From a virus, in IMG/VR virus record IMGVR_UViG_3300025013_000002, positions 18,562-82,561 of that record: a DNA stretch of 64,000 nt. One strand, written 5' to 3'. Under the pieces are notes generated by a model, which was not told where the DNA came from, ran no database searches, and saw nothing but the letters and a program-made list of their open reading frames with translations. Both the position numbers and the translations under genes were made by a program. Positions 1-64,000 of this stretch are shown here, piece by piece. Each line of letters opens with the position of its first letter. Position 1 is the stretch's first letter.

Positions 1-139
1 TTCGGTAGGTGATGAACTTATTGTAGGTCAAGCTCAAGAGCTTCCTGAGATTCGGAGAATCGTTCCTTTTTAAAATCTCAATCTTCTCGTTTCTTGAAGC
101 AGTTTCTTGGATTTGCTGAAAAACTTCGAACTCTTTCAA
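1..139 (-). CDS. ATP-dependent DNA ligase, N-terminal fragment (runs off window)
   Basis: Forty-six codons of the start of a gene that continues past the left edge. The TTG start overlaps the stop of the upstream gene as TTGA and is preceded by GGAGG about 25 nt earlier. The peptide begins LKEFEVFQQIQETASRNEK and continues EILKRN..NLRKLLSLTYNKFI, which matches the N-terminal helical domain of T4-type ATP-dependent DNA ligases (ILNEIAS..KQKQAILEKN..LLKRVYRLTYS). The catalytic lysine motif lies outside the window. It would seal nicks during phage replication, in keeping with the adjacent polymerase, primase and helicase genes. Family call is by remembered similarity. Confidence 0.7.
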   Translation of the reverse strand, partial: MKEFEVFQQIQETASRNEKIEILKRNDSPNLRKLLSLTYNKFITYR

Positions 140-336
140 ATTTGTTCCTCCCTCTTAACCACCGCTACCTGCTCGGGGAATTTATAGAAGATATCCTCTT
201 CGACACTCGACTTGAGCTTGACCTTGTGAGGGGTAATCCCTAAAATCTCAGCCACACAAAGCGAATACAGGTAGCCATTTACGTTCGTCACCACTTGTTG
301 CCCGACTTTCAATTCGTTTCCAACTACGTCTTTCAT
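136..336 (-). CDS. Hypothetical 66-aa protein, SH3-like
   Basis: Start ATG at 336 chosen because GGAGGAG lies 8 nt upstream. The protein (MKDVVGNELKVGQQVV..) has the alternating hydrophobic and glycine pattern of a small beta-barrel (VGQQVVTNVNGYLYSLCVAEILGI) ending in a basic/acidic tail, like the KOW/SH3-type small phage proteins elsewhere in the window. Function unknown. It is translationally coupled to the ligase gene by a TTGA overlap. Confidence 0.7.
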   Translation of the reverse strand: MKDVVGNELKVGQQVVTNVNGYLYSLCVAEILGITPHKVKLKSSVEEDIFYKFPEQVAVVKREEQI

Positions 337-365
337 TAAAAGTTCTCCTCCATAAGCTTCCTCCT

Positions 366-509
366 TTAGCATTCCACGATCACATCCATAATCCGCTCCC
401 AGAACACCGCTTGTCCTGTGTAGGGGCAACAGACTGGAAGCTCGGGATTTTCGTCGTCTACGTCCAGGACGCAGAGGGCATCACAGCAATCACAGATGAA
501 CTCAGTCAT
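366..509 (-). CDS. Small zinc-ribbon-like protein, 47 aa
   Basis: ATG at 509 follows directly on the stop of the DNA polymerase gene (TAAATG). The 47-aa product MTEFICDCCDALCVLDVD.. has CDCC near the N-terminus and CCPY near residue 27, an arrangement able to hold one zinc ion. Its 3' end supplies the ribosome-binding site of the next gene. No specific function recognised. Confidence 0.6.
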   Translation of the reverse strand: MTEFICDCCDALCVLDVDDENPELPVCCPYTGQAVFWERIMDVIVEC

Positions 510-3035
510 TTACGCTGCGTCCTCCATGTCGTCCTCAGATTCCTCCGAGTCTTCCTCTTCGCTCTCAGCCAAAGCGACCCACTCAAGATCGAACTCCTTC
601 AGGTCTGCCCAGGTCTTGCCTACCTCAGCGTCAGCCTTCATCGGGAAGTCCGCAGTCAATCCCTTCGGCCACCTGCTGAGGTGCCTGACGATGAATTCGT
701 GCGCTTCGGAGATCATTGAATCCGGGACTTCCATCTCACACGAATCGTGGATGACGTTGATGATTTTGAAGGGCAACCCACGCTCGTCGATCTCGGCCCA
801 CATGTTGACCAGGCTCTGGAGCATCCCGTCACTGGCTACCGACTGGATGATAAAGTTGTTGGCTTGGCGTTCAGCCCTAGCCCGCAGCCCTTCGTCCTCG
901 GAGTCGATGTGAGGAACCCGCCGTTTCCTTCCAGAGACTGCTACCGCGTAGCCGTGCTCCCTAGCGAACATCACATTTTCCTGAAGCATCTGGCGGATGC
1001 CGTAGTGCTTCGCGAAATATTCCGCGAGATTCTTCTGGGCCTCTTCAACGGAGATCCCAGCGTTCTTCGCAATCAAGGCAGGAGCGGCTCCATACAAAGC
1101 GGCGAATCCTAAAGTCTTGGCGATCTGGCGGTAATTGTTGTACTTCTCCTTGACCTCATGGACTTCGCAGTCGAGCTTGAAAACTTCCCGTGCCGTATTC
1201 GAGTGAGGATCGAGCCCGTTCTTGAAGCCCTCGACCATCGCAGGGTCCTTGCTGATTGCTGCGGTGATCCGCAACTCAGCGTTGGAGAGGTCGGCTACGA
1301 CCAGAGAAGTTCCCTCTTCTGAGATGAAGCATTTTTTGAGCTTCTGTGCTTCCTCGGAGTGCATGGCGATGTTCTGCATGTTAGGGGCTACGCAGCTTAT
1401 ACGTCCGGTCTTTGGTGAGGCTACACGGAACGAGCAGTGAATCCTGCTGTCCACCGAGCGGTTGATGATTGCCAGCACGTAGGTGCTGAGCATCTTCTTT
1501 AGCCCCTCCATCTCCTTTATGACCCGCAAGGCACCAACATCAGGGAATTGTTCGGCCCAAGCCAGGAAGCTCTCTTTGTCCGTCGAGTACTCGCCCTTCT
1601 TCGTCTTTTTTATCTGCGGGAACTTCAGCACGTCCTTGAAGAGGAACCGCTTGTGGTTCACACTGTTCACGAGGAAAACCAGAGGTTTCTTCAGTTCAGT
1701 GATCGCGTTCTTGCGCTTGGCGTTCTCCTTCTCAAGCTGGACTCGGGACAGAAGAGCAACCGCCGTCTGGATCTCAGGCAACGTCTTGAGTTCCTCACCA
1801 AGAGATTCGATCCTTTCCTCAAGCTCGGCTTTGTATCGCTCAGCTTCGGGAAGGTCCACCTTCCAGCCACACTGCTCGATCCTCGCCAGGGCGTAAGCGT
1901 AGGTGCTCACGTCCTTGAAAACCTCAACTTGCTCCTCGATCTCCAACTGCTTGTCGAAGTAGTCCGCAAGTTGGATCGAGGCATCCACGTCCATGCAACT
2001 ATAAGGGAACAGGACTTCCAGCGGGATCAAGTCGTAGGTGAAGTCGGTTTTCTTGATCTTGTGCTCTTTGCAGTACCTGGACTTGAAAAGCTCCAGCGGG
2101 GCATCGTAATCCCCGAAGCCATCCAGAAGAGTGGCCGCGCAGTACTTCAGCGAGTGAGATTCCCTGTTCTCGTCGCAGAGGAAGCTCGCAATTAAAACGT
2201 CGTAGACGTTGTGCTTGCAGAGCTTGGTCTTGTACTTGTACGCGAGGTGCTTGAAGTCGAAGTAGATGTTGGCCCCGATCTTCATTCTGGAATCGTCGTC
2301 GATCAGGTCGTTGCACCCAGTTACGATTTCGGCCCACTCTTGCGCGGTCCAGTTCCCGTGGTAATCCGGAGTCGGAATGCAGTAGCCGTAGTTAGCCTTG
2401 TGCGAGAACTGAATCGTAAGCACTTTTCCTTGATTAAACTGCAGCGCAGAAGTCTCAATGTCCAGTGCGTACCGGAAAACGTTCTCCTTGTAGAAGGCGT
2501 AGAAGGCCCTGAACTTTTCGATGGTGTCCACGAGCGTATAAAATCTAGGCTCGCGTTCTTCCTCGATCAGTTCAGGGAACTGCATTTCCCTCTTAGCCAA
2601 CTCCAAGCACGTCTTGATCGTCCCTACGATGTCCGGGTTGTGCTTCACCATCGAGTAGGGTGGAATCGTCAGGGCCTTCGTCTGGTACTTCTCGCACTGG
2701 ATGATCCTGCCGTAGAACTTCGAGGCACCCTTCGAACCCATGCAAAGCTCGAAGGCTTTGGCTGTAGCGAAGAGCAGGAGGTTCGGAGCGTAGGACCCAA
2801 TGAACTCGTCTACGTACTCGGCCTTCTCCTTGAAACCTGCTGCCTTTCCGTCTGCGTAATCCGACAGGCAGATGACCGAAACATCTTCCAACTCGATCCC
2901 AACTTCGGTGAGGCCCTTCAACAGATCCTTCAGCCCATACTTGTTGATAACCCCGCTGTCGATCCAGTCCTGGTGCTGTGGCTGGTCGTAGATGACCAGT
3001 ACTTTATTATTTGGTGCTTTTCTTGGTGTGATCAA
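510..3035 (-). CDS. Family A DNA polymerase with 3'-5' exonuclease
   Basis: Replicative phage polymerase, 841 aa from the TTG at 3035; this start overlaps the upstream stop as TTGA and has GGAGG about 10 nt upstream. The DEDD exonuclease motifs are visible: Exo I DIET (about 192-195), Exo II GANIYFD (254-260) and Exo III PYSCMDVD (344-351). Polymerase motif A is DLSNAELR (582-589), motif B is KTLGFAALYG (640-649) and motif C is HDSCEMEV (763-770), where the usual HDE is HDS; the metal-binding Asp is kept. Residues 10-150 form an extra N-terminal domain (VLVIYDQP.., APNLLLFATAKAF) that looks like a degenerate uracil-DNA-glycosylase-type fold without its catalytic motifs; that last point is inference. 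The C-terminus is acidic. Confidence 0.95.
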   Translation of the reverse strand: MITPRKAPNNKVLVIYDQPQHQDWIDSGVINKYGLKDLLKGLTEVGIELEDVSVICLSDYADGKAAGFKEKAEYVDEFIGSYAPNLLLFATAKAFELCMGSKGASKFYGRIIQCEKYQTKALTIPPYSMVKHNPDIVGTIKTCLELAKREMQFPELIEEEREPRFYTLVDTIEKFRAFYAFYKENVFRYALDIETSALQFNQGKVLTIQFSHKANYGYCIPTPDYHGNWTAQEWAEIVTGCNDLIDDDSRMKIGANIYFDFKHLAYKYKTKLCKHNVYDVLIASFLCDENRESHSLKYCAATLLDGFGDYDAPLELFKSRYCKEHKIKKTDFTYDLIPLEVLFPYSCMDVDASIQLADYFDKQLEIEEQVEVFKDVSTYAYALARIEQCGWKVDLPEAERYKAELEERIESLGEELKTLPEIQTAVALLSRVQLEKENAKRKNAITELKKPLVFLVNSVNHKRFLFKDVLKFPQIKKTKKGEYSTDKESFLAWAEQFPDVGALRVIKEMEGLKKMLSTYVLAIINRSVDSRIHCSFRVASPKTGRISCVAPNMQNIAMHSEEAQKLKKCFISEEGTSLVVADLSNAELRITAAISKDPAMVEGFKNGLDPHSNTAREVFKLDCEVHEVKEKYNNYRQIAKTLGFAALYGAAPALIAKNAGISVEEAQKNLAEYFAKHYGIRQMLQENVMFAREHGYAVAVSGRKRRVPHIDSEDEGLRARAERQANNFIIQSVASDGMLQSLVNMWAEIDERGLPFKIINVIHDSCEMEVPDSMISEAHEFIVRHLSRWPKGLTADFPMKADAEVGKTWADLKEFDLEWVALAESEEEDSEESEDDMEDAA

Positions 3036-3247
3036 ACCTCGCCATCCTCCCAGCAACTTGCGTGAACCAACTCTTTCCGACTACCAACCCGAAACCTAAC
3101 CGCCACTTTCCCTGAAATAACTTCCCCTGACTTGCTTCGATTCGAGCGACCGCCTGTGACGACCACGAGTGCCCTCACCACGGCTTTGTCCTGCTCCTTG
3201 AACGGCTGGTTACAAACCGCGCAGATGTTATGAAATCCTCCTGCCAT
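3032..3247 (-). CDS. Small zinc-finger protein, 71 aa
   Basis: Starts at ATG 3247 with GGGAGG 6 nt upstream and a motif A palindrome just beyond it. CAVC near residue 9 and HASC near residue 62 give a CxxC...HxxC zinc site around a basic strand-rich core (VVVTGGRSNRSKSGEVISGK). It ends in the TTGA overlap with the polymerase gene. Function unknown; it is likely co-expressed with replication genes. Confidence 0.75.
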   Translation of the reverse strand: MAGGFHNICAVCNQPFKEQDKAVVRALVVVTGGRSNRSKSGEVISGKVAVRFRVGSRKELVHASCWEDGEV

Positions 3248-3258
3248 TTCTACCTCCC

Positions 3259-3272
3259 ATTCAGATGTGAAT
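3259..3272. promoter_or_regulatory. Motif A palindrome
   Basis: ATTCAGATGTGAAT, upstream of the ribosome-binding site of the 3032-3247 gene. Candidate repressor operator. Confidence 0.6.
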
Positions 3273-3276
3273 TTGT

Positions 3277-3573
3277 TTAGTCGCAGATAAACGTGCCGTC
3301 TTTGCGGCCCTCATCCAGGCGAGCCTGCCCTTCCACTTTGGTCTGCAAGCGAGGCCACCACAGCCCGTCCGGTACAGCCAAGCCGGTCATCATCCCAACT
3401 GGGAGAGGCACGATGAAAAGGTAATCCTCGGTGCAGTGCTCAACGGCCTCTTCCTCGGTCTCGAAGAGCCCTTCCAGCATCCAGCCGTTTACCTGCCCAT
3501 CGTCTGCGATACCAGCCATGTGCTGACCCACCGCGTACATTTTCCTGATCTCAGGATTTTCCCACCATTTCAT
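3277..3573 (-). CDS. Hypothetical protein, 98 aa
   Basis: Starts at ATG 3573 with AAGGAG upstream. Begins MKWWENPEIRKMYAVG; the middle (ETEEEAVEHCTEDYLFIVPLPVGMMTG) resembles small alpha/beta phage accessory proteins. No conserved motif recognised and no membrane segment. Lies in the replication-proximal operon, 11 nt from its upstream neighbour. Confidence 0.7.
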   Translation of the reverse strand: MKWWENPEIRKMYAVGQHMAGIADDGQVNGWMLEGLFETEEEAVEHCTEDYLFIVPLPVGMMTGLAVPDGLWWPRLQTKVEGQARLDEGRKDGTFICD

Positions 3574-3583
3574 TTTCGTCTCC

Positions 3584-3877
3584 TTAGAAATCCCACGCTT
3601 TCTCTTCGATCTGAGCGCCCTTGCTCCGCAGGAACGGAATCAGCACGTCCTTGAAGCAATTAGGGCAAATGTCTACGTTCAACTCGGTGCCCCAGCCTCC
3701 CTCCGGATAACTGGAGCCGTCCTTCTGGCGAACCGTCACTTCTACCTCGACTTCGTTCACCTCCCAGGAAGAAGACTCCCAGTTCCCGCGCTTGGCTACC
3801 GCACCGCAGAGATCGCAGGTGGTTTCTGCTAGGTAAGTCTCAACTCCGGTTCTAGGCCGAGTTTCGTACTTCTTCAT
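3584..3877 (-). CDS. Zinc-ribbon protein, 97 aa
   Basis: Starts at ATG 3877 with AAAGGAG upstream. Two CxxC knuckles (CDLC at about residue 21 and CPNC at about 72) flank a beta-rich segment (NEVEVEVTVRQKDGSSYPEGG), the layout of a treble-clef or rubredoxin-like ribbon. Likely a small nucleic-acid or protein-binding adaptor; specific role unknown. Confidence 0.75.
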   Translation of the reverse strand: MKKYETRPRTGVETYLAETTCDLCGAVAKRGNWESSSWEVNEVEVEVTVRQKDGSSYPEGGWGTELNVDICPNCFKDVLIPFLRSKGAQIEEKAWDF

Positions 3878-3889
3878 TTTTCGTCTCCT

Positions 3890-4219
3890 TTAGGCGTGAG
3901 CCAGCGGCTCCCAACCGAACCGGCTCATCCGCTGCAAGTACTCCATCTTGCTCTTGTAGATTTCTAGGCTCGCATAGCAAATCGAATCCCCCAGCATTTC
4001 ATCCCTGACGAACTTCAACTCGATCTTGTCCCACCAGGCGCAATCAGTTACGTCGTACTCGCAGCAAAAAACCCTCCCATCCTCCAGGAGCACGTCGATG
4101 TCCACTTCTTCAGGGCCATACGAGCAACGAAGAATTTCCACCCCACCAAGCTCTCGGATAACCTCTTCAAGCACCGAGGAATACCTCGCACCCTCCGTTG
4201 CTTCTACGATGTCGAGCAT
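3890..4219 (-). CDS. Hypothetical protein, 109 aa
   Basis: ATG 4219 chosen because GGGAGG stands 7 nt upstream; a longer in-frame reading to 4273 has no such site. The product (MLDIVEATEGARYSSVLEEV..) is acidic with one CCEYDV segment near the middle. No family recognised. Only 1 nt separates it from the stop of the upstream gene. Confidence 0.7.
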   Translation of the reverse strand: MLDIVEATEGARYSSVLEEVIRELGGVEILRCSYGPEEVDIDVLLEDGRVFCCEYDVTDCAWWDKIELKFVRDEMLGDSICYASLEIYKSKMEYLQRMSRFGWEPLAHA

Positions 4220-4220
4220 T

Positions 4221-4643
4221 TTAGTTCCTCCCGAGGAAGATGAAAGTTTGGTGCGCGTCTTTGCAGAGGGCACGGTAGAAATCTTCTACGCGAATATCCT
4301 TAAACACCAGCCAAGGCTCGTCTACGTAGATTCGGTTGAATCTTTCAGTCGGGTAAGGAAGATTTCCTGTGGTCCAGTACACCTGTGCGGGAGTTGCTGA
4401 GTACTGAAGGGCTTGCTCGTAACCGCCCACCACAATCAGATCCCCTGCCTTCGCTCTGTCCTTGATGCACTCGGTCTTGCCTGCACGTCGGTTAGGGTTC
4501 ACATGAACCGTAGCAATATCCATCGCGTAACCCACAGGCCCTAGCACACTGAACCACTTTTCGTCCTTGAAGCGCTCCCGAAACTGCTCATTCGCCTCGA
4601 CCAGCAAATCCACCGCACAACAAAATTTTTCGTAATGATCCAA
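4221..4643 (-). CDS. Hypothetical protein, 140 aa
   Basis: Uses a TTG start at 4643 (GGAGGGATAAAAA then TTG), placed immediately after the primase stop. Contains a predicted alpha/beta core (YAMDIATVHVNPNRRAGKTE, AGDLIVVGGYEQALQYS, RIYVDEPWLVFKD). No catalytic motif that I recognise. Translationally close-coupled to primase. Confidence 0.7.
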   Translation of the reverse strand: MDHYEKFCCAVDLLVEANEQFRERFKDEKWFSVLGPVGYAMDIATVHVNPNRRAGKTECIKDRAKAGDLIVVGGYEQALQYSATPAQVYWTTGNLPYPTERFNRIYVDEPWLVFKDIRVEDFYRALCKDAHQTFIFLGRN

Positions 4644-4646
4644 TTT

Positions 4647-5672
4647 TTATCCCTCCGGTTCGTACAACTCGTTTCCACATTTCCCCTTCGCGTTGAAAGG
4701 GCATTTCCATTTTTTGCACTCGGCACCGAACTCGATCTTGAACTCCCAATTTTCGAGGAGACAGGTGGGGAGCTTGATGGTGCCTCTGCCTGCCAGAGCA
4801 AGCTCCAGCCTTTCCCTATCGAGATCCCCAAGATCGTCTCCGGATTCGTAGTACACCGACAAATCAGCCATCGTCACCTTGAACCACGGAGTCAACGCCG
4901 CGCAGATCTTCTGAGCCGCTTGGCACCCAGCTTTGTCGGGATCTGCGACGTAGCAAATCTCCTCAGCGCCAGTAGAGAGCAGCATCATGATTTTGTTAGC
5001 GCTGAAGTTATTTACGCCGAAATAACAAATTGCCGGGAACCCCATCGAGTTGGGCTTGATCGCGTGGAACAAGCCCTCACCTAGCAGGATCATCTTCGGC
5101 TTTTGTTTCTTGACTAAATCAATTGGAAAAAGCCAATTGTGCCGACAGGTGCTGCCCTTGTTCCTTAAATAGCGAGGCTGCTCATCTCCAAGCGCCCTGG
5201 CATCAACCCCGACGAGCTTCCCGTCAACGTAAATTGGAACTGCCAGGCGGTTCGAATACCTTCCCCTTAAAACTTTGACCGCCCCGATCTCCTGGTAGAA
5301 GGAAGCAGGAATTCCTCGGTAATCTTCGTCCCAAATTTCCCCACTCGGAAAAAATATTTCAGGAGCCTCCTCGACAACCGGAACTTCCTCAGTCTTGCTC
5401 AGCCTCGACAAAATTCCTCGTAGCCCGAGCCCAAGCTCCTGCATTTCGTCCAGTTCTTCACCGAGGAGCCATCGGTACATCCCAGCCTGATTTAGCTTAA
5501 ATCCACAAGACCAGCAGTGGCCCACCTGCTTCTCCAAATTAATCTGGAATGAGGGCCTCCCGTCGATTCCGCCTGCGTGGAGGTGCTGGTGAGGACAGGT
5601 GATTGAAATCTCCATGCCCCCTTTAGCTTCGTAGTCGATGCCCCTACTTTCGAGCAGATCAAGGATTTCCAT
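4647..5672 (-). CDS. DnaG-type DNA primase
   Basis: About 341 aa. An N-terminal CHC2-type zinc ribbon (CPHQHLH near 26, HCWSC near 52-56) is followed by a TOPRIM catalytic core with GEGLFH (Glu about 199) and ADPDKAG (DxD about 244-246). The protein is shorter than cellular DnaG and lacks the helicase-interaction domain; a separate DnaB-like helicase is encoded at 9.6-10.9 kb. The C-terminus has a further cysteine group (CKKWKC..GKC). Start: ATG 5672 overlaps the upstream stop as TGATG; GTG 5675 is possible. Confidence 0.9.
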   Translation of the reverse strand: MEILDLLESRGIDYEAKGGMEISITCPHQHLHAGGIDGRPSFQINLEKQVGHCWSCGFKLNQAGMYRWLLGEELDEMQELGLGLRGILSRLSKTEEVPVVEEAPEIFFPSGEIWDEDYRGIPASFYQEIGAVKVLRGRYSNRLAVPIYVDGKLVGVDARALGDEQPRYLRNKGSTCRHNWLFPIDLVKKQKPKMILLGEGLFHAIKPNSMGFPAICYFGVNNFSANKIMMLLSTGAEEICYVADPDKAGCQAAQKICAALTPWFKVTMADLSVYYESGDDLGDLDRERLELALAGRGTIKLPTCLLENWEFKIEFGAECKKWKCPFNAKGKCGNELYEPEG

Positions 5673-5863
5673 CACTCAGGCCGATTAAAGAGGACAAAAA
5701 GTTCCTCGGCGTCAAGCTTCTCAAGCGCCTGCTTGTCCCATTCCCAGTCATCTTCCCCACAGAATTTTGCTAGTTGCTTTTCCTCCAGCATCGCTGCGTC
5801 GGTGGTGCTCAGCATCCCCCTTCCGATTACCGCTGCGACCAGCATTTCCTTGATGTCGCTCAC
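5672..5863 (-). CDS. Hypothetical protein, 63 aa (tandem paralogue 2)
   Basis: GTG start at 5863 directly abuts the stop of the preceding gene, with GGGAGG 6 nt upstream. MSDIKEMLVAAVIGRGMLS.. aligns along its whole length with the neighbouring 5864-6055 product: both have IK..L..AV.G...LS..DA..ME/LE-K, then W.W.K.AL..L..E.L. A tandem duplication of a small helical protein, function unknown. Confidence 0.75.
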   Translation of the reverse strand: MSDIKEMLVAAVIGRGMLSTTDAAMLEEKQLAKFCGEDDWEWDKQALEKLDAEELFVLFNRPE

Positions 5864-6055
5864 CTAAACCTCCCTCATCCACAGCTCCACCAATTGCTCG
5901 GTGCTTAGCGCTCCAAGGGCTTCCTTGTTCCACTTCCAGGAAAATTTGTCGTTGAAAGTAGCGAAGCCCTTATCCTCCATCAGCCTGGCGTCCTCCACAC
6001 TCAAGAACGCCTTGCCCATCACCGCGTCTAAAACGAGTTGCTTGATTTGGTTCAT
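5864..6055 (-). CDS. Hypothetical protein, 63 aa (tandem paralogue 1)
   Basis: Starts at ATG 6055 with AAAGGAGG about 6 nt upstream. Same length as the 5672-5863 product and clearly its paralogue (shared W.W.K/KEAL core). No known domain. A motif A palindrome sits 15 nt upstream of the start. Confidence 0.75.
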   Translation of the reverse strand: MNQIKQLVLDAVMGKAFLSVEDARLMEDKGFATFNDKFSWKWNKEALGALSTEQLVELWMREV

Positions 6056-6069
6056 GCGGCCTCCTTTTT

Positions 6070-6085
6070 AATTCACTTCTGAATT
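6070..6085. promoter_or_regulatory. Motif A palindrome
   Basis: AATTCACTTCTGAATT between the 6099 and 5864 genes, directly upstream of an AAAGGAGG site. Confidence 0.6.
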
Positions 6086-6098
6086 TGTTCAGCCAAAC

Positions 6099-6884
6099 CT
6101 AAGACTTCAAATACTTAACTAACTCATCGACCGTCGTAATCATCCCCGGATCTTCCCATTTCATAGCAACCCCGTTCAATTCGAAGTACCTCTTCTTGAA
6201 CTCCACAGGGTCCAAATGCGAGCAAACTAAAGTCGGCTTGCCTTCCGTCCTTCGGTGCTGGATCAGCATCTGCAAGACGGATTGAGAAAAATCGGTGGTG
6301 TACTCCGTCCCGACCATGTACAGGCAAAGCAACTCCGCTTTGTCGGCTGTGGTTGCTACGTAATTATTCTGATCCCACTTTTTGATCTCTTCGAGGAGCT
6401 TCCCGAAACTCACCATCTTCGCATCAACTCCGGACTTGATAGCCGCTTTGATAATGTTCGAAGCCGCCTGAAGAGCTGCGGATTCAAACCCCGAGTGGAA
6501 GTAGAGGACCAGCGGCTTGTTCAGGATCTTGCCGACAGCACCCAGAATCAAATCGTAGGCGTTCACGGTCTTGACCCCAGCGACCGGAGTTTCGTCATTC
6601 CGGATGTACGGGACTGGCACTCCGGAGGCTTTCAGCTTTTTCTCGAAAAACTCTAATTCTTGCATGAGGCTCCAAAGGTGCTGGTCGATTTTCTCAATCA
6701 AGCCAGGTAATAAAATTGGGACCTCAGTGAGGTCCCTGTAATTTTTAACTATAACCCTTAGGTAGGGCAGAGGGATTCTGAGGTGGTGCTTGAAGATTGA
6801 ATGTTGATTCCATCCGAGGTAACCCAGCGGCTCGATTGGGGATTTGTTGTAGTTAGCCCCTGCCAAAGTAATTCGCCACAGCAT
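6099..6884 (-). CDS. DnaC/IstB-like AAA+ protein with degenerate ATPase motifs
   Basis: 261 aa. Residues about 180-235 (ELLCLYMVGTEYTTDFSQS..LIQHRRTEGKPTLVCSHL) match the Walker B to sensor I stretch of DnaC/DnaI-type helicase loaders (LLILDDLGTE..S..L..LI..RY..GKPTIITSNL). The acidic Walker B pair is replaced by YMV. At the Walker A position (KPLVLYFHSGFESAALQAAS) the GxxGxGKT loop is missing. It may be a helicase-loader-like protein that no longer hydrolyses ATP. It lies between primase and helicase genes, as expected for a loader. Start 6884 overlaps the upstream gene by 32 nt; the exact start is uncertain. Confidence 0.65.
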   Translation of the reverse strand: MLWRITLAGANYNKSPIEPLGYLGWNQHSIFKHHLRIPLPYLRVIVKNYRDLTEVPILLPGLIEKIDQHLWSLMQELEFFEKKLKASGVPVPYIRNDETPVAGVKTVNAYDLILGAVGKILNKPLVLYFHSGFESAALQAASNIIKAAIKSGVDAKMVSFGKLLEEIKKWDQNNYVATTADKAELLCLYMVGTEYTTDFSQSVLQMLIQHRRTEGKPTLVCSHLDPVEFKKRYFELNGVAMKWEDPGMITTVDELVKYLKS

Positions 6885-7134
6885 CCTCTCGGGAGATCTC
6901 CAGCATCTTGAGGCAGTGCTTCAGGAGCTTCTCGTCAACAACATCTTCCTTCCGGCAGAATTTGCAGGAGGATTCTGCATAGGGGTCTTCTTCGTCCTCG
7001 TCTGCCCGAACAAAACCATCCTTCTCAGCACACTCATCGGAGCACCACACGTTCCCGCAGTCGCAGCATTCAAAGTAACCGCAATCCGGGAACGTCTCGC
7101 CACACCTGACACAGGAAAAATAATCAACGCCCAT
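6853..7134 (-). CDS. Cys-rich zinc-binding protein, 93 aa
   Basis: Starts at ATG 7134 with GGAGG 7 nt upstream. Ten cysteines arranged as CVRC, CGYFECCDC, WCSDEC and CKFC, a RING- or treble-clef-like pattern holding two zinc ions, then a short helical tail. Overlaps the loader-like gene at its 3' end. Role unknown. Confidence 0.75.
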   Translation of the reverse strand: MGVDYFSCVRCGETFPDCGYFECCDCGNVWCSDECAEKDGFVRADEDEEDPYAESSCKFCRKEDVVDEKLLKHCLKMLEISREDAVANYFGRG

Positions 7135-7136
7135 CC

Positions 7137-7289
7137 CTAACCTCCAAAATTTACTCGCATCGAAGCGAGGAAGTAATCCATCCCGAACGCGCCGACCCCG
7201 AGGCTGAGCCCCGCGATCCCATAGAGGATGCAGCAGGCGACAATCGAAGTCCCGAGGTCGTTCATGACCTTCCCGATCTTAACCAACAT
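7137..7289 (-). CDS. Small membrane protein, 50 aa
   Basis: ATG 7289 preceded by GGAGGGGAT. MLVKIGKVMNDLGTSIV.. contains one hydrophobic segment of about 25 residues (SIVACCILYGIAGLSLGVGAF), consistent with a single transmembrane helix. Its 3' end contains the ribosome-binding site of the next gene. Overlaps the upstream gene by 11 nt. Confidence 0.65.
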   Translation of the reverse strand: MLVKIGKVMNDLGTSIVACCILYGIAGLSLGVGAFGMDYFLASMRVNFGG

Positions 7290-7506
7290 ATCCCCTCCGC
7301 GCTTCCAGAATGTGAGCCAATCCAGGACGAGCCACAGTCCCAGAATCTCCTACAGGAACCAAGATGCACTTCGGCATGACCCGCTTGAAGCCTTGAGCGT
7401 CCGTGATGACGCGAGACTTGTGCATCTGCCTCGCCAGCTTGATCTCGGCTTTGTCGTTGGAAAGTACTGAGAATCCGCAGTTCTTGCAAAAATAACTAAA
7501 CTTCAT
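7279..7506 (-). CDS. Hypothetical protein with CxxC, 75 aa
   Basis: ATG 7506 chosen for GGAGG 8 nt upstream (inside the preceding gene). MKFSYFCKNCGFSVLSND begins with a CKNC knuckle; the rest is basic (KLARQMHKSRV) with a C-terminal helix. Only one clear CxxC pair is present, so zinc binding would need a partner. Function unknown. Confidence 0.65.
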   Translation of the reverse strand: MKFSYFCKNCGFSVLSNDKAEIKLARQMHKSRVITDAQGFKRVMPKCILVPVGDSGTVARPGLAHILEARRGYVG

Positions 7507-7765
7507 TCGAGATAACCTCCTCGACCATCCAGTCACTGAAGTAGAATTCACAGGCATCATCTTCAGCCTCAAACCAAGTGTGGACTTGAGAATCCTCGTC
7601 TTCTTCGTGTTCCCACACTTTAAACACGGCCAGTTCCACCCCACAGAACTCCCGCATCTCATCAACAAACGAAGGTCCTCTGTTAAGGTTATGGAACTCC
7701 GAGTTCTCCTCCAGCAGTTTCTTCCAACTCTTGATCCTAACTTTGTCTCCAGCTTTAATTTCCAC
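7496..7765 (-). CDS. SH3/KOW-like protein, 89 aa
   Basis: MEIKAGDKVRIKSWKKLLEE opens with the KxGDKVRI signature of small beta-barrel (KOW/SH3-like) domains, followed by an acidic, aromatic C-terminal half (WFEAEDDACEFYFSDWMVEE). Clear GGAGG before ATG 7765. Overlaps the downstream gene by 11 nt. Function unknown. Confidence 0.75.
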   Translation of the reverse strand: MEIKAGDKVRIKSWKKLLEENSEFHNLNRGPSFVDEMREFCGVELAVFKVWEHEEDEDSQVHTWFEAEDDACEFYFSDWMVEEVISNEV

Positions 7766-7777
7766 TTCCTGCCTCCT

Positions 7778-7999
7778 TTAAAATAAGAACCACTTTTTCT
7801 TGAAGTCCGGGCAATCCAGATTTCGGTTTTTACTCGGGTAATCCGCGACGCGCCTCAGGATCTCCTTGCCAGTTCTGGGGTCGTATCCGGTGCCTTCGAA
7901 GCAAGACAGGTGGGAGCACCTCTCGCCTCCGAAGTCCCACTCCCCAGGAGTTACGAAGTGGCTACATCGCTTGCAGACCACCTTCTCCTTAATTTCCAT
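7778..7999 (-). CDS. Zinc-ribbon protein, 73 aa
   Basis: CKRCSHF near residue 9, CSHLSCF near 28 and CPDF near the C-terminus give a CxxC...CxxxC...C site. A CPDF-type C-terminus with a CxxC start is a layout I associate with small phage zinc-finger proteins. Starts at ATG 7999 with GGAGG upstream; overlaps the upstream gene by 11 nt. Confidence 0.7.
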   Translation of the reverse strand: MEIKEKVVCKRCSHFVTPGEWDFGGERCSHLSCFEGTGYDPRTGKEILRRVADYPSKNRNLDCPDFKKKWFLF

Positions 8000-8240
8000 C
8001 TCCTGCCTCCTTAAATGGCCTGAATCCTGTCAGATTCAGGGTTTGCTTGTAGATTCTTCCGGTCGAATTGCAGTCTTTGCATTCGTAGTAGGTGATCTGG
8101 TACTCGTGATGATAGTAATCCACCAACTCCCTGTGCTCGTTCCTCCCTACTCCTGAACACCTCTTACAAAGCGCAAGCTCCTCTTTGATCAAGCCCTCTA
8201 ACGTCAGGTGCTTGATCGCTTCACGTAAATCCGTGATCAA
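7989..8240 (-). CDS. DnaJ-type zinc-finger protein, 83 aa
   Basis: Contains CKRCSGVGRN and CKDCNSTGRI, two CxxCxGxG-like knuckles about 27 residues apart, as in the DnaJ central zinc domain and small phage proteins that carry only this module. Start is TTG 8240, overlapping the upstream stop as TTGA with GGAGGG upstream. No J domain, so co-chaperone activity is not implied. Confidence 0.75.
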   Translation of the reverse strand: MITDLREAIKHLTLEGLIKEELALCKRCSGVGRNEHRELVDYYHHEYQITYYECKDCNSTGRIYKQTLNLTGFRPFKEAGDGN

Positions 8241-8464
8241 ATCCCAACCCTCCTCTTCCTCTTTTTCCTCAGTGATAACGGCACCACCAATTCAGGCGCC
8301 CCATACTTCTCCGTGATTTTTTCCTCAGGCTGAAACTTCAGAAGTTCCTGGTACTTGCGTGAGTACTCCGCACAGCGCGACTTCGTGCCCGTCTTGCACA
8401 TGTAGACGCATACGGTTGCATCCTTGGTCCCTCCGCATTTCAGGAGAGGACATCTCATTTGCAT
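8237..8464 (-). CDS. Cys-rich hypothetical protein, 75 aa
   Basis: Starts at ATG 8464 with GGAGGAG upstream. The N-terminal half has five cysteines (CPLLKC, VCVYMC, RC); the C-terminus is very basic (LRKKRKRR), suggesting nucleic-acid contact. Function unknown. Confidence 0.65.
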   Translation of the reverse strand: MQMRCPLLKCGGTKDATVCVYMCKTGTKSRCAEYSRKYQELLKFQPEEKITEKYGAPELVVPLSLRKKRKRRVGI

Positions 8465-8616
8465 TGGGTCTCCTCCAGATCAGGCAGTGGGCAATCTTCG
8501 GGGAACACGTCCCACTTGATACGATCCCCCGTTTCCACGCAGTACTCAAAGCCTGACCTCACTTCGCAGCTGGGGCAGAAAAGGCAGTTCAAAATTGAGA
8601 CGGTGTAGATTTTCAT
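8455..8616 (-). CDS. Small Cys protein, 53 aa (paralogue of 8712-8867)
   Basis: ATG 8616 with GGAGGCCAC upstream. MKIYTVSILNCLFCPSC.. and the ending DCPLPDLEET closely match the 51-aa product of 8712-8867 (MKIYTEEVWCCYNCPN..HCPLPDLEET). Six cysteines could bind one zinc. Lies just downstream of a helicase-tail remnant, so it looks like half of an old duplication. Confidence 0.7.
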   Translation of the reverse strand: MKIYTVSILNCLFCPSCEVRSGFEYCVETGDRIKWDVFPEDCPLPDLEETQCK

Positions 8617-8628
8617 GTGGCCTCCTTT

Positions 8629-8700
8629 TTAAAAACTTATGTCCAAGAATTTAGCTCGGTCGAAAGCCCGAAGCTGCTTGAAGTTAGACAGAATCTTATT
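8629..8700 (-). pseudogene. Remnant of DnaB-like helicase C-terminus
   Basis: An open 23-codon stretch ending in TAA reads NKILSNFKQLRAFDRAKF then LDISF. The end of the intact helicase gene (9593-10936) reads EPLSDFKELKAFDKAKF then TKISF. The spacing to the following ribosome-binding site is also alike. It has no start codon of its own and is read here as the decayed end of a duplicated helicase gene. Confidence 0.6.
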
Positions 8701-8711
8701 GGGTAGGGCAT

Positions 8712-8867
8712 CTAGGTCTCCTCCAAGTCCGGCAGTGGGCAGTGCCAGGCGATCTCGTTCGTGTTGGGAATGCCCTTTCCACTCGCAGAACAATAATCAG
8801 AGCCATAACCTTTGCTCAGATTAGGGCAGTTGTAGCAGCACCAAACCTCTTCGGTGTAGATTTTCAC
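8712..8867 (-). CDS. Small Cys protein, 51 aa (paralogue of 8455-8616)
   Basis: GTG start at 8867 overlaps the methyltransferase stop as GTGA with GGAGG 4 nt upstream. MKIYTEEVWCCYNCPNLSKG.. ends in CPLPDLEET, as in the nearby 53-aa paralogue. CCYNC, YC and HC could form a zinc site. Function unknown. Confidence 0.7.
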   Translation of the reverse strand: MKIYTEEVWCCYNCPNLSKGYGSDYCSASGKGIPNTNEIAWHCPLPDLEET

Positions 8868-9580
8868 GCAGCCTCCTCAATTCGCCTCTTGGCGATTTCA
8901 AAATAATTCTCATCCAACTCCATCCCGATGAAGTCTCGACCCAAGCGCTTGCAGGCGACCCCTGTAGTTCCCGAGCCCATACAGTTGTCCAGCACAAGAT
9001 CACCTTCATCCGTGTAGGTCCTCAAAAAATATTCCACCAACTCAACCGGTTTCTGCGTCGGGTGAACCCCGTTCTTCTCAACAGAGAACCTCAGGACGCT
9101 TCGTGGGTACCTTTCCACGCTCCCTCCTCCGGAGGAAATGGAATCCGCCTCAGCGTAACAACTGCCCGACCGTCGAGTGTAATAGGAGTTGACCGGCTTG
9201 TGCCCCGTGGTCATCTGCGGGTGATATTTTGGCAACTTCTTGTAGAAAATCAGGATGTTCTCGTGAGCCTTCATCGGAGCTTTCTTCGCATTCAGGTGGC
9301 CCGTTGCCGTGCCCTTCTCCCAAATCCATTCGTACCTGAGCAGCTTCAGGTTGCTGGCTCCGAGCACTTTGTCGAAAGGAGTCTGCGCGTGCAGCGCGAT
9401 CACTCCTCGATCCTTGATTACTCGTTCGTAGTGCTGCCAGAGCCGGTCCAGCGGGATTATCGTGTCCCATTTGCACTGGGTCGTTCCGTAGGGAAGATCC
9501 GCACAAATCATATCAACGCTTTTGTCTGGGACCGACGAAAGCAGTTCAAGGCAATCGCCTTGTATCAGGTGAATCGTGAT
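8864..9580 (-). CDS. DNA adenine/cytosine-N4 methyltransferase (beta class)
   Basis: SAM-dependent DNA amino-methyltransferase. Motif IV is ADLPYGTT (a DPPY variant) near the N-terminus; the SAM-binding motif I, LDNCMGSGTTG, is near the C-terminus, so the order is that of beta-class enzymes. HPTQKPVEL is the usual motif X lead-in. The conserved family start (IHLIQGDCLELLSSVPDKS) lies upstream of the first ATG (9511). The only in-frame region with GGAGGAGGG before it starts with ATC ACG ATT, so a non-standard start (ATC 9580 or ATT 9574) is likely. It would protect phage DNA or mark replication sites; target unknown. Confidence 0.85.
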   Translation of the reverse strand: MTIHLIQGDCLELLSSVPDKSVDMICADLPYGTTQCKWDTIIPLDRLWQHYERVIKDRGVIALHAQTPFDKVLGASNLKLLRYEWIWEKGTATGHLNAKKAPMKAHENILIFYKKLPKYHPQMTTGHKPVNSYYTRRSGSCYAEADSISSGGGSVERYPRSVLRFSVEKNGVHPTQKPVELVEYFLRTYTDEGDLVLDNCMGSGTTGVACKRLGRDFIGMELDENYFEIAKRRIEEAA

Positions 9581-9592
9581 AGGCCCTCCTCC

Positions 9593-10936
9593 CTAAAAAC
9601 TAATTTTCGTGAACTTCGCTTTATCAAAAGCTTTCAACTCCTTGAAGTCGCTCAGAGGCTCCCCCGGAATCGTTTTGTAATTCCTGAATTTCATGAACTG
9701 GTTCGTGACCGTGCCTAGTTCCAGGTCCTCCTTGTCGGTGACCATCGCGATTGCCAAGTCTGCGTCGTTGATGATGTTCTGAGAAAAGCGAATCTTGCCT
9801 TCTTTGGAGTCGAACTGCAGCGGCGTGATGACGATGCAGTTCCCTCTCCTGGCGAACGTCTTCAAGGCCTTGGACATCTCCAGGTACCTCTCCCAGCTCT
9901 GAAGTCCTCGGTGCCCTGCACCAGCCGGGATGATCGTGATGTAGTCACAAACATAAATCCGGACGCCCTTAGTGCTCCGCAGCAGTTCCATCTCCACCAA
10001 GAGGTCATCGAAGTTTGGAGCGTGGTCATAAATATAAAACCCCTCCGGTTTCCGCTCGAATCGCAGAGCCGCTTCCTGGATGAACTCTTCTTCTGATAAA
10101 CCCGCTTCAAGGCTCTCCTCCACAAAATTCACATCTGAATTGATGAAGAGAAATTTCAACTTAGCTGCCCTTAATTTCCCCCGCTCCTCCTTTGTCAATT
10201 CATCAGAAATAATGTTGCCGAGATCCACGTCCGATTCATGGGACCAGATCCTTGCCATGATCTCTTTCTTGCCCTGCTCCCAGCTCCAGTAGGCGACTCC
10301 CTCGCGGTACTTGTTGTACTGGTGGATGCCGATGGAGTGGGCTCGGGTCGATTTCCCCGTCCCGGTGTCGCCGCAGATCAGAACCAGCGAGCCAAGGGAA
10401 ATCCCATTTCTTCGGTCGATGTCCGGAACGCCGGTTGTGCGCCACTCGAAGCTAACATCTGCACCCGCAAGGGTGAGCATGTCGGAATTCAAAATCTCGT
10501 TATCGCCCGTCAGTAGGATCTGCTCATGCAACCCGCTAAAAAGAGCGAAGGCCTTCTCCGTGTCCCTTGCTTCAGCGGCGTGGGCGATATCTTGGAGTCC
10601 CAATAAAAGATGACGCATCTTCACCTGGTCCGTCAGCTCGGTCATTAGCATGTCGTCGGTCAAGCCGTTGATGTCCCGTTCCTGGATCTGATCCAGCAAA
10701 GCCATCAGGTATCGCTGCTTGTCCACCGTCGAGCACTTGGAAGCTACGTTGCTCCTGAGAACGTCCCAGCCGATGAATTGGCCTGTGTCCACGAAGAATC
10801 TCTTGACCAAGGTGAAAAGTTTAGCAAGCTCCTCGTTGCCGAAGTGCCTTGGAGAGAGCCTTACTAGAAGCTCAGGATTTTTGTCTTGAAGCACCTTCTT
10901 GAGCGCGTTGAGTTCCAGTTGAACCGAGGCGCTCAA
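9593..10936 (-). CDS. DnaB-like replicative helicase
   Basis: 447 aa RecA-fold hexameric helicase. Walker A GDTGTGKST (about 189-197) and Walker B IYVCDYITII (Asp about 331) are intact; the C-terminal region has the conserved MKFRNYKT strand. The N-terminal 150 residues are helical, as in phage DnaB/gp4-type helicases without a primase domain. TTG 10936 overlaps the upstream stop as TTGA; GTG 10948 is the alternative. It unwinds DNA ahead of the family A polymerase and works with the separate primase. Confidence 0.93.
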   Translation of the reverse strand: MSASVQLELNALKKVLQDKNPELLVRLSPRHFGNEELAKLFTLVKRFFVDTGQFIGWDVLRSNVASKCSTVDKQRYLMALLDQIQERDINGLTDDMLMTELTDQVKMRHLLLGLQDIAHAAEARDTEKAFALFSGLHEQILLTGDNEILNSDMLTLAGADVSFEWRTTGVPDIDRRNGISLGSLVLICGDTGTGKSTRAHSIGIHQYNKYREGVAYWSWEQGKKEIMARIWSHESDVDLGNIISDELTKEERGKLRAAKLKFLFINSDVNFVEESLEAGLSEEEFIQEAALRFERKPEGFYIYDHAPNFDDLLVEMELLRSTKGVRIYVCDYITIIPAGAGHRGLQSWERYLEMSKALKTFARRGNCIVITPLQFDSKEGKIRFSQNIINDADLAIAMVTDKEDLELGTVTNQFMKFRNYKTIPGEPLSDFKELKAFDKAKFTKISF

Positions 10937-11724
10937 ATTCGTACCCACCCAGTCGCAGGCGGGACATCAATAGTGTCCTCTGCGAGCTTTTTGAGACCAG
11001 TCATAATCGAATCTCCGGTCGTGTGCCTAATCAGAGGCTCGTCGTAGACGTCTTCGTCTGGCCGGGAACCGAATTTATCTCTGTCGAACCAACCAAGATC
11101 GTCCTTGACAGGCTCGTCGTAGGCGTCTTCGAGCCACTTCTTGGTCAAGGGAAAAACCACTTCCTTCTCGATGTCTTCCACGAGATTTTTAGGCTTGAAA
11201 TGCTCCCGGATGTAGGCAGGGCAGAGGCTCTCCGGAATCTCAGCCTTGTCCTCCACAGGTTTCAAGCGGTTGGTTGCACCGAGGTCCAGTTTTTCCTCAG
11301 AATCTTGCGTAGTAAGTATCGGGGGAGTAGACTTACTATGCTGGTTAAAGTCGGAGCAGTAGACGATATGAGCGTCGCATCCTCCATACTCCCCAAAGAA
11401 CGGGGGATTTTTGAGGGGAGGAAGTAGCCCTCCAGTCGCTGGAACATGACTGGTCGATTTGTCTAGCATCTCCTTCATGCAAGCCAAAAAAGCATCTGAC
11501 TTCTCCACAGCCTCCAAGTTGCTGATCTCCCTCTGCAAATACCACAAAGCCTTGCGAAGATCCTCCAGCGTTTTCCCTGAATCCTTCTTCCCCGCTCTCG
11601 AAATGTACTTCACGACGTTGCCGAGGCAGAAGCCAAGGTTCCAATTTTCAATAACTTTAATCGCTTCGTAGGTGTTGTCCTCGCCACCGTAGTGGCTCGG
11701 GTGGTTCACTTGCTCTTGGCTCAT
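10933..11724 (-). CDS. DUF3310 (SaV-like) protein with disordered C-terminus
   Basis: ATG 11724 overlaps the upstream stop (TAATG) and has GTGGAGG 5 nt before it. Residues 1-70 (VNHPSHYGG..YEAIKVIENWN..GNVVKYISRAGKK..LEDLRKALWYL) are the DUF3310 domain common in phage replication modules, of unproven function. Residues 75-263 are low-complexity and acidic, with AYDEPV and VYDEPL repeats that recur at the end of the 43625-44113 product. Confidence 0.85.
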   Translation of the reverse strand: MSQEQVNHPSHYGGEDNTYEAIKVIENWNLGFCLGNVVKYISRAGKKDSGKTLEDLRKALWYLQREISNLEAVEKSDAFLACMKEMLDKSTSHVPATGGLLPPLKNPPFFGEYGGCDAHIVYCSDFNQHSKSTPPILTTQDSEEKLDLGATNRLKPVEDKAEIPESLCPAYIREHFKPKNLVEDIEKEVVFPLTKKWLEDAYDEPVKDDLGWFDRDKFGSRPDEDVYDEPLIRHTTGDSIMTGLKKLAEDTIDVPPATGWVRI

Positions 11725-11918
11725 TAGTCCTCCACAAATTCGATTTCGTCTTCCGCTACATTGTCCCCGTACAGCTTGAGGCTCAAGACATTGCGAAGCT
11801 CGTAGGGGTACTTCACGGCATCCCAGCCCTCGACTACCTCGCAAACCGTCCCTTCCGGAATTCCGTGATCTTCCGAGCCCTTCACCACAACTACCCGATC
11901 TCCTACTTTAAATTTCAT
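11724..11918 (-). CDS. SH3/KOW-like protein, 64 aa
   Basis: MKFKVGDRVVVVKGSEDHGIPEGTVCEV.. is a minimal KOW/SH3-like barrel. First gene after the promoter at 11964-11992; its GGAGG lies 3 nt before ATG 11918. Function unknown. Confidence 0.75.
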   Translation of the reverse strand: MKFKVGDRVVVVKGSEDHGIPEGTVCEVVEGWDAVKYPYELRNVLSLKLYGDNVAEDEIEFVED

Positions 11919-11927
11919 CCTGCCTCC

Positions 11928-11962
11928 AATTCACTTCTTGATTTTTAATTCACATCTGAATT
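11928..11962. promoter_or_regulatory. Two motif A palindromes downstream of promoter
   Basis: AATTCACATCTGAATT (11947-11962) and the weaker AATTCACTTCTTGATT (11928-11943) lie directly after the minus-strand -10 box, where a bound protein would block initiation. Confidence 0.6.
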
Positions 11963-11963
11963 C

Positions 11964-11992
11964 AACTTAGCACGAGCCATGTGGCGTGTCAA
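11964..11992 (-). promoter_or_regulatory. Sigma-70 promoter, minus strand
   Basis: TTGACA (11992-11987), 17 bp, TAAGTT (11969-11964). It lies inside the last codons of the SF2 helicase gene; the TAA stop is part of the -10. It would transcribe the DUF3310, DnaB, primase and polymerase genes. Confidence 0.65.
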
Positions 11993-13316
11993 GAGAAAAA
12001 TCAGGGTTGCCAATAATTTTGTATCCAAGTCCTCGGTACCACCTCAGCCGATTGCCTGCGAACCTCCAGGCCAAATTGCCTCGGTCGTAGAGGTCGTAGA
12101 CGATTGGCGTTGGTTTGCCTTCTAGCGCCCTGACGATTCTGCCTACGAGTTGCGTGACGGTCGCTTCGTTGTTTGTAGGTTTCGAGAGGATCAGGACGTC
12201 CAACGAAGGAATGTCTGTGCCTTTGTCCAGCTTCTTGTCAGCAAAAACCGCCTGCACATTTCCCGAGGCAACCTCGTCCTTCAACGCCTGGTCCTGCTTC
12301 AGAGTGGTCGAGCCTACGTAAAGAGTAGCCGAGCAAAATTCACTCACCTTCGCATGAAGGTAGGTCAGCGACTCAATCCGGGCGCCCACGAAGAGCACTC
12401 GCCTTCCCCGCAGGACCTCCTTTTTTATTAGCTCGATGATAAACTCGTTCCGCTTATCGTTCTGCGAAAGCTCGGTCAGGATCTTCGAGAAGTCGTCCGG
12501 GTTGTTCGAGCACCAGGCAACGTCCGTGGGTAAAAAATGGATCTCCGGGATCATCGTGTTGGAGTCCTTCATCTCCACTGAAATGTCCGCGATCAAGTCA
12601 GTCAAAACTTCGTTCGAAAATCCCTTCTTCATCAGCGTAGCTGTGGTCCCAATCCGGTACTTGTTGTTGAGGGACATCAGGACTTTTTTGTAGGTGGTCG
12701 CCGCTGAAATCTGCATCTCGTCGCAGACGCAGCAGCCGAAGAGGTCCTTCATCTTTTTCAGGATCTCGGGGTTTCGATTCAAAAATTGAAATGTAGAAAT
12801 TACAACATCCGCTTCGAGATCCTTCTCCGACTTCAGGATGGCTGCGTCCTTGTTCCAGACCATCTTGAAAGCCTCCTGCCATTGACCGGCGAGGTTGCCT
12901 TGGTCCACGAGGATCAGCGTCTTTTTCTGGAGGTGGCCTGCGACCCAGGTGTTGACACAACTTTTTCCTGCTCCGCATTGTGCCTTGAGCACTCCGTAGA
13001 AATTTCTTTGGATGAACCTCAGGAACTCCCCGGAGGGGGAGGCTTGATGTTCTCGCAGCGTGAAGCCCGCATTCAAAACAAAAGGCTCCTTCAGCCCAGC
13101 CCCTTTACTTCTCTCATCAACCAGTTCCTGCCCAGTCAACACCGAGACCATCTTCAGCTTGGTTGAATTCAGAGGCAGGAAAGCAACTCCGTCCCGATAA
13201 ATATAATTTTGGATCACCTCCCCGTTTCGATTTTCGTGGCTGTACATCTTCAGGACTTCTAATTTTGTTGAGTCCTGAAGTTCAACTCGGGCCAAATTTC
13301 TTATCAGGATGGGCAT
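11967..13316 (-). CDS. SF2 DNA/RNA helicase (UvsW/RAD25-like)
   Basis: 449 aa; ATG 13316 overlaps the upstream stop as TGATG. Motif I AQCGAGKS, motif II DEMQ (in place of DEAH/DEVH), motif III GTTATL and motif VI QLVGRIVRA are all present, with two RecA-like lobes. An N-terminal segment (NGEVIQNYIYRDGVAFLP) resembles the damage-recognition-type leader of UvsW/XPB-like enzymes. A role in branch migration, recombination-dependent replication or R-loop removal is likely from the family; it is in the replication block. Confidence 0.9.
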   Translation of the reverse strand: MPILIRNLARVELQDSTKLEVLKMYSHENRNGEVIQNYIYRDGVAFLPLNSTKLKMVSVLTGQELVDERSKGAGLKEPFVLNAGFTLREHQASPSGEFLRFIQRNFYGVLKAQCGAGKSCVNTWVAGHLQKKTLILVDQGNLAGQWQEAFKMVWNKDAAILKSEKDLEADVVISTFQFLNRNPEILKKMKDLFGCCVCDEMQISAATTYKKVLMSLNNKYRIGTTATLMKKGFSNEVLTDLIADISVEMKDSNTMIPEIHFLPTDVAWCSNNPDDFSKILTELSQNDKRNEFIIELIKKEVLRGRRVLFVGARIESLTYLHAKVSEFCSATLYVGSTTLKQDQALKDEVASGNVQAVFADKKLDKGTDIPSLDVLILSKPTNNEATVTQLVGRIVRALEGKPTPIVYDLYDRGNLAWRFAGNRLRWYRGLGYKIIGNPDFSLDTPHGSC

Positions 13317-13498
13317 CAGTAGGTGGTCACCTTGGTGAGGGAACTTACTACCAAGGAATCTAACTCTGAACAGGCAAATCCCCTGCCCCACACCTCAATT
13401 TTCACTTGCAGCCCAAGCTCCTTGGCCTTCTCCAGCTTCTGGTTCAACACGAAAATGGCATCTCGGATTTCTTCAGCGAGCTTTTCTTCTTCGTTCAT
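13316..13498 (-). CDS. Hypothetical helical protein, 60 aa
   Basis: Starts at ATG 13498 with GGAG 7 nt upstream. MNEEEKLAEEIRDAIFVLNQKLEKAKELG is a likely helix or coiled coil, followed by a short strand-rich tail. Coupled to the SF2 helicase by TGATG. Function unknown. Confidence 0.7.
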   Translation of the reverse strand: MNEEEKLAEEIRDAIFVLNQKLEKAKELGLQVKIEVWGRGFACSELDSLVVSSLTKVTTY

Positions 13499-13773
13499 TT
13501 TCCCAACTCCTCCCTTTCCTTGTAAGCAGCGACCGAGACTTCCAGTGGCACCACCGGGGTGAGCATCTGTGGCGAAAATGGGTAGCCGAAAGTAAGCTGC
13601 CCGACCCAGATCTTCCGGTGCTTCATGAGGTCCGCGAGATCAGTGTCGTCCAGTTCCCAGCAGGTCCAGACTAACCCCGTTGTGTCCTTGCAAATCAGCG
13701 CAGGAAGATCCAGGTACTCGGGCTGATCCTTGCCTAAAATTACGTTCTGCCCTTTAAAACTCGTGGGTTTCAC
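13495..13773 (-). CDS. Hypothetical protein, 92 aa
   Basis: GTG start at 13773 overlaps the upstream stop as GTGA. The product (MKPTSFKGQNVILGKDQPEY..) has a compact alpha/beta look with WTCWELDDTDLADL and no known motif. Similar small phage proteins next to helicase genes are annotated only as hypothetical. Confidence 0.7.
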   Translation of the reverse strand: MKPTSFKGQNVILGKDQPEYLDLPALICKDTTGLVWTCWELDDTDLADLMKHRKIWVGQLTFGYPFSPQMLTPVVPLEVSVAAYKEREELGK

Positions 13774-13952
13774 TCCTCAAACTCCTTCGCGATAAAGCTC
13801 GCTCTGTAATGTAACTCCAAAAAATTGTTGTCTTCCGGGTGGTTGAGTACGTGGTCCATCAGCCTGTTTAAAATCTGGCTGAAGATTGGGCCTGGCTTCA
13901 GGCCCATCTCAATGAGGTCCGATTCCTTCAAGGCTAAGTCAGCGAAGTTCAT
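13770..13952 (-). CDS. Small protein resembling a CCA-adding enzyme C-terminal segment, 60 aa
   Basis: GLKPGPIFSQILNRLMDHVLNHPEDN matches the GxxPGPxxxxxLxxLxxxVLxxPxxN pattern at the C-terminus of class II tRNA nucleotidyltransferases, but there is no catalytic domain. ATG 13952 has GGAGAGG upstream. It may be a small helical RNA-binding unit; this is inference. Confidence 0.65.
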   Translation of the reverse strand: MNFADLALKESDLIEMGLKPGPIFSQILNRLMDHVLNHPEDNNFLELHYRASFIAKEFEE

Positions 13953-13960
13953 TTCCTCTC

Positions 13961-14119
13961 CTATCCCAAATACCTGTTAGGTGCAGCACCTCTACCCAAA
14001 TTCATCTGCCATTTCAGGTGGCCTCTGGCCCACCAGTCCTTCAACTCTTGGAGGGTAAAATTTCCGGCGAAGCACCCAACGCCCTTCTCCCTCAACCACT
14101 TGACTCGCTTGCCTCTCAT
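13961..14119 (-). CDS. Small basic protein, 52 aa
   Basis: MRGKRVKWLREKGVGCFAGNF.. is strongly basic and Trp-rich (ELKDWWARGHLKWQM). ATG 14119 with GAGGTAG upstream. Possible nucleic-acid binder; unknown function. Confidence 0.6.
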   Translation of the reverse strand: MRGKRVKWLREKGVGCFAGNFTLQELKDWWARGHLKWQMNLGRGAAPNRYLG

Positions 14120-14123
14120 TTTT

Positions 14124-14516
14124 CTACCTCATGCTCTGCACCAAGTTGTGGCTGCAGTAGCCGTTTTTGGCTACGCTGATCGCCTCGCCTGTTGAAATAA
14201 AATACCCGCCCAAATCCCAGTCCTTAACCAGGTCTCGCAAATAACCGTAACTGATTCCTAAAATGTAGGCAGCGTCTTTCCGCGTGTAGCCTTCCGACGC
14301 CACTTGAATAACGTCCTCTTTCGAGACGCAGCGGGAGCTGGCTCTGGTGTGAGGGTACAAGTGGGTCATGCCATTTTTACGAATCACCTCCCCGAAATTC
14401 CTTAAGCTAAGCCCCAACCTCTTAGCAGCAGCACGCTGGTTCAATCCAGCGACTCCAACGCAGTCGGCGTAGGTGATGCCACATTGAGGGAAGAGGATTT
14501 TGTTGGTGTTGGTCAA
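14124..14516 (-). CDS. Helix-turn-helix DNA-binding protein, 130 aa
   Basis: TTG 14516 chosen because GGAGG precedes it; the earlier ATG (14528) lacks one. Two HTH-like units are visible: LNQRAAAKRLGLSLRNFGEVIRK.. (about 25-47) and YTRKDAAYILGISYGYLRDLV (about 77-97). This is a double-HTH architecture typical of phage regulators or small terminase-like proteins. A motif A palindrome lies just upstream. Confidence 0.75.
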   Translation of the reverse strand: MTNTNKILFPQCGITYADCVGVAGLNQRAAAKRLGLSLRNFGEVIRKNGMTHLYPHTRASSRCVSKEDVIQVASEGYTRKDAAYILGISYGYLRDLVKDWDLGGYFISTGEAISVAKNGYCSHNLVQSMR

Positions 14517-14532
14517 AATTTCCTCCATTTCT

Positions 14533-14546
14533 ATTCAGATGTGAAT
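14533..14546. promoter_or_regulatory. Motif A palindrome
   Basis: ATTCAGATGTGAAT upstream of the double-HTH gene. Confidence 0.6.
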
Positions 14547-14549
14547 TTG

Positions 14550-14819
14550 TTAGGGCAAAAGGATTTCCATGTCGTCATCAGGGTGCAGAGGAGTCACCTT
14601 CAAGGCTCCTCTTCCTCCCAAGGTGTCGAGCAAATCCTCGCACCAGAGCCAACTCCTACGACGGCTTCTATACTCCTTCTCGTACCACGCCACCTCCCTC
14701 TCCAACCCTTGGTACGGGTTTTGAATTTTATCGTAGGGAAGTGGAGGGCGCTGAGCGTGAACATCAGCGACTGCTCTTTCCGCCACCTGTTTTCTTAGCA
14801 ACCTACCTGCTTTGCCCAT
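14550..14819 (-). CDS. Hypothetical protein, 89 aa
   Basis: Starts at ATG 14819 with AAGGAG upstream. Basic N-terminus (GKAGRLLRKQVAERAV) and an Arg-rich middle (YEKEYRSRRRSWLWCEDLL). No family recognised. Confidence 0.65.
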   Translation of the reverse strand: MGKAGRLLRKQVAERAVADVHAQRPPLPYDKIQNPYQGLEREVAWYEKEYRSRRRSWLWCEDLLDTLGGRGALKVTPLHPDDDMEILLP

Positions 14820-14833
14820 TTTTTTTTACTCCT

Positions 14834-15139
14834 TTATTTATACCTCACGACGGGCTCTGCGGCGTCCTCTTGGCACTTCATTGGCTGACTGGGTTGATCA
14901 GGATAACCTCCTTTTTGGTTAACCTGAATCACGGTCACGTTGTCCTCGAACCCGTAGTTGCCGTTGTCAGAGGTACTCGTGACCGCCAGAAATTGTAAGC
15001 CGAATTTGCAGAACGGCCTCACAAAAATTGTGGCTTGTGTTCCTCCCTTTTCGGTAGGCACGCGTCGAACCTCGGTCCCTGCCTGGGCTGCTCCAGCGCC
15101 GAGACACCAAACTATAAAAGCTGCTGCGAAAATTCTCAT
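14834..15139 (-). CDS. Predicted secreted/periplasmic protein, 101 aa
   Basis: MRIFAAAFIVWCLGAGAAQA is a textbook Sec signal peptide with an AQA cleavage site before GTEV. The mature part (about 80 aa) is strand-rich with two cysteines that could form a disulphide. An exported phage protein expressed with early genes; a role in envelope modification or superinfection exclusion is possible but not shown. Confidence 0.75.
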   Translation of the reverse strand: MRIFAAAFIVWCLGAGAAQAGTEVRRVPTEKGGTQATIFVRPFCKFGLQFLAVTSTSDNGNYGFEDNVTVIQVNQKGGYPDQPSQPMKCQEDAAEPVVRYK

Positions 15140-15150
15140 TTTTATTTCTC

Positions 15151-16242
15151 CTATTCCGCCGCCTTCACGTTCAATAAAGGCTTGATATGGTCAATCACCC
15201 TCACGGTGACTCCCTCCTGCTTTGCCAGCACGTAATTGATGTCCTTGTAGGCGGCGGGTGCCTCATCTAGGATCGAACGGTCGGTCGAGCAGATGATCCC
15301 GCGCATCCCGTCCTTGAACTCCTGATAATCCAGCGTCTTCTTCGCCTGATTCCTGCCCATGACCCTACCGCAGCCGTGAGACGCCGAGGAGAGATAATGA
15401 GTCTCGCCCAAGCCCTCCGTGATATAAACCCCGTCCCGCATGTTGGCGGGGATTACGCCGAGCTGCCCAAGGTCCGCTGGAGTCGCACCTTTGCGGTGCA
15501 GGACTCCTTCAGCAGTTACAACGGCGTGATTGTGGTTCTCGTTGATGAGGTTCTTCATCAGGAGCTTGGAGACCTGAGAAATCCCAAGCACACCCAGAAC
15601 CGCCTTCATCATCCTCAATCGGTTCTCCAGTGCCCACTCAAGAGCGAAATTCATGTCCTGAAGGTACGCCTGTCCAAGCTCAGATTCAAGCTGGAACATC
15701 CGGCCCTGCTTCATATACCAGCCGCCGATTGTGTGACCTACGTTTCTGGAGCCTGAGTGGATCGTGATGCAGAGACTACCGGCTTGGTTCTCGCCCAACT
15801 CGATGAAATGATTTCCACCACCTAGCGTTCCGAGTTGAGTGCCTACTTTAGCCTGGACCTTCTGGAGTGTATTTTTGTCCAGCGCTTCGGACTTGAATTT
15901 TCTTGAGTAACTTTTCTCCGAAGCATGTGAGGAGAACCCCGTAGGGATTACCTTCAGGATGTCGTTGTAGATGCCACGCAGCGTTGTGACCTCAGCAGCG
16001 ACCATCTGCGTGTCCAAGCAGCACATGCCACACCCGATGTCGTATCCGACGAAACTCGGAGATATCATCCCATCCAGGAGAGCTACCCCTCCAATCGGCA
16101 GGTCGTAACCTGCGTGGACATCAGGCATGATCGCCAGCTTCTTCAGGCAATCCAATTCCAGTACATCAAAAATCTGCTGCTGAGCGGACTGCTCAATTTC
16201 CTCCAGCGGAACCATCGAGAACAACTTGTCGAGCTTACTCAT
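15151..16242 (-). CDS. rtcB: RtcB RNA ligase
   Basis: 363 aa; joins 2',3'-cyclic phosphate (3'-phosphate) and 5'-OH RNA ends using GTP and Mn2+. Signature segments are intact: MPDVHAGYDLPIGGVA, VGYDIGCGM (metal-binding Cys), LGGGNHFIEL, HSGSRNVG, ENHNHAVV, HRKGATPA and SSASHGCGR, which carries the guanylylated His. The protein is shorter than cellular RtcB. In a phage it most likely repairs tRNAs cut by host anticodon nucleases. ATG 16242 has GGAGGGAG upstream and a motif A palindrome before it. Confidence 0.95.
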   Translation of the reverse strand: MSKLDKLFSMVPLEEIEQSAQQQIFDVLELDCLKKLAIMPDVHAGYDLPIGGVALLDGMISPSFVGYDIGCGMCCLDTQMVAAEVTTLRGIYNDILKVIPTGFSSHASEKSYSRKFKSEALDKNTLQKVQAKVGTQLGTLGGGNHFIELGENQAGSLCITIHSGSRNVGHTIGGWYMKQGRMFQLESELGQAYLQDMNFALEWALENRLRMMKAVLGVLGISQVSKLLMKNLINENHNHAVVTAEGVLHRKGATPADLGQLGVIPANMRDGVYITEGLGETHYLSSASHGCGRVMGRNQAKKTLDYQEFKDGMRGIICSTDRSILDEAPAAYKDINYVLAKQEGVTVRVIDHIKPLLNVKAAE

Positions 16243-16254
16243 CTCTCCCTCCTA

Positions 16255-16270
16255 AATTCACTTCCGAATT
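16255..16270. promoter_or_regulatory. Motif A palindrome
   Basis: AATTCACTTCCGAATT, just upstream of the rtcB ribosome-binding site. Confidence 0.55.
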
Positions 16271-16278
16271 CCTACTCC

Positions 16279-16309
16279 AAAAGGAAGCGGCCTCCAAGAA
16301 ACCGCCTCC
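16279..16309 (-). terminator. Rho-independent terminator
   Basis: Minus-strand stem GGAGGCGG / CCGCTTCC (one G-U pair) followed by TTTT, after the MarR-like gene. Confidence 0.65.
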
Positions 16310-16316
16310 CTCCAAA

Positions 16317-16673
16317 TCAACCCTCAATAATATCCGAGATCTCCTTCAGCACTTTCTTCCCCTTCGCCGTCAGATAAACCGCGTTCGCCTTTCGGTCATC
16401 TACGTCGGGGCGCTGTGCAACCAACTCGTAACCAGCTTTCGTTTTATTCCCATTGTCGGATTCTACCAGGTAGACCGAAAGTTTTTTGACGTTTCGAGAA
16501 ACGGTACCTTGGGGCCACCCAAGTTTCTCCGCTATTTTCGGTTGCGTGATCCCATCCTGCTCAGCGATTGCCAGTAAAAGCATGACGTGCTGCAGGGGAA
16601 GTTCTGCGAATATTTTTTCCAGCACATGCTGCGCCTTCTTGAACTTCACGAGACCACTTGTTAATCCAGCCAT
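16317..16673 (-). CDS. MarR-like winged-helix regulator 1, 118 aa
   Basis: Helical N-terminus, then a winged helix: DGITQPKIAEKLGWPQGTVSRNVKKL (recognition helix about 62-74) and the wing/terminal RKANAVYLTAKGKKVLKEI. These are the MarR-family features. Dimers of this family bind 16-20 bp palindromes, so it is a candidate for the motif A or B sites. GGAGG is 7 nt before ATG 16673; two motif A-like sites lie upstream, suggesting autoregulation. Paralogous to 16766-17122. Confidence 0.85.
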   Translation of the reverse strand: MAGLTSGLVKFKKAQHVLEKIFAELPLQHVMLLLAIAEQDGITQPKIAEKLGWPQGTVSRNVKKLSVYLVESDNGNKTKAGYELVAQRPDVDDRKANAVYLTAKGKKVLKEISDIIEG

Positions 16674-16714
16674 TTTGTTTTCCTCCTTGTTTTGGTTTTA
16701 TTTTCTAAGCCAGC

Positions 16715-16748
16715 AATTCAAATTAGAATTTACATTCGATTGTGAATT
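16715..16748. promoter_or_regulatory. Two motif A-like palindromes
   Basis: AATTCAAATTAGAATT (16715-16730) and ATTCGATTGTGAATT (16734-16748) upstream of MarR-like gene 1. Confidence 0.5.
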
Positions 16749-16765
16749 GCCTAACTCAAAAATTT

Positions 16766-17122
16766 TTAAGCTGAGGATTCCACGATGGACCTCAACTCCT
16801 TGAAAATCTGCCTTCCTCTAATCGACAGGACCACTTCTCGTTCACGGCGGTTCTCCAAGCTGATTCTCAAATTGATCAGCCCGTAGCCCATTTTCACCGT
16901 CCTCTTGGAATCTATAGCGACCAAATAAGATGGACCCAGCAGCCTCAACATATTTGTTAAGGTGGCTCTGCCCAGCTTAGAAAGGTCCTTCAAATCCGAG
17001 ATTGTGATTCCTTCTTGCTCAGCTACCAGCAAGAATAGGTTTATCAACGAGGACGAAATGCCTTTAAATCTCTCTCCGTACAACTCCTGGAATCGCTCAG
17101 CGTAAGCAGGGTCGAGAGGCAT
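16766..17122 (-). CDS. MarR-like winged-helix regulator 2, 118 aa
   Basis: ATG 17122 has GGAG 5 nt upstream; a longer reading from TTG 17182 is rejected because that TTG is the promoter -35 box. HTH region GITISDLKDLSKLGRATLTNML and a wing/terminal segment REREVVLSIRGRQIFKELR match MarR-type proteins. Same length as regulator 1 and probably its duplicate. Its own promoter has a motif A-like sequence in the spacer. Confidence 0.8.
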   Translation of the reverse strand: MPLDPAYAERFQELYGERFKGISSSLINLFLLVAEQEGITISDLKDLSKLGRATLTNMLRLLGPSYLVAIDSKRTVKMGYGLINLRISLENRREREVVLSIRGRQIFKELRSIVESSA

Positions 17123-17153
17123 GTCGTCTCCAGTTGGTATCCATTTGTGATTA

Positions 17154-17182
17154 AGAATACACATCTGATCCGAGAGTGTCAA
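17154..17182 (-). promoter_or_regulatory. Sigma-70 promoter with embedded motif A-like site
   Basis: TTGACA (17182-17177), 17 bp, TATTCT (17159-17154). The spacer and -10 contain TCAGATGTGTATTC, a one-sided match to motif A. Drives MarR-like gene 2. Confidence 0.65.
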
Positions 17183-17225
17183 GCGGTTTGACTCAGATTT
17201 TCAAAACAAGGAGGTTTGAATTGTT

Positions 17226-17984
17226 CTACTCGGCCACCTCGATGTCGTCGAAGCAACCAGGAAACCTCGCTTGCATCAACCTGAGAAGCGGCATTGAAAC
17301 CTCTCGCATTTGCGGATGTGCTGCTTTCGCCGTCCTGAGTTTGAAGAACAGGCGCCACTCTCGGAGATTTGCGGTCATTACGAGTTCTGTTTTTAGGCTG
17401 TTGGGGAGGACCGAACGGGCTTGCTCGGGACGCTCACCAAGGTGGCGTTGGCGCAAGTAGTTGTCCTCAGCCAGTTGCATTGAATAAAGCCAGCCGGTCA
17501 TCGGGTCGCCTAATTCTTCCAGCGTGGCTCTTGCTGCGTCGTCAGTCGCGATGCTTGCTTCGCCCGGCAGCAACTGAGGATACCAAGGCGGTATCATGAA
17601 CCCCAAGCTCTGAGGTAGCCACTCCGCATCACAAGCAGGGCAAGTAACCTCCGCGTACCTAGCCTCCATAGACCCACCACAAGCGCCACATACCACTCGT
17701 GCGGCGTAATCACAATAGCGAGTCGATTCCTGACTGAAGCTCGCGATCCGGTGTCGCACAAGCTCGTGCGAGACACCCCGGGCACACACAAACCTAACCG
17801 AAGCTGCAGCATGTTCTAAAACAGACTCGTGGCCGCGCTTCAGGATCATCGCTACGAACTTCTCTGCGGAGTCCTCGGTGATCTTGTCCTCTGACTTGTA
17901 GCAGGTCCTGCCTGCGAGTTCGATCAGCTTCAGGGCGTCCGGGGTGGAGGATATGATTTCTACTGAGGGTTTTATAAGTCTCAC
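17226..17984 (-). CDS. thyX: Flavin-dependent thymidylate synthase ThyX
   Basis: 252 aa from GTG 17984 (GTGA overlap, GAGGAG upstream). Makes dTMP from dUMP with FAD and methylene-tetrahydrofolate. The ThyX motif is RHRIASFSQESTRY, and NLREWRLFFKLR near the C-terminus is the second conserved block. Between them sits an extra CGAC...CPAC zinc-ribbon insert (about 105-125), which most ThyX proteins lack. Supplies thymidylate for phage DNA synthesis. Confidence 0.95.
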   Translation of the reverse strand: MRLIKPSVEIISSTPDALKLIELAGRTCYKSEDKITEDSAEKFVAMILKRGHESVLEHAAASVRFVCARGVSHELVRHRIASFSQESTRYCDYAARVVCGACGGSMEARYAEVTCPACDAEWLPQSLGFMIPPWYPQLLPGEASIATDDAARATLEELGDPMTGWLYSMQLAEDNYLRQRHLGERPEQARSVLPNSLKTELVMTANLREWRLFFKLRTAKAAHPQMREVSMPLLRLMQARFPGCFDDIEVAE

Positions 17985-18268
17985 GCGGCCATCTCCTCTT
18001 CGATCCCCACAGGACTCACCGACCACTCGCGATCATCAGAGCCGATTTCGTAATTCAGGTCAATCCACTTTTTGAATCTTGCTGCCAAGACTTCTCCAAA
18101 GTGGTGCATCAGAATCCGCTGTCCGGTCAGGATCACCGAACTGTGGCTGAAGGATCGTCTGATTTCATCCAGCATCCCTGGGGCGTACATCTTTATCTCC
18201 CAGTGACAGTTTCCCGCAGCCAAAACTTCCTCGATCTCCACAGCGAACTTTTTGATGTCGATAAGCAT
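17981..18268 (-). CDS. Hypothetical protein, 95 aa
   Basis: Starts at ATG 18268 with AGGAGG upstream. Helical protein (IDIKKFAVEIEEVLAAGN.., LDEIRRSFSHSSVILTGQ) with an acidic tail. Coupled to thyX by GTGA. No family recognised. Confidence 0.7.
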   Translation of the reverse strand: MLIDIKKFAVEIEEVLAAGNCHWEIKMYAPGMLDEIRRSFSHSSVILTGQRILMHHFGEVLAARFKKWIDLNYEIGSDDREWSVSPVGIEEEMAA

Positions 18269-18282
18269 TTACTTCCTCCTAG

Positions 18283-18297
18283 ATTCAGATGTGAATT
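18283..18297. promoter_or_regulatory. Motif A palindrome
   Basis: ATTCAGATGTGAATT upstream of the 17981-18268 gene. Confidence 0.6.
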
Positions 18298-18304
18298 CAT
18301 TGAA

Positions 18305-18910
18305 TTAAAAATGTCGATATTCCCTAGCCAATTTTAAAACTTTCCTCACGTATTTCGGATTCCTCTTGCCTCTGCTGAAAGCCCCAGTGCCTAAATTATA
18401 AACCTGAAGCCCGTTCCGGACCCCATACTTCGTCACGTACTCCTTCAGGATTTCAGCAGAGCACCTGATGTTAACCTCGGGATCGTACTTTTCAGACTCC
18501 TTCGTAATTAAGGGGAACCGGTCGGCGTGGGCTTTGAAGTCCACCTGCCCAGAGCCCTTCGCACCGGTCCTACTTCTAGCGAAGGGGTAGCCCTCGGACT
18601 CAGCAGTGATGACCCCGACTAAAAGGCTCAGGTCCAGGCGTTGCTCTTTCGCCGCAGCAATGGTAGCTGCTGCCTGGTACTCAGCCAGCTCAGGCCAAAG
18701 CCGCTCGTTCTTCTCCATGTACCACAGCGTCAGCCGCTGGGTTGCTGCGTTGACTTCCTGCTTTTTACCTTCGACCAAAACTTGGGCTTTCTGATCCACC
18801 TTCTGGACTTCCAAGAGCGCCTTGGTTGCGACCGCAGTTGCCGCTGCTGTTAAAATCACCAGCACAACTCCGATCTGGGCCAGGTGAGCCACCCGGATTT
18901 TAAGCCTCAT
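18305..18910 (-). CDS. Membrane-anchored lytic transglycosylase
   Basis: 201 aa. Residues 8-30 form one N-terminal transmembrane or signal-anchor segment; 35-65 is a charged linker helix. The SLT (goose-lysozyme-like) domain follows: LLVGVITAESEGYPFARS with the catalytic Glu, GAKGSGQV, and VYNLGTGAFSRG. Cleaves peptidoglycan glycan strands. The signal anchor suggests a secreted endolysin or a host-wall remodelling enzyme. Overlaps the RHH gene upstream by 11 nt. Confidence 0.85.
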   Translation of the reverse strand: MRLKIRVAHLAQIGVVLVILTAAATAVATKALLEVQKVDQKAQVLVEGKKQEVNAATQRLTLWYMEKNERLWPELAEYQAAATIAAAKEQRLDLSLLVGVITAESEGYPFARSRTGAKGSGQVDFKAHADRFPLITKESEKYDPEVNIRCSAEILKEYVTKYGVRNGLQVYNLGTGAFSRGKRNPKYVRKVLKLAREYRHF

Positions 18911-19055
18911 TTGCTGCTCCTTTTCTCAAAACGTACTCCTTGTCGATCAACTCTCTGAGGATCAGGGATTTGTTGGATTTCCCTGTTCCTAATCTGACGA
19001 GTTCCTCTAGTTTTTTAGTAGTGTCCTCGTCGAGTGCGATGCAGTGCTTGACCAT
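18900..19055 (-). CDS. Ribbon-helix-helix (CopG-type) DNA-binding protein, 51 aa
   Basis: MVKHCIALDEDTTKKLEELV then NKSLILRELIDKEY fits the RHH pattern: an N-terminal strand with alternating residues and two helices around a turn. GGAGGTG lies upstream; GTG 19058 is an alternative start. Such dimers bind short palindromes, so it is another candidate binder for the repeated operators. Confidence 0.7.
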   Translation of the reverse strand: MVKHCIALDEDTTKKLEELVRLGTGKSNKSLILRELIDKEYVLRKGAANEA

Positions 19056-19076
19056 CACTTTTTAAATCACCTCCTT

Positions 19077-19256
19077 TTATTTGATATCCTGAGCGGTTCC
19101 TACAATTTTTACCCTCGATGTGTCGCCCCACCTAGCGATGGCAGATCCGCTTTGCTGAAGGCTCAGTTTAATTTGGTATGCCTCCCAACGCATCCCCAAC
19201 ATAAAAATAATCCCCATCAACGCGGACGATACCACCAACACAAACAAAATTTTCAT
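19077..19256 (-). CDS. Small membrane protein, 59 aa
   Basis: ATG 19256 with GGAGG 9 nt upstream. MKILFVLVVSSALMGIIFML is a single hydrophobic helix, followed by a charged 35-residue tail (WEAYQIKLSLQQSGSAIARW). First gene after the 19291-19319 promoter. Precedes the RHH and transglycosylase genes; possibly part of a lysis or envelope module. Confidence 0.65.
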   Translation of the reverse strand: MKILFVLVVSSALMGIIFMLGMRWEAYQIKLSLQQSGSAIARWGDTSRVKIVGTAQDIK

Positions 19257-19290
19257 TTCAATCCACCTCCTTTATTTAAATTCAGATCTG

Positions 19291-19319
19291 AGTATATACC
19301 ATCTCACCTACCAAGTCAA
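19291..19319 (-). promoter_or_regulatory. Sigma-70 promoter with flanking motif A sites
   Basis: TTGACT (19319-19314), 17 bp, TATACT (19296-19291). AATTCAGATCTGAG (19279-19292) covers the start region and another motif A site lies just upstream. Confidence 0.7.
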
Positions 19320-19325
19320 GATAAA

Positions 19326-19341
19326 AATTCACTTGTGAATT
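19326..19341. promoter_or_regulatory. Motif A palindrome
   Basis: AATTCACTTGTGAATT, 7 bp upstream of the -35 box of the 19291-19319 promoter. Confidence 0.65.
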
Positions 19342-19355
19342 CCAACCGGAATAGC

Positions 19356-19378
19356 AAGGGCCTCATTAAGAGGCCCTT
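19356..19378 (-). terminator. Hairpin terminator
   Basis: AAGGGCCTC / GAGGCCCTT perfect 9-bp stem with a 5-nt loop after the 19427-19582 gene. The T-tract is poor. Confidence 0.5.
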
Positions 19379-19426
19379 CAGGAAGCTTGGATATTTAATT
19401 GTGGCCCTACTTCAAACAAATGCTAC

Positions 19427-19582
19427 TCACTCCAGGGGATCGTTAGGACAGGCGCCGTCTTCGTGATCGTCACACAAGGCAGCTTGCAGCGCGTCCCGGT
19501 GATCTTCCGTGAGCATTTCTGCTACGGCTTGGAGTTGGTTGAGGTGACGAGGGCAATTTTCGCAGTTAGGCAAGTGGGGCAT
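19427..19582 (-). CDS. Small Cys protein, 51 aa
   Basis: ATG 19582 with AGGAGAG upstream. MPHLPNCENCPRHLNQLQAV carries CENC; the C-terminal half has C...CP (ALCDDHEDGACP), giving a possible zinc site around a helix. Transcribed alone from the 19632-19659 promoter. Unknown function. Confidence 0.6.
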   Translation of the reverse strand: MPHLPNCENCPRHLNQLQAVAEMLTEDHRDALQAALCDDHEDGACPNDPLE

Positions 19583-19898
19583 TAAATCTCTCCTGTGTTC
19601 CATGGAATTTGTGGTTGAAAGACCACAACGTAAATTACTAAAAATAAATGAAAGGTCAATCGGTTTTGCTTTGTTTTTACCTATTCAGAAGCGTATTACT
19701 TTTCAGGTGAAAAGGCAAGGGAAAACTTGGGTTCGGAGCAACTTTTCTTAGCGCTAACTTAAAGATCTAATGATTACTTGGCCTTGCAACAAGACCAGAT
19801 TAGTGATGTTGAATCTGGATTGTATAGTTGACTAATTTACTAAACAACACTCAAATTAAAACCACATCTGAGCGATACAGTATACTCAAACCCACTAA
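19583..19898. other. AT-rich intergenic region
   Basis: About 315 bp without a gene, following the serine recombinase and preceding the 51-aa Cys gene. Contains a TTGTGGT/ACCACAA hairpin (about 19609-19628), the promoter below and two degenerate motif A sequences (about 19683 and 19863). I see no open reading frame with a ribosome-binding site. Confidence 0.5.
19632..19659 (-). promoter_or_regulatory. Probable promoter, minus strand
   Basis: TTGACC (19659-19654), 16 bp, TAATTT (19637-19632), upstream of the 51-aa Cys gene. Confidence 0.45.
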
Positions 19899-20582
19899 TT
19901 AAACAGGACCAATCCTCACCAAGAGATTCTTGACGCCCTGCGAGGTCCAAACCTTTTTCTTCCTGGGAGTCTGGATTCCTGCTTCGGTCAATTGCTGAGC
20001 CAGCGCCGTTAAAGATGTGATGCCCTGACTCTGAAATTTGAGGATCTCGGGCTTCAACTTCTCGGCTCTGAGATCCGCCTTTGTTCGGTTTTTCAGGGAG
20101 CCTTGGATTCTGCCATCACTGAACTTCTCGGAATCTCTATTCAAGTGGCAGGCCTTGCCCAACTGAACTCCCTTCGCCTTAGCCGCTTTCAGGCCGTTCT
20201 TGGTCCTCTCCCTGATCCTCTCCAGCTCGTACTCAGCTACGCACCCGAGCACGTTCAGGACGAATCTGGAAGCGTTGGGGAAATCGCAGATGATGATCTC
20301 GACTCCGGAATCCAGGATCGCCCCGAGAAACGAGAGGCTTCTGGAGAGACGATCAAGTCTTGCTGTGATCAGCCTGCAGCCGGTCAACTCGCAGTAGTTC
20401 AGGGCCTCCTTCAAGACCGGTCTTGAAGGAGGCCCGCCGGATTCGACTTCTACAAATTCCTTGATGACTACGAGATTGTTCCTAGCAGCATATTCCGCCC
20501 GAATAGTCCTCTGCGCGTCAAGGCCATGCCTTTCCGACTGAGATTTAGTGCTCACCCTATCGTAGCTGACCACGCGCTCCAT
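19899..20582 (-). CDS. Small serine recombinase (resolvase/invertase family)
   Basis: 227 aa from ATG 20582 (AAGGAGG upstream). YDRVSTKSQSERHGLDAQ holds the catalytic Ser in YxRVSTxxQ; ITARLDRLSRS and ELERIRERTKNGL (long E helix) complete the domain. The C-terminus (SLTALAQQLTEAGIQTPRKK) is a recombinase-type HTH. No large zinc/coiled-coil domain, so it is a resolvase/invertase rather than a large serine integrase. Encoded with, but far from, the tyrosine integrase at 45.4 kb. No inverted target segment found nearby. Confidence 0.9.
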   Translation of the reverse strand: MERVVSYDRVSTKSQSERHGLDAQRTIRAEYAARNNLVVIKEFVEVESGGPPSRPVLKEALNYCELTGCRLITARLDRLSRSLSFLGAILDSGVEIIICDFPNASRFVLNVLGCVAEYELERIRERTKNGLKAAKAKGVQLGKACHLNRDSEKFSDGRIQGSLKNRTKADLRAEKLKPEILKFQSQGITSLTALAQQLTEAGIQTPRKKKVWTSQGVKNLLVRIGPV

Positions 20583-20583
20583 T

Positions 20584-20871
20584 TCAGACCTCCTTGAACT
20601 CGCCTTCCTTGGTTCTTGAAATGAATCCATTCTCCAGCACAGTGAAGCGCACCTTGGCTCCACTTACAAATTTCAGTACGATGTCGCAGTCATATATCTC
20701 AGCATCTCCTAGCGAAAAAGCCGCAGCAAAGTCCCTTTCAATATCCTCCCGACCCCTTGGGGTATGATCGCTTTCCCAAGTAACCACCCACGCATCCTGC
20801 ACCAATCCTCCGAAAATTTCATTGGCGGCTTCGAGCAGATTCTTGTCCCTTCTGATCAAGTCAAACGACAT
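20584..20871 (-). CDS. Hypothetical protein, 95 aa
   Basis: ATG 20871 fits GGGAGG better than GTG 20877. Alpha/beta product (MSFDLIRRDKNLLEAANEIF..) with strand-rich end KVRFTVLENGFISRTKEG. Unknown; ends 1 nt before the recombinase start. Confidence 0.65.
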   Translation of the reverse strand: MSFDLIRRDKNLLEAANEIFGGLVQDAWVVTWESDHTPRGREDIERDFAAAFSLGDAEIYDCDIVLKFVSGAKVRFTVLENGFISRTKEGEFKEV

Positions 20872-20873
20872 TT

Positions 20874-21077
20874 TCACTCCTCCCTGATAAATTTCTGCAG
20901 GAGCAACACGATCTGCCCCGCTTGCTCCTTGGTGATCTCGATGCTGGTTTCAGTGTCGCTATGCCAGTGGTCCGCGCTGTGCTCCGTGTACTCCAGCAAG
21001 AGGTGCATAGGGAATACCTCGTATTCATGCAAGACGAACGCGCAGGTTGGTATTAATTCAAGCTTGGTTTCTCTCAT
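20874..21077 (-). CDS. Hypothetical protein, 67 aa
   Basis: ATG 21077 with GGGAGAAGG upstream. MRETKLELIPTCAFVLHEYEV.. ends in a helix (TKEQAGQIVLLLQKFIREE). Strand-helix layout, His/Asp-rich middle (HSADHWHSD). No family recognised. Confidence 0.65.
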   Translation of the reverse strand: MRETKLELIPTCAFVLHEYEVFPMHLLLEYTEHSADHWHSDTETSIEITKEQAGQIVLLLQKFIREE

Positions 21078-21079
21078 TT

Positions 21080-21271
21080 TTAGGCCCTTCTCCCGTTGAA
21101 ATAAAGAATCCTGTCTCGGCAACATGGGCACACGATGGTCGGTACGTAGTCCCTAGCAACCCAAGCGGCGATCTCTGTGTTGATATTTCCGTCTTCGTCC
21201 ACAATATCTGGCTTCTCGATTCTGCTAAGATCCAGGACCACTCCGCAATTCTCGCACGAAATTAGGTTCAT
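21080..21271 (-). CDS. Zinc-ribbon protein, 63 aa
   Basis: CENC near residue 6 and CPCC near 48 give a clear two-knuckle ribbon. ATG 21271 with AAGGAAA upstream. Function unknown. Confidence 0.7.
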   Translation of the reverse strand: MNLISCENCGVVLDLSRIEKPDIVDEDGNINTEIAAWVARDYVPTIVCPCCRDRILYFNGRRA

Positions 21272-21432
21272 GATTTGGTTTCCTTGTTCTGGACCGCGCT
21301 GACCGTTGGGTACTTCCCATACTCGGCACGCCAATCCTTAGCAGCTTTATTGATCGCGGCTTCTCTGCCGGATGCCTTCACTTCGTACATCGTTCGGTTG
21401 ACCTGCTCGAAAAACACCTCATAAGTTTTCAC
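21268..21432 (-). CDS. Hypothetical protein, 54 aa
   Basis: GTG 21432 overlaps the upstream stop as GTGA with GGAGG before it. MKTYEVFFEQVNRTMYEVKA then an amphipathic helix (REAAINKAAKDWRAEYG): the beta-beta-alpha layout of small phage proteins of unknown role. Confidence 0.65.
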   Translation of the reverse strand: MKTYEVFFEQVNRTMYEVKASGREAAINKAAKDWRAEYGKYPTVSAVQNKETKS

Positions 21433-21824
21433 TTCTCCTCCCTCCGTTTCTCCCACCACTCATCAAAGGCTTCGCTCATACTACCTGCAGGGTTGTTGCA
21501 GCACCAGCGGAAGAACTCGCAGGCGACTTGTTTGTGGGTCAATTTGTCAGCGGAGGCAAGTTGATCGGGGTTGGTTATGGCTTCGCGGATATCTTCTTCA
21601 ATAAGTGTGGCCGTTCTGTCACATGCGTCATCGTAGTGGCTCTCGCACCGCGCAATCTTGTACCCCGCTGCGATCCGTGCAGCACACTCCATCCCTATTG
21701 CCTCTCCGAGGGCAAGGGCCTTGTCCCACGCAGCCCTAGCTACTTCTTTATGGCTGATTCGCTCGCTGACTGCGAAATCATACTGGTAATTAAAAGCTGC
21801 GTACCACTTCTCAAAGTCGTCCAT
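21429..21824 (-). CDS. Hypothetical helical protein, 131 aa
   Basis: Starts at ATG 21824 with GGGAGGGAG upstream. Contains two related helical segments, each with ISHKEVARAAWDKA / LTHKQVACEFFRWC, suggesting an internal duplication. HxxxC-rich middle (CESHYDDACDRTATLI). Unknown function. Confidence 0.65.
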   Translation of the reverse strand: MDDFEKWYAAFNYQYDFAVSERISHKEVARAAWDKALALGEAIGMECAARIAAGYKIARCESHYDDACDRTATLIEEDIREAITNPDQLASADKLTHKQVACEFFRWCCNNPAGSMSEAFDEWWEKRREEK

Positions 21825-21825
21825 T

Positions 21826-21999
21826 TTATTTCTCCCTCCCGCAGTTCAAGCATTCGTATTCAGGTTCCCTCACTCCAGACCCTTCACCGATCACAGCAAA
21901 CGAGATCAAGGAAGCGGCTACTTGGGTGAAGAACCCGGTTTTCGGTAATTTTCTGTGGATTGTAGCAGTCTTGCATACGGGGCAGAATTGGGTGGTCAT
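21826..21999 (-). CDS. Zinc-ribbon protein with hydrophobic segment, 58 aa
   Basis: CPVC near residue 6 and CLNC near the end flank a hydrophobic stretch (QVAASLISFAVIGEG). Either a ribbon with a long insert or a ribbon tied to the membrane. ATG 21999 with AGGGG upstream. Confidence 0.65.
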   Translation of the reverse strand: MTTQFCPVCKTATIHRKLPKTGFFTQVAASLISFAVIGEGSGVREPEYECLNCGREK

Positions 22000-22556
22000 T
22001 TGGTAGCCCCTCTGAGTTCTTTGCAGTCGTGGCAATTCATATCTTGCCTACCGCAGCCTGCTGCTCCACAATCTGGAAACCGAATCATCTCGCGAAGCCT
22101 GTTCGTCTCACTGTTGAGCCGGTCCCGTTCAACCTCCAGCTTCCTGTACTCCTCCGCGTTCGCAGCCAAAGCCCGATCTTTTTGCTCCAGGTGAATCTTG
22201 AATCTCACAGCTTCGGCTTTGAGTTCATCTCGCTCGGCCTCCATAGCGTAGTAGGCGTTCGACCAGTATTTGCGGGTTGCCTCTTCGTCGCGCTCCAGCT
22301 CCTTAATCCGCTCCTGCAGTTCACCCCTCTCCTTAACCAGCCCCTCTACAACTTCAACTAGCCGGTCAACCTGGCACCCTGCTATTTTCTGGATCAGGGC
22401 GATGGTAGACTGAGCGGCGGCGAGGTCGGCACGGAGGGTTGTGAGTTCACTGGTTGACTCGCCAGGGAACTTTGCGTTACATCCCGTACACCAATCTTCG
22501 TCAGCGTTAAACATGACAACGCTTGTGCTCCCACACTCAGGACAATTTCGTCTCAT
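21996..22556 (-). CDS. Zinc-ribbon and coiled-coil protein, 186 aa
   Basis: ATG 22556 (GGAGG 6 nt upstream). Order: zinc ribbon (CPECG.., CTGC, residues 5-28), long coiled coil (about 35-150, rich in L/E/R), then a Cys-rich tail CGAAGCGRQDMNCHDC. Architecture recalls small phage scaffolding or adaptor proteins. Unknown partner. Confidence 0.7.
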   Translation of the reverse strand: MRRNCPECGSTSVVMFNADEDWCTGCNAKFPGESTSELTTLRADLAAAQSTIALIQKIAGCQVDRLVEVVEGLVKERGELQERIKELERDEEATRKYWSNAYYAMEAERDELKAEAVRFKIHLEQKDRALAANAEEYRKLEVERDRLNSETNRLREMIRFPDCGAAGCGRQDMNCHDCKELRGATK

Positions 22557-22714
22557 TCTCCACCTCCTGCCGCTCTTGCTTTGAGCGCGTAACGCTTGAA
22601 CCACTGCCATTGAAGGCACAGCCACCCGCCATGTTGCATGTACCGGAAGGGTTGCCAGTTGCCTATCGCAAAGTAAACCCAGCCACCTTGCTTTGTGTGA
22701 AAAAAGACCTTCAC
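22553..22714 (-). CDS. Trp-rich small protein, 53 aa
   Basis: GTG 22714 with GGAGGTGGG upstream. VKVFFHTKQGGWVYFAIG..GGWLCLQWQWFKRYALK is highly aromatic and basic at its end. ATGA/GTGA overlaps on both sides. No family known. Confidence 0.6.
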   Translation of the reverse strand: MKVFFHTKQGGWVYFAIGNWQPFRYMQHGGWLCLQWQWFKRYALKARAAGGGE

Positions 22715-22854
22715 TCCCCCACCTCCGATGCCGCAGCCCTTGGCTCCCACCGGCAGGTTGTCTCGCAGCCTCTACACTCCTCAGATTCGCCTTCATCGTG
22801 GGCGCAATCATCGCACCCATGCTCATCACAGTTTTTCTTGTAGCACTCTGTCAT
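22711..22854 (-). CDS. Cys-rich protein, 47 aa (paralogue of 41601-41780)
   Basis: ATG 22854 with GGAGGTG upstream. NCDEHGCDDCAHDEG..CRGCETTCRW is nearly the same pattern as NCASHGCEDCTHDS..CTYCSDGICQW in the plus-strand protein at 41.6 kb: HGCxDCxHD-x6-CxxCxxxxCxW. Zinc-binding by inference. Function unknown. Confidence 0.7.
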   Translation of the reverse strand: MTECYKKNCDEHGCDDCAHDEGESEECRGCETTCRWEPRAAASEVGE

Positions 22855-23441
22855 TACAGCACCTCCGATGCCACAGCGAGGGCGGCTTTTGTCTCGACAA
22901 GGGCGCATGAGCATTCGCGGCCCACAAATTCCCCGGTATAGCAGGCACAGGATTTCAGATGCCATGCGTAGAACTCCATAGCCTCTAGTGCTCTCTCCCT
23001 CAACCCCTTCTCGCGCTGCTCGGATTCTTTAAGAAGATCCTGTAATTCACCGCACCTTATATCAGTTTCCTGCCAGTGGGCGTAGGCTTCCTTCTCGCGC
23101 TGCTCGGCGGATTCAGCGCGGGCTAAGAGTTTCTCCACAATCTCCCTCATGTTGGTAACACGATACATTTCACAGCAATGTGCTCGTTGACGCTTCACCT
23201 CCTCCCTTGCTTGGGATAGGGCGGATTCGGCTTTCAATCTCTCCTCGCGTTCATCCTGCCACGCTGTAAACGGAAAGGTCTCTTTCTCCTTGAACAATCT
23301 CAGGTCTGCTTTCTCTCTCCCCCGCTCCTCACAGAGTTGGGTGAGGCGAGTATGTTCTTTTAAGAGTGTCTGCATCATCTTTACCGTGGGTTTGTAATCT
23401 TGGGTCATCGCAGCCCTGATATCTTCTATTGATAAATCCAT
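22854..23441 (-). CDS. Coiled-coil protein, 195 aa
   Basis: ATG 23441 fits GGGAGG 7 nt upstream better than 23462. Mostly heptad-rich helices (EERLKAESALSQAREEVKRQ.., EQREKEAYAHW) with a Cys-rich end (SCACYTGEFVGRECSC). Similar architecture to 21996-22556. Unknown function. Confidence 0.7.
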   Translation of the reverse strand: MDLSIEDIRAAMTQDYKPTVKMMQTLLKEHTRLTQLCEERGREKADLRLFKEKETFPFTAWQDEREERLKAESALSQAREEVKRQRAHCCEMYRVTNMREIVEKLLARAESAEQREKEAYAHWQETDIRCGELQDLLKESEQREKGLRERALEAMEFYAWHLKSCACYTGEFVGRECSCALVETKAALAVASEVL

Positions 23442-23471
23442 CTTCCATCCTCCCTGCGACATTTTAAGTCG

Positions 23472-24158
23472 CTACTTGTTCCAATCCGATAAAACCCCGT
23501 GAACAAATCCTTTAAAATAGTCGCCTGAAATCCCACTTCCAGGTGCCGACATTTCCCTGAGCTTGGACAAAAGTTCCTCGGTGGTCAGGCCAGAGAGTTC
23601 AGCAGGAGGAACCTCTTCATCTAAGCCAGCATCACTTTTGGGCTCCTCAGCCTCAACCACCAAATCCTCCTTCACCGAAACTCCGATGGCTCCCATCTCG
23701 CGCATTTTGGTTTCGATGATAGCTAAAAAATCCAGAATATCCGACTCCACGACAAACCTCGGATAGAGCGCCTGGAAGACTTTCCAATGAGCAGAACGAG
23801 CGCCTCCTCTTTCTTTAAACGGGTCTTTTCCTTTCTTGTAGGCCACGAGTACACCTTCTCGATAAATGTCCTCTGTAGACCCCTTGAGGGCTTCAGAATC
23901 ACCTAATGAGAAGATGTAATGGTTGCCTAGAGGATCTCTGACTTTAGCCAGGATCAATTCCTGGATTGGCTTCGCTTCCATGTCGTACTCCTTCGGGTGC
24001 CCAATGTGGTAGCTCCCGCAGATTTCACATTTGTAGGGCTCAATTCGTTCTCCTGATTTCTCGGAGGATTGCTCCGCTTTCTTCTGAGCAGTCGAGAGCA
24101 GTGCGTACTTAATTTTGGGCTTGCACATTCTTAAAGCCCTTTGTTGGAGTTCGGTCAT
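23472..24158 (-). CDS. Hypothetical protein with zinc knuckle, 228 aa
   Basis: Residues 42-55 form CEICGSYHIGH (CxxC...HxxH), preceded by a basic helix (KPKIKYALLSTAQKKAEQ). The C-terminal 70 residues are acidic and helical (EELLSKLREMS). RBS GAGGAG at ATG 24158. Not recognised as any known enzyme. Confidence 0.7.
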   Translation of the reverse strand: MTELQQRALRMCKPKIKYALLSTAQKKAEQSSEKSGERIEPYKCEICGSYHIGHPKEYDMEAKPIQELILAKVRDPLGNHYIFSLGDSEALKGSTEDIYREGVLVAYKKGKDPFKERGGARSAHWKVFQALYPRFVVESDILDFLAIIETKMREMGAIGVSVKEDLVVEAEEPKSDAGLDEEVPPAELSGLTTEELLSKLREMSAPGSGISGDYFKGFVHGVLSDWNK

Positions 24159-24346
24159 TTTAGGACTCCTCGTAGGCTGTGCAGGAGAATTATCAGCATG
24201 AACATCAGGATTCCGAAGGGGATTCCTAAGAGCCCGTAGACACGGTACCCGGAATCAAAGCGAGGAGGCGCCCAATCCTTCTTCGGCTCCTCTTCGAGGC
24301 TGCGGTAAATGGCATTAGCTTTTTCGGTCAGTTTAGGGTTGTTCAT
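24155..24346 (-). CDS. Small membrane protein, 63 aa
   Basis: One C-terminal transmembrane helix (YGLLGIPFGILMFMLIILLH) after a charged 35-residue N-terminus; probably a tail-anchored protein. ATG 24346 with AAAGGAG upstream; ATGA overlap downstream. Confidence 0.7.
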   Translation of the reverse strand: MNNPKLTEKANAIYRSLEEEPKKDWAPPRFDSGYRVYGLLGIPFGILMFMLIILLHSLRGVLK

Positions 24347-24347
24347 T

Positions 24348-24647
24348 TTAATTCTCCTTTGGTTCTAAGCCTCGCTCAACCAAGTGAGCGTAGAATGCTA
24401 GGTAATCGTCCACTACGTTCGACCTTCCGATCTTCACAACCCCGTGATTCTTATGCACTAATATCGCTCCTCCACATGATGCCTTACGCAGGAAGCCTTG
24501 CTCGGCAGCGAGTGTTTCAAGTTCCTGAGGATAAACCCCTGACCTAAAGAACGGATGGGAGCAATTAGGACAGCGCCTAAATGACAGCCTTTCCTGCGGG
24601 AGACCTTCCCAGCCACATAAGTAGCAGGTTATTTTAGCTTCGAACAT
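24348..24647 (-). CDS. Zinc-ribbon protein, 99 aa
   Basis: CYLC near residue 8 and CPNC near 26 form a ribbon; the rest (LETLAAEQGFLRKASCGGAI..) is alpha/beta. Clear GGAGGAAG before ATG 24647. Unknown function. Confidence 0.7.
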   Translation of the reverse strand: MFEAKITCYLCGWEGLPQERLSFRRCPNCSHPFFRSGVYPQELETLAAEQGFLRKASCGGAILVHKNHGVVKIGRSNVVDDYLAFYAHLVERGLEPKEN

Positions 24648-24659
24648 TTCTTCCTCCTA

Positions 24660-24938
24660 TCAATATTCGCTCGGCCTGAGCACGGTCGTAGAACTCCTGT
24701 CCCCTTCCGTCACAATCCACACGACCCCAAACTCCTCCGACTTGTAGACCGAGAAGATCCGGTCTCCTCTCCAAAGAGCTGCCTCGTTCATCTCCTTGTC
24801 CTCGGCGCAGGTGTCGCCCCAATCTCCGTCGAGGTGCCTGTGGATGCAAGACTGGACGAAGATTTCAAACTTCGGATTTTCAGTAGATTCCTCAAAGATG
24901 CTCCTGGTTTGGACTAGCTGACCCGCTTTGAATTTCAT
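24660..24938 (-). CDS. Conserved plasmid/phage hypothetical protein, 92 aa
   Basis: HLDGDWGDTCAEDKEMNEAAL..RIFSVYKS..VWIVTEGDRSSTTVLRPSEY is a widespread small family on plasmids and phages recognised by its GDWG and TE.DRS.TT signatures; function unknown. First gene of an operon behind the 24969-24997 promoter. Confidence 0.8.
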   Translation of the reverse strand: MKFKAGQLVQTRSIFEESTENPKFEIFVQSCIHRHLDGDWGDTCAEDKEMNEAALWRGDRIFSVYKSEEFGVVWIVTEGDRSSTTVLRPSEY

Positions 24939-24968
24939 TTTGAACCCCCATTTCCTAGATTAACGTGG

Positions 24969-24997
24969 ATTTTAATTCACTTCTGAATTTTTGTCAA
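24969..24997 (-). promoter_or_regulatory. Sigma-70 promoter with motif A in the spacer
   Basis: TTGACA (24997-24992), 17 bp, TAAAAT (24974-24969). The spacer is almost entirely AATTCAGAAGTGAATT (24974-24989), so a bound dimer would exclude RNA polymerase. Confidence 0.75.
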
Positions 24998-24998
24998 G

Positions 24999-25172
24999 CT
25001 AAAAATCCCAGTTCCTACCCTTGTCCTCGTCCAGGACGAAGAGGATTTCAAGCTCTGCCCCACACTCCGGGCAGTCCTGATCCGCCGAAATGAAGGAGCA
25101 ATCCGAAGCAAGCTCCAGGTTTATATTAACGTAGTACCAATCAATCGCGTGACCGCAGTTAGAGCATTTCAT
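24999..25172 (-). CDS. Zinc-ribbon protein, 57 aa
   Basis: MKCSNCGHAIDWYYV.. with CPEC near residue 34: two-knuckle ribbon. ATG 25172 with AGGAGG upstream. Its stop touches the promoter at 24969-24997. Confidence 0.7.
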   Translation of the reverse strand: MKCSNCGHAIDWYYVNINLELASDCSFISADQDCPECGAELEILFVLDEDKGRNWDF

Positions 25173-25202
25173 ACAACCTCCTGTTTTACTTAGGTTTTAA
25201 GT

Positions 25203-25219
25203 GGGATTTCACATTTCAC
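25203..25219. promoter_or_regulatory. Motif B-like palindrome
   Basis: GGGATTTCACATTTCAC upstream of the 24999-25172 gene. In the minus-strand sense it is reversed relative to most motif B copies. Confidence 0.4.
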
Positions 25220-25248
25220 TAAATTAAAGAATTATAATAAAAAAAGAC

Positions 25249-25278
25249 TTGACAAACTCTTAGAAATCATGGTATCCT
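25249..25278 (+). promoter_or_regulatory. Plus-strand promoter, cassette A
   Basis: TTGACA (25249-25254), 18 bp, TGG then TATCCT (25273-25278), an extended -10. Opposes the early operon. Confidence 0.6.
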
Positions 25279-25284
25279 AAAACC

Positions 25285-25380
25285 GGCGCTAGCCGATGAA
25301 GTATAGATTAATACCCCAATTAACTAGGTAGGGTTTTAGGTACCATTTTGGCTGATAATAGTTGACTAGAAAGGTAGGGA
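25285..25380 (+). ncRNA. Putative small structured RNA, cassette A
   Basis: Non-coding stretch after the promoter. Contains hairpin CGGC-GCTA-GCCG, a GTAT/ATAC stem, and the block TTAATACCCC..CTAGGTAGGGTTT shared with cassette B. The promoter region ATGGTATCCTAAAACC (25269-25284) is mirrored by GGTTTTAGGTACCAT (25332-25346). No terminator with a T-run is clear, and no open reading frame follows on this strand. It might act as an antisense to the 25381-25686 gene or as a structure in the opposite transcript. Confidence 0.45.
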
Positions 25381-25686
25381 TTAAATCTCAAATTCCTTTC
25401 TCGCTGCAGCACCCATCTTGTCCGGATAAACACCCTCCTCGTCCGATATGACCTCCCAGCCATACTCGAACGATGTTAGGTTTTCGTAATCCTCCCTTGG
25501 AGTCTCGGAATTGCCCTCCCAGTCTTCGGTGCCTTCACCCATTCTGAGACGCCCGATGCAGTCGCTTAGGGTATCTTTGTCAAACTCGAATCCGCTGTGG
25601 AAGTAGATGCATTCGCCTGCCTCATTGAAAACTGCCAGATGGAGCCCACCGCCATTGTCCTCGATTGCCTGGAACGTCGTTTTCAT
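25381..25686 (-). CDS. Conserved hypothetical protein, 101 aa
   Basis: AIEDNGGGLHLAVFNEAGECIYFHSGFE..GRLRMGEGTEDWEGN follows a pattern I recall from a family of mobile-element proteins (NGGGL, W.GN) of unknown function. Acidic. Strong AAAGGAGG before ATG 25686. Confidence 0.75.
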   Translation of the reverse strand: MKTTFQAIEDNGGGLHLAVFNEAGECIYFHSGFEFDKDTLSDCIGRLRMGEGTEDWEGNSETPREDYENLTSFEYGWEVISDEEGVYPDKMGAAARKEFEI

Positions 25687-25704
25687 TTCTTGCCTCCTTT
25701 AGTT

Positions 25705-26043
25705 TTAATCCCTCGCTACCGAGTAGCAAACCGATTCCCAGTTGAAGGTTAATTCGAGTTCCATCGCTCCACTTTCCCAGGTCCAGAACTTGAGCTGGAA
25801 TCCTCCGACGCCCAGCCGATTGTATGGCAGATGACCCGGCTCGGCAAGGAGTTCTTTCAGCCTGGAGAACATCGAGCAGCAAGAGGACCTCATCGAGCTG
25901 ATAGTAGGAACCATGTGCCCCGGACCCTCGTTCGCCCAAGTCCAACCATTAATCAGCATCAGGGCTCGCACCTTCTCGAAGTCGAATTTCTCCATGATTT
26001 CTTGGAAGGTTTCTTCAATATTCTGGAGTTGCGCTGCGTTCAT
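25705..26043 (-). CDS. Hypothetical protein, 112 aa
   Basis: Starts at ATG 26043 with GAGGAGG upstream. Amphipathic N-terminal helix (LQNIEETFQEIMEKFDFEKV), then an alpha/beta domain (GGFQLKFWTWESGAMELELTF). No known motif. Confidence 0.7.
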   Translation of the reverse strand: MNAAQLQNIEETFQEIMEKFDFEKVRALMLINGWTWANEGPGHMVPTISSMRSSCCSMFSRLKELLAEPGHLPYNRLGVGGFQLKFWTWESGAMELELTFNWESVCYSVARD

Positions 26044-26044
26044 G

Positions 26045-26359
26045 CTAGGCCTCCTCAGCTTTTTTGACTGCCTGCTCTGCGATTACCAGCAGGTCCTCGA
26101 TGGTGTTGGTGCTCATCGGGCCGAAGTGCTTAATACCCGAAAGCCGGTCGTGAATGTCCTTCAGGGCATCCAAGAGAGCAGGGGCCTGGGAGATCAGCCT
26201 GCAATTTGCCTCGTCGATTTCTACTCTCTCCTCTAAGGTCAGCGTGCATTCCTCGTCCTCAGGGTCCAACTCGATCTGCGCCCCGAGTATTTTGTAGTAG
26301 CCGTCTAGGTAGCCAGTCACGTTCCAAGGCCCCTTCGTGTGCTTCGATTCGATTTTCAT
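26045..26359 (-). CDS. HTxGPW-type conserved phage protein, 104 aa (copy 1)
   Basis: HTKGPWNVTGYLDGYYKILGA.. and EANCRLISQAPALLDALKDI are the two signatures of a very common small phage family (HTPGPW...AN..LI..AP.LL.AL), unknown function. Paralogues at 28151-28435 and 28425-28718. Confidence 0.8.
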   Translation of the reverse strand: MKIESKHTKGPWNVTGYLDGYYKILGAQIELDPEDEECTLTLEERVEIDEANCRLISQAPALLDALKDIHDRLSGIKHFGPMSTNTIEDLLVIAEQAVKKAEEA

Positions 26360-26402
26360 TTCCTACCCCCAATTATTAGAGAAAAATAATTTAATTTACC
26401 AC

Positions 26403-26430
26403 TTGACAAATCCCAAAAGTATGGTACACT
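26403..26430 (+). promoter_or_regulatory. Plus-strand promoter, cassette B
   Basis: TTGACA (26403-26408), 16 bp, TGG then TACACT (26425-26430). Upstream ATTATTAGAGAAAAATAAT (26373-26391) recurs with one change before cassette C. Confidence 0.6.
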
Positions 26431-26436
26431 TAAAAT

Positions 26437-26526
26437 CGCCGCGAGGCAAAAAGGATTATAGTTAATACCCCTACTATCTAGGTAGGGTTTAGCGAGGATT
26501 TGGTTCCTACTAAACCCTACCTTTTT
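26437..26526 (+). ncRNA. Putative small RNA with terminator, cassette B
   Basis: About 90 nt from the predicted start to a T-run. Hairpins: GCC-GCGA-GGC, ATTA-TAGT-TAAT, then CCCTAC/GTAGGG (26468-26473 with 26482-26487). The GTAGGG arm is also part of the terminator stem, so the two pairings exclude each other, as in attenuators. Shares TTAATACCCC..CTAGGTAGGGTTT with cassette A. No plus-strand gene follows before the convergent 26548-26742 gene. Confidence 0.55.
26480..26526 (+). terminator. Rho-independent terminator of cassette B
   Basis: AGGTAGGGTTTAG (26480-26492) pairs perfectly with CTAAACCCTACCT (26510-26522), followed by TTTT. Confidence 0.75.
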
Positions 26527-26547
26527 AGTGGGACAATTATTCCTGGG

Positions 26548-26742
26548 TTAGCCCACCACGTTGAGCCCAATGAAATCCGGCTTAGCCAGCCTCTTTAATT
26601 CGTCATACACTTCCTCCGATCCGAACTCATGGGTGAAAACAGGCCGACCGAAAAGCTCCTCGGCATAAGCGTGCATGTCTGCGAAGTCTCCGAGCATGAA
26701 TCCTGTGTAGGCTGAAACGATTGCTGCTTCCCTTTTGGTCAT
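26548..26742 (-). CDS. Conserved phage protein, 64 aa
   Basis: MTKREAAIVSAYTGFMLGDFADMHAYAEELFGRPVFTHE..DELKRLAKPDF is a small conserved phage protein (TKREAAIV, GRPVFTHE signatures). Function unknown. ATG 26742 (AAGGAG upstream). Confidence 0.8.
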   Translation of the reverse strand: MTKREAAIVSAYTGFMLGDFADMHAYAEELFGRPVFTHEFGSEEVYDELKRLAKPDFIGLNVVG

Positions 26743-26805
26743 CTTCAAATCTCCTTTTCCACATCCTCTGTGGATAACTCCTGTTAAATTTGTTAGTAAA
26801 GTTAG

Positions 26806-26824
26806 GCGCCCTGTGGTAGGGCGC
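26806..26824 (-). terminator. Hairpin terminator
   Basis: GCGCCCT / AGGGCGC stem, 5-nt loop, just after the 26842-27210 gene; weak T-tract (TAACTTT). Confidence 0.5.
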
Positions 26825-26841
26825 GGTGAATAGCGGATTGC

Positions 26842-27210
26842 TTAGGATTTGTGCTTGAGCTTGTCGAGGACCGCCTGAGCCTTATAAACGTGGCAAGTGC
26901 AGTAGCGCTCCGGATTAGCGGTACGTTCTCCTCTACACTTGCAGGCAGGGTGATGAATGGAGGCAGCGGAATGCTCAAGCGCAGCCACCATTTCCTCGTG
27001 GTAGTTCAGGGCCAGCGCGATCAACTTGGCTCTCGCTTCGTCTTGCTCCTCAAGACCGTAGGCCAGCTTGTGCACCGTGGTGTTAGTAGTGGCAACCCAG
27101 TCAATCCCGGCTTCCGCAGTCTTGCCAAGCACGGAGTAAACGGTGGTCTTATGCGCTGCTACCGGAAACTTGATGTTGGCTTGCTCGATTAATTCGGCGT
27201 AGGACTTCAT
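26842..27210 (-). CDS. Hypothetical protein with Cys/His cluster, 122 aa
   Basis: Helical protein; near residue 87 it has HHPACKCRG and then YCTCHV, a possible zinc cluster within a loop. Starts at ATG 27210 with AAAGGAGG upstream. Unknown function. Confidence 0.7.
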   Translation of the reverse strand: MKSYAELIEQANIKFPVAAHKTTVYSVLGKTAEAGIDWVATTNTTVHKLAYGLEEQDEARAKLIALALNYHEEMVAALEHSAASIHHPACKCRGERTANPERYCTCHVYKAQAVLDKLKHKS

Positions 27211-27211
27211 G

Positions 27212-27508
27212 TTATGCCTCCTTTTTGTTCAGATTCAAAACTCCCAGTGTCCGGTCGTAGGTTTTCTGTAGTCCCTCGCCTAGAGGGTGATTCAGCAGGT
27301 GGTGGGCGTATTCGTTCAGGAGGCCCAGCAACTCCTCCCTCTCGTTCACGGCATCGCAGATCGTCTTAGCGATCTCCCTCGTTTCCTCATTCGTCTTGCC
27401 CTGGACCTCCGCGATGACTTCCATGTTATCAGTCAGGATCTGCGTGGAGTCTACGAGGGTCTCGGCTATCATGACGAAATGAAGCGGCATTGAAATGTGA
27501 GATTTCAT
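27212..27508 (-). CDS. Hypothetical helical protein, 98 aa
   Basis: ATG 27508 with AGGAGG and an A-run upstream. The first codons (MKSHISM) are written by a motif B element, so the element overlaps the start. Remainder helical (DNMEVIAEVQGKTNEETREI). Unknown function. Confidence 0.65.
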   Translation of the reverse strand: MKSHISMPLHFVMIAETLVDSTQILTDNMEVIAEVQGKTNEETREIAKTICDAVNEREELLGLLNEYAHHLLNHPLGEGLQKTYDRTLGVLNLNKKEA

Positions 27509-27511
27509 TTT
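27493..27511. promoter_or_regulatory. Motif B overlapping a start codon
   Basis: Plus-strand AAATGTGAGATTTCATTTT covers the ATG of the 27212-27508 gene. Confidence 0.5.
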
Positions 27512-27524
27512 TTTTTTATTCCTC

Positions 27525-27590
27525 CTAGTTGAGCAGGCAAGCCTGCAAGAGTTCAACCAAAATTCTGAGTTGTTCAGGGTCGAGGTTCAT
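27525..27590 (-). CDS. Possible 21-aa peptide
   Basis: MNLDPEQLRILVELLQACLLN, starting ATG 27590 with GGGAG upstream and an ATGA overlap with the preceding stop. A short amphipathic helix. Plausible from its signals only. Confidence 0.4.
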   Translation of the reverse strand: MNLDPEQLRILVELLQACLLN

Positions 27591-27790
27591 TTTTGGATCT
27601 CCCCTGTCGAGTAATAAACCTGGCCGTCGATCACGATCTGGTAGCTTTTGAGACCTTCGGCATCGGCCAGTTGCCTCATGTAAGCCTTAATCTGCTCGGT
27701 GCTCGAAATGTTGAACTCTCCACTGAATGGAACCCAGTTGTACTCACCAGGATCTCCGAGTATTTCGACGTAAGCGTAATGCTTGACCAT
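27587..27790 (-). CDS. Hypothetical protein, 67 aa
   Basis: ATG 27790 with AAAGGAGAG upstream. MVKHYAYVEILGDPGEYNWV.. with helix QIKAYMRQLADAEGLKS and C-terminal strands (YQIVIDGQVYYSTGE). Unknown. Confidence 0.65.
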   Translation of the reverse strand: MVKHYAYVEILGDPGEYNWVPFSGEFNISSTEQIKAYMRQLADAEGLKSYQIVIDGQVYYSTGEIQK

Positions 27791-27879
27791 TTGGCACTCT
27801 CCTTTACCTTGTTCTGAGAGCAAGGCACCCTCTTCCGGGGCTGTTTATCCACAAGTGAATGGGAATGTATATGTGAATT

Positions 27880-28065
27880 TTAGTTTGGCCTTTGTAGGGC
27901 ATCCTCGTTCGATTCAGCCCAAATCCTTTGCAGGTCGAACCTGCTCCTGTACCAAGCCAGATCCTCGATCCTGGTCATGCTGACTCCGGTGGCTTGGTTC
28001 TTCCTCGGTTGATCGTAGACGCAGAGCTTGCCGTCCTCGATCTCGTACCAGCGTTGAGCTTTCAT
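27880..28065 (-). CDS. Hypothetical protein, 61 aa
   Basis: ATG 28065 with GGAGG upstream. KAQRWYEIEDGKLCVYDQPR..MTRIEDLAWYRSRFDL is an aromatic, basic small protein; the WYEI.DGKL start is shared by small phage proteins I have seen annotated as hypothetical. Confidence 0.65.
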   Translation of the reverse strand: MKAQRWYEIEDGKLCVYDQPRKNQATGVSMTRIEDLAWYRSRFDLQRIWAESNEDALQRPN

Positions 28066-28154
28066 TGATCCTCCCAATCCTGGTACACTTTCCAAAGCGC
28101 CCAGAGTGTAGCTGCTACGATGACGAAGAAGATGAGGTGGATGGTTTGGGTCAT
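28062..28154 (-). CDS. Small membrane protein, 30 aa
   Basis: MTQTIHLIFFVIVAATLWALWK.. is one transmembrane helix with a short charged tail. GGAGGG upstream of ATG 28154, ATGA overlap with the previous gene. Confidence 0.6.
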   Translation of the reverse strand: MTQTIHLIFFVIVAATLWALWKVYQDWEDQ

Positions 28155-28435
28155 TTCGAGCCCTCCTTGGCTTTTCTGATTGCTTCGCGAGCTTTGCGCC
28201 AATCAGATGCTAGAGGCGGGTTGTTCCCGGTGTCCTGCCAGCGCACCAGATTTTCCAACGCCTCCAGCAATTCCGGAGCAGCCGCCATCAAATCCGCATT
28301 TGCCTGATATTCCTCCTCGTAGCGGTTGTAGACCAAGGCGATGTCGTAATCCCGTTCATCCGAAACGATTCCTTGGCTGTGATCTCCAGCGTGGTTGACT
28401 AGGCGCCAAGGACCTGGGGAAAATTTATTTTTCAT
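28151..28435 (-). CDS. HTxGPW-type conserved phage protein, 94 aa (copy 2)
   Basis: FSPGPWRLVNHAGDHSQGIVSD and QANADLMAAAPELLEALENL show the family signatures. The most typical of the three copies in this window. RBS AAAGGAG at ATG 28435, inside the end of copy 3. Confidence 0.8.
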   Translation of the reverse strand: MKNKFSPGPWRLVNHAGDHSQGIVSDERDYDIALVYNRYEEEYQANADLMAAAPELLEALENLVRWQDTGNNPPLASDWRKAREAIRKAKEGSK

Positions 28436-28718
28436 TTTGAACTCCTTTTGCTTTGGCTACGACCCGGCGAGCCTCTTCCCAGGATGCTGTGTCAGGTAAG
28501 CCCCAAATCGTGATTAGATCCTCCAGCGCTGCGAGAAGTTCTGGAGCTGCTGAGATCAAGGCACAATTTGCCTCGTCGATTTCCGTTACCTGCTCACTGG
28601 TGAGGTGGGGAAGTACGTCTTCAGGATCGAGTTGAATTTGGGCTCCAAGAATCTTGTAGAATCCGTCCCTGTAGCCCTCCACGTTCCAGGGCATAGGTGT
28701 AAATTTATTGGTGCTCAT
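28425..28718 (-). CDS. HTxGPW-type conserved phage protein, 97 aa (copy 3)
   Basis: ATG 28718 (GGGAGG upstream). FTPMPWNVEGYRDGFYKILGAQIQLDPED.. is very close to copy 1 at 26045-26359 (KGPWNVTGYLDGYYKILGAQIELDPED), so these two diverged more recently than copy 2. Confidence 0.8.
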   Translation of the reverse strand: MSTNKFTPMPWNVEGYRDGFYKILGAQIQLDPEDVLPHLTSEQVTEIDEANCALISAAPELLAALEDLITIWGLPDTASWEEARRVVAKAKGVQNEK

Positions 28719-28813
28719 ATCTTCCTCCCAGCCGCTATCAAAATAAAAGCGGCGAATGCTCCGGTTAATGTTAGAAGCTGCAGGGCTCCGATGGTTTGGT
28801 CGAAGAGGGTCAT
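28715..28813 (-). CDS. Small membrane protein, 32 aa
   Basis: MTLFDQTIGALQLLTLTGAF then AAFILIAAGRKI: one hydrophobic helix with a basic end. GGAGG upstream, ATGA overlap. Confidence 0.6.
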   Translation of the reverse strand: MTLFDQTIGALQLLTLTGAFAAFILIAAGRKI

Positions 28814-29025
28814 TTTTGGACCTCCAATTCCTTCCTGATCCAAGCCGCGAGGTCATCTGGTCTGCAACCAGCGGAAGGCCAATTTTTGACCATCCGGTCG
28901 AACTCGCGGATCTTCATTTCTTGGTTTTGCTGGATTACTTCGCTCGCTTCCAGACCCATCTCCCTATAAATGTGACTGGCGTTGTCGCCAGTGTTCTTGG
29001 CACTGACGGATTTGTCTGTGGCCAA
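28810..29025 (-). CDS. Hypothetical protein, about 71 aa, start uncertain
   Basis: Open frame ending WIRKELEVQK with no ribosome-binding site at its first TTG (29025). The same frame runs upstream through an amber codon (29044-29046) into a short peptide that does have a start and GGAGG. The gene may therefore be the 3' part of a longer, interrupted gene. Helical content (SEVIQQNQEMKIREFDRMV). Confidence 0.5.
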   Translation of the reverse strand: MATDKSVSAKNTGDNASHIYREMGLEASEVIQQNQEMKIREFDRMVKNWPSAGCRPDDLAAWIRKELEVQK

Positions 29026-29043
29026 ATCGGTCCAGGTAAAGGC

Positions 29044-29115
29044 CTAATAGCGGTTGCAGTAGGTGTCCGCTTTGGAATTGTAGATGGTGATTTGGGCTTT
29101 GATTTGTCGGATCAT
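29044..29115 (-). pseudogene. 5' fragment of amber-interrupted gene, 23 codons
   Basis: ATG 29115 with GGAGG upstream; MIRQIKAQITIYNSKADTYC.. stops at TAG (29044-29046) and is in the same frame as the 28810-29025 reading frame. Confidence 0.45.
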
Positions 29116-29131
29116 TTTAGGCCTCCTCTTG

Positions 29132-29776
29132 TTAGTCCCCGCTCGGAAAGTTCTTGCAAACCTGGATGTGCCTGGTCTTAATCTGTTCGTCTGACATGAC
29201 TGCTCTTGGTCCGCGACGGTAAATCTGCAGCGCCAAGTTAAGTGCAGCGCCCCACTGAGATCCAGATAAGCCTAGAGCCTCAATCCGTTTGTTCGCAAAT
29301 CCTGCAGCTTTAATTTCCTTCTGGTTCCTCTGCCAAGTCTCTTGGTCCTCCCAGGCTGAATAGTCGTAGCCCCTCTCAAGCAAATGCCTAAGAATCTCAG
29401 CGGTTGTAATTTGGATAGCTTGCTCGTACCCAGGACCAAACCCTCCCATCGAAATTGACCGGACTGATTTTCCTTTGTCCCATCTGTTCAACCAGTCAGC
29501 AGCATCAGTGCCGTAGATCTCGATCTGGCCGTGCTCTTTGTCCTCTGCTTCGGTGCGATAGAAAACTTTCTTTCCGTCAAGGAACACTCCGCGCACCACA
29601 AAGCCTATCCCACGACCGTAGAATCTTATTTCCATACCTTCCTCTGGAATCACAGGGGAGGAACTAGGGATGAAGAAACCCCACCCGTCATGCTTGGTAA
29701 TCTCCCATCCATTACCTACGGCGTTAACTTTTTTGATTGTGGCTACTTCGAACTGCAAGTCATTTTCCGGGAACAT
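29132..29776 (-). CDS. Conserved phage hypothetical protein, 214 aa
   Basis: Beta-rich first half (WGFFIPSSSPVIPEEGMEIRFYG.) and a helical second half with GYEQAIQITTAEILRHLLERG and GLSGSQWGAALNLALQIYRR. The second half resembles a family frequent in phages of diverse hosts; no activity known to me. Motif B lies upstream. Confidence 0.75.
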   Translation of the reverse strand: MFPENDLQFEVATIKKVNAVGNGWEITKHDGWGFFIPSSSPVIPEEGMEIRFYGRGIGFVVRGVFLDGKKVFYRTEAEDKEHGQIEIYGTDAADWLNRWDKGKSVRSISMGGFGPGYEQAIQITTAEILRHLLERGYDYSAWEDQETWQRNQKEIKAAGFANKRIEALGLSGSQWGAALNLALQIYRRGPRAVMSDEQIKTRHIQVCKNFPSGD

Positions 29777-29790
29777 AATTTTTCTCCTTT

Positions 29791-29809
29791 AAATGTGAAA
29801 TCTCACTTT
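29791..29809. promoter_or_regulatory. Motif B element
   Basis: AAATGTGAAATCTCACTTT, ending 15 nt from ATG 29776 and next to its AAAGGAG. Confidence 0.6.
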
Positions 29810-29812
29810 TCT

Positions 29813-29836
29813 GGGAGACTCCCGAAGGAGCCTCCC
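29813..29836 (-). terminator. Hairpin terminator with TTCG loop
   Basis: Minus-strand GGGAGGCTCC-TTCG-GGAGTCTCCC (one G-U pair) after the 29848-30450 gene. Confidence 0.6.
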
Positions 29837-29847
29837 TCCTTCATAAC

Positions 29848-30450
29848 CTACTCCCCGAAGTAGAAGCAGCGGCAGTATTCAAGCACGATCTCTTCCTCCT
29901 CGGAAGTCAATTCAAGAGGTTCCCAAGGAGTGAACCAGTCCTGGTAGAAGATCTCGGCGGACTCGGGCTGGTTCCACTGACCGAGTTCCCCCTCGATCTT
30001 AACCGCAGGTCCTCCGGTGCAGAGTAGGATCTGGAACTCTTCGGCGGAGTGATCCTCCGAGCCGGGGCAATACCAACCCGAGCGGACCTGAACCGAGAGG
30101 GGATCTTCGTTGATACGCTGGCGAGCGTCGTCGGCGTCTTTGCACTCGCCTGCTTCGGCTTCGAGTTCGTCGAGTTCCTCCTGATTTTCTTCTTCCCAAT
30201 CCGAGAGTGCTTTTTCCGCCTCGTCGTTAGCCTCCTTCAATTCGAGGTAGCTGGCAGCCCTGAGGTTGCAGTTGTCCGCGTAATCCTTGAGATCTCTTGC
30301 AGCGGTTGTGAGTGTGTCGCGGAGATCCTTCTTCTCCTCCCTCAACTCCTCCAGCCGATCCCAATCCAAATTCAACGCCGCCACCATTTCCTTAATGGAT
30401 TCAAACTGCGCTCGGGCCTGGTCTTTCGCTCTTTCGTTGTCGTTGCTCAT
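29848..30450 (-). CDS. Conserved phage/plasmid hypothetical protein, 200 aa
   Basis: N-terminal 110 residues are coiled coil. The C-terminal domain (PLSVQVRSGWYCPGSE..EFQILLCTGGPAVKIEGELGQ..EIFYQDWFTPWE) is a known small domain of mobile elements (S.W, LL.TGGPAV, L.YQDW.TPW), function unknown. Motif B lies upstream of the ribosome-binding site. Confidence 0.8.
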   Translation of the reverse strand: MSNDNERAKDQARAQFESIKEMVAALNLDWDRLEELREEKKDLRDTLTTAARDLKDYADNCNLRAASYLELKEANDEAEKALSDWEEENQEELDELEAEAGECKDADDARQRINEDPLSVQVRSGWYCPGSEDHSAEEFQILLCTGGPAVKIEGELGQWNQPESAEIFYQDWFTPWEPLELTSEEEEIVLEYCRCFYFGE

Positions 30451-30471
30451 TTTGTTGCCTCCTTGTTTAGG

Positions 30472-30490
30472 AAATGTGAAATCTCACTTT
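30472..30490. promoter_or_regulatory. Motif B element
   Basis: AAATGTGAAATCTCACTTT, 22 nt upstream of ATG 30450. Confidence 0.6.
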
Positions 30491-30533
30491 CCTATTGTTA
30501 GAGAAAAATAATGGATATACTCAAAGATTTTAC

Positions 30534-30563
30534 TTGACACGGGGCCAGCACTCGTGGTATAAT
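30534..30563 (+). promoter_or_regulatory. Plus-strand promoter, cassette C
   Basis: TTGACA (30534-30539), 18 bp, TGG then consensus TATAAT (30558-30563). Best promoter in the window. Upstream ATTGTTAGAGAAAAATAAT (30496-30514) matches the element before cassette B. Confidence 0.75.
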
Positions 30564-30565
30564 GC

Positions 30566-30613
30566 GGCTACTTTTCCGAAAGGAAAATAATATATAGTAC
30601 TTATATAGCCACG
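30566..30613 (+). ncRNA. Putative structured RNA, cassette C
   Basis: TTTTCC-GAAA-GGAAAA (30572-30587) and ATATA/TATAT hairpins enclosed by GGCTA (30566-30570) and TAGCC (30606-30610). CGTGGTATA of the promoter is mirrored by TATAGCCACG. No plus-strand gene follows. Confidence 0.45.
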
Positions 30614-30615
30614 AT

Positions 30616-30732
30616 TTAAGCCTCCCTGATTCCCTCCTCTTCCTGCTCTAGCAGACACTCCGGACAAATGCAACCTGGATTTTTGGTTGTTTGGTGGAAA
30701 TGCCTGTCGCATAGGACGCATTCGGTGGTCAT
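30616..30732 (-). CDS. Zinc-ribbon protein, 38 aa
   Basis: MTTECVLCDRHFHQTTKN.. with CICPEC: CxxC...CxC-PxC ribbon. ATG 30732 with GGAGG upstream. Confidence 0.65.
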   Translation of the reverse strand: MTTECVLCDRHFHQTTKNPGCICPECLLEQEEEGIREA

Positions 30733-30744
30733 TGGTGGGCCTCC

Positions 30745-31374
30745 TTATCCCTGATAAATTTTCCCGTCGTCTCCGACGTACAAGTCCACTTCCCCGAATC
30801 GCTTAGAAGAAGATGTCAGCCGCTCGCCAGCATCTTTAGGCCAATCCCCATCCCAGAATCCACAGCCGTGTCCGTTCCGGGTGAGCCAGAAGTCGTGTCC
30901 TGCCTTGGTGAAATCCAGGCCGATGTCCTCCCAATTCTCGTTGATGAAGCGGGCGCAGTCCTCGTCCATTTTTTGAAACGTCTCTGGCGCGAGGTCTGAG
31001 ATTCCGTAGTTGTAGTCGAGCGGAATGTCCTGGTCGTCTGTGGAAGACCACAGCGTGGCCTCAATATAAGCCGTTAGAAATTCGTTGATCGAGGGGATCT
31101 CCTCCGCATTAGGGAAGATCTCTTTGAATTTCATCCTAGCCTCATTCCAATCAGCAGCCCTCAAAAATGCCGCCTGCTCCTCGTCGTCTCCATCTCCCCA
31201 GGCTACGAAGAGAGGTTCACCACAGCCCCAGTAAGCACCGCCTGGGTCGTACCCCTCGTGGAGCGGGACCTGCTCGATGTTGATCCGAGTGACGGAATCG
31301 GCTTCCTGGAGCGAGTCAGGTCGGCCCATTTGGGCTCCAGCAGTTGAATATGCTTTCGTGTAGTTGAATTTCAT
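30745..31374 (-). CDS. Conserved phage hypothetical protein, 209 aa
   Basis: EFLTAYIEATLWSSTDD and AGHDFWLTRNGHGCGFWDGDW, then LYVGDDGKIYQ, are the conserved blocks of a phage family I recognise by pattern but whose function is unknown. The N-terminal 60 residues are less typical. GGAGG at ATG 31374. Confidence 0.8.
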   Translation of the reverse strand: MKFNYTKAYSTAGAQMGRPDSLQEADSVTRINIEQVPLHEGYDPGGAYWGCGEPLFVAWGDGDDEEQAAFLRAADWNEARMKFKEIFPNAEEIPSINEFLTAYIEATLWSSTDDQDIPLDYNYGISDLAPETFQKMDEDCARFINENWEDIGLDFTKAGHDFWLTRNGHGCGFWDGDWPKDAGERLTSSSKRFGEVDLYVGDDGKIYQG

Positions 31375-31622
31375 TTCATCCTCCGAAATGTTGTATAGCT
31401 TTGTCCGTTCGCATAGCAGCGATGCGAGACAGCGCCGGTAATGTCATCCCCGCACTTAGGGCAGCAGGCTTTATAGGGAGGCTTCGGTACCTCAACGAAG
31501 GAATTTTCGTGGGCGTACCCTGTGTACTCCCGCCCACAGTAGGAGCAACTTAGTTCTACTGTGACCCCACTGCCCAGGATCACTTTGTCCTCCCGAAGAG
31601 GCATTCCGCATTTGCAGGTCAT
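31371..31622 (-). CDS. Zinc-ribbon protein, 83 aa
   Basis: Four cysteine pairs: CKCG, CSYC, CCPKC and a final HRC. Two ribbons are possible. GGGGAGG upstream of ATG 31622; ATGA overlap downstream. Confidence 0.7.
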   Translation of the reverse strand: MTCKCGMPLREDKVILGSGVTVELSCSYCGREYTGYAHENSFVEVPKPPYKACCPKCGDDITGAVSHRCYANGQSYTTFRRMK

Positions 31623-31626
31623 GGAT

Positions 31627-32088
31627 TTAGTCCTCCCCTAGTATGGCGAATCGAGTCCTGCTCCCTGCCAAGTAGGTCCCACAGCAGTCGCAGTCACTCG
31701 TAGAGAATTCGTCTTCTCCGTGCTCTCTTTCACTGAGTTCCGCGCTGGAGCAATGAGGGCAACCAGGGACTTCTTCGGGCTCGCTGCAGTCGGAGCACTC
31801 CAGCCCTTCCTCTACTTGCCAAGTGCATCCTTCGCAGTCCGGGTTTTTCACCTTGATCAAGTTGCTCTCCAGCAGGTACTCTCCGCAGTCGTAGCAGGTG
31901 AACTCCTTTTCGTCGGTGCAGTCTAAGACTAGGTGAGGGCCTAGATCCGCCAGTCCTCTGTCGATAGCTTCGATCTTGGCGTCAAGCTCCTTCCCATCCA
32001 GGTAATAACCCAAGCCAGAGTAATCGGCGTTGACTGCTACCATCGTGCAGTCGGCGCAGAGCCAGATGTCGCGGTGAAGAACTTTCAT
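31627..32088 (-). CDS. Multi-zinc-ribbon protein, 153 aa
   Basis: ATG 32088 (GGAGG upstream). At least five CxxC pairs: CADC, CYDC, CEGC, CSDC, CPHC, CDCC. Acidic between knuckles. Probably binds several zinc ions; unknown role. Confidence 0.75.
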   Translation of the reverse strand: MKVLHRDIWLCADCTMVAVNADYSGLGYYLDGKELDAKIEAIDRGLADLGPHLVLDCTDEKEFTCYDCGEYLLESNLIKVKNPDCEGCTWQVEEGLECSDCSEPEEVPGCPHCSSAELSEREHGEDEFSTSDCDCCGTYLAGSRTRFAILGED

Positions 32089-32103
32089 TTCATCCTCCAA
32101 AAA

Positions 32104-32121
32104 AAATGTGAGATTTCACTT
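32104..32121. promoter_or_regulatory. Motif B element
   Basis: AAATGTGAGATTTCACTT, 16 nt upstream of ATG 32088. Confidence 0.6.
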
Positions 32122-32653
32122 AGTAGCCAAGCGTCTCTTCCTCGTCGCCGCCCAAGCACGCTTCTTCGCGCTCGTCCTCTTCCTCCTGGTATTCGCGCTC
32201 CTTCTCGGCAGCATCTTCTGCCAACGAATCGGCAGCGTAGGCCGCGCTAACTTCGTCGTCGTAGATGTGGTCCGTCTCGACGGAAGTAGCCATGCCTTCA
32301 CCCATCGACCAGCCCACGATAAAACCTCTGTCGTGGTTAAGCCGGATCACGATTCCTCGGATTTTATCGCTGTCGCCGTACTCGTCGGTGTACCAGCCGG
32401 TGTGCCCAATCGAGGCGTCCGCCACCTCATCGCACCATTTCCAGCGGTGGATAGGATTCGAGAAGTCGCTGTCGAGGTAGCAGGAGAACCCATCGGCGTT
32501 AGGCGTCGGCGCCGAGTAATAACCTCCGGTGTGCTTGTATCGCTCCTGGCGCTGCTTCTTGGTTCCCTTCGGTAACTCACTCAGGTATTTAGGGAAATTG
32601 AATCCGGCGAAGGTGAATTCCGTTTCAAGCTTGCGTTGGCGTCCTTTTAACAT
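32120..32653 (-). CDS. Hypothetical protein, 177 aa
   Basis: ATG 32653 with AAGGAGG upstream. Conserved-looking block WYTDEYGDSDKIRGIVIRLN and GFIVGWSMGEGMAT, then a very acidic tail (EEEDEREEACLGGDEEE). No family recognised. Confidence 0.7.
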   Translation of the reverse strand: MLKGRQRKLETEFTFAGFNFPKYLSELPKGTKKQRQERYKHTGGYYSAPTPNADGFSCYLDSDFSNPIHRWKWCDEVADASIGHTGWYTDEYGDSDKIRGIVIRLNHDRGFIVGWSMGEGMATSVETDHIYDDEVSAAYAADSLAEDAAEKEREYQEEEDEREEACLGGDEEETLGY

Positions 32654-32676
32654 GGGGTGCCTCCTTAAATGTGAAT

Positions 32677-32691
32677 ATTCACTTCTGAATT
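32677..32691. promoter_or_regulatory. Motif A fused to a motif B-like half
   Basis: ATTCACTTCTGAATT; the preceding AAATGTGAATATTCACT shares its left arm, so motifs A and B overlap here. Confidence 0.55.
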
Positions 32692-32693
32692 GA

Positions 32694-32870
32694 TTAGCGC
32701 CAAACCTGGAGGTCAAATTTTGAATCCTCCGGGAACCTCTGCTTCATTTTTTGAACTGCCTCTTCCTCCGAAGCGGCGTCGATGTAATACCCTTGTCTTG
32801 CTGAAGGATCTTTGTGTCCGGGGCATCCTGGCTCGTAAAGATCGGGACGGGTTAGGCGGAATTGAGGCAT
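32694..32870 (-). CDS. Hypothetical protein, 58 aa
   Basis: ATG 32870 with AAGGAGG upstream. MPQFRLTRPDLYEPGCPGHK.. GYYIDAASEEEAVQKMKQRFPED: strand-helix-strand small protein of unknown role. Confidence 0.7.
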   Translation of the reverse strand: MPQFRLTRPDLYEPGCPGHKDPSARQGYYIDAASEEEAVQKMKQRFPEDSKFDLQVWR

Positions 32871-32873
32871 GGT

Positions 32874-33188
32874 TTAGTCCTCCTTCTGGGTGCTCAGTTT
32901 GTCAAGTGCTGCACCCCACTTTGTGAGCCTGTCCTCTTCAACTTTGAGGGATGCCCGCTGCCTTTCGATGCTCTCAGCAGCACTTTTGATTTCTGCCTGA
33001 GCCTCAACCAGAGCGGATTCCAGGTCAGGGTGGTACATATCAACTCCACAGCGAGCAACCCTACCGTCGCCATATCGAATCTTGAGGGAGGGTAACCTGC
33101 ATCCCGGCAAAATGCCCTCTTCAAGTACGGTTATCGTTTCAATCGAGATGGTACCATTGTCGTTAAAATGGATGTCATAGCGTTTCAT
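32874..33188 (-). CDS. Hypothetical coiled-coil protein, 104 aa
   Basis: ATG 33188 (GGGAGG upstream). Beta N-terminus (YDIHFNDNGTISIETITV) then a C-terminal coiled coil (AEIKSAAESIERQRASLKVEE). Unknown. Confidence 0.7.
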   Translation of the reverse strand: MKRYDIHFNDNGTISIETITVLEEGILPGCRLPSLKIRYGDGRVARCGVDMYHPDLESALVEAQAEIKSAAESIERQRASLKVEEDRLTKWGAALDKLSTQKED

Positions 33189-33204
33189 CTTGTCCTCCCT
33201 CGTA

Positions 33205-33223
33205 AAATGTGATATTTCACTTT
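33205..33223. promoter_or_regulatory. Motif B element
   Basis: AAATGTGATATTTCACTTT, 17 nt upstream of ATG 33188. Confidence 0.6.
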
Positions 33224-33600
33224 TTGCTTCGTTCACTCAACTCATCGACCGCCAGAATATTGCTGAAGTAATCCCCTTCGTTCCCTGCGGAGGAATACTT
33301 CTCGTTCACGAAATCATCCTCCTCAAATCCCTGCTCCAGAGCGTCCTTCCTGAGTTCCTCGATATAATCCGGATCTGCGAAGTAGCCTTTGTACCCCTTG
33401 TCCTTGCAGTAGTCGGCTATGGCGTCGTGGCAGGCGCCTAGATCCGAGTTCCCGTGAATCAAAAATCCTGCCGAGACATAGCAGCCGGTGTCGAGCCAGA
33501 TGATGTAGGTATTGGGCCAGAAGTGCTTGTCTGAAGGATTCACGTAGTCGATGGATTTGCGGCACTCCCGGAGCCACTTGGCGAATTCAGTTCGTTCCAT
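33217..33600 (-). CDS. Hypothetical protein, 127 aa
   Basis: Starts at ATG 33600 with AGGAGG upstream. Alpha/beta protein (YIIWLDTGCYVSAGFLIHG, ACHDAIADYCKDKGYKGYF). No motif recognised. Its stop lies within a motif B element. Confidence 0.7.
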   Translation of the reverse strand: MERTEFAKWLRECRKSIDYVNPSDKHFWPNTYIIWLDTGCYVSAGFLIHGNSDLGACHDAIADYCKDKGYKGYFADPDYIEELRKDALEQGFEEDDFVNEKYSSAGNEGDYFSNILAVDELSERSKK

Positions 33601-33615
33601 TTCCTACCTCCTAAA

Positions 33616-33634
33616 AAATGTGAGATTTCACTTT
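33616..33634. promoter_or_regulatory. Motif B element
   Basis: AAATGTGAGATTTCACTTT, 16 nt upstream of ATG 33600. Confidence 0.6.
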
Positions 33635-33637
33635 TTA

Positions 33638-33778
33638 CTACCTAAACATCCAGCTACACATCACCAAGCCGCAGACAGCAACCAAACAAACCAAGATCCT
33701 CCCTACGGCGGCTTCAGTTTCCCTTTTCTGTTCGAATTGGGCTCTCTGTTTGAGGACGGTGGTGGAGACGTAGTTCAC
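33638..33778 (-). CDS. Small membrane protein, 46 aa
   Basis: GTG 33778 overlaps the upstream stop as GTGA with GGAGG before it. Basic coiled N-terminus (LKQRAQFEQKRETEAAVGR) and one helix (ILVCLVAVCGLVMCSWMF). Tail-anchored by appearance. Confidence 0.6.
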   Translation of the reverse strand: MNYVSTTVLKQRAQFEQKRETEAAVGRILVCLVAVCGLVMCSWMFR

Positions 33779-33915
33779 GAAACCACCTCCACTCTCTCCA
33801 TCCTGAGATCGACCCAAGCCAATCCATCGTTAAACTGCACCAGGACCATATCCGCCAATTCTTCAAGGCAGTGACCAATTCCGGTTCCGATTACGTAAAC
33901 TTTTTGATTTTTCAT
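33775..33915 (-). CDS. Hypothetical protein, 46 aa
   Basis: ATG 33915 with AAAGGAGCC upstream. MKNQKVYVIGTGIGHCLEEL.. then VDLRMERVEVVS. Strand-helix-strand; too small to classify. Confidence 0.6.
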   Translation of the reverse strand: MKNQKVYVIGTGIGHCLEELADMVLVQFNDGLAWVDLRMERVEVVS

Positions 33916-33936
33916 TTTGTGGCTCCTTTTCCCGTA

Positions 33937-33955
33937 AAATGTGAGAATTCACTTT
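33937..33955. promoter_or_regulatory. Motif B element
   Basis: AAATGTGAGAATTCACTTT, 22 nt upstream of ATG 33915. Confidence 0.55.
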
Positions 33956-33964
33956 TCCATCAAG

Positions 33965-33978
33965 ATTCACTTCTGAAT
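33965..33978. promoter_or_regulatory. Motif A palindrome
   Basis: ATTCACTTCTGAAT, beside the motif B copy at 33937-33955. Confidence 0.55.
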
Positions 33979-33981
33979 ACC

Positions 33982-34098
33982 TTAAGCCACCAAAATCCTC
34001 ACCACGTAAGGATGGCCGTAGTTCATGAACCAGTCCCAGGTCGTTTTGATCCTTCTTGTCTTGCCTGATTTAGTTCTGACTTCGCAGATGATCGTCAT
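33982..34098 (-). CDS. Small basic protein, 38 aa
   Basis: MTIICEVRTKSGKTRRIKTT then WDWFMNYGHPYVVRILVA; ATG 34098 with GGAGG upstream. Likely a tiny beta-rich protein; unknown. Confidence 0.6.
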   Translation of the reverse strand: MTIICEVRTKSGKTRRIKTTWDWFMNYGHPYVVRILVA

Positions 34099-34101
34099 GG
34101 C

Positions 34102-34518
34102 TTAGTCCTCCTTTTCTGGCGCCGTATTGCGCGCATCGCAGATTTCCCATTCATTCAAGCTTTCGTCCACCACATGGACCATCTCAGCGACAGCCACCCT
34201 TTTCCCGCAGGAGTCGCAGGCTCTCATCGTGGGGTCCTCTAAATACATCCCTTCCCCACAACAAGGGCAGCGCTCGCCGTTGTCTTCGATTTCCCCTCGC
34301 TTAGACTTTTGCTCACAATCGGGGCACTTTATTTCCTCGCCTCTAGCCTCCCGTTCGATTTCATGCTCGATGTACTCTTCTGCCAGGGTCTCGGAGCGAA
34401 ATGCGGAAACGTGGCCATACCTACCAAGCAACTCGTTCCACCTCTCGACAGCTACCCAGCCAATCCCGGTTTGCCCTGCAGGCACAATTCTGTAAAATGG
34501 GATTTTGATGAATTTCAT
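34102..34518 (-). CDS. Zinc-ribbon protein, 138 aa
   Basis: Three CxxC pairs in the middle (CPDC, CPCC, CDSC) after a basic N-terminal domain (IPFYRIVPAGQTGIGW). Two motifs could share a treble-clef site. AAAGGAG at ATG 34518. Confidence 0.7.
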   Translation of the reverse strand: MKFIKIPFYRIVPAGQTGIGWVAVERWNELLGRYGHVSAFRSETLAEEYIEHEIEREARGEEIKCPDCEQKSKRGEIEDNGERCPCCGEGMYLEDPTMRACDSCGKRVAVAEMVHVVDESLNEWEICDARNTAPEKED

Positions 34519-34536
34519 TTTGTGGCTCCTTTCGTA

Positions 34537-34555
34537 AAATGTGAAGTTTCACTTT
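34537..34555. promoter_or_regulatory. Motif B element
   Basis: AAATGTGAAGTTTCACTTT, 19 nt upstream of ATG 34518 and overlapping the previous stop. Confidence 0.6.
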
Positions 34556-34845
34556 TTACCTTTCAGCCATTCCCTAATCCGAATCATCCCCTCGCTGCTA
34601 ATCTGCCAGACCGGAACTCCACCATCCAGATAAAGGCCCCTCTCTTGGTCGCCTTCCATTAAAGTGCTTAGGTAGTACCTGGACACGAACTGACCGAAGT
34701 CCGTATGATCGTAACGGCAGTCATAGAATTCGACCGTCGGATCATCTTGGTCGTGCTCCAGGCAGAAATTGAGTCCGTATTTATCACCTTTTTGTACGAT
34801 CCGGACGAGCCAGATCATTCCTTGGTCGTTGAATATTTTGATCAT
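34549..34845 (-). CDS. Conserved mobile-element hypothetical protein, 98 aa
   Basis: WLVRIVQKGDKYGLNFCLEHD, VEFYDCRYDHTDFGQFVSRYY and GGVPVWQIS are the conserved blocks of a small family common on plasmids and phages. Function unknown. Confidence 0.8.
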   Translation of the reverse strand: MIKIFNDQGMIWLVRIVQKGDKYGLNFCLEHDQDDPTVEFYDCRYDHTDFGQFVSRYYLSTLMEGDQERGLYLDGGVPVWQISSEGMIRIREWLKGKK

Positions 34846-34981
34846 TTTTGAGCCCTCCTACCGCACCATTTTCGATGAAGAAGTTGTTCGGGTACTTCAG
34901 CTCCAGGCAGTAGACGATGGTTTCCAGTGGGAATCCTCTGTTGACCAGTTGCTGCACGTAGGCTTGCCAAGGCAGTTTCAT
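34784..34981 (-). CDS. Hypothetical protein, 65 aa, overlapping its neighbour
   Basis: ATG 34981 with AAGGAGG upstream. MKLPWQAYVQQLVNRGFPLE.. is a compact helical start; the last 21 codons overlap the 34549-34845 gene in another frame. The overlap is long for this phage, so the end may be less constrained. Confidence 0.55.
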   Translation of the reverse strand: MKLPWQAYVQQLVNRGFPLETIVYCLELKYPNNFFIENGAVGGLKNDQNIQRPRNDLARPDRTKR

Positions 34982-34996
34982 TTTTAACCTCCTTCT

Positions 34997-35054
34997 GACC
35001 GCAGGTTTCCTCAGGTTGATTGCTTCGCAGGAGAACATGAGGAAACCTGCGGTC
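34997..35054. repeat. Long hairpin repeat R1
   Basis: 17-bp perfect inverted repeat (34997-35013 with 35038-35054; arm GACCGCAGGTTTCCTCA) around a 24-nt loop containing TGC-TTC-GCA. Near-identical to R2 at 39420-39483 with paired substitutions in stem and inner loop. Confidence 0.75.
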
Positions 35055-35065
35055 CAACTATCAAG

Positions 35066-35275
35066 CTACTCAGCCCACATTACCAGATCCGAGAAAAGAC
35101 CCTCGGCCTCTGGGAGTTCCCACAGCCCGTCTTTGTTCCTGGAGGCTATTATCGTGTCTCCGTCAGGTCCGCTCCTCAGTTCTCCGTAGGTTATTTGCAT
35201 GTAATCCGAGAAGGGGCCTAAGTCCTCACTCATGGTCGAGGTAGCAACATTTTCACCGCGTACATAGTAATTCAT
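35066..35275 (-). CDS. Hypothetical protein, 69 aa
   Basis: ATG 35275 with AAAAGGAG upstream. MNYYVRGENVATSTMSEDLG.. is beta-rich with Gly/Asp turns (ELRSGPDGDTIIASRNKDG). Unknown. Confidence 0.65.
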   Translation of the reverse strand: MNYYVRGENVATSTMSEDLGPFSDYMQITYGELRSGPDGDTIIASRNKDGLWELPEAEGLFSDLVMWAE

Positions 35276-35322
35276 TTTATTCTCCTTTTGGTTGATGGTG
35301 GTTGAACTCGGTCGATTCAAAT

Positions 35323-35342
35323 AAATGTGAAATTTCACTTTT
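35323..35342. promoter_or_regulatory. Motif B element
   Basis: AAATGTGAAATTTCACTTTT upstream of the 35066-35275 gene, here about 48 nt from the start codon. Confidence 0.55.
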
Positions 35343-35406
35343 ACGAAAACCTCAGTAAGATAGCCGTCGCCCAAACAACTCCGAGCCAAACTATAGGTGC
35401 CATCAT
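35341..35406 (-). CDS. Possible 21-aa membrane peptide
   Basis: MMAPIVWLGVVWATAILLRF, hydrophobic, with GGAGGG upstream and overlapping the preceding stop. One short membrane helix. Confidence 0.45.
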   Translation of the reverse strand: MMAPIVWLGVVWATAILLRFS

Positions 35407-35699
35407 ATCGTCCCTCCGTGCTTTCGGATAATCTCCCGGACAACTTCCAGAGGGACGTATGAATAAACGGGAGAACCTTCGTAGGTATGATAAGGAGCCA
35501 AAAGTTCTTCTGGTTTGTTAGGGAACCCAACCTCGACATCCGAGTACAAAGCGAGCTTGAAGAAGTCCATTGTCTTAGGACAACAAGCGTGACGATCGCT
35601 TGCCTGGACACTCATCATAAACCCGTCTTTGCACACGATCTGAGGGAATAAAACTCCCTGGGTCCTTGTGGGAAGTTTGATTTCAATTTTGGTGGACAT
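35403..35699 (-). CDS. Hypothetical protein, 98 aa
   Basis: First gene of the leftward accessory operon, 88 nt after the 35787-35815 promoter. MSTKIEIKLPTRTQGVLFPQ.. mixed alpha/beta with CC (HACCPKTMDFF). AAAGGAG at ATG 35699. Unknown. Confidence 0.7.
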   Translation of the reverse strand: MSTKIEIKLPTRTQGVLFPQIVCKDGFMMSVQASDRHACCPKTMDFFKLALYSDVEVGFPNKPEELLAPYHTYEGSPVYSYVPLEVVREIIRKHGGTI

Positions 35700-35786
35700 T
35701 TGGATCTCCTTTGTAATTACGGGCTATTTCCGAAATGGGCGGATAGGGATGAGGGGAAAGAACTTTATAAAACCTTTGTCTTGGCG

Positions 35787-35815
35787 TTTATAGCGGGTTT
35801 GGATCTTTTCGTCAA
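35787..35815 (-). promoter_or_regulatory. Sigma-70 promoter, minus strand
   Basis: TTGACG (35815-35810), 17 bp, TATAAA (35792-35787). Motif A-like and motif B elements lie directly upstream. Probable main promoter of the 35.7 to about 29.8 kb operon. Confidence 0.7.
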
Positions 35816-35822
35816 GCATTTT

Positions 35823-35838
35823 AATTCACATGTGTATT
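35823..35838. promoter_or_regulatory. Motif A-like palindrome
   Basis: AATTCACATGTGTATT, 8 bp upstream of the -35 box at 35810-35815. Confidence 0.5.
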
Positions 35839-35846
35839 TAAATTGG

Positions 35847-35863
35847 AATGTGAAACCTCACTT
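35847..35863. promoter_or_regulatory. Motif B element
   Basis: AATGTGAAACCTCACTT upstream of the 35787-35815 promoter. Confidence 0.5.
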
Positions 35864-36128
35864 TTATGGTTTATTTGACGGGCGAATCAGGTAAACTACG
35901 CAAACTTTGCATAGCTGGTGTAAAACCTTATTAAATACGCAGGTTTAGTCAGGTTTCTAGCGGAGCTTGGATATTGAGTTATGCCTGCGGTGGATTAGGG
36001 AGGATGCAGGATCAGTCAATTTTCCAGCGAAGCTTTAATCATGAGGAAACCTGCGGTTGAATTGGGAGCTTCGCAGGTTTCCTCAATTTTAATGCGAAGC
36101 TGGTTGGCTTGAGGCGGACTGCGAGGTA
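35864..36128. other. Non-coding repeat-rich region
   Basis: About 265 bp with scattered pieces of the R1/R2 repeat (GCAGGTTT, TGCGGT, GCGAAGCT) and the R3 hairpin. No open frame with a ribosome-binding site seen on either strand. Confidence 0.5.
36042..36085. repeat. Hairpin repeat R3
   Basis: TGAGGAAACCTGCG (36042-36055) pairs with CGCAGGTTTCCTCA (36072-36085). Same arms as R1/R2 but in the opposite order, with a 16-nt loop. Confidence 0.65.
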
Positions 36129-36311
36129 TTAAAGCACTTCTTTCTCCGTGACGAAGTATTCGCGCTCGAAACCTTCGGGAGCGTTGATCTGCCATTCCTG
36201 GCCTTTGGCGTGCGCCTTTTCGCTGGAGGAAAAGAGGAAGGTTTCAACCCAGCGATCATCCGAGTAGGGCTCAAGGGTGTCTTCAATCTGCGCGAGTTCA
36301 TAGACGATCAT
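36129..36311 (-). CDS. Hypothetical protein, 60 aa
   Basis: ATG 36311 with AAAAGGAG upstream. MIVYELAQIEDTLEPYSDDR.. EGFEREYFVTEKEVL: an acidic strand-helix protein. Isolated between non-coding regions. Unknown. Confidence 0.6.
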   Translation of the reverse strand: MIVYELAQIEDTLEPYSDDRWVETFLFSSSEKAHAKGQEWQINAPEGFEREYFVTEKEVL

Positions 36312-36415
36312 TTTAATTTCTCCTTTTTCTCGTTTCCCCAAGTTCCAACGCGTTTCCCTTCCTAGATCAAAAAGGATATACGCGCCGGTCCTGGGGGTTT
36401 TTAGGTAGTTCGTTT

Positions 36416-36445
36416 AGGCGCTATGTGAAATTTCACATAGCGCCT
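36416..36445. repeat. 30-bp perfect palindrome containing motif B
   Basis: AGGCGCTATGTGAAA followed directly by its reverse complement, with no loop. Confidence 0.75.
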
Positions 36446-36537
36446 CTCAAGGTCGAGCTACGATCCGCGCCCTGGACCTGCAGGGCACCTCTTTTGCTCC
36501 ATCTAAAGACTGCGAACATCCGTTTGCAGAGTTTAGA

Positions 36538-36556
36538 AAATGTGAAATATCACTTT
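36538..36556. promoter_or_regulatory. Motif B element
   Basis: AAATGTGAAATATCACTTT in the non-coding region. Confidence 0.5.
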
Positions 36557-36588
36557 TATTTGTTCCATTATGTAACACATCCTGGATG

Positions 36589-36608
36589 AAATGTGAATTT
36601 TCATATTT
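36589..36608. promoter_or_regulatory. Degenerate motif B element
   Basis: AAATGTGAATTTTCATATTT just before the 36618-36653 terminator. Confidence 0.45.
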
Positions 36609-36617
36609 TCTAAATAG

Positions 36618-36653
36618 AGCGGGACCGGCTCGATGCTTTGGGCCGGTCCCGCT
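36618..36653 (+). terminator. Strong hairpin terminator
   Basis: AGCGGGACCGGC / GCCGGTCCCGCT perfect 12-bp stem, 12-nt loop, then TTTGTT on the plus strand. It could also stop leftward transcripts. Confidence 0.7.
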
Positions 36654-36664
36654 TTGTTGCCTCA

Positions 36665-36685
36665 AAAATGTGAACTTCACATTTT
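36665..36685. promoter_or_regulatory. Motif B palindrome
   Basis: AAAATGTGAA-C-TTCACATTTT, symmetric form. Confidence 0.5.
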
Positions 36686-37118
36686 TAATGAGCTTTTCTT
36701 TAACCAGTGAACCGATTGCCTCATGCCTCGCCTTTCTTATCAGCGACACAACTATTAGCAGGACGGTCAGTATCTGGCGTTTAAACGGCCCTTCTGTTTA
36801 GATGTATGGTAGCACCTCCCCCGCTTCTTATCTCTCGACTATAAGGGGATATTCCGCCTTTCCAATCTGTTACCTTGTACCGTCAGGCAGACTCCCATAG
36901 TTGGGGCCTCTGTCTGCAGTCATTTGGATTGATACAAGTCAAGGATCGAACGCGCTAAATCTTGTGCTGATCCTGTCGGCAATAGGTGACAGGTTCTAAG
37001 GTTTCGTGCCCTATAGCGGGACACTACTTTCTCCGTTTGGCATTTTGCTAGAATGCCTGTACAGGTGTCAAGCTGTACACGTCATGCCTCAATAGTCTCA
37101 ATGAGCGGGGAAATGATA

Positions 37119-37179
37119 CAAGGGTCTTGCTCTGTAGCTTCTAGATCCTACACCTAGAAGCTACAGAGCAAGACCCTTG
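37119..37179. repeat. 26-bp perfect inverted repeat
   Basis: 37119-37144 pairs base for base with 37154-37179 around a 9-nt loop. The right arm overlaps the left arm of the 37174-37195 hairpin, so only one of the two can form. Confidence 0.85.
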
Positions 37180-37195
37180 CCGGTTAGGGCAAGGG
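37174..37195 (-). terminator. Hairpin after 37205-37639 gene
   Basis: CCCTTGCC / GGCAAGGG with a 6-nt loop; T-rich bases (TCTTGCTCT) follow on the minus strand. Confidence 0.5.
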
Positions 37196-37204
37196 CCTTT
37201 GGCG

Positions 37205-37639
37205 CTAGGCAGAGGCACCGGCCTTTTTAGCCTCTTTCATGGCTTTTTCCAGAGCTGCGAAAAGCCCCTCATTCCCTGCACATTTCGTCATGACGGCCTT
37301 AACGTAGCTGTCAACGTTGAACTCTTTGGTGCAGTTGGAGTTATCACCGCTGTTCCTGATGAAGTCATACAGCCTCTTGAGGAAGCGCCCACACTCGCCT
37401 TTGTCCTGAATAGCCTCGGTGTATTTCTCGGGAACGTCGCGGCCAGCCTGCAGCATGGCGTTGTGTACCGTGTGAACGTAGCCGGTTGCCTTTTCCGGCA
37501 CGCCGAAGTGCGTTTCGATGGTGGAGATGGTATCCATCATGCGGGTCTGTTGCGAGGCGTAGGCTTTGCTCTCTGCGTCAACGGTTTTCAGAATGGCGGT
37601 TCTAGCTTTGATACCCATGGACTCGATTTGCTTTTTCAT
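37205..37639 (-). CDS. Hypothetical protein, 144 aa
   Basis: ATG 37639 with AGGGG 7 nt upstream; ATG 37714 is an upstream in-frame choice without such a site. Mostly helical (AILKTVDAESKAYASQQTRM.., KRLYDFIRNSGDN), ending in a Lys/Ala-rich helix. Single gene with its own promoter and terminator between non-coding regions, and with little sign of the tight coupling seen elsewhere. No family recognised; possibly an independently acquired cargo gene. Confidence 0.75.
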   Translation of the reverse strand: MKKQIESMGIKARTAILKTVDAESKAYASQQTRMMDTISTIETHFGVPEKATGYVHTVHNAMLQAGRDVPEKYTEAIQDKGECGRFLKRLYDFIRNSGDNSNCTKEFNVDSYVKAVMTKCAGNEGLFAALEKAMKEAKKAGASA

Positions 37640-37723
37640 GATATACCCCTTTGGCCTATGGCCGGTTGTGGTGCAAGGCACCGTGTATGCTTCCCAGGTG
37701 AGCCGTTCGTTCATGTTGATACA

Positions 37724-37752
37724 GTTATAACAGCTACCTTGTTTCAAGTCAA
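37724..37752 (-). promoter_or_regulatory. Sigma-70 promoter, minus strand
   Basis: TTGACT (37752-37747), 17 bp, TATAAC (37729-37724) for the 37205-37639 gene. No clear motif A in it. Confidence 0.65.
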
Positions 37753-37831
37753 CACTATTTTTCACATTTATTTTAAAATAATTATTCTTGTGTAAAACAA
37801 GGTACTTAGGCTGTTAATTCATATTAGGTAG

Positions 37832-37939
37832 CTCCCCTCGGTCGATCCCTACGACCTCCCCTCGGTCGATCCCTACGACCTCCCCTCGGTCGATCCCTAC
37901 GACCTCCCCTCGGTCGATCCCTACGACCTCCCCTCGGTC
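37832..37939. repeat. 24-bp tandem repeats (4.5 copies)
   Basis: CTCCCCTCGGTCGATCCCTA-CGAC repeated exactly at 37832, 37856, 37880 and 37904, then a half copy at 37928. No unique spacers, so not CRISPR. Lies between divergent promoters; iteron-like. Confidence 0.85.
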
Positions 37940-38010
37940 ACTGGGGGCGGGGTGAAAGTTTTAATGAGAGCCAGGCTCCCTTACCCATTCACACACACGC
38001 TACGAGTTAA

Positions 38011-38025
38011 AATTCAGATGTACAT
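38011..38025. promoter_or_regulatory. Motif A-like palindrome
   Basis: AATTCAGATGTACAT, 9 bp upstream of the -35 box at 38035. Confidence 0.45.
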
Positions 38026-38034
38026 ACTTTTATC

Positions 38035-38063
38035 TTGACACGTAGCGAGTAAAGTGTTAAGGT
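38035..38063 (+). promoter_or_regulatory. Sigma-70 promoter, plus strand
   Basis: TTGACA (38035-38040), 17 bp, TAAGGT (38058-38063), upstream of the 38094 gene. Confidence 0.55.
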
Positions 38064-38093
38064 TCAATACAGGCAAAACAAAGGAGAAATAAA

Positions 38094-38420
38094 ATGGAAC
38101 GAGTAAAAATTGGAGATAAATTTCACGCTTGGACAGTGATAGCAGGCCCCATCATGAAGGGCAAAGGTCTCAAGTATTGGACATGCCAATGTGCTTGTGG
38201 GACTCAGAAGGAGATCCAGCAGTACTCCCTACTGAATGACCGCACCCATAGTTGTGGGTGCCAGAAGGTTTTCTCCGAGGAAACTAGAAAGCTCCTGTCC
38301 GAACTCAGGAAACAGCGGCCCGCCCCAAGAGCTAAGGGGTTCACCCAGACTGAAGAGACGAGGGCGAAGATAAGCCAGGGTGCCAAACAAAGGTGGGAGG
38401 AGAGGAAGGCGCAGCCATGA
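38094..38420 (+). CDS. Zinc-ribbon/NUMOD3-type DNA-binding protein, 108 aa
   Basis: N-terminal domain IGDKFHAWTVIAG..WTCQCACGTQKEI..HSCGC is the CxCxC...SCGC zinc module seen in phage HNH and AP2-type proteins. The C-terminus FTQTEETRAKISQGAKQRW is a NUMOD3-like DNA-binding helix. No HNH or GIY-YIG nuclease domain is present, so it looks like the DNA-binding part of a homing endonuclease. AAAGGAG at ATG 38094. Confidence 0.75.
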   Translation: MERVKIGDKFHAWTVIAGPIMKGKGLKYWTCQCACGTQKEIQQYSLLNDRTHSCGCQKVFSEETRKLLSELRKQRPAPRAKGFTQTEETRAKISQGAKQRWEERKAQP

Positions 38421-38594
38421 CCCTACCCTACCTGCTTCGCACTGTTACCAGGGGTTCTACTCAAATTAGCCCACAGGGTTCCTCAATCCAGCCTGCTTCG
38501 CACTGATCCTGACCGGTACCTGTGGTCCAACTAGACGAGCCTGTGGCTGCACCGGGATAAACAAAATACCAGCGCCAACCCAAGAGGAGTTAAA
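38421..38594. other. Intergenic region with direct repeats
   Basis: CCTGCTTCGCACTG occurs at 38431-38444 and 38492-38505. A 29-codon frame (38417-38506) lacks convincing signals and is not called. Confidence 0.5.
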
Positions 38595-38975
38595 ATGAAG
38601 ACGATCATACGGAATCACCCAGCAACTTCCCAGGAAGCTATCCAGTTCACCCAGCACCTCCTCCAGTCCTTCCCCATCACCACCAGAAGGCAGATCACCA
38701 TCGAGTTCAGGTCTACTAACTCTATTGGGAGGGGGAATTGGGGCATGGCGCACGATTACAAATTCAACAACACGCTCTTTCTGGAACTGGCCCTTGGGAC
38801 TTCCAAGGAACGCAGAGATCTCCAGGATCTCCTCCACACAATTGCCCACGAGTACTGCCACGCGCTCCAATACGACCAGGAGAAGCCTGCATCCTGCACT
38901 GAGGCGGACCTCTTCGGAGACAAAGAGGTGCCCAAGTTTCTGGAGGAGAACCTGCGGATGAAAAAGGCTGCTTAA
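38595..38975 (+). CDS. Zincin-like metallopeptidase, 126 aa
   Basis: LLHTIAHEYCHALQYD holds the HExxH zinc site (about residues 88-92); CTEADLFGDKEV may supply a third ligand Glu about 15 residues later. Size and layout resemble phage SprT/ImmA-like zincins. Substrate unknown; could cleave a host regulator. AGAGGAG at ATG 38595. Confidence 0.8.
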   Translation: MKTIIRNHPATSQEAIQFTQHLLQSFPITTRRQITIEFRSTNSIGRGNWGMAHDYKFNNTLFLELALGTSKERRDLQDLLHTIAHEYCHALQYDQEKPASCTEADLFGDKEVPKFLEENLRMKKAA

Positions 38976-38994
38976 AATTTAACAGGAGGAACAA

Positions 38995-39174
38995 ATGACC
39001 AAAATTTACTACGAGATCGACATCACCAAGGCACCGGTAGGACCGCCTGTGCGCTTATTTAGGGAAGGCTTCGATACGCGCCGTCTGAATGAAGAGCGCC
39101 TGGAGGACTACTACCGGTACATTGAGGAGTTCAAGAGGCAGCGGGAGTTAGCCCGGTCCAAACCCAGCAGCTAG
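38995..39174 (+). CDS. Hypothetical protein, 59 aa
   Basis: ATG 38995 with AGGAGG upstream. MTKIYYEIDITKAPVGPPVR.. then a basic helix (LEDYYRYIEEFKRQRELARS). Unknown. Confidence 0.65.
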   Translation: MTKIYYEIDITKAPVGPPVRLFREGFDTRRLNEERLEDYYRYIEEFKRQRELARSKPSS

Positions 39175-39598
39175 AGCACCTCTCCCCTATTGTACCTGGG
39201 GTAATGCTCCATATATGATACGTTAAGCCTAAAAATATGACTTAATGATTCATATTTGATACGTTAAGAGGGCAAAAGTAATGTGGGATTTGAACCGGAG
39301 GTTGGATTTTGGGATTGCTAAAATTTTGGGGATGTGGGTTCAGAAAGGATATACTTTGGGGAAATGCAAAAATGTCAACTAATGGTTTACAAATTTGTGG
39401 ATTTTCAATTTGTTACCTAGCGAACCACAGGTTTCCTCAGGTGGATCGCTTCGCGGGAGAACATGAGGAAACCTGTGGTTCGCCTAAGCCGTGCTCTTGT
39501 GGTCCCAGTAACGTTAAGCAAAATTTACAAAACCTACCTGAAATGTAAATTTTATTTTACGATAGCCACTTTAAAATTCACGCAGCGAAGCGAAGTGC
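39175..39598. other. Non-coding AT-rich region
   Basis: About 420 bp with direct repeats ATRTATGATACGTTAAG-like (39213-39227 and 39253-39267) and the R2 hairpin. No supported open frame. Confidence 0.5.
39420..39483. repeat. Long hairpin repeat R2
   Basis: 20-bp perfect inverted repeat (39420-39439 with 39464-39483) and a 24-nt loop with CGC-TTC-GCG. Differs from R1 by G-C to A-T in the stem and T-A to C-G in the inner loop, both compensated. Confidence 0.75.
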
Positions 39599-39614
39599 AT
39601 TCACATCTGAATTT
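39599..39614. promoter_or_regulatory. Motif A-like palindrome
   Basis: ATTTCACATCTGAATT, 6 bp upstream of the -35 at 39621. Confidence 0.55.
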
Positions 39615-39620
39615 TTCTCT

Positions 39621-39649
39621 TGACAAATATTCAGAAGTGAATTACGATG
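39621..39649 (+). promoter_or_regulatory. Sigma-70 promoter with motif A in the spacer
   Basis: TTGACA (39621-39626), 17 bp, TACGAT (39644-39649). ATTCAGAAGTGAATT (39630-39644) fills the spacer, as in the 24969-24997 promoter. Drives the 39.7-45.3 kb operon. Confidence 0.75.
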
Positions 39650-39668
39650 CAGTTCAACAAGAGGTCTG

Positions 39669-39697
39669 CCTGCCGCTAACGGGAGAGGCCTTTTGTT
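39669..39697 (+). terminator. Leader terminator/attenuator
   Basis: CCT-G-CCG-CTAA-CGG..AGG stem-loop followed by TTTTGTTTT, about 15 nt after the predicted transcription start and before the first gene. Confidence 0.55.
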
Positions 39698-39708
39698 TTA
39701 GCAGGACA

Positions 39709-39724
39709 AATTCAGATGTGAATT
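39709..39724. promoter_or_regulatory. Motif A palindrome
   Basis: AATTCAGATGTGAATT, directly before AAGGAG of the 39737 gene. Confidence 0.65.
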
Positions 39725-39736
39725 AAGGAGACCATT

Positions 39737-39997
39737 TTGACCGTTAAAGAGTTGATCGAGGAACTGAAGGACCTGCCGCAGGACGCTGAGATAATCATGC
39801 AGAAAGACACCGAGGGGAATGGCTACAGCCCTTTGTCTGTAGTTGATCCAGACGCGATTTACGTTCCGGACAGCACCTGGAGCGGAGATGTTTATTCGCT
39901 GGATTGGACAGCGGAGGATTGCTGTTTGCAGGAGGACGACTGGGAGGAAATGAAGGCCAACCATCCGAGGTGCGTAGTTCTGGCACCAATAAATTAA
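39737..39997 (+). CDS. Conserved phage protein, 86 aa
   Basis: TTG start with AAGGAG upstream. TVKELIEELKDLPQDAEIIMQKDTEGNGYSPLS..YVPDSTWSGDVY is a well-spread small phage family (helix then acidic beta region). Function unknown. Confidence 0.8.
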   Translation: MTVKELIEELKDLPQDAEIIMQKDTEGNGYSPLSVVDPDAIYVPDSTWSGDVYSLDWTAEDCCLQEDDWEEMKANHPRCVVLAPIN

Positions 39998-40007
39998 GGA
40001 GAACATT

Positions 40008-40484
40008 TTGACGATCACGATCAAAGAAAGTAAGACAGCGGATTCCCGGACCTGCGGAGATCCGACGAAGGTGACCAAGGAAATCTTGGTCGCTTCCACA
40101 GTGCAGCACATCGAGGACGTAGGGAAGGGCATCGAGTTTATTCAGGGAGCCTTAGGCGAGGCCATAAAGTGGCACGACTTCGACAAACTGACCTGCCTCG
40201 ACCAATTCCACTCCGACTTCCAGACGGGTTTTAGTGAGCATAGCTGGTGGGACTCCCACAAGATCTGCTCCAGGCACCATCTTTTAACTGAAGAAGGTGT
40301 GCCAGAAGACGTTGACCTGATCGACGTGCTGGAGTTCATCGTCGATTGTGTCATGGCGGGGATGGCTCGAAGCGGAGCTGTTTATGACTTGGAGCTTCCA
40401 GATGAACTGCTGCAGCGAGCCTTTAGGAACACGGTGGACCTTTTAAAGGACGCGGTGGTGGTGGAGGTCTCCGATGAGCCTTAA
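40008..40484 (+). CDS. DUF5662-like protein (HD-type), 158 aa
   Basis: TTG 40008 with AAGGAG upstream. AIKWHDFDKL and WWDSHKICSRHHL place conserved His/Asp residues as in the phage DUF5662 family, which resembles HD-domain metal-dependent phosphohydrolases. Activity is inferred only. Overlaps the next gene by 11 nt. Confidence 0.75.
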   Translation: MTITIKESKTADSRTCGDPTKVTKEILVASTVQHIEDVGKGIEFIQGALGEAIKWHDFDKLTCLDQFHSDFQTGFSEHSWWDSHKICSRHHLLTEEGVPEDVDLIDVLEFIVDCVMAGMARSGAVYDLELPDELLQRAFRNTVDLLKDAVVVEVSDEP

Positions 40485-40656
40485 GCCCTACTGGGTCAAG
40501 CACCCGGTTCAACTTCGTCTAGCAGCATTACTCGCGATCCTGACTTCACCGCTCGCGGTTTGCTGGTTCGTCTGCGAGAGCATTTGGGAGCAGCGTGGCG
40601 GTATTGCTAGAGCCTACAAGGAAGCTTGGGGCTACGTGATTAAGGGAGGTGGGTGA
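40474..40656 (+). CDS. Small membrane protein, 60 aa
   Basis: ATG 40474 with GGAGGTC upstream. One membrane helix (LRLAALLAILTSPLAVCWFV) and a charged tail ending in glycine. Unknown; possibly envelope-related with the following membrane genes. Confidence 0.7.
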   Translation: MSLKPYWVKHPVQLRLAALLAILTSPLAVCWFVCESIWEQRGGIARAYKEAWGYVIKGGG

Positions 40657-40715
40657 TGTTTCAATTGGCAGATTTTTTATTTATAACATCGGGCGCCACC
40701 ATCGTGGGTTTTTGA
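40656..40715 (+). CDS. Possible 19-aa hydrophobic peptide
   Basis: MFQLADFLFITSGATIVGF with GGGAGG 6 nt upstream and TGATG overlap. Too short to be sure. Confidence 0.35.
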   Translation: MFQLADFLFITSGATIVGF

Positions 40716-40806
40716 GACCAACTGGATGCTAGGCATCGCGACTTGGCTCATAGCAACTGCCTGCAAGTCAGGCAGCAACTACAGATAAAATAAAAGGAGA
40801 TCAAAA

Positions 40807-41187
40807 ATGGAATGGTATCACGTTTATTTGTTCACGAGGTTGGATGGTCTGAGTGGTGCGTTTTGTTTTTCTGGGATTTTGTTGGGCGTCATCACGGTGA
40901 TAGCTTTAGCTTTCCTGCCCATTTTAGCCCACGAGGTGGAGGACACAGCAATCCTCAAAAAGATTTATGGCGTGCTTGTCGGGACCGCCCTCTTCTTCAG
41001 CGCAGGCGCCCTAGCAATCCCAACTCAAAAAGAAGCAGCCGCGATTTACCTGCTGCCGAAGCTGGCAAAGTCCGAGTTCGCTTCTGAGGCATCGAAGATT
41101 CCTACGGACGCTGCTAAGCTTTTGAGGTTGAAGCTGGAGCAGTACATCGCGGACATCGACCCGGTGAAGGAGGCAGAGAAGAAATGA
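40807..41187 (+). CDS. Two-helix membrane protein, 126 aa
   Basis: MEWYHVYLFTRLDGLSGAFC.. has two membrane helices (about 18-42 and 56-75) and a soluble C-terminus beginning TQKEAAAIYLLPKL. The YLFTRLD and QKEAAAIY-PK signatures mark a membrane protein family common in phages; function unknown. AAAGGAG at ATG 40807. Confidence 0.8.
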   Translation: MEWYHVYLFTRLDGLSGAFCFSGILLGVITVIALAFLPILAHEVEDTAILKKIYGVLVGTALFFSAGALAIPTQKEAAAIYLLPKLAKSEFASEASKIPTDAAKLLRLKLEQYIADIDPVKEAEKK

Positions 41188-41372
41188 TCTGGCTTATAAG
41201 ATTTGGATTGGGCACGGCTTATTTCGGGTTCGCTTGGTGCGGAGTAGTTTTTTACCTGGATATGCTCTGCGGCAAATATGGCCTCGCCCTGTCGATGCTT
41301 TTGTGCCTCGCAATCAACGCTGTTAATGTCGCGCTGTACCACAAGATGTTAGGCGAGGAGGCCCAAAAGTGA
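41184..41372 (+). CDS. Two-helix membrane protein, 62 aa
   Basis: MIWLIRFGLGTAYFGFAWCG and LALSMLLCLAINAVNVALYH are two likely membrane helices. ATGA overlap with the preceding membrane gene, suggesting a pair. Unknown. Confidence 0.7.
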   Translation: MIWLIRFGLGTAYFGFAWCGVVFYLDMLCGKYGLALSMLLCLAINAVNVALYHKMLGEEAQK

Positions 41373-41599
41373 CCAAATGTACTTGGGTCGATTGCCTTGC
41401 TCAAGGAATCAACCCACAGTTTTCTAAAGATGGCGAAGAGTGGGCCTGCCTGTGCGACGAGCATCACGAGAAGTTGGAAGGGGTGTTGGAATCGGCGAGG
41501 AGAGTAGGTTCGGACGCGGTGCTGCCCACTTGGGCCAATATTTTAGACGTGTGGGCTAAAGCTCAGGGTGGGGCTGCGGAAGCGGCGAGGAGGATTTGA
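41369..41599 (+). CDS. Zinc-finger protein, 76 aa
   Basis: GTG start overlapping the previous stop (GTGA). CTWVDC near residue 4 and CLCDEHH near 27 fit a CxxxxC...CxxxH site, as in small phage proteins with a helical tail. Unknown. Confidence 0.7.
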   Translation: MTKCTWVDCLAQGINPQFSKDGEEWACLCDEHHEKLEGVLESARRVGSDAVLPTWANILDVWAKAQGGAAEAARRI

Positions 41600-41600
41600 G

Positions 41601-41780
41601 ATGACCCACATCGAAAAAGAAGTAATGGAAAAGATAAAGGACGAGCCTTGGTTTGAGGGGCGGGATTGTCAGTACGAAAACTGTGCCTCTCACGGGTGTG
41701 AAGACTGTACCCACGATAGCAAAGATTACGCAGGCTGCACCTACTGCTCTGACGGAATTTGTCAGTGGAAACAAGCATAG
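41601..41780 (+). CDS. Cys-rich protein, 59 aa (paralogue of 22711-22854)
   Basis: ATG 41601 with GGAGG upstream. N-terminal helix (IEKEVMEKIKDEPWF), then NCASHGCEDCTHDS and CTYCSDGICQW, matching the minus-strand protein at 22.7 kb residue for residue in spacing. Zinc binding likely. Confidence 0.7.
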   Translation: MTHIEKEVMEKIKDEPWFEGRDCQYENCASHGCEDCTHDSKDYAGCTYCSDGICQWKQA

Positions 41781-41793
41781 GAGCTAAAAAAAA

Positions 41794-41973
41794 ATGGAAC
41801 CCCACAATTTCGTCAAGCTCTATCGAAGCATACCTTGGCTGGTTTGCAGCAAATGTGGGCTCGTAAGACTCAGGAACCCGTTCACCGATTGGTGCGTCCG
41901 GAATGGCTGCGATGCAGACGAGAGACCGGACTACAAGAAAATGCGAGATAAATTAACTCGACAGGAGGTTTAA
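41794..41973 (+). CDS. Zinc-ribbon protein, 59 aa
   Basis: ATG 41794 with AGGAG upstream. CSKC near residue 18 and WCVRNGC near 34 form one site; basic C-terminus (YKKMRDKLTRQ). Confidence 0.65.
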   Translation: MEPHNFVKLYRSIPWLVCSKCGLVRLRNPFTDWCVRNGCDADERPDYKKMRDKLTRQEV

Positions 41974-41975
41974 AA

Positions 41976-42275
41976 ATGGAAGTGATTTGTGATCACGGTA
42001 AGGAGAGTTGCGGGAGTTGTATACACAGCGCACCGCATGAAAGGTATATAATTGGTTGCAGTTGCGAGACCTGTGGTAGCACAGGTGAATGGGTCCAATG
42101 CATTCCGGTCGAGGCTAAAAAGGACTGCGACAACCTGCTGGGGAGGCTCAAGGGTCAGATCGAAAAGATAGCCGAGAACACCCCATACAAGAACGAGGTG
42201 GATGTAGCGGGGCGCCTGCTGGGGAACCAGATGGTTATCATGGAAGCTCTTGTGGCTTTGCTGGAGGCGAGATGA
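41976..42275 (+). CDS. Cys-rich/helical protein, 99 aa
   Basis: N-terminal half with CDHGKESCGSC and CSCETC (zinc-binding), C-terminal half a helix (LLGRLKGQIEKIAENTPY). ATG 41976 sits 2 nt after the previous stop with GGAGG upstream. Unknown. Confidence 0.7.
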   Translation: MEVICDHGKESCGSCIHSAPHERYIIGCSCETCGSTGEWVQCIPVEAKKDCDNLLGRLKGQIEKIAENTPYKNEVDVAGRLLGNQMVIMEALVALLEAR

Positions 42276-42538
42276 GTTGGACTGACTGCGTTTGTGTCGA
42301 AAACGAGAACCACAACGGTGAATACGCCGAGTGCCTCATGTGTGAGATCGAGCGACTAGGTGAATACGCCGAGGACTTGAGTAGTGAGGTCGAGAGGAGT
42401 CACGAGGAGAACCGGCTTCTAAGAGACCAGGTTGCTCGGCTGCAGGCCTCAACAGGTGCATCTGTGATGCGCGGGAAGAACCAGAGGATTGAGGCGTTGG
42501 AGGAGCAGATAGAGGAACTCAGGATTCTTGCGTTTTAA
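42272..42538 (+). CDS. Zinc-knuckle and coiled-coil protein, 88 aa
   Basis: CVCVENENHNGEYAECLMC then a coiled coil (VERSHEENRLLRDQVARLQ). Same architecture as the 21996-22556 and 22854-23441 products. ATGA overlap with the preceding gene. Confidence 0.7.
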   Translation: MSWTDCVCVENENHNGEYAECLMCEIERLGEYAEDLSSEVERSHEENRLLRDQVARLQASTGASVMRGKNQRIEALEEQIEELRILAF

Positions 42539-42540
42539 CA

Positions 42541-42556
42541 AATTCAGATGTGAATT
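42541..42556. promoter_or_regulatory. Motif A palindrome
   Basis: AATTCAGATGTGAATT, immediately before AAAGGAG of the methyltransferase-like gene. Confidence 0.65.
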
Positions 42557-42569
42557 CAAAGGAGATAAT

Positions 42570-43220
42570 TTGAGCAGAGGAGAAAAGCTCCGGGTCTTAG
42601 TTGCCTGTGAGTACAGCGGAATTGTTCGCGATGCCTTTATCGCAAGAGGACACGACGCAATGAGTTGCGACCTGCTTCCAACTGAGAAGCTCGGTCCACA
42701 TTACCAAGGAGATGTTCGGGACATTCTCGATCAGGGCTGGGACCTACTGATCGCCCACCCAGACTGCACGTACATAACCAGCAGCGCGGAGTGGGCCTAC
42801 GGCGATGGCCCTTACCACCAGAAGGTTAAGCCCGAGACCTTAGTTGGTGCTGCTAGGAGGGCCGCGAGGGAGGATGCGCTTGATTTCGTCAGGCTGCTTC
42901 TCGCTGCGCCGATCTGTATGAAGTGCATCGAGAACCCTGCACGGGGGGCCATTAATACGAGGGTCAGGAAGCCGGATCAAATCATCCAGCCTTGGCAGTT
43001 CGGTCACGACGCGAGCAAGGCGACTGGGCTCTGGCTTGAGGAGCTTCCTCACTTGTTGCCGACTTGTTTGGTGCTTCCTCGAATGGTAGGGGCGCTCCCG
43101 AGGTGGGGCAATCAGACGGACAGTGGGCAGAACAAGCTGACTCCGGGAAAAGACAGATGGAAAGAACGAGCCCGCACCTACCAAGGTTGGGCTGACGCTA
43201 TGGCGGATCAATGGGGATAA
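42570..43220 (+). CDS. DNA cytosine methyltransferase-like protein, 216 aa
   Basis: TTG 42570 with GGAGATAAT upstream. RVLVACEYSGIVRDAFIARGHDA (SAM-binding loop), then CDLLPTE, YQGDVRDIL and WDLLIAHPDCTYI match a phage family usually annotated as DNA (cytosine) methyltransferase. The catalytic PC motif is read as HPDC, so the activity may be altered. It may modify phage DNA or a nucleotide. Confidence 0.8.
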   Translation: MSRGEKLRVLVACEYSGIVRDAFIARGHDAMSCDLLPTEKLGPHYQGDVRDILDQGWDLLIAHPDCTYITSSAEWAYGDGPYHQKVKPETLVGAARRAAREDALDFVRLLLAAPICMKCIENPARGAINTRVRKPDQIIQPWQFGHDASKATGLWLEELPHLLPTCLVLPRMVGALPRWGNQTDSGQNKLTPGKDRWKERARTYQGWADAMADQWG

Positions 43221-43231
43221 GGAGCTAGAAA

Positions 43232-43624
43232 ATGTCAAGTTTTACGAAGCAGGGCCTTTCTTTAAACGAAGGTGACAAGGTGAAGTGGGATGGTCTCCCG
43301 GCACTGGTTGTAGCGGTAGCTGAGGAGGACACGGAGTGCCCGTACAGGGTATTCAGCGAAGGACACGAGGTGTCCGGGTGGGTGAGTGGGGAGGTGCTGG
43401 AGTTGGTGGAGATGGCTACCTACGAAGAGTTCCTGAACGAGGAACTTTTAAAGGTCGGGGATTTTGTGCGCACGCGACATGGAAGAGGGGTTTTAATCCA
43501 GATAGACCAGGATGACGACAGCATACCCTACTTTGTGGGCGTGTTTGGCTCAGAAGGGCGCTGGATTGAATATGACGAGGAAATCACCTTCATCTCCCGC
43601 CCTGACTACGGGGAGGTGGTTTAG
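43232..43624 (+). CDS. SH3/KOW-like protein, 130 aa
   Basis: LNEGDKVKWDGLPALVVAVA and LKVGDFVRTRHGRGVLIQI are two successive beta-barrel-like units, so the protein looks like a tandem repeat. Followed by a related protein at 43625. Unknown function. Confidence 0.75.
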   Translation: MSSFTKQGLSLNEGDKVKWDGLPALVVAVAEEDTECPYRVFSEGHEVSGWVSGEVLELVEMATYEEFLNEELLKVGDFVRTRHGRGVLIQIDQDDDSIPYFVGVFGSEGRWIEYDEEITFISRPDYGEVV

Positions 43625-44113
43625 ATGAAACCTGAAATTGGGGATAAGGTTCGGGTAGATGATTGGTCGGGTCAGCACGAAGGGGTCGTGTTCAGGCTCC
43701 CGACAGAAACCGTTCCGGAATACTATGTGGGTCGTGAGACTGGCTCTGTGATCTATACCAAAGAAGACAAAATCACAGTCCTTTTCAGGCCTCGTTACGA
43801 GTACGTCAACCAGAATCCGTTCAAGGTTGGCGACCTGGTGACTTGGTATGGCGAGAGGTGCTTGGTGGTTGGGCAGGTGGATGAGGGTGAGTGGAACTAC
43901 CGAGTTTCTCGGCTGAACTACGAAGGGGATTTAACCTCTGTAAGGGAGCAGGATCTTACGCTGGTTCACGCCGCAGGGCATCCGGAGGAGAAGGTTTCGG
44001 TTCAGGACGTTGAGCCTGAAGGTTGGTACGGGTACCCGGATGAGGTGCCTGTGGAAGAACCCAGCAAGCCCTTCAATTTTGAGGAGGTGTACGATGAGCC
44101 AATCCCATTTTAA
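43625..44113 (+). CDS. SH3/KOW-like protein with YDEP tail, 162 aa
   Basis: EIGDKVRVDDWSGQHEGVV and FKVGDLVTWYGERCLVVGQ are two beta-barrel-like units as in its neighbour. The C-terminus ends FEEVYDEPIPF; the same YDEP motif occurs twice in the DUF3310 protein (10933-11724). ATG follows the previous stop by one base. Confidence 0.75.
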   Translation: MKPEIGDKVRVDDWSGQHEGVVFRLPTETVPEYYVGRETGSVIYTKEDKITVLFRPRYEYVNQNPFKVGDLVTWYGERCLVVGQVDEGEWNYRVSRLNYEGDLTSVREQDLTLVHAAGHPEEKVSVQDVEPEGWYGYPDEVPVEEPSKPFNFEEVYDEPIPF

Positions 44114-44297
44114 CCTGCTTCCCTGCCCCTTCTGCGGCTCTCCTGCAGAACTGGATGTGATGGAAGACCACCACGGCGAGTACTTTAACTTGGGTTGCTT
44201 GGACAATGGATGCCCCGCTCGCTGGATCTACTACACGACCGCCTCTGAGGATATCTCGGTCGAAGAAGCAGTTGCAAAATGGAACGGGAGGGTTTGA
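44094..44297 (+). CDS. Lar-like zinc-ribbon protein, 67 aa
   Basis: ATG 44094 with GGAGG upstream. LLPCPFCGSPAEL..GCLDNGCPA..VEEAVAKWNGRV has the Lar/restriction-alleviation layout (CPFCG, C...C, AV..WN.R). Lar relieves host type I restriction in prophage Rac; the role here is inferred from family membership. Overlaps the previous gene by 20 nt. Confidence 0.8.
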   Translation: MSQSHFNLLPCPFCGSPAELDVMEDHHGEYFNLGCLDNGCPARWIYYTTASEDISVEEAVAKWNGRV

Positions 44298-44479
44298 TGA
44301 GCGGAGACAGATTTTGCAACTGCGACTTCACCATCTCCCGCCTACAGGCCCAACTGGAGCTGGCTCACAAACGCGAGTCAGAGCTTGAGGAGTTGCTGAG
44401 GGAGGCCAAGGAATTAGCAGAAACCTACCGCGTTTTTACGCGGAGAACAATTCAGACAAAAGGAGCAGAAAATGTTTAG
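44297..44479 (+). CDS. Coiled-coil protein, 60 aa
   Basis: ATG 44297 (GGGAGG upstream). CNC near the start, then a coiled coil (ISRLQAQLELAHKRESELEE). Unknown; overlaps the next gene by 8 nt. Confidence 0.65.
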   Translation: MSGDRFCNCDFTISRLQAQLELAHKRESELEELLREAKELAETYRVFTRRTIQTKGAENV

Positions 44480-44897
44480 AGATGTGAAAGTAGGAGATCG
44501 AGTTTGGGATATCAGATTTGGGTGGGGCACAGTGAGGCACGTAAGTCCTCTTGGGTTCTTCCCTCTTCATGTAGAAATGGACCTTCGTGACGAAGGCGAG
44601 GCTATTTTTGAGGAGTACACTTGGGAGGGCTACGTGATCCCGCAGCCACTCAACCCAACCCTCTTCTGGGACGAGATCGTAATCAAGGCGCCTGAGAAGC
44701 CTGTGAGGTTGGTCGAGAGAACGTTTGAGGGTTGGGTGAATTTGTATGAGGTAGGCGACCCCTGTTTCCATAGTACCAAGAATGGAGCGGACCTTGCTGA
44801 TTCTGGCAGGCTGGGTGTGTTCAGTGTGTCCTTGGTAATCAAAGAAGTGCCTGAATGTGTTGCCCTGTGTCTGGAGGGCTTCAATGAACTCGCGTAA
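44472..44897 (+). CDS. Conserved phage protein, 141 aa
   Basis: FRDVKVGDRVWDIRFGWGTV.. and YVIPQPLNPTLFWDEIVI resemble a phage family with a GDRVW..GWG beta-barrel start and a PTLFW motif; function unknown. The C-terminal half is novel to me. AAAGGAG at ATG 44472. Confidence 0.75.
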   Translation: MFRDVKVGDRVWDIRFGWGTVRHVSPLGFFPLHVEMDLRDEGEAIFEEYTWEGYVIPQPLNPTLFWDEIVIKAPEKPVRLVERTFEGWVNLYEVGDPCFHSTKNGADLADSGRLGVFSVSLVIKEVPECVALCLEGFNELA

Positions 44898-45336
44898 CAT
44901 CGCAAAATGTGCCATCTGCTGCGACATCATCGAGTCCACGTACCGCCACCATTTTATTACCTGCAAGTGTGGCGCGATCAGCCTGGATGGTGGAGATGAT
45001 TATCAGAGAGGTGTAGGTGAGCCGAAGGATTTCCTTCAGCTTAGCGAAGAAGAAATCGCTGCGTGGGATTCGGTGCCTACTGGAAGGCTGGAGGATTGGG
45101 CTTACGTGGGTGGAGTCATCTACGGGGCCGTCTTCGACGACAAGCTGAAGCGTTTTCGTGATGGAACCGAGATCCACACTTCCTCGGTGGCATCACCCGC
45201 GAAGGACCGGAAGGAGGGGAAGGTGATCCAGACCAGAGGTAGCACCTATTTACTAGGCAAAAAGTTCGAGCCGAGGAAGGATTGGACTGCTGAGGTCGTG
45301 GAGGTAGCGGCTGAGGTTGGAGTTGGTGCGTTTTAA
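44884..45336 (+). CDS. Conserved phage zinc-ribbon protein, 150 aa
   Basis: ATG 44884 with GGAGGG upstream. N-terminal CAICCDIIESTYRHHFITCKCGAI..DGGDDYQR is a small phage domain (KC..C.D.IES..HDF..C.CG.I..DGG.DY). The C-terminal part (YLLGKKFEPRKDW) is unrelated. Last gene of the plus-strand accessory operon. Confidence 0.8.
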   Translation: MNSRNIAKCAICCDIIESTYRHHFITCKCGAISLDGGDDYQRGVGEPKDFLQLSEEEIAAWDSVPTGRLEDWAYVGGVIYGAVFDDKLKRFRDGTEIHTSSVASPAKDRKEGKVIQTRGSTYLLGKKFEPRKDWTAEVVEVAAEVGVGAF

Positions 45337-45340
45337 ATCA

Positions 45341-45366
45341 AAGCCCTTGGGTCTTCCCAAGGGCTT
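45341..45366. terminator. Bidirectional terminator
   Basis: AAGCCCTTGGG-TCTT-CCCAAGGGCTT, perfect 11-bp stem with T-runs both sides, between convergent genes. Confidence 0.85.
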
Positions 45367-45371
45367 TTCGT

Positions 45372-46610
45372 TTATTCAAATTGCTCCCCAAATTTATCTG
45401 CGTCCTTCCTCTTTTGCTCCCTATCGACGAACGCATATTTCCTCGACATGTTGATGTCGCTGTGATCGAGGAAATCTGCGGTCTTCCTGATGTCCTGCGT
45501 AGCTTGGTAGTAGAAGGTCCCGGCTGAGTGCTTGGTGTCGTGGAAGCGCTTGTCTTCGAGCCCTGCTTCCTTTTTGACCTTCTGGAAAATGTTGTCCCAG
45601 TAGGATCTGGAGATGGGCACTTCCGGAGTCTCACCGCAGAAGAGCCAAGGGCTTTCCTGCTCCTTCTTGGTTAGCCCCTCTAGGTAGGAATCCAGCAGGC
45701 TCCTGAGCTTTGGGATCATGTCCAGATAATGTGTGTAGTCGCCCTGCTTCCTTTTGCTTGCTGGGATGGATACGAGATTTTCCTGGAGGTTCAGGTATTC
45801 CTTTTTTAATGAGCATATGGTTTTCCTCCTGAGCCCACCGAACGCGCCCATCCCTATAATGAGTGGAGCCCTCTTGTCTACCAGCTCCGCTGCTTCCAGA
45901 AGCCTATTCAATTCACCCACCGTGTAAAATTTATCCTCCCTGGAATCGTTCTCGGGCCAAGCAGGTACCACCTGAAGCTGATTGTATTCGAGGTACCGCG
46001 TGTTGTCTGGAGCTACGATCTTGGATTTCACGAAGCAGTTGATCATGTTGATGAGGGTGGTCCTGGCCCGGTTCACAGTCGAGTTCGAGTGACCTAGATC
46101 ATCCCGGCAGTAGACCATGTATGCTTGGAGGTGCTGCGGGAGTAGATCCTGAATGAAAACTGGGAGCCGGTCTGATAACTGGCGTGGCAAGGGCTTGTCG
46201 GTCTTCCAGGAGAACTCTCGGAAGAAGGGAGTCAGGTTTCGGTCTAGGCGTTGGAGGTAGAAGGCTCGTGTGTCGGCGTTGGAGAGCCCTTCGAGGTGGG
46301 TTTTGTAAAGCTCTGCGGCTCGATCCCAGGTCAATTTTTCCCGCTTCTGGTTCAGCTTGAAGCGGTCGTCCACGATCTGACCCAGGACCTGGTTAAGCCG
46401 ATCCTCGGCTTGTTTCTTGTGGATGCTGATCTGCTCCGCGATCTGCTTCCCATCGAAGGAGTAGGAGATGCTCCAGAATTTATCAGCCTCGTTTGTGGTG
46501 CTTCCACACTTTTTGCACGGAGGCATCTTCTTGGGAGGATCGGTGAAGCGCTTCCTGGCCCCACACTCGTAGCATCGGACCACCTTGAAAATCGAACCCT
46601 TTTCTCGCAT
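45372..46610 (-). CDS. int: Tyrosine-family integrase
   Basis: 412 aa site-specific recombinase. N-terminal zinc ribbon (CYEC, CKKC), a core-binding SAM-like domain (about 90-205) and a catalytic domain with GGLRRKTI (Arg I), SKRKQGD (Lys), HDTKH, LDHSDI (His) and the nucleophile in SRKYAFVD. The motif usually HxxR reads HDTK, i.e. Lys in place of Arg II. Own promoter (46631-46659) with a motif A site in the spacer; the tRNA-Gln half at 46942-46980 is the likely attP. Confidence 0.93.
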   Translation of the reverse strand: MREKGSIFKVVRCYECGARKRFTDPPKKMPPCKKCGSTTNEADKFWSISYSFDGKQIAEQISIHKKQAEDRLNQVLGQIVDDRFKLNQKREKLTWDRAAELYKTHLEGLSNADTRAFYLQRLDRNLTPFFREFSWKTDKPLPRQLSDRLPVFIQDLLPQHLQAYMVYCRDDLGHSNSTVNRARTTLINMINCFVKSKIVAPDNTRYLEYNQLQVVPAWPENDSREDKFYTVGELNRLLEAAELVDKRAPLIIGMGAFGGLRRKTICSLKKEYLNLQENLVSIPASKRKQGDYTHYLDMIPKLRSLLDSYLEGLTKKEQESPWLFCGETPEVPISRSYWDNIFQKVKKEAGLEDKRFHDTKHSAGTFYYQATQDIRKTADFLDHSDINMSRKYAFVDREQKRKDADKFGEQFE

Positions 46611-46630
46611 GAGCTTTCCTCCTTGGTCAG

Positions 46631-46659
46631 AATATAATTCAGACGTGAATGGAAGTCAA
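46631..46659 (-). promoter_or_regulatory. Integrase promoter with motif A in the spacer
   Basis: TTGACT (46659-46654), 17 bp, TATATT (46636-46631); AATTCAGACGTGAAT (46636-46650) fills the spacer. Confidence 0.75.
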
Positions 46660-46765
46660 GCCCTTCGCTGCAATATTTGAGCAATAATTGAAATTTCCTG
46701 ACTCTTCCCGATTAGGGCTAAGTGGTGGGATTTGGTAATTTTATTTTATGTATTAGGTAGTTATA

Positions 46766-46780
46766 AATTCAGACGTGATT
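46766..46780. promoter_or_regulatory. Motif A-like palindrome
   Basis: AATTCAGACGTGATT within the integrase arm region. Confidence 0.5.
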
Positions 46781-46860
46781 TTAAATGCTGGATGTGATTT
46801 AAGGAAGTCTTTATGGATTAGGTAGTTGTGAGATTTGAGGCTTTTTAGTTGATATAGCAA

Positions 46861-46885
46861 AGGCCCTCTTGGTTAAGGAGAGCCT
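46861..46885 (-). terminator. Hairpin terminator
   Basis: Minus-strand AGGCTCTC / GAGGGCCT stem (one G-U pair) then TTG; between the tRNA half and the integrase promoter. Confidence 0.45.
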
Positions 46886-46930
46886 AGTTATAACTAGCTG
46901 ATTCTATTGTACAAATAGGTGCATGCAAAT

Positions 46931-46945
46931 AATTCACTTGTGAGT
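46931..46945. promoter_or_regulatory. Motif A palindrome at attP edge
   Basis: AATTCACTTGTGAGT; its right end overlaps the last bases of the tRNA-Gln half. Confidence 0.5.
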
Positions 46946-46980
46946 CAGAGTCCGTTGCCTTACCGCTTGGCGACACCCCA
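46942..46980 (-). other. attP candidate: 5' half of tRNA-Gln(CUG)
   Basis: Minus-strand 39 nt: acceptor strand TGGGGTG, TC, D-arm GCCAAGCGGTAAGGC, ACGGA, anticodon loop CTCTGAC, then TC. Identity to tRNA-Gln stops after the loop; no T-arm or 3' half follows. Integration by recombination here would rebuild the host tRNA gene with a phage-supplied 5' half. A promoter lies just upstream. Confidence 0.75.
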
Positions 46981-46998
46981 ATTTCAACTACTTACGAG

Positions 46999-47028
46999 AT
47001 TTTATTTTCCTTAGCAATAGTCTGTCAA
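46999..47028 (-). promoter_or_regulatory. Promoter aimed at the tRNA-Gln half
   Basis: TTGACA (47028-47023), 18 bp, TAAAAT (47004-46999). Predicted start about 11 nt before the tRNA 5' end. Confidence 0.65.
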
Positions 47029-47054
47029 TTTTTGAATCCGGAATGCTGCTAAAG

Positions 47055-47100
47055 AAAATGCCCTGTCTCGCGTCAGGTGGACCGCAAGATAGGGCATTTT
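47055..47100. terminator. Bidirectional terminator
   Basis: AAAATGCCCTGTCT pairs with AGATAGGGCATTTT (one G-U); A/T-runs on both ends. Ends the 48.0-47.1 kb operon. Confidence 0.8.
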
Positions 47101-47105
47101 GAAAT

Positions 47106-47459
47106 TCAAGTCAACATTCTTTTTCGTCTTTTTTTGGGCTGAGGATCTTGTTTGGAAACTTGGTGGAGCGCCTTGATTTCGTCGAGGAGGATTGAGGGGT
47201 CGATCTGCCACCTACCTTTAGGCCCAGTCTTCCAGCCTGTAAGTTCGCCAAGTTCCAGCTTTCCCTTCAGCCATCTGTCGGACTTGTTGATTTTGATTGA
47301 GGCTTGTTTGAGGCCGATCAGGAGAGGCTCTGGTCGATTTGGGCTAAGCGCTTCGATGGCCGCTTGGAGAATTTTTAATGTCGCGGCATGGACCTCGGCT
47401 TGGGCCTGGAGAAGCCTGAGTAACGATGCTGGGTCCGTGGAAATGGCTTGGGTCTGCAC
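47106..47459 (-). CDS. Excisionase-like winged-helix protein, 117 aa
   Basis: GTG 47459 with GGAGGG upstream. N-terminal helix (SLLRLLQAQAEVHAATLKIL) then a MerR/excisionase-type segment: LIGLKQASIKINKSDRWLKGK..LTGWKTGPKGRWQID, with a basic tail (KKRRKRM). Position next to the attP candidate and integrase supports an Xis role, but this is inference. Confidence 0.65.
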   Translation of the reverse strand: MQTQAISTDPASLLRLLQAQAEVHAATLKILQAAIEALSPNRPEPLLIGLKQASIKINKSDRWLKGKLELGELTGWKTGPKGRWQIDPSILLDEIKALHQVSKQDPQPKKRRKRMLT

Positions 47460-47520
47460 TGGGAAACGCCCTCCTGCAATAGTCTTGCAATTATTGAACT
47501 GGATTTCGAAATGATTCTAC

Positions 47521-47673
47521 CTACTTCCAAGGCCACTTGAATATCGGGGTCGAATAATTCTCCCTGAAAAACTTCCACGAGGCGAAGTGCGACCGGCAGC
47601 AAAAGTGCAGGCCGTACTTCTTGGAGTAGATCCCCTTGTGGCTGAATTCTGAGTGACACCAGGCGCAGGTCAT
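47521..47673 (-). CDS. Zinc-finger protein, 50 aa
   Basis: MTCAWCHSEFSHKGIYSKKY.. with FCCRSHF: CxxC...CCxxH, then a basic aromatic tail. ATG 47673 with GGAG upstream. Confidence 0.65.
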   Translation of the reverse strand: MTCAWCHSEFSHKGIYSKKYGLHFCCRSHFASWKFFRENYSTPIFKWPWK

Positions 47674-47694
47674 TTTCGGTCTCCTGAGTTGATC

Positions 47695-47868
47695 CTACTC
47701 CTGACCTTCGTAAGTAACAAGTTGGAAGCATCTTTTCGGATTCCTAATACAGGTAACGTCGGGAGTCTCTGCAACGCACTCAGATTGCGACCTACAGAAG
47801 TAGCAGCAGGTCTGATTCTCCTTGAAAGGGTCGTAGGGACAACATGTGGATTTGCATCTGGCGATCAT
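47695..47868 (-). CDS. Cys-rich protein, 57 aa
   Basis: MIARCKSTCCPYDPFKENQT then CCYFC and single cysteines near 31, 40 and 47: nine in all. ATGA overlap with the FmdB-like gene upstream. Metal-binding or disulphide-rich; unknown. Confidence 0.65.
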   Translation of the reverse strand: MIARCKSTCCPYDPFKENQTCCYFCRSQSECVAETPDVTCIRNPKRCFQLVTYEGQE

Positions 47869-48047
47869 CTCCCACCTCCGTACAAATCCTTAGCCCACCC
47901 AGAGCCCTTCAAGACAAATGAAGGCGAAGCTACGGTTCGGTGCATCGGATGACCACATTCACAAAGCTGAATTCCCGGTGAGTTGAAGGCCTCCCGGACC
48001 TCCCTTGATTTTTCACATTTGCTGCATTTGTACTCGTACAGAGGCAT
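47865..48047 (-). CDS. FmdB-family zinc-ribbon protein, 60 aa
   Basis: MPLYEYKCSKCEKSREVREA.. CECGHPMHRTVASPSFVLKGSGW is the FmdB/CxxC_CxxC regulatory zinc-ribbon pattern, including the KGSGW end. These are small putative regulators widespread in bacteria and phages. First gene of the operon driven by the 48131-48159 promoter. Confidence 0.85.
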   Translation of the reverse strand: MPLYEYKCSKCEKSREVREAFNSPGIQLCECGHPMHRTVASPSFVLKGSGWAKDLYGGGR

Positions 48048-48062
48048 TTTAGAAAATCTCCT

Positions 48063-48077
48063 ATTCGGATATGAATT
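48063..48077. promoter_or_regulatory. Motif A-like palindrome
   Basis: ATTCGGATATGAATT upstream of the FmdB-like gene. Confidence 0.5.
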
Positions 48078-48130
48078 GATTGGGTAAAACGAAAGGCCCC
48101 GCTAAAGCCCCTTTTCACCTTTTGACGAGG

Positions 48131-48159
48131 ATGTTACGTCAGGTCGGGCTCGGTGTCAA
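48131..48159 (-). promoter_or_regulatory. Leftward promoter of the divergent pair
   Basis: TTGACA (48159-48154), 17 bp, TAACAT (48136-48131). Faces away from the late promoter at 48191. Confidence 0.65.
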
Positions 48160-48165
48160 GAAAAT

Positions 48166-48180
48166 AATTCATATCTGAAT
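48166..48180. promoter_or_regulatory. Motif A palindrome between divergent promoters
   Basis: AATTCATATCTGAAT, lying between the two -35 boxes at 48154 and 48191. Confidence 0.65.
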
Positions 48181-48190
48181 AAAAATTCAC

Positions 48191-48218
48191 TTGACAAATG
48201 ACGAAAGTGTGATACAAT
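48191..48218 (+). promoter_or_regulatory. Late operon promoter
   Basis: TTGACA (48191-48196), 16 bp, extended -10 TGATACAAT (TACAAT 48213-48218). A GAGGG/CCCTC hairpin (48226-48241) follows in the leader. Confidence 0.7.
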
Positions 48219-48244
48219 TTTTAATGAGGGAGTGTACCCTCAAC

Positions 48245-48259
48245 AATTCAGATGTGAAT
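48245..48259. promoter_or_regulatory. Motif A palindrome
   Basis: AATTCAGATGTGAAT in the late leader, 10 nt before the first start codon. Confidence 0.65.
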
Positions 48260-48269
48260 GGGAGAACGA

Positions 48270-48659
48270 ATGGGAGATTGGATTGAGATCAAACCGGAGC
48301 AAGTAAGGAAGGACAACAGCAACCTGTGGCGCATGGAGGGGGAGGGCACCTACATCAATGAGGAGTTAAAGAAATTGAAATTCAAAAAGGTTGAGCCTGA
48401 GCACATTGACCGGCTGAGAAACTGGGTGGCAGTCACTGGCTATGGAATTGCCCATCCTTACGAGGACTTGGATGCTCAATTGGATCTGCAGACTTTTATC
48501 GCGAGGCTAACCGAAGTAGATGCTGAAATTTTTGAACTGTTTCTGGAGAACTACTCGGTCAAGGAAATAGCTGCTGAGGTAAACCGAAATACCAAAACTG
48601 TGTACCGCAGGTTGAGCGGAATTATCGACCAGTACAAGACCTACTACCTGGAGGAATAA
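48270..48659 (+). CDS. Sigma-region-4-like HTH regulator, 129 aa
   Basis: ATG 48270 has GGGAGAACGA upstream; ATG 48258 has none. The C-terminus IFELFLENYSVKEIAAEVNR then NTKTVYRRLSGIIDQYKTY is a region-4-type helix-turn-helix, like RinA/ArpU-type late regulators. First gene of the late operon, directly before terminase, as these regulators often are. Confidence 0.75.
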   Translation: MGDWIEIKPEQVRKDNSNLWRMEGEGTYINEELKKLKFKKVEPEHIDRLRNWVAVTGYGIAHPYEDLDAQLDLQTFIARLTEVDAEIFELFLENYSVKEIAAEVNRNTKTVYRRLSGIIDQYKTYYLEE

Positions 48660-49174
48660 TGGAAGAAGATAAAATACTTGGCACCAAATCAATCGTACCA
48701 AAGGACACCGACGCTTTCGAATTAGCGGATTTTGAAACACCGCTTTCAACCTCAGCAGTACCAAATGTCTTGTGGAGTATCGAGAAGCATAAAGTTGCTC
48801 AACTACTGGCTTTGTCTGGGCTATCTAAAGCTCAGATCAGTCGAGAAACAAAGGTTCCGCTCGGAGCCATCAAGAAGTGGCAGGAAAGCCAGGAGTTCCG
48901 TGACTACGTAAACCAGTTAGTCCTCGAATCAGCAAATCTCATGAAGGCCACCCGCCTGCAGATCCTGACCAAAATCCTGAACGCCAGAATTGACGAAGCG
49001 GAAAAAACTGACGACTACGCCCGCCTATCTAAAGCCGACACGGTAGACATCATCAACGCGATCCGGAAAGAGACGGTCGAGGATGAGGAGAAGAAGGAGT
49101 CGAAGTACGTTCAGATCCTGGAGAAGATGGTTGAACTGACCCACCAACCCAGGACCTTGGAGCTTCCTAAATAA
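48659..49174 (+). CDS. Terminase small subunit (probable)
   Basis: Helix-turn-helix KHKVAQLLALSGLSKAQISRETKVPLGAIKKW at about 40-72, then a helical oligomerisation region (TRLQILTKILNARIDEAEK). This layout and position just upstream of TerL fit a small terminase subunit, which would bind pac/cos DNA. TAATG coupling to the preceding gene. Confidence 0.75.
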   Translation: MEEDKILGTKSIVPKDTDAFELADFETPLSTSAVPNVLWSIEKHKVAQLLALSGLSKAQISRETKVPLGAIKKWQESQEFRDYVNQLVLESANLMKATRLQILTKILNARIDEAEKTDDYARLSKADTVDIINAIRKETVEDEEKKESKYVQILEKMVELTHQPRTLELPK

Positions 49175-49206
49175 ACTGTCTAAATGAGAATTTAGATAGC
49201 CTACCA

Positions 49207-49250
49207 CCCCAATAAGGTATTGAGAACAAAATTCAATATCTTTTATGGGG
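49207..49250 (+). other. Leader hairpin
   Basis: CCCCAATAAGGTATTGA pairs imperfectly with TCAATATCTTTTATGGGG just before ATG 49258. It could restrict translation of the membrane gene. Confidence 0.45.
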
Positions 49251-49257
49251 TCCTTAA

Positions 49258-49659
49258 ATGAATGCTTTTTTAGCCAAGATATTCGGCAACAGGCCTGGAG
49301 TTATTTTCAGGCTGTACATGGCAGCGGTGCTTTTTCAGTTTTCACTCCTCAGTTTCGCCTCAGTTGATCTGGCGGCTACGAATGATTTCTGCTTGGGTCC
49401 CTTCAACATGGTGCTGGATATATCCTTCTGGCTCGGCGTGTTTTCGTCGCTGGGCGCCTGCAGTTTGGCTTTTAGAAGCAAATACGTGAACTGGCCGCTA
49501 GGTACCCTACTCAGTGAATCAGCCGCAGTCCTCGCCTTCGTCGTCCTCAGCTTTGACTACTTGACCCGCAAGCCTCCGATCATCGCAGGTAGCGTTCTCT
49601 CCGTAACCGCAGCTATTTTCCTGATTGGAGGCCTTATCTATGAGCGAAGAAATCCTTAA
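49258..49659 (+). CDS. Four-helix membrane protein, 133 aa
   Basis: Hydrophobic segments at about 15-37, 50-75, 82-103 and 110-128. Possible holin or membrane protein of the lysis module because it precedes an XhlA-like gene; no holin family match recognised. Weak Shine-Dalgarno, with a hairpin directly upstream. Confidence 0.65.
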   Translation: MNAFLAKIFGNRPGVIFRLYMAAVLFQFSLLSFASVDLAATNDFCLGPFNMVLDISFWLGVFSSLGACSLAFRSKYVNWPLGTLLSESAAVLAFVVLSFDYLTRKPPIIAGSVLSVTAAIFLIGGLIYERRNP

Positions 49660-49879
49660 TTACAAAATTGAGCAACTCGTAGATCGAGTAGAGAAATTGG
49701 AGGAGCACGAATCAAGGTGCTCACAGCCGGAAGAAGGAACTCTGGCTTTGATGAAGACGAGCTTGAAGGAGGACATAGGCAAGGTGGAGTCGAAGCTGAA
49801 TTGGCTCATCACCTTGATTCTGACTACTGTGTTGGGCGCCCTAGTGACGATTTTTTTATCGAAGATGGGGTTTAATTGA
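49640..49879 (+). CDS. XhlA-like coiled-coil/membrane protein, 79 aa
   Basis: ATG 49640 with GGAGG upstream. Coiled coil (LNYKIEQLVDRVEKLEEHE..LKEDIGKVESKLNW) followed by one C-terminal membrane helix (LITLILTTVLGALVTIFL). This is the architecture of XhlA/hemolysin-type holin accessory proteins. Overlaps the previous gene by 20 nt. Confidence 0.75.
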   Translation: MSEEILNYKIEQLVDRVEKLEEHESRCSQPEEGTLALMKTSLKEDIGKVESKLNWLITLILTTVLGALVTIFLSKMGFN

Positions 49880-50514
49880 TGATTGAGAAAATAAGAAAAT
49901 GCAGAACGTGTGGTTGTATGTCAACAGAAGTAGATTTCGTTAAGAACCAGAATTGGTGCAAGCCGTGCCAGAGTGATTACAACAGGACCTACTCAAAAGG
50001 GTGGAGAGCAGATAATCAAGAGAAGATCAAAGAGGATAGGAGCGAGTACTACGCAGAAAACGGTGACGAGATTAGACGTAAATCTAAAGAGTACCATGCA
50101 GCCCACCCAGAGCAGAAGAAGCAAGCGGATAAGAAGTGGAGGGATGCTAATGCAGAAAGAAAAAAAGAGAATGATAAAAACTGGCGGATAGAGAATGGAG
50201 TACGTAAGTATAAGCACGAAAAGAAGCGCAGGCAGAGGAAGGCTGAGATCCCAGGTGTCTGCACCGACAAAGACGTTGATGCTTTGTATGCTAAGCAGGG
50301 AGGACGCTGTACCTATTGTCAGGAAAAACTTGGCGATTTTCATGTGGACCACATCATCCCTGTTGTAGTTGAGGGATGTACCCATTGGCCCTCCAATCGC
50401 CAGTTGCTCTGCCCTTTTTGTAACGTGAGTAAGGGCAAGAAGAGCCACGAGGAATATTTGGAGTACCGCAGGATTGTAGGCCTCCCGGTGTTTGACAATC
50501 AGGAGGCTGCGTAA
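49879..50514 (+). CDS. HNH endonuclease
   Basis: 211 aa. N-terminal zinc ribbon (CRTCGC..WCKPC), a middle of repeated Tyr/Asn/Glu-rich units (SEYYAENGDEIRRK.., KWRDANAERKK..) and an HNH core: CTYCQEKLGDFHVDHIIP then NRQLLCPFCNVSKGKKS. Either a homing endonuclease inserted before TerL or a packaging-associated HNH nuclease; the repeated middle favours a homing type. TGATG overlap upstream, TAATG with terL. Confidence 0.9.
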   Translation: MIEKIRKCRTCGCMSTEVDFVKNQNWCKPCQSDYNRTYSKGWRADNQEKIKEDRSEYYAENGDEIRRKSKEYHAAHPEQKKQADKKWRDANAERKKENDKNWRIENGVRKYKHEKKRRQRKAEIPGVCTDKDVDALYAKQGGRCTYCQEKLGDFHVDHIIPVVVEGCTHWPSNRQLLCPFCNVSKGKKSHEEYLEYRRIVGLPVFDNQEAA

Positions 50515-52109
50515 TGGATGCCAGAACAAAAGGTAGAAAGCTCACCAGAAAGAAGCCTGAAGTAGTCGAATACATGAAGTTTAAGGGACGCCTCAGCGTC
50601 CCTGCATTTGTCGAGATATTGGCAAATTCGGGCATAGAGTTGTTCCCGCATGAGGGCCAGTGGCAAGTTATAGACGCCTACGAAGAGCGGGTCCCTCCTT
50701 CGGAGGCGGTCCTTCAGATGGCAGCAGAAAATGGCATAACTCTGGATTTTGAGTACGCCTATAGAACCCTTGTGGTTGCGGCGGGCCGGAGATGGGGCAA
50801 GAGCGTGGTTGCCAGTCTCTTCGGGGCGCAGGAGATGTTGGTGCCTAATGCCCGCGTCTTGATTGTTTCCTACGCCCTTTCCAACTGCGAGGTCATTTAT
50901 GACTACGTGCGTAAGCTCTTGGTGGCGCTGTTGGGCCAGGACGAGATTGTAGCTGATAGACAGCAGGCGATGGAGTTGATCCTGAAGAATGGGTCGGAAC
51001 TTAGGGTCGCATCAAACGACAACGTCCAGACCCGACTTGGTAAGGCCGTAAGTTTGTTGATCATTGATGAAGCTGTCCTCTTTTCAGAGAAAATGCACTC
51101 CCAGGTCCTCAAGCCCATGTTGTTTGATTACGCGCCGTTCAGTAGGTCGGTGCTGATTTCATCTCCGAGGGCAGGTTGGTTTGAATCTGCCTACCTCAAG
51201 GGCGCTAACCCGGACTTCCCCAAACACTGGTCGATCAATCTCCCTACACATACCAACCCAACAATTCCAAAGGAAGAACTCGCGCAGATGGAAAAGGAGC
51301 TTCCCAGGGACCTTTACGAACAAGAGGTCCTTGGTCTCTTCACCTCCAATGCCGGGTTGGTTTGCCGCGAGTTCACCAAAGAGAGGAACACGTATAAACC
51401 AGAGGAGTACCCATTCCTCTACGAGTGGCTCCATTCCGGGAACGTCATCATCAACATGATCGACTCAGGATACTCGCACTATTTTGCGTCGGTCTGGGTC
51501 ATGTACGTAGAGGAACTGGACACCTACTTCGCCTTCGCTGAGTATGCCAAGAATAAGACCTTGACTTCCGAGCACGCACGCTACATCAACGAGTTCGAGG
51601 CCGAGAATGATCTCCAGGTTGACATCCGGTTTGCCGACCCAGCCGCCAGTCAACAGTTGGCGGACTTCACGGAGTATGACCTCTACTTCAACAAGGCTGC
51701 GAAAGTATTAAGGGAAACCATCAATAATCTCAACACGCTTTTCTTCCAGACCAGCGAGATCACAGGGAAACCAAGGCTCTTAGTAAGCACTGAGTGCCCC
51801 GAACTAATCCGGCAGCTTTCCTCGGTCATCTGGAAGACTGGCAAAGAAGATGAGCAGACCAAAGAGCAGTCGGCTCAGGGAATCAAGCCTTTCATCCCGG
51901 ACAAGGAAGGTCCTGTTGGAGGTGGCAACAAAACTGACTGGGACCTCTTCGACGCCTTTCGTTATGGCCTCTTTTCATTCATCAAAAATACTAGGGTTGA
52001 TGCAACGATCATTACAACCGAGACCGGGACTCAACGGGACGCCTCTGAAGATGAATTCGACGAGATGCTGTACTCCCAGGGCTGGTTCCGGATGAGTGAC
52101 GCCGTTTAA
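50514..52109 (+). CDS. terL: Terminase large subunit
   Basis: 531 aa packaging motor. ATPase: Walker A AAGRRWGKS (about 88-96), Walker B LLIIDEAV (about 182-189), coupling SSPRAG. RNase H-like nuclease: Asp in NMIDSGYSH, RFADPAA and DWDLFDAFRYG. It drives DNA into the prohead through the portal encoded next and cuts concatemers. Confidence 0.95.
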   Translation: MDARTKGRKLTRKKPEVVEYMKFKGRLSVPAFVEILANSGIELFPHEGQWQVIDAYEERVPPSEAVLQMAAENGITLDFEYAYRTLVVAAGRRWGKSVVASLFGAQEMLVPNARVLIVSYALSNCEVIYDYVRKLLVALLGQDEIVADRQQAMELILKNGSELRVASNDNVQTRLGKAVSLLIIDEAVLFSEKMHSQVLKPMLFDYAPFSRSVLISSPRAGWFESAYLKGANPDFPKHWSINLPTHTNPTIPKEELAQMEKELPRDLYEQEVLGLFTSNAGLVCREFTKERNTYKPEEYPFLYEWLHSGNVIINMIDSGYSHYFASVWVMYVEELDTYFAFAEYAKNKTLTSEHARYINEFEAENDLQVDIRFADPAASQQLADFTEYDLYFNKAAKVLRETINNLNTLFFQTSEITGKPRLLVSTECPELIRQLSSVIWKTGKEDEQTKEQSAQGIKPFIPDKEGPVGGGNKTDWDLFDAFRYGLFSFIKNTRVDATIITTETGTQRDASEDEFDEMLYSQGWFRMSDAV

Positions 52110-52126
52110 ACCCAAAAGGACACCAA

Positions 52127-53506
52127 ATGGGATGGTTCTTCAAAGAGAAAGCTGCATCGCAGCCTAGCCTAGCTGTATATTCAACCCCTCCTCGCCCGCC
52201 GATTGATTATTCAGGCAAGGAAAACCCCGCAGATAAAATCACGTACACCGGCATCGGCCAAACGAAGTACGCTTCAGGACTTCCGCCTTCCATCTTCGAC
52301 AACCCGATTACGGCAGTCAGGTCGTACCCTGTTGTCTACTCCGTCATCTCTGCGATCTCCGATGCTATCGCCGGGTTGAACGTCAAGGTCTACCAGCTTA
52401 AAGGGGGTCAACGAACCGAGGCGATGGACCACCCCTTCTACAAGGTATTCTCGAACCCCAATCCCTATCAAGGATCGTTCGAGTTCCTCGAAGAACTTGA
52501 GCAGGGCTTGGATACTTGCGGGAACGTCTACATCCTGAAGGAGCCTGGGCCAAACGGGGTCGAGCTTTACATCCTCAATCCGAAGTATGTCGCGATCCTC
52601 CCCGACCCTACCATCAAGGTCAAAGGCTACCGCTACTACATCAACGGGCAGTCGATGGATTTCCCGCCTGAGTCTGTAATCCACATCAAGTACAACGACG
52701 TGGACGATCCGTACTACGGGATGCCTCCTCTGGCGACCGCAGTAGACGTGATCACTTTTGAGAAAAACCGCATCGCGTTTGCCAATCAGTACTTTATCAA
52801 TGGCGCGATTCCAGTCGGGGTCCTTGAGACCGAGCAGGTTCTCGGTGAGACTCTCCTGAAGAAGCTCAGGAAAGAATGGAGCGGGATTCACCAAGGAGTA
52901 TCGAATGCGCATAAGGTAGGGATTCTTCAGGGCGGGTTGAAGTACAAGCCGATCACCTCCCCCATCAAGGATTTAGATTTCCCTGGGCTCAAGAAGATGT
53001 CCCGAGAAGATATTCTGGCAATCTTTAAAGTGCCTGAGTCCATTCTAGGTAGCCAGGAAGGTACCGGCGCCAAAGAAGGCAAGGACGCTGTGGTCGCCTT
53101 CTGGCGCCAGTGCATTATACCTAGATTGAGAAGGATCGAAAGCGGCCTGAATCGCGGGCTCCAGATTGAGATGTTCGGACAGGGCACGTTCGTCTTTGAA
53201 TTTAATTTGAAAGATGTCGTAGCTTTGCAGGATGACAGGGAATCATTAAGCAAATACCTTCAGACTCTGGTTGGTAGCTCCATCATGACCGCCAACGAAG
53301 CTCGTGCAGTCATCGGACTCCCGTTAAGCAAAGACCCCACCGCAGATGTCCTCATGGTCAACAACAGCCAATTCGGGAACGCCCTGATGCCGGTTGGAGA
53401 CGTAGGAAATCAAGGCGCAGGCTCCAACGACAAGAAGCCTGGAGCAAAACCTGGAGGGACGAAACCGGTGAACGGAGAGAAGCCAAAGGCTAAACCTACG
53501 GCTTAA
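52127..53506 (+). CDS. Portal protein
   Basis: 459 aa, HK97/phage_portal family by its core: FEFLEELEQGLDTCGNVYIL, VIHIKYNDVDDPYYGMPPL, AFANQYFINGAIPVGVLE, and the crown region ending in a Lys/Pro-rich, disordered tail. Forms the dodecameric DNA channel. AAAAGGA at ATG 52127. Confidence 0.95.
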   Translation: MGWFFKEKAASQPSLAVYSTPPRPPIDYSGKENPADKITYTGIGQTKYASGLPPSIFDNPITAVRSYPVVYSVISAISDAIAGLNVKVYQLKGGQRTEAMDHPFYKVFSNPNPYQGSFEFLEELEQGLDTCGNVYILKEPGPNGVELYILNPKYVAILPDPTIKVKGYRYYINGQSMDFPPESVIHIKYNDVDDPYYGMPPLATAVDVITFEKNRIAFANQYFINGAIPVGVLETEQVLGETLLKKLRKEWSGIHQGVSNAHKVGILQGGLKYKPITSPIKDLDFPGLKKMSREDILAIFKVPESILGSQEGTGAKEGKDAVVAFWRQCIIPRLRRIESGLNRGLQIEMFGQGTFVFEFNLKDVVALQDDRESLSKYLQTLVGSSIMTANEARAVIGLPLSKDPTADVLMVNNSQFGNALMPVGDVGNQGAGSNDKKPGAKPGGTKPVNGEKPKAKPTA

Positions 53507-53509
53507 AGT

Positions 53510-53523
53510 ATTCACGTGTGAAT
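53510..53523. promoter_or_regulatory. Motif A palindrome
   Basis: ATTCACGTGTGAAT between portal and protease genes. Confidence 0.6.
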
Positions 53524-53594
53524 AAAAATTTAACATTGTTGAGAATTATCGTATGAAATCGACCCAATACCCATAATGAAGCATAAGGAGAATT

Positions 53595-54593
53595 ATGGAA
53601 AATAAAACGTTCAACCTCTTGACCAAATTTGAGGTCAAAGCATCGACATCCCCTCCTCACGATCCCAATTCCGTAGACACTGGAGATTCCGAAGTAATCA
53701 AAATTGCTGGCTACGCAAACTTTGCAGGGGCTGTAGAAGAAGGTGCCCCGATGGTAGACCTCTCCGGCGACGTGATCGTCCCCTCAGGGATAGACGTGTC
53801 TGTCTGGAAGAAAAACCCTCAGATCCTCTGGCAGCACGATAGGCACTGCACTATTGGTCGAGGTATCTCCGTAGTCAAGAAGAAGGACGGTCTTTACATC
53901 GAAGCCGAAATCCATAAGGGCGCGATGGAGGACGAAGACTTCTACCGGATCAAGTCTGGGTTGATCTCCTACTTCTCTGTTGGCTTTCGCACGATGGCGG
54001 GTGAATTCAAGAAGGTTGGGGATCGCCAGGTTTACTTCATCACTAAGTGCCTCCTTTTGGAGGTATCCGCCGTTGGAATCCCCTGTTGCTCCGACGCATC
54101 CTTCCAAATCATCAAATCCCTCCCCGACGATGGAGGTTTTTACGCAGGTGAACTAACAGGAAAAATTTGTCCCACCATTGAAAATGAAATTCAAGAACAA
54201 AAAGGAGTAGCAATGAAATTCGTTTCTACACTCAGAGACACCCTGCCCGAGGCAGAGGTCAAACGCCTGGAGGCCCTCGGGATGGGCGCAAAGCTTGAGG
54301 AGGAAATCGAGGTCGATGCCAAAGCATACATCGGTGAGATTGTCTCCAGAGCAACCGCCGAATTCACCGATGCAATGAAGGCCCTTCAGGAAGAAATAGC
54401 CAAGCTTCAGGACCAACTCAAAGAGGTTCCTGTGGAGGAACCTGCGGAAGCTACTGAAGAGGAAAAAGAAGCTCCCGCTGAAGAGACCGAGGAAAAAGAG
54501 GCACCTGCTGAAGATGAACTCAGCGAGGAAGACGTGACTACCATCAAAGGACTGCTTGAGCAGCTCGCAGAAATCAAAAAGGCGCTCGACTAA
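53595..54593 (+). CDS. Prohead protease fused to scaffold
   Basis: 332 aa. N-terminal 190 residues are an HK97-type (U35) prohead protease: ILWQHDRHCTIGRG with the catalytic His, and ISYFSVGFR with the Ser. From residue 207 a separate, acidic coiled-coil domain follows (FTDAMKALQEEIAKLQDQ, then EEPAEATEEEKEAPAEE), typical of internal scaffolds. An internal start makes that part separately (54213). Confidence 0.93.
   Translation: MENKTFNLLTKFEVKASTSPPHDPNSVDTGDSEVIKIAGYANFAGAVEEGAPMVDLSGDVIVPSGIDVSVWKKNPQILWQHDRHCTIGRGISVVKKKDGLYIEAEIHKGAMEDEDFYRIKSGLISYFSVGFRTMAGEFKKVGDRQVYFITKCLLLEVSAVGIPCCSDASFQIIKSLPDDGGFYAGELTGKICPTIENEIQEQKGVAMKFVSTLRDTLPEAEVKRLEALGMGAKLEEEIEVDAKAYIGEIVSRATAEFTDAMKALQEEIAKLQDQLKEVPVEEPAEATEEEKEAPAEETEEKEAPAEDELSEEDVTTIKGLLEQLAEIKKALD
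54213..54593 (+). CDS. Nested scaffold protein, in-frame internal start
   Basis: ATG 54213 is in the protease frame and preceded by AAAAGGAGTAGCA. The 126-aa product (MKFVSTLRDTLPEAEVKRLE..) is acidic and helical. Same logic as lambda C/Nu3, where a nested scaffold is made from the 3' end of the protease gene. Confidence 0.6.
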   Translation: MKFVSTLRDTLPEAEVKRLEALGMGAKLEEEIEVDAKAYIGEIVSRATAEFTDAMKALQEEIAKLQDQLKEVPVEEPAEATEEEKEAPAEETEEKEAPAEDELSEEDVTTIKGLLEQLAEIKKALD

Positions 54594-54624
54594 GAGCACA
54601 AAACCACACAGGAGATTCAAACAC

Positions 54625-55977
54625 ATGAGTAAAGAAATTCTTGAGCAGCTCCAGGGCGAAGTCGCCAACATCACCAAATCTCTGGCTGATAAAGTCAACG
54701 CAGGCCAGGCCGCAGAAGTCAAAGAGCTTAGCGATAAGCTGACCGCTCTCCAGGCTCAGGTGTCCGAGAAGCGTCACCAGTTCGCTGTTGACCAGCACGT
54801 AGTCAAGGAGAAGGACGTAGCGGTAGAGCGCAAGATGGATGAGCTTCTGATCGCGTCCACCCTTATGCGTACCAAGTCGGGCCACCTCACCGATGCCTAC
54901 GGTAGGCTTGTCGCCACCCCGGAGTATCGTGATGCGCTTAAAGCTGCTGGCTTCACCGCAGATCCCATGACCACCGGGGCTGCTACCAACGGCGCTGAGT
55001 TTATTCCCACCGCCTTCTCCAGCACCCTGCAGGAAGAGATCTTCCTGAAGCTGGAAATTGCCGACTTGTTCGGGCGCATGAATATGCCTTCTCCGAACTA
55101 CGTGCTGCCGTTCTCGCCGGGCCGTACCATCGCCCAGGGTGTTGCGGAGTCTGGTGAGCCCACCAAGGTCAAAGCGAAAACCGCAAAGATCACCTTCGAC
55201 GCACAGAAGATCATGAGCAACATTGAGTTCACCGACGAGTTCGAGCAGGACTCCATCGTCGCCGTGCTTCCGTTCATCCGCAAGCAGCTCATCGACGGCT
55301 TCGCGCTCGCGCAGGAAACCATGTCCCTGAACGGCGATATCAACGGCGATCTGCTTGCCAACGGTGCTTACGGCGCCACTGACTGCCGTAAGCTGGTCGC
55401 AGGTATCCGTGCCGACGCCACCAACGCAGCCGCAGGTAACGCCGCTGTTTCGTTCGCCTCTGGCGGGTTCACAGCGGATAACCTGCGTTCCCTCCGTACC
55501 GCGATGGGCAAGTATGGCAAAACCCCGTCTGACCTCGCAATCATAGTGAGCATGGCTGACTACAACAAGATGCTGGCGACCGCCTGGAACAGCGGGGCAT
55601 TCCAGATGCTCTACTCCTACGGCGCGGGTGCTACCCTCCTGAAAGGTGAAATGGGCCGCTTCGACAACATCCCGATCATTGTCTCCGAACTGGTCCCGCT
55701 GGCTAACGCAGCTTCCACCGCTGACCTGTCGGATGCACTCGGGGGCCTGAACGCTTCCGGTCAGCACGACTACACCACCGCAGGCAACAACACCAAGACC
55801 ACCTGCGTGCTGGTCAACAAAAACGCCTACATGTGGGGTGATCGCAAAGAGTTCAGCCTGGAGACCTTCCGCAACCCGTACAACCAGACCCTGAGCCTGA
55901 TCGGTTCGCAGCGCCTCGACTTCCAGAAAGTCCTGTCCGCTACCTCCCCGACCTGCGCGGTAGGCATCAACTACTAA
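54625..55977 (+). CDS. Major capsid protein (HK97 fold)
   Basis: 450 aa from ATG 54625 (GGAGATT upstream). Residues 1-60 are a coiled-coil delta domain (LEQLQGEVANITKSLADKV), likely removed by the protease. The rest has HK97-fold traits: GAEFIPTAFSSTLQEEIF (N-arm), NIEFTDEFEQDSI, ETMSLNGDINGDLLANGAYG (A-domain side) and GRFDNIPIIVSELVP. C-rich codon use and length are typical of an abundant virion protein. Confidence 0.95.
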   Translation: MSKEILEQLQGEVANITKSLADKVNAGQAAEVKELSDKLTALQAQVSEKRHQFAVDQHVVKEKDVAVERKMDELLIASTLMRTKSGHLTDAYGRLVATPEYRDALKAAGFTADPMTTGAATNGAEFIPTAFSSTLQEEIFLKLEIADLFGRMNMPSPNYVLPFSPGRTIAQGVAESGEPTKVKAKTAKITFDAQKIMSNIEFTDEFEQDSIVAVLPFIRKQLIDGFALAQETMSLNGDINGDLLANGAYGATDCRKLVAGIRADATNAAAGNAAVSFASGGFTADNLRSLRTAMGKYGKTPSDLAIIVSMADYNKMLATAWNSGAFQMLYSYGAGATLLKGEMGRFDNIPIIVSELVPLANAASTADLSDALGGLNASGQHDYTTAGNNTKTTCVLVNKNAYMWGDRKEFSLETFRNPYNQTLSLIGSQRLDFQKVLSATSPTCAVGINY

Positions 55978-55982
55978 AATCT

Positions 55983-55996
55983 ATTCAGATGTGAAT
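55983..55996. promoter_or_regulatory. Motif A palindrome
   Basis: ATTCAGATGTGAAT immediately before the capsid-gene terminator. Confidence 0.6.
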
Positions 55997-56024
55997 AGGG
56001 CGGGGGCCTTAGCTCCCCCGCCCT
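55997..56024 (+). terminator. Terminator after capsid gene
   Basis: AGGGCGGGGG / CCCCCGCCCT 10-bp stem, 8-nt loop, then TTTCTC. Probably partial, since late genes continue. Confidence 0.75.
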
Positions 56025-56048
56025 TTCTCATAGGGATATAGGAGATTT

Positions 56049-56420
56049 ATGGAACTCGCAGCTAAACAAACCTACAGGGAGCCGTCTTTCGAGATTTGGC
56101 CTGGAGGTGACACCATTGGCTTGGACATCTCTGAGGAGCACAAAGCGCAGATGCTGGCTGACTTCCCCGAGAAGCTCGAAGTGATCGAGGACGTTGAGGC
56201 TTACACCAAGGAGAAGACCGCAAGGCTCGCTGCAGCGGCTGAAAAGTACATGCAGGAGATCCTGGCTCAGTATGAAGATCCTGCGAGCATCTTCAAATCT
56301 GATCCCATGACCAGCAAAGACTCTTTCGAGAAGGAAAAGGATTTCGAGCCCGAGACCAAAGAAGATGCCCTTGAGATTGAGACTCCGGAAGCCAAGCAGC
56401 CCAAAGGCAAAAGGAAATAA
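56049..56420 (+). CDS. Acidic head-region protein, 123 aa
   Basis: MELAAKQTYREPSFEIWPGG.. then helical, Lys/Glu-rich C-terminal half (KTARLAAAAEKYMQEIL). Position between capsid and connector suggests a head-completion or decoration-associated protein. No family recognised. AGGAG at ATG 56049. Confidence 0.7.
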   Translation: MELAAKQTYREPSFEIWPGGDTIGLDISEEHKAQMLADFPEKLEVIEDVEAYTKEKTARLAAAAEKYMQEILAQYEDPASIFKSDPMTSKDSFEKEKDFEPETKEDALEIETPEAKQPKGKRK

Positions 56421-56423
56421 TCC

Positions 56424-57002
56424 ATGAGCTTTACCACGGTAGAAAATGTGAAGACCTTCCTGAACCAGGATGTACTCACCACGGGACAGACCAGCACCAT
56501 CTCGGCGTTGATTCTGTTCATCGATGGGGTGATCAGCAACTACTGTGGCTGGGCGATGCTGGCTAAGGATTACACAGCGAAGAAGTTCAACGGCAATAGC
56601 GACACCGAATTGGACCTGGGCGTTTACCCAATTAACTCGGTTGAAGAAGTTCTGATCTACGAAGATTTGACCTACACCACGTTCGAGGATGTGACTTCCG
56701 ATGTCACGGCAGCGGAGGACGAAGGAATCCTGCTCTTCAAAGACGGAAGCACCTTATTTACCTCGGGGAGGCGAAATGTCTCGATTACGTTCAATGCGGG
56801 GTTCGCTGAAGAAGAGATGCCGGACGACCTCAAGTATGCGGCATCTTACTTGGTCGCCATTGAGTATACCAAGATCGACAAAGAGACTTTGGGCGTATCG
56901 GCCCAGAAGTTCAACAACCTCGAAGAAAAGTTCGAAAGCGATGATCTTCCCATGCTGGTTAAAAGGGTTCTGGACCGCTATCGTAAAATTCTGGTGCTTT
57001 AA
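56424..57002 (+). CDS. Head-tail connector (adaptor) protein, 192 aa
   Basis: VENVKTFLNQDVLTTGQTSTISALI..ISNYCG at the start and ..PDDLKYAASYLVAIEYTK near the end give the helix-beta-helix outline of gp6/SPP1 gp15-type adaptors that bind below the portal. Central beta hairpin (LDLGVYPINSVEEVLIYED). Weak Shine-Dalgarno AAGGAAA. Confidence 0.8.
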   Translation: MSFTTVENVKTFLNQDVLTTGQTSTISALILFIDGVISNYCGWAMLAKDYTAKKFNGNSDTELDLGVYPINSVEEVLIYEDLTYTTFEDVTSDVTAAEDEGILLFKDGSTLFTSGRRNVSITFNAGFAEEEMPDDLKYAASYLVAIEYTKIDKETLGVSAQKFNNLEEKFESDDLPMLVKRVLDRYRKILVL

Positions 57003-57017
57003 AAAGGAGGATCTTGG

Positions 57018-57641
57018 ATGAGCAAATTTGCAGCAAGGTTATCCGCCAGAATCCTGAGAACTCGGACAGGGACGATTGATGGTGAGCCCCGGATCATAAA
57101 TCTGGATCGCAACGAGAGCTTCTACGGCTACGTCGAGATCAACACCCAAGCCACCTCCCCTGTCGCCCGAATCAAGACTCACAAAGCCTGGTTCATGCCA
57201 GATGCTCCTGTCGGGGATGGGGAACTGATTCAGGACCGAGCAGACGATAAAAAGTACTTGGTCATGTCGCTGAAGAAGGAAGTGGATGGTGGGGTCTGCG
57301 CCTACATTGACGGCACGGTTTATTTTGTGAACGTCACCTGCAACATCGAGAGATTTTCTTCCTCAACCAGGAACTCCTTCGGCAGGGCTACAGAAGCTGA
57401 AGGCACCATCGTCGCCTACGACATCCCGATCATGACCTCCTCGATGAACATGAACGTCAACGAACAGAAGGACCAGAATCTGGCTCAGGAGAAGATCAAG
57501 GTCGTGATCCAGAGCAAGGTTGAGGCCCAGATAAATGACCGCCTGATTTGTAGTTCAGGCAGCGTGTACAAAGTCAACAGCATCAACCGGGACGACCTGG
57601 TTGGGCTTTGGGTCCTGCACGTAGACGTGGACGTGCGCTAA
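57018..57641 (+). CDS. Head closure/stopper-like protein, 207 aa
   Basis: Beta-rich protein after the adaptor, with DDKKYLVMSLKKEVDGGVCA and SGSVYKVNSINRDDLVGLWV resembling the stopper fold twice, so the protein may be a duplicated domain. AAAGGAGG at ATG 57018. Assignment mainly from position. Confidence 0.65.
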   Translation: MSKFAARLSARILRTRTGTIDGEPRIINLDRNESFYGYVEINTQATSPVARIKTHKAWFMPDAPVGDGELIQDRADDKKYLVMSLKKEVDGGVCAYIDGTVYFVNVTCNIERFSSSTRNSFGRATEAEGTIVAYDIPIMTSSMNMNVNEQKDQNLAQEKIKVVIQSKVEAQINDRLICSSGSVYKVNSINRDDLVGLWVLHVDVDVR

Positions 57642-58243
57642 TGATTACTTCGATCAAATTCAAACAATCCGATATGGACCGGATCACCCAAAAAATCAAG
57701 AAACTCGAATCCAACGTGATGGACATCAAGAAGCTCTACTTCGTGATCGAGCACTACGCAAGGGCGTACAGACATGGGGTGGTCAAGGCCATAGGGACTG
57801 TAGCAGCTTCGACGGACATGGAGGGAGGCGGGCACGCTTACCCGGTTATCTCCTTCATGGATTTGTCCGCTTCTCCTGTGGGAGGCTGGGAACCCCTCTC
57901 ACCACAAGCAGTCAACAGCAAGATAAAGCGCGGAGGCAGGGTCACCTTTTGGTACCAGACTGGTACCACCTTCGATGCAGTCTCAGGTGCAACTCTAGTT
58001 GGCTCCTACAGCACCAACAGGACCGCTACGGTGTTCGCTGGGATTGATAGGGCGCGGGATGCAGAGGCGTACAAGCACGCGATCCTAACTGAGTTCGGAG
58101 GAGTGAACGAGAAGAACAAACGAGTTCCGGCCCGAGCCCTCTTCACAATCGCCAACGAACTTTTCAAAACCAAAAGAAACGAAATCGAGAAAGCGGTTAT
58201 GACCGCAGTTTTAGAGGGCGTCAACTGGGGAGGGGCTAAATGA
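57641..58243 (+). CDS. Tail completion/neck protein (HK97 gp10-like), 200 aa
   Basis: ATG 57641 overlaps the previous stop (TAATG). MDRITQKIKKLESNVMDIKK.. and a C-terminal HAILTEFGGVNEKNKRVPARALFTIAN match the gp10-like family (E.G....+VPARP.F). Sits between head closure and tail terminator genes as in lambdoid phages. Confidence 0.8.
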   Translation: MITSIKFKQSDMDRITQKIKKLESNVMDIKKLYFVIEHYARAYRHGVVKAIGTVAASTDMEGGGHAYPVISFMDLSASPVGGWEPLSPQAVNSKIKRGGRVTFWYQTGTTFDAVSGATLVGSYSTNRTATVFAGIDRARDAEAYKHAILTEFGGVNEKNKRVPARALFTIANELFKTKRNEIEKAVMTAVLEGVNWGGAK

Positions 58244-58662
58244 CACTGACCGACGTAGAAGCGTCCTTCTTCCGGTACCTCTACGAGCAACTCGAAGTGC
58301 CATTTGGCATCCGAGTGTTCGAGGACATTACCTTGGAGGAATACGCAGATTTAGAAAAGTGGGTCGTCATCGAAACCCTGACCAACGTAACCGGCTACCA
58401 GCCGAAGCAATTATGGTTCCTCCACATGGCGACCCAAAACAACGGCAAGCAGTCGAAAGAGGTGCTGATCAGGTTGGTCGATCAGGTCATGCAGGTGGTC
58501 AACAAAGGGACGACCATTGTGGTCTACGACTACGATGACGGACAAGAAATAGGTGGGATGGAGGTTCAAGAAACTAGCCTCAGCCCTGTAATGCCCCACT
58601 TCAGCGGCGGGGCTTTTCGCAGCTTAACAGTCGGCGTAACTTACGCCGCTGAAAACAACTAA
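58240..58662 (+). CDS. Tail terminator protein, 140 aa
   Basis: Alpha-beta protein with SKEVLIRLVDQVMQVVNKGT.. helix and a beta-sheet end (GGAFRSLTVGVTYAAE), like gpU/gp17 tail terminators that cap the tube. ATGA overlap with the gp10-like gene. Call from size and position. Confidence 0.7.
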   Translation: MTLTDVEASFFRYLYEQLEVPFGIRVFEDITLEEYADLEKWVVIETLTNVTGYQPKQLWFLHMATQNNGKQSKEVLIRLVDQVMQVVNKGTTIVVYDYDDGQEIGGMEVQETSLSPVMPHFSGGAFRSLTVGVTYAAENN

Positions 58663-58674
58663 GGAGATGCACAA

Positions 58675-59766
58675 ATGGCCGTATTAGGAAAAGATTATCA
58701 GCCGATTGTTAAAAATGTAGATGGCGTTTTGGCGGGAGTTGCGCAGGTCCGACTAGGTAAGTCGTCTTATCGCCGAGTCGGAACTGCTGCGGTGGGTACT
58801 CCGGCAGCAGCTTCTAAATCCGAAATCATCATTGATGAATCTGACGGAGTTACTCCTGTGGTTGCGCCCATCTCGGGGCTTCCATCTGACGTGGTTAACA
58901 CTTGGGCGGGTCAGCCTGTAACCGTGATAGGCACATACACCGGTAGATACGATGGCTGCTTCATTGTCCGTGCTGGTGCTTACAACGACACACTCGGGGA
59001 GGTTCTGGCTGCTACTGGGAAGGTCGAAGTATTCGCCCCGAACGGATTCCGGACTCAGCTTACTCTCGTAGCTGGTGCCGTAGCAGCTACTGAGATCGAC
59101 TTGAATGATGAGGTATCTGCTACCACGTCTGGCCTGAGTTTTGCTCTGAACTTCGGGGCATCCCCCACCACACAGGTAGGTGACACTTGGGTGGTTCCGG
59201 TTTGGTCTGGGGTTGCGATAGACAGAACCCAGACATGCATTGTTACCCCCTTCTCGATGTTCAGGGGTGCTAACGAGTCCGTAGGTGGTCTGACTGATGC
59301 AGCTTTCACCCCGAATATAGAAGCCATTGCCCAGCTTGAGTCAGGCTTCCCTGCTGTAGTAATGGACAGGATCGTGACCAAGACCAGTGGGCAAATCACG
59401 TTTGATGCTCAGGAATTCATAAACGAGCGGATTCAGATTATCAAGGACATGGTTTCTCAAATTATCAATAAGGCCAAACTGTCCGCGTGCCCTGTTGAGG
59501 TTGTTATGCGCAGTCGCGGTAACGTTCAGGTCTCCTTTTGGATTCCTAACGCGGGCATTACCAAAGGACCAACCTACAACCCCAAGAATGATTATTCGAC
59601 ATTCCCTTGGGAGATGGAAGCGATCAATCAGACGGAGGTTTCCAAGAATGGGGATTTCGCTGATCTGCCCTCTTCTGGGGACCCCGCTTCTCCGAAAGAG
59701 TACGAAACGTTCCAAGCGTGGTTGAGGAACATCCCGCTTTATAGCGAGTTGTATTACAAGCACTAA
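58675..59766 (+). CDS. Major tail tube protein, 363 aa
   Basis: MAVLGKDYQPIVKNVDGVLA.. large beta-rich protein just before the tail chaperones; the position identifies the tail tube. At 363 aa it is longer than simple tubes (about 140-250), so it probably carries an extra domain (about 45-190, with TYTGRYDGCFIVRAGAYND). AAGGAG at ATG 58675. Confidence 0.8.
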   Translation: MAVLGKDYQPIVKNVDGVLAGVAQVRLGKSSYRRVGTAAVGTPAAASKSEIIIDESDGVTPVVAPISGLPSDVVNTWAGQPVTVIGTYTGRYDGCFIVRAGAYNDTLGEVLAATGKVEVFAPNGFRTQLTLVAGAVAATEIDLNDEVSATTSGLSFALNFGASPTTQVGDTWVVPVWSGVAIDRTQTCIVTPFSMFRGANESVGGLTDAAFTPNIEAIAQLESGFPAVVMDRIVTKTSGQITFDAQEFINERIQIIKDMVSQIINKAKLSACPVEVVMRSRGNVQVSFWIPNAGITKGPTYNPKNDYSTFPWEMEAINQTEVSKNGDFADLPSSGDPASPKEYETFQAWLRNIPLYSELYYKH

Positions 59767-59786
59767 GTTATTGATTTACTTAAACT

Positions 59787-59802
59787 AATTCAGATGTGAA
59801 TT
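59787..59802. promoter_or_regulatory. Motif A palindrome
   Basis: AATTCAGATGTGAATT before the tail-tube terminator. Confidence 0.6.
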
Positions 59803-59809
59803 TAAAATC

Positions 59810-59841
59810 AGAGGGCGAGGTTGATCTCAGCCTCGCCCTCT
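59810..59841 (+). terminator. Terminator after tail tube gene
   Basis: AGAGGGCGAGG / CCTCGCCCTCT perfect 11-bp stem, 10-nt loop, then TGTTT. Confidence 0.8.
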
Positions 59842-59871
59842 TGTTTCACGCGACATTCTCTTGGAGGAGAA

Positions 59872-60276
59872 ATGGCTAAGGCTAAAGTAGAACCTAAAGA
59901 AACCTGGAAACAACTCTCGGACAGAAAATACCAACGACTCAACGCCGAAGGCGAGTGGGTCACCCTCGACGTTCCCTACGGCAAAATCGAGATGCTCCTC
60001 TCGGAGTTCCTCGGCAAGAATGGGATCATCGACCCGGCCACCGGGATCGTAAAAACCGACCTGATGACGCTCATATCCAACTTTGGGACCATCGGTGACA
60101 TCATGCTGACCGAGTTTGATGAGCAGGGCAAAGTGAAGGCCCAAGGCAACGTCAAGAATCTCTCGATGACCGAAGTTCCTGCTCTCTTCACGATGGCGGT
60201 CCACATCATCGAAACTTTTATCAACGCGGTATCCTCGATGCAGGGAGCGGGGATGACCGCAGCGGAAAACGAGTAA
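59872..60276 (+). CDS. Tail assembly chaperone (gpG-like), 134 aa
   Basis: ATG 59872 with GGAGGAG upstream. Begins MAKAKVEPKETWKQLSDRKY; helical bundle around LMTLISNFGTIGDIMLTEFD and MAVHIIETFINAV. Lies between tube and tape measure, where phages encode the G/GT chaperone pair. Ends at TAA 60274 near a slippery G-GAA-AAC. Confidence 0.8.
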   Translation: MAKAKVEPKETWKQLSDRKYQRLNAEGEWVTLDVPYGKIEMLLSEFLGKNGIIDPATGIVKTDLMTLISNFGTIGDIMLTEFDEQGKVKAQGNVKNLSMTEVPALFTMAVHIIETFINAVSSMQGAGMTAAENE

Positions 60277-60623
60277 GAAAAAAGGCTCCCGAGGAAGAAG
60301 ACGATCCTCTCACCATCAACGACCTGCTTCATCTCCTCTCAGAATTCAACCCCCTCTCAGTCATCTACTACAAGTGGAATTACTCCTGGGACGAAATCAA
60401 ACGACTTTACCAAGTCAAGACGAAGGATTGGGCTTCCAAAAGAAAGCTCGATTACGAGTTCCTGATTGACCTCGCAAGCGCAGCTTTGGGAGGCAAGAAA
60501 AAAGGGGAGGGGGAATACGGGCTGGACGAAGGAGATGGGCTGGATGAGATGACGCCGGAACAAGAGCAGGATTGGCGTGAGATTTTGGGTGATGCTGAGT
60601 TCGAGCGTCTGTACGGAAAATAA
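60264..60623 (+). CDS. Tail chaperone frameshift extension (gpT-like)
   Basis: The -1 frame is open from GGA (60264) to TAA (60621-60623) and has no start codon of its own. It encodes KAPEEEDDPLTINDLLHLLS.. VIYYKWNYSWDEIKRL.., helical and highly charged, as expected for the T part of a GT fusion. A shift at or near GGAAAAC (60264-60270) would give a product of about 250 aa. Confidence 0.65.
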   Translation, partial: GKRVRKKAPEEEDDPLTINDLLHLLSEFNPLSVIYYKWNYSWDEIKRLYQVKTKDWASKRKLDYEFLIDLASAALGGKKKGEGEYGLDEGDGLDEMTPEQEQDWREILGDAEFERLYGK

Positions 60624-60632
60624 AGCAATCGG

Positions 60633-60677
60633 AATAGCGGGTTGAACTGGGTTAAGCCTCAAGTTTAACCCGCTATT
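60633..60677 (+). other. Hairpin before tape measure gene
   Basis: AATAGCGGGTT (60633-60643) pairs with AACCCGCTATT (60667-60677); an alternative GGGTTAA/TTAACCC pairing overlaps it. Confidence 0.55.
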
Positions 60678-60695
60678 TCCGTATGGAGAGCATTT

Positions 60696-63600
60696 ATGTC
60701 GCAGAATGAAAAACTGGGAATTGAGATAGTTATTGATCTGAGTGGGGCTAAAAAACAACTCGAAGATCTGAATAAGATCCTAGCCAACGCAGGCAAGGGA
60801 TTTAAAGCTGAAGATTTCGCCAAGTCGTTTGCGTCTGCTTTCGCGAAGGCGTTCAGTAATATCGAGAAGCAGGCTGCACAATCTGCTGAGAAGATCAGCA
60901 AGATCGCCAAGAAACTCGCTGACGCCAATGCCAACGGCCTAACCACAGGGGCTGAAGCACAATCAGCGATAAAACAGTCCACTTTCAACAAGCAGATGGC
61001 AGCGGCCTCCAAAACTATTCAGGATTATTCAAGGCTCGTCCTGAATGCTGATGGGGTTTTGGTGTCGTTTGTCAAGAACCAGAAGGAACTTGCGGCTGCT
61101 GCTGAACGTGCTGCGAAGGCTCTTGTTTCCCAGCAGCGCTCTCAAACCAAGGGCTTCGAGTACATTGACCCCGCAGATAAAAACAAGGGCTACTCCAGAT
61201 CCTCAGTTATTAAGGACCAGAGCATTGCGTTTGACCAAGCGCTTATCGAGAAGGCCACCAGGGAATCCTCCGCAGCCAACAAAGCTCTCTCTGATACCAA
61301 CAAAGCAGCGGCAGCTTCTGCGCGGGAAACTGCAAGAGCAGAACTCGACAGAGCCAGAGCCCACAGGGAAGCAGCTAGAGCAGCGAGGGAGGCCGAGAAG
61401 CCTACAGGAATCCTGGCTGTCTCCTTGAGCAAGCTGACCACCAGGATAGCCGAATTCTACACGATCCGAACTGCCTTATTTGCAGTAACGAACCAGATTC
61501 GTGAGGCAGTAGGCGCATCCATATCCTTGAATCAGTCGATGTACGACATCGCCGCTATTGCAGGGGCACCTGTGGACAGCGTGAACGTGTTCAGTGATGC
61601 CATTTTAACTATCGCCAAGAACTCCAGGTTCACCGCTGATGAAGTCTCTGGGCTCATGAAGGTGCTCGCTCAGGCAGGCGTGAAGATGGAGCAGTTGCCT
61701 GCAGTTTCCGCAGCGGTTGGCATGTTTGCTACAGCCACAGGCTCCAGCCCCGCAGTTTCCGCAGATCTCACCACCACCGCGATGAACGTGTTTGGGATCA
61801 CAGCGGAAAATGTAGCGAAAATAACGAATTCGATGACAGCCGCCTTGAACGAGTCCAAACTCTCTACTGAAGGTTTGGCTACGGCTTTCAACTATCTGGC
61901 TCCTCAAGCCGCGCAATTAGGACTGTCCCTTGAGCAGACCCTCGGGATGATAGCAACCCAAGCCCAGGCGGGCATCAAGCCTTCTACGATTGGTACAGGC
62001 TTGTCCCAGTTGCTGAAGGACTTGGCTGCTCCTAAGCCTCGCCTCAAGAAACTTCTTGAAGTTTATGGGATCGACCAAGATTCCATCGACACGACCAAGC
62101 ACACCCTGGACGAAGTAGCCGACGTATTCAAAAACCACAATGTCAAGGTTCAGGACCTCATGGCTGCAATGGACACTCGTGTGGGTCGTGCGATGATCAC
62201 CTCCATAACCCTCGGGGGAGATGCGTTCCGCCTGATGACCGAGAACGTCACAGGCACCAACGCGACAATGATCGCCTTCGATAAATCCATGCAGGGCGCC
62301 CAAGCACGCCTCAACGTGATCAAGCAGACCTTCGCTAGCACGGTGGTAACTTTAGGACAAGGCGGTTTAGGTGGTGCTTTGTCAGCCATCACTGACGGGA
62401 TTACTTCGTTCGTCAGAGGGCTAGAATCGGCTCCTGGGCAGATAATGCTGGTTGCTACTGGGGTTGGTACCCTAGTGCTGGCTATCAAGGCTCTGTCAGG
62501 CAGTTTGGCTCTTCTGGGTATAGCGGCGAGCGTAGGCCAGATTGGTTTGCTGCTTGGGGCTTTAACCCTGCTGGGTGCTGGAGTAGCAGCAGTCGGCAAC
62601 CACCTCCACAAAGAGGAGGATGCACTCAAGGCCAGCAACGAAGCCTTGGTCAAAAAGAGGACTGTCACTGGTGAATACGTGAAGCTCCTGAATCGTGCTG
62701 CTGTCGAGAACTCTGCGTACAACGAGTCGATGAAGGAGGCCGCTAGGCTTTATCGGGAAGAAGGTGAACTCGCTCTACCCAAAATAGCTAAACTTAAGGG
62801 GCAGGACATCACGCTGACGGCTGAACTCAGGACCGAGATTGCTAAATTTGCTGCGAAGCACCCTGCCTACGTAGAGCTTCTGAACAAGGAAAAAATCAGC
62901 TTGACCGAGTTGTATGAAATCAGAGTCAAGCTCAACAAGGAAAGCCAAGCCGACGACATCTCCAGGATGAACGAGGCGAATAGCATCAACCGAAATATCG
63001 CTACCTTGCAGGCCACGTTGGAGGCCCTAGAGCGCCAGAAAGCTAATCCTAGTAAAGGCAGAACAAAGCGCAGCGTTGATGATGAATTCGAGTCCGAAGA
63101 TTCTCTCATTCAGCGGAAAATAGACAAGGCCAAGCAGACCATCCAGCAGTTGAAAGTGCTGCGCTCCGAAACCCTGAAGCCGGTTCAAATGCCCTACGCC
63201 GCCGATGAGTTGAACCAGGTTCGCCCAATATTCGATAAGGCCAAACCCGAGGCAACAAAAGGCCCGGACATGGGTGGCTCGTCTACAGCAGCGGAAAGTG
63301 CTGCGGATGTGCTCAAGCGGATCAAGAATCGCGAAGAGAAAAACCGGGAGCAGCTTAAGCAGGAAGCTCTCCAGCAGGCCCGCCTCACTGGTGAAGCAGA
63401 GCTGCAGGCGCTTCAAAAGGCAGGCGAAGAAACCAAAGATAAAAAGCTTGCCGTCGAGAAGCAACTTGATGATGAATTCGCTGCCCGGAGGAAAGCAGAG
63501 CGTGCTGCTGCTTTCACGCAACTGGCTGACGACTTCGGCGGCTCTGCTCAGTTGAACGCAGACGGGTCCTACGGAATCACCGGGTACGATAAAAAGTTCA

Positions 63601-64000
63601 AGCCGGGTCAAGTTAAGGCAGGTCTTGCTGAGGTAGCAAGGACTCAACAGCAACAAGAGTTGGCTGATCTTGCTAGGTATACCAAGGAGAAGGCCGAAAT
63701 TGCTAAGATGGCTGAGCCCAAAAAGCCTGATCTTGAACTCCCTACTCTTGACGCAGCCAAACGCGAGAAGCAACTAGATCTTGAACTCCGTACTACCCAG
63801 CAGGTTGCCTCGATCAAGAAGGAGGAGACCTACGCAGCTTCTGAGATCTACAAGATCGAGGAGGAGACCCTCCACAAGACCATTGAGGTAGGGAAGCAAA
63901 AAGTCAAAAATCTTGAAAGTGACAATGAAGAAATTGAGAAGTGGATCGAACTGAACGAAGGCAAAGAGGAAGCCAAACAAAAGCTTGAAGATTTGAGAAG
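60696..64000 (+). CDS. Tape measure protein, partial (no stop in window)
   Basis: At least 1101 codons from ATG 60696 (GGAGAG upstream). Long helical protein with alanine-rich coiled coils. Residues about 270-520 (SLNQSMYDIAAIAGAP.., FTADEVSGLMKVLAQAGVKM, LTTTAMNVFGI) form the TP901-type tape-measure core. A hydrophobic stretch near 590-630 (IMLVATGVGTLVLAIKAL..) could insert in the host membrane. Determines tail length. Confidence 0.93.
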   Translation, partial: MSQNEKLGIEIVIDLSGAKKQLEDLNKILANAGKGFKAEDFAKSFASAFAKAFSNIEKQAAQSAEKISKIAKKLADANANGLTTGAEAQSAIKQSTFNKQMAAASKTIQDYSRLVLNADGVLVSFVKNQKELAAAAERAAKALVSQQRSQTKGFEYIDPADKNKGYSRSSVIKDQSIAFDQALIEKATRESSAANKALSDTNKAAAASARETARAELDRARAHREAARAAREAEKPTGILAVSLSKLTTRIAEFYTIRTALFAVTNQIREAVGASISLNQSMYDIAAIAGAPVDSVNVFSDAILTIAKNSRFTADEVSGLMKVLAQAGVKMEQLPAVSAAVGMFATATGSSPAVSADLTTTAMNVFGITAENVAKITNSMTAALNESKLSTEGLATAFNYLAPQAAQLGLSLEQTLGMIATQAQAGIKPSTIGTGLSQLLKDLAAPKPRLKKLLEVYGIDQDSIDTTKHTLDEVADVFKNHNVKVQDLMAAMDTRVGRAMITSITLGGDAFRLMTENVTGTNATMIAFDKSMQGAQARLNVIKQTFASTVVTLGQGGLGGALSAITDGITSFVRGLESAPGQIMLVATGVGTLVLAIKALSGSLALLGIAASVGQIGLLLGALTLLGAGVAAVGNHLHKEEDALKASNEALVKKRTVTGEYVKLLNRAAVENSAYNESMKEAARLYREEGELALPKIAKLKGQDITLTAELRTEIAKFAAKHPAYVELLNKEKISLTELYEIRVKLNKESQADDISRMNEANSINRNIATLQATLEALERQKANPSKGRTKRSVDDEFESEDSLIQRKIDKAKQTIQQLKVLRSETLKPVQMPYAADELNQVRPIFDKAKPEATKGPDMGGSSTAAESAADVLKRIKNREEKNREQLKQEALQQARLTGEAELQALQKAGEETKDKKLAVEKQLDDEFAARRKAERAAAFTQLADDFGGSAQLNADGSYGITGYDKKFKPGQVKAGLAEVARTQQQQELADLARYTKEKAEIAKMAEPKKPDLELPTLDAAKREKQLDLELRTTQQVASIKKEETYAASEIYKIEEETLHKTIEVGKQKVKNLESDNEEIEKWIELNEGKEEAKQKLEDLR

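Follow-up and report, generated by a model that had tools for sequence, protein, structure and literature searches.

The window, meaning the whole 64-kb stretch of DNA analyzed here, is part of an 82.6-kb phage record and was studied together with the rest of that record, an 18.5-kb left flank. The minus strand of the window encodes a pair of 118-aa regulators. Regulator 1 (16317-16673) matches Pfam MarR_2 (4e-9, above the cut-off) and phrog_9665 (3e-20) and is 88% identical to its counterpart in a close relative, phage B. The best Foldseek hits of its model (pLDDT 73) are MarR (3bpx) and MepR (4l9t), with an E-value of 1.5e-4. Regulator 2 (16766-17122) is a diverged paralog, 27% identical to regulator 1 and 65% identical to its own counterpart in B; it matches phrog_9665 (4e-8), with Pfam MarR below the cut-off. 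By sequence, both regulators belong to the MarR family, and the fold is predicted at moderate confidence. The pair has a promoter, TTGACA-N17-TATTCT (17154-17182, minus strand), and is flanked by RtcB and ThyX genes. A gene for a predicted tyrosine integrase (45372-46610, minus strand; Pfam 5.8e-21; phrog_1 3.6e-36), which would mark the phage as temperate, lies about 28 kb away. The phage collection held no near match to the first 25 kb of the window, and an Rfam search gave only two hits, both under the gathering score. Alignments of the terminase and integrase against genome contigs, using two short peptide patterns for each protein, turned up no relative that would point to a host or prophage.

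A palindrome, AATTCA-N4-TGAATT, is repeated throughout this DNA. With up to two mismatches it has 32 matches in the window, compared to 3.4 expected, and the highest count in 100 shuffles was 8. A position weight matrix was trained on 21 of these sites, each read in both orientations. The scan of the window and left flank that the sequence-only reading had proposed gave 43 hits of at least 7 bits and 35 of at least 13 bits; five shuffles gave 2-10 and 0-3, respectively. Of the 35 sites, the window holds 28 and the left flank 7. All 13 positions given as examples are real, and four of them were off by one base. Copy numbers speak for specificity: ATTCAN4TGAAT occurs 5-32 times in each of eight contigs of this phage group, while 12 other contigs with one exact 16-mer hold only that single copy each (20 of 33 contigs were searched).

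The sites are not as common inside genes as between them, with 31 of 35 outside the genes called by a simple custom caller in a record that is 85% coding. The first reading had seen no clear copy inside a gene body, which was wrong, as a perfect copy (10126-10141; 27.4 bits; 16/16 bases identical in B) lies within a DnaB-like helicase gene. Two further in-gene sites lie in the left flank (window coordinates -10424 and -854), and a fourth, at -15990, overlaps a gene only at its final codons. The observation of a dispersed palindrome network, about 35 copies and nearly all between genes, is therefore confirmed.

The sites occupy four kinds of places: the -35/-10 spacer, the stretch just 5' of a -35 hexamer, the gap from a stop codon to the next start, and the gap from a stop codon to a terminator. 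Recognizable promoters account for 13 of the 35, and 12 others follow a stop codon and precede the next start or a terminator, three of these 12 having been placed by eye, including a weak one at 27846. Spacer sites are found at 24974-24989 (TTGACA, TAAAAT; 25.3 bits; 16/16 in B), 39628-39643 (TTGACA, TACGAT; 23.7 bits; 15/16) and 46636-46651, in the integrase gene's own promoter (TTGACT, TATATT; 21.0 bits; 16/16). The second of these forms a promoter-flanking pair with an upstream site 30 bp away (39598-39613; 24.8 bits; 14/16). The promoter at 19319, ahead of the gene cluster of a ribbon-helix-helix (RHH) protein, has one site over its -10 (19279-19294; 19.3 bits; 15/16) and one 6 bp 5' of its -35 (19326-19341; 25.5 bits; 15/16). 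Another site is in the downstream part of a promoter (11947-11962; 27.4 bits; 15/16). Sites 5' of -35 hexamers include 35823-35838, at a -35-like TTGACG (21.2 bits; B does not align), 38011-38026, at the first rightward promoter (13.1 bits; 16/16), and 48166-48181, which lies between divergent promoters and 5' of both hexamers (22.1 bits; 14/16).

Stop-to-start gaps hold the sites at 3258-3273 (24.8 bits), 14532-14547 (25.9 bits), 18282-18297 (23.9 bits) and 32676-32691 (23.7 bits), all 16/16 in B, and 6070-6085 (25.3 bits), over which B does not align. Three sites begin 2 nt past a stop codon: 33964-33979 (20.2 bits; 13/16 with a gap in B), 42541-42556, ahead of a Shine-Dalgarno-like sequence (27.4 bits; 16/16), and 53509-53524, behind the portal gene (20.8 bits; 14/17 columns). 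In two cases a site separates a stop codon from a terminator-like hairpin, at 55982-55997 behind a capsid gene (24.4 bits; 16/16) and at 59787-59802 (27.4 bits; 16/16). Others lie 12 nt ahead of a start codon (39709-39724; 27.4 bits; B does not align over the site), ahead of the leftward gene 47865-48047 (48062-48077; 17.2 bits; 16/16) and ahead of the first rightward late gene (48245-48260; 24.8 bits; 16/16). Between the integrase gene and an attP-like region is 46766-46781 (17.2 bits; 16/16). The weak members of the set are 27846-27861 (14.8 bits; not kept in B, where it scores 3.5 bits) and 46931-46946 (15.5 bits; 14/16). Because the latter overlaps the attP-like tRNA half, its conservation may be due in part to something else.

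The sites are better conserved than their surroundings in B. Over the 36 alignable sites of 39 (the 35 of at least 13 bits and four weaker ones), 551 of 577 site bases are identical, compared to 3104 of 3717 bases in the 60-nt flanks. Three sites, including those behind the portal and capsid genes, are at the same places in contig L074, whose terminase is 59% identical.

A palindrome ahead of Shine-Dalgarno sequences and terminators could also act as an RNA hairpin. A stem of 6 bp could form from AAUUCA-N4-UGAAUU, and a Shine-Dalgarno-like sequence directly adjoins many of the sites. However, a promoter does not transcribe a site in its own spacer or 5' of its own -35, the outermost pair is frequently disrupted, and the central bases are found in both orientations relative to the genes. 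We rejected the hairpin on base variation and promoter placement and regard it as extremely improbable. An L5-like orientation rule was also sought by eye; the half with G lies upstream in about 15 sites and the half with C in about 7, which was unconvincing.

In the window phage (A), ten strong promoters with TTGACA or TTGACT lie no more than 100 bp from a start on the same strand, and nine of them have a site of at least 13 bits. The sole exception is the promoter of the MarR pair, which has a degenerate, conserved operator-like sequence with a best site of 5.7 bits. In B, 8 of 10 such promoters have a site; the promoter of the MarR genes again falls short (4.6 bits), as does another whose site reaches 10.9 bits (the tallies are our own counts). 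Between the two MarR genes is a degenerate double site (16715-16748; 10.3 bits at 16715 and 12.5 bits at 16733; 16/16 each in B). A strong site (16255-16270; 20.4 bits; 25.3 bits in B) lies directly downstream of the pair, before the RtcB gene.

We think it likely that the motif is the operator of the MarR-type pair and that the pair is the predicted master repressor of this ~100-kb temperate phage. We infer binding, repression, a transcriptional roadblock and lysogeny of the window phage. The pair would be made from its own sigma70-type promoter which, having degenerate operators only, would stay on and be at most weakly autoregulated. Bound in a -35/-10 spacer or just 5' of a -35, the pair would block transcription initiation; where it occupies the gap from a stop codon to the next start or terminator, it would form a roadblock to elongating RNA polymerase, as at L5 stoperators. 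The strong site at 16255 would halt read-through from the MarR transcript into lytic genes.

The MarR proteins might instead bind these sites to regulate lytic timing, not immunity, including activation from sites centered near -50. Several promoters have no site nearby except one that ends 6-9 bp 5' of the -35, and sites in such positions could also serve activation. Many sites lie among structural genes, and a lysogeny switch need not mark each of them. The spacer sites, however, are most easily explained by repression, the -35 hexamers of the promoters are already close to consensus, and the integrase and the lysogeny of a motif-bearing T7-like phage (below) point to a temperate life style. 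We give this alternative a small chance.

The regulators are homologous to MarR proteins of T7-like phages by tblastn and blastp, and these adjoin an integrase where the records name one. One such protein, in LUZ100, has been proposed to govern lysogeny, according to the accessible text of PMC10134795. An unbiased palindrome search was run on such phages. Searching all positions was too noisy in coding DNA, so the search was restricted to intergenic DNA and self-complementary arms were then required. It found the palindrome of the window phage, as ATTCAC-N2-GTGAAT, 12 times in TRX32-1 and 7 times in RHEph21, compared to a maximum of 3 in 20 shuffles of each. TRX32-1 is a T7-like Rhizobium phage that was induced from a lysogen. 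The window-trained matrix gives 10 hits in it (shuffle mean 0.7, largest 2), and in this lineage the palindrome sits in the same kinds of places as in the window phage. At E < 0.01, it has homologs of just two things in A or B: the MarR protein and a stretch of DNA polymerase (B). The MarR protein is the only recognized regulator that TRX32-1 and the window phage have in common.

TRX32-1 and RHEph21 both belong to Paadamvirus and thus count as one independent lineage, and among the 12 MarR-bearing T7-like phages searched (six of them partially) no others have this motif. In the strict search, five sites of other palindromes occur in each of RHph_I20 and CRP-361, and the counts of the remaining eight equal their null maximum or differ from it by no more than one. 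The controls T7 and SP6 score 7 sites each, and those of T7 coincide with phage promoters, so the palindrome search alone is no proof of operators. In phages without the palindrome, the window-trained matrix was above the shuffle mean in HTVC304P (8 vs 2.5, largest 6), RHph_I20 (4 vs 0.6) and S-CBP2 (3 vs 0.6). Two candidate motifs were not counted. That of S-CBP2 has 10 intergenic sites, with a best count of 4 under self-complementarity. That of YIMV22061 (7 sites vs 2.6 expected, as many in 1 of 100 shuffles) was chosen on the same data. The motif of RHph_I20 (12 matches vs 0.7 expected) was likewise chosen on the same data and has 5 sites under the strict condition. The intergenic search of HTVC022P, a phage left out of the strict search, gave nothing strong. 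Boeckman et al. (2022), as cited in PMC10134795, hypothesized that MarR sites flank the promoter of the RNA polymerase, and their paper (in Virology) may already report some T7-like sites.

The occurrence of the motif in TRX32-1 also bears on which protein reads it. The sequence-only reading had named the two MarR-like proteins and the RHH protein (18900-19058) as candidates; the MarR proteins are favored and the RHH protein is disfavored, because TRX32-1 has the motif and no RHH counterpart, either among its called proteins (E < 0.05) or in its DNA (E up to 1). The RHH protein shares 94% identity with its counterpart in B, has an RHH_1 match just below the cut-off, and has two sites at the promoter ahead of its cluster. 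A master repressor fully repressed by its own operators is, however, less plausible. A helix-turn-helix protein (14124-14528) also lacks a counterpart in TRX32-1 and is matched in B only by a 59-aa homolog. We consider it unlikely that the reader is either of these or an unrecognized DNA-binding protein, for example among 85 others shared with B or C.

A host transcription factor could also read the sites and so tie the phage to host physiology. Palindromes of the X-N4-X type are common for bacterial regulators. However, two Rhizobium phages with different MarR proteins differ in motif (ATTCAC-N2 in TRX32-1, TCACAT-N4 in RHph_I20), so the motif tracks the phage MarR protein and not the host genus. 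A host reader is thus quite improbable.

The half-sites raise a further possibility. In phage A, 22 of 28 operators pair ATTCAC with ATTCAG, whereas phages with one MarR gene pair ATTCAC with itself, which suggests a MarR heterodimer. Regulator 1 would read the ATTCAC half, like the single MarR protein of TRX32-1, and regulator 2 the ATTCAG half. Duplication of the gene for a homodimeric phage repressor would then have given the operator two different halves at each of some 35 places. We propose only tentatively, and with more doubt than confidence, that the master regulator is an obligate heterodimer whose paralogs each read one half, a two-key immunity acting at all these places. Support from positions found only in B was set aside: 11 of 12 were heterotypic among 14 hand-picked positions, of which at least one (86909) has a counterpart in A. 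Under a liberal alignment test, five B positions had no A site and four of the five were heterotypic (p = 0.38), which is not significant, so the heterotypic claim draws on phage A.

Among known systems, phage L5 had been suggested as similar in logic, and the placement of our sites at promoters and after stop codons bears this out. As described in the available text of PMC6550527 and PMC9283540, L5 and Cluster A phages likewise have at least 20 genome-wide copies at promoters and in short intergenic gaps, one site in the gap that precedes the repressor gene, and others within the genes downstream of it. The L5 sites are 13-bp, asymmetric and orientation-dependent, and the repressor that binds them is a monomer carrying two DNA-binding domains (PMC9283540). 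In contrast, the window phage has a 16-bp pseudo-palindrome in both orientations and a favored reader of the MarR type. The network is therefore not an L5 system. The favored reader is a 118-aa protein with a single winged helix. The network shares homologous regulators with the MarR-integrase cassette of T7-like phages (LUZ100, Pelagibacter HTVC phages, Paadamvirus TRX32-1), in which the MarR gene lies beside the integrase and before a single-subunit RNA polymerase. Unlike that cassette, it belongs to a ~100-kb phage with about 35 sites, heterotypic half-sites and two MarR genes far from the integrase, and this distance is a point against our reading. SPbeta has one prophage repressor, MrpR, and a repeated 15-bp element, SPBRE, at promoters at several places in the genome, but MrpR is tyrosine-recombinase-like (PMC10516654, in the text available), unlike the MarR-like reader favored here. 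We did not find this operator network in print among open-access papers.

The conserved inverted repeats of phiC31 and the c1 operators of P1 are likewise dispersed operators of one phage repressor, but their sequences and repressor families differ from those described here. Only a handful of phages, whose repressors are unrelated, are known to have a repressor network that spans the genome, and a MarR-type one would be added to these. One regulator and one DNA word would link a ~100-kb phage group to temperate T7-like phages, for which a MarR lysogeny switch is still a proposal and which gain a concrete candidate operator set. If the half-sites do mean a heterodimer, this would be a case of regulator duplication traced through a whole operator network.

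The record from which the window derives (A, IMG/VR) is 82,561 bases long, of which the window covers 18562-82561. Its predicted terminase, portal, major capsid protein and tyrosine integrase genes mark it as a tailed temperate phage. All coordinates below follow window numbering, with negative values lying to its left. Genes run leftward over approximately 0-37.6 kb and rightward over approximately 38-64 kb, and a leftward islet at 45.4-48.0 kb contains the integrase. A small plus-strand gene (48270-48659) encodes a protein with a sigma70 region 4-like HTH (Pfam, 9.8e-9), and the gene directly after it has a weak terminase small subunit match. Record A ends inside the region of an ORF of 1101 codons that runs off the end of the window (60696-63998, plus strand), a candidate tape measure gene by position only. 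Its close relative B (G001, 102,669 bases) is colinear with A and extends about 27 kb further.

Allowing two mismatches at most, the window contains 32 copies of the pseudo-palindrome AATTCA-N4-TGAATT, where 3.4 would be expected. The matrix scan suggested by the sequence-only reading was conducted with a symmetrised matrix made from 21 sites, and 35 sites of at least 13 bits were found in the record, 28 of them inside the window, while five shuffles gave 0-3. Even though A is 85% coding, 31 of the 35 sites lie outside called genes, as do 36 of the 44 sites in B, a genome that is 91% coding. The motif therefore favors gaps, as had been claimed, but the accompanying statement that no clear copy lies in a gene body was too strong. 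A perfect copy at 10126 falls within a DnaB-like gene and two more intragenic copies are found to the left of the window. Each of the three matches B at 16 of 16 positions, in flanks that are 80-91% identical.

The sites are also conserved beyond their surroundings. For 39 sites (the 35 strong ones and four weaker), alignment between A and B was obtained at 36, the exceptions being 6070, 35823 and 39709, and identity was 551/577 in site bases and 3104/3717 in the 60-nt flanks. Three sites, placed as 48166, 53509 and 55982 of the window, are also present in L074, a contig filed under a different metagenome number that is more distantly related (shared proteins 35-62% identical; terminase, 59%). 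An exact 16-mer was found in 33 viral contigs. Twenty of these were searched for ATTCAN4TGAAT, and 5-32 copies were present in each of the eight assigned to this phage group from their terminase, from other genes in common or from matching distances between sites; each of the other 12 holds a single copy.

When the sites were read in gene orientation together with a promoter scan, four classes were seen. In the first, the site lies either in the 17-bp promoter spacer, two bases 3' of the -35 hexamer (24974, 39628, -3916 and 46636, the integrase promoter), or upstream, with its end 6-9 bp 5' of the -35 (19326, 39598, 48166, 38011, -3886, -3716). At two promoters both kinds of site are present, separated by 30 bp. 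In the second, the site follows a stop codon and precedes the Shine-Dalgarno-like sequence of the following gene (for example, 3258, 6070, 14532, 18282, 32676, 42541). In the third, a stop codon precedes the site and a terminator-like hairpin follows it (55982, 59787), and the fourth consists of the three intragenic sites. Automatic classing of the 35 sites gave 13 promoter, 6 stop-site-start, 3 site-terminator, 3 intragenic and 10 other. Sites 33964, 42541 and 53509, each 2 nt past a stop, were moved by eye from the last category to the stop-codon classes, which brings the stoperator-like sites to 12 with the weak site 27846 counted. The likeness to the stoperators of mycobacteriophage L5 proposed earlier stands for the way in which the network would work, but not for the site itself: the L5 family is defined by an asymmetric, oriented site (PMC9283540), which the window motif does not have.

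The putative readers are two MarR-like paralogs (16317-16673 and 16766-17122, both on the minus strand) of 118 aa each and 27% mutual identity. Both match phrog_9665 (3e-20 and 4e-8), and one passes the Pfam MarR_2 cut-off. A structure model of that protein, of moderate confidence (pLDDT 73, three-sequence alignment), has MarR and MepR structures as its nearest matches. Counted from the promoter scan, ten promoters in A have TTGACA or TTGACT and lie no more than 100 bp from a start; nine of them carry a site of at least 13 bits, the sole exception being the promoter of the MarR pair. Of ten such promoters in B, eight carry one; that of the MarR pair (4.6 bits) does not, nor does another with 10.9 bits. 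Promoters 25249, 26403, 30534, 47028 and 47114 also lack a site and fall outside these counts, having a farther start or lying on the opposite strand of the left arm. The promoter of the MarR pair carries degenerate sites instead, and so does the gap between the two genes, as a double site (16715 and 16733). No base of this double site differs between A and B, whereas identity in the second gene is just 65%. Directly downstream of the pair, the strong site 16255 faces the gene for RtcB RNA ligase (15151-16242, minus strand); ThyX (17226-17984, minus strand) lies on the other side.

The promoters at 25249, 26403 and 30534 are strong, sigma70-like and on the plus strand, against the leftward genes, and sequences resembling the first two occur in B at 97049 and 98066. 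They may drive small RNAs, or short genes that went unrecognized, in roughly 200-bp gaps. The promoter-like sequences at 47028 and 47114 accompany an attP-like region adjoining the integrase (46931-46980, minus strand). By eye, this region carries an apparent 5' half of a tRNA-Gln(CTG), up to the anticodon stem-loop, downstream of the sigma70-like promoters; its loop reads CTCTGAC in A and TTCTGAT in B and the further contigs C and E. ARAGORN found no whole tRNA in the window. On integration, the tRNA may receive its promoter and 5' half from the phage. A 117-aa protein adjoining attP and integrase (47106-47459, minus strand) is conserved at 84-85% and shows a short HTH-like stretch by eye; it had no family match above a cut-off and is a possible excisionase.

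Homologs of the MarR pair were found in temperate T7-like phages, where they adjoin the integrase wherever the record names one (those of YIMV22061 and TRX32-1 name none). The authors describing LUZ100 propose that lysogeny is under the control of such a protein, and cite a hypothesis in which binding sites surround the RNA polymerase promoter (PMC10134795). An unbiased search for any repeated intergenic palindrome was conducted in 12 MarR-bearing T7-like phages, six of them covered only in part. The top palindrome of TRX32-1 was ATTCAC-N2-GTGAAT, the window's own motif, with 12 sites, and RHEph21 gave the same word with 7 sites; shuffling their intergenic letters 20 times each gave 3 sites at most. 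At a tolerance of two mismatches, the full TRX32-1 record has 15 matches. Of these, 14 are intergenic although only 10% of the genome is non-coding, and 7 of the 14 lie 3-8 nt past a stop codon, like window sites. The window-trained matrix had 10 matches in TRX32-1 (shuffle mean 0.7) and 5 in RHEph21 (mean 0.9, largest 3). It also exceeded the shuffle mean in HTVC304P (8 vs 2.5, largest 6), RHph_I20 (4 vs 0.6) and S-CBP2 (3 vs 0.6). By the unbiased search, a different palindrome recurs at 5 sites in RHph_I20, CRP-361 has 5 sites, and counts in the other 8 of the 12 were at, or within one of, the null maximum.

Control phages gave 7 (T7), 7 (SP6) and 3 (phiKMV) sites. In T7 the sites fall on annotated phage promoters, which shows that recurrence of a palindrome-like word does not on its own make it an operator. 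What carries weight is that the word is identical to the window's motif and that the regulator is shared. TRX32-1 has only a DNA polymerase stretch and the MarR protein in common with A or B at E < 0.01. The RHH protein, which had been put forward as another reader, has no counterpart in TRX32-1 DNA at E up to 1. TRX32-1 was obtained by induction of a lysogenic strain, and the words "MarR" and "operator" are absent from the available portion of its isolation paper (PMC8631192). As TRX32-1 and RHEph21 are of the same genus, they count as one independent lineage.

The two halves of a window site are often unlike. Among sites whose inner position is C or G in both halves, ATTCAC is paired with ATTCAG in 22/28 sites of at least 17 bits in A, while random pairing would give half (permutation p 0.004), and in 23/31 at 13 bits (p 0.009). 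The base after ATTCAG is A in 30/31 cases. Heterotypic pairs also make up 31/37 sites in B and 28/31 in contigs C, D and E pooled, neither independent of A; at the B positions for which a liberal test leaves no counterpart in A, the count is 4/5, which alone is not significant. In a neutral scan allowing one mismatch, the window was heterotypic in 18/24, whereas TRX32-1 was C/C in 9/9 and RHEph21 in 5/5 (14/15 and 7/9 with two mismatches). With a profile made from 12 of the MarR proteins, A, B and RHph_I20 were each found to have two such genes, and T7, phiKMV and SP6 none. Every other MarR phage has a single one (six of the records are partial). RHph_I20 (L086) repeats TCACAT-N4-ATGTGA, with 12 matches against 0.7 expected for a motif picked from the same data. 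This operator looks asymmetric too, since its central YCCG, counted from the site listing, is on the coding strand at 7/12 sites and on the other strand at one. A MarR heterodimer would explain the heterotypic half-sites; a homodimer with uneven binding would be the alternative.

No published account of this network was found in the open-access literature, a scope that does not include the most relevant paper (Boeckman 2022). We propose that a MarR-type master repressor of lysogeny uses the motif as an operator and as a roadblock site; its binding, perhaps as a heterodimer, would repress transcription and block elongation. The network belongs among the genome-wide repressor networks of phages, an already known class.
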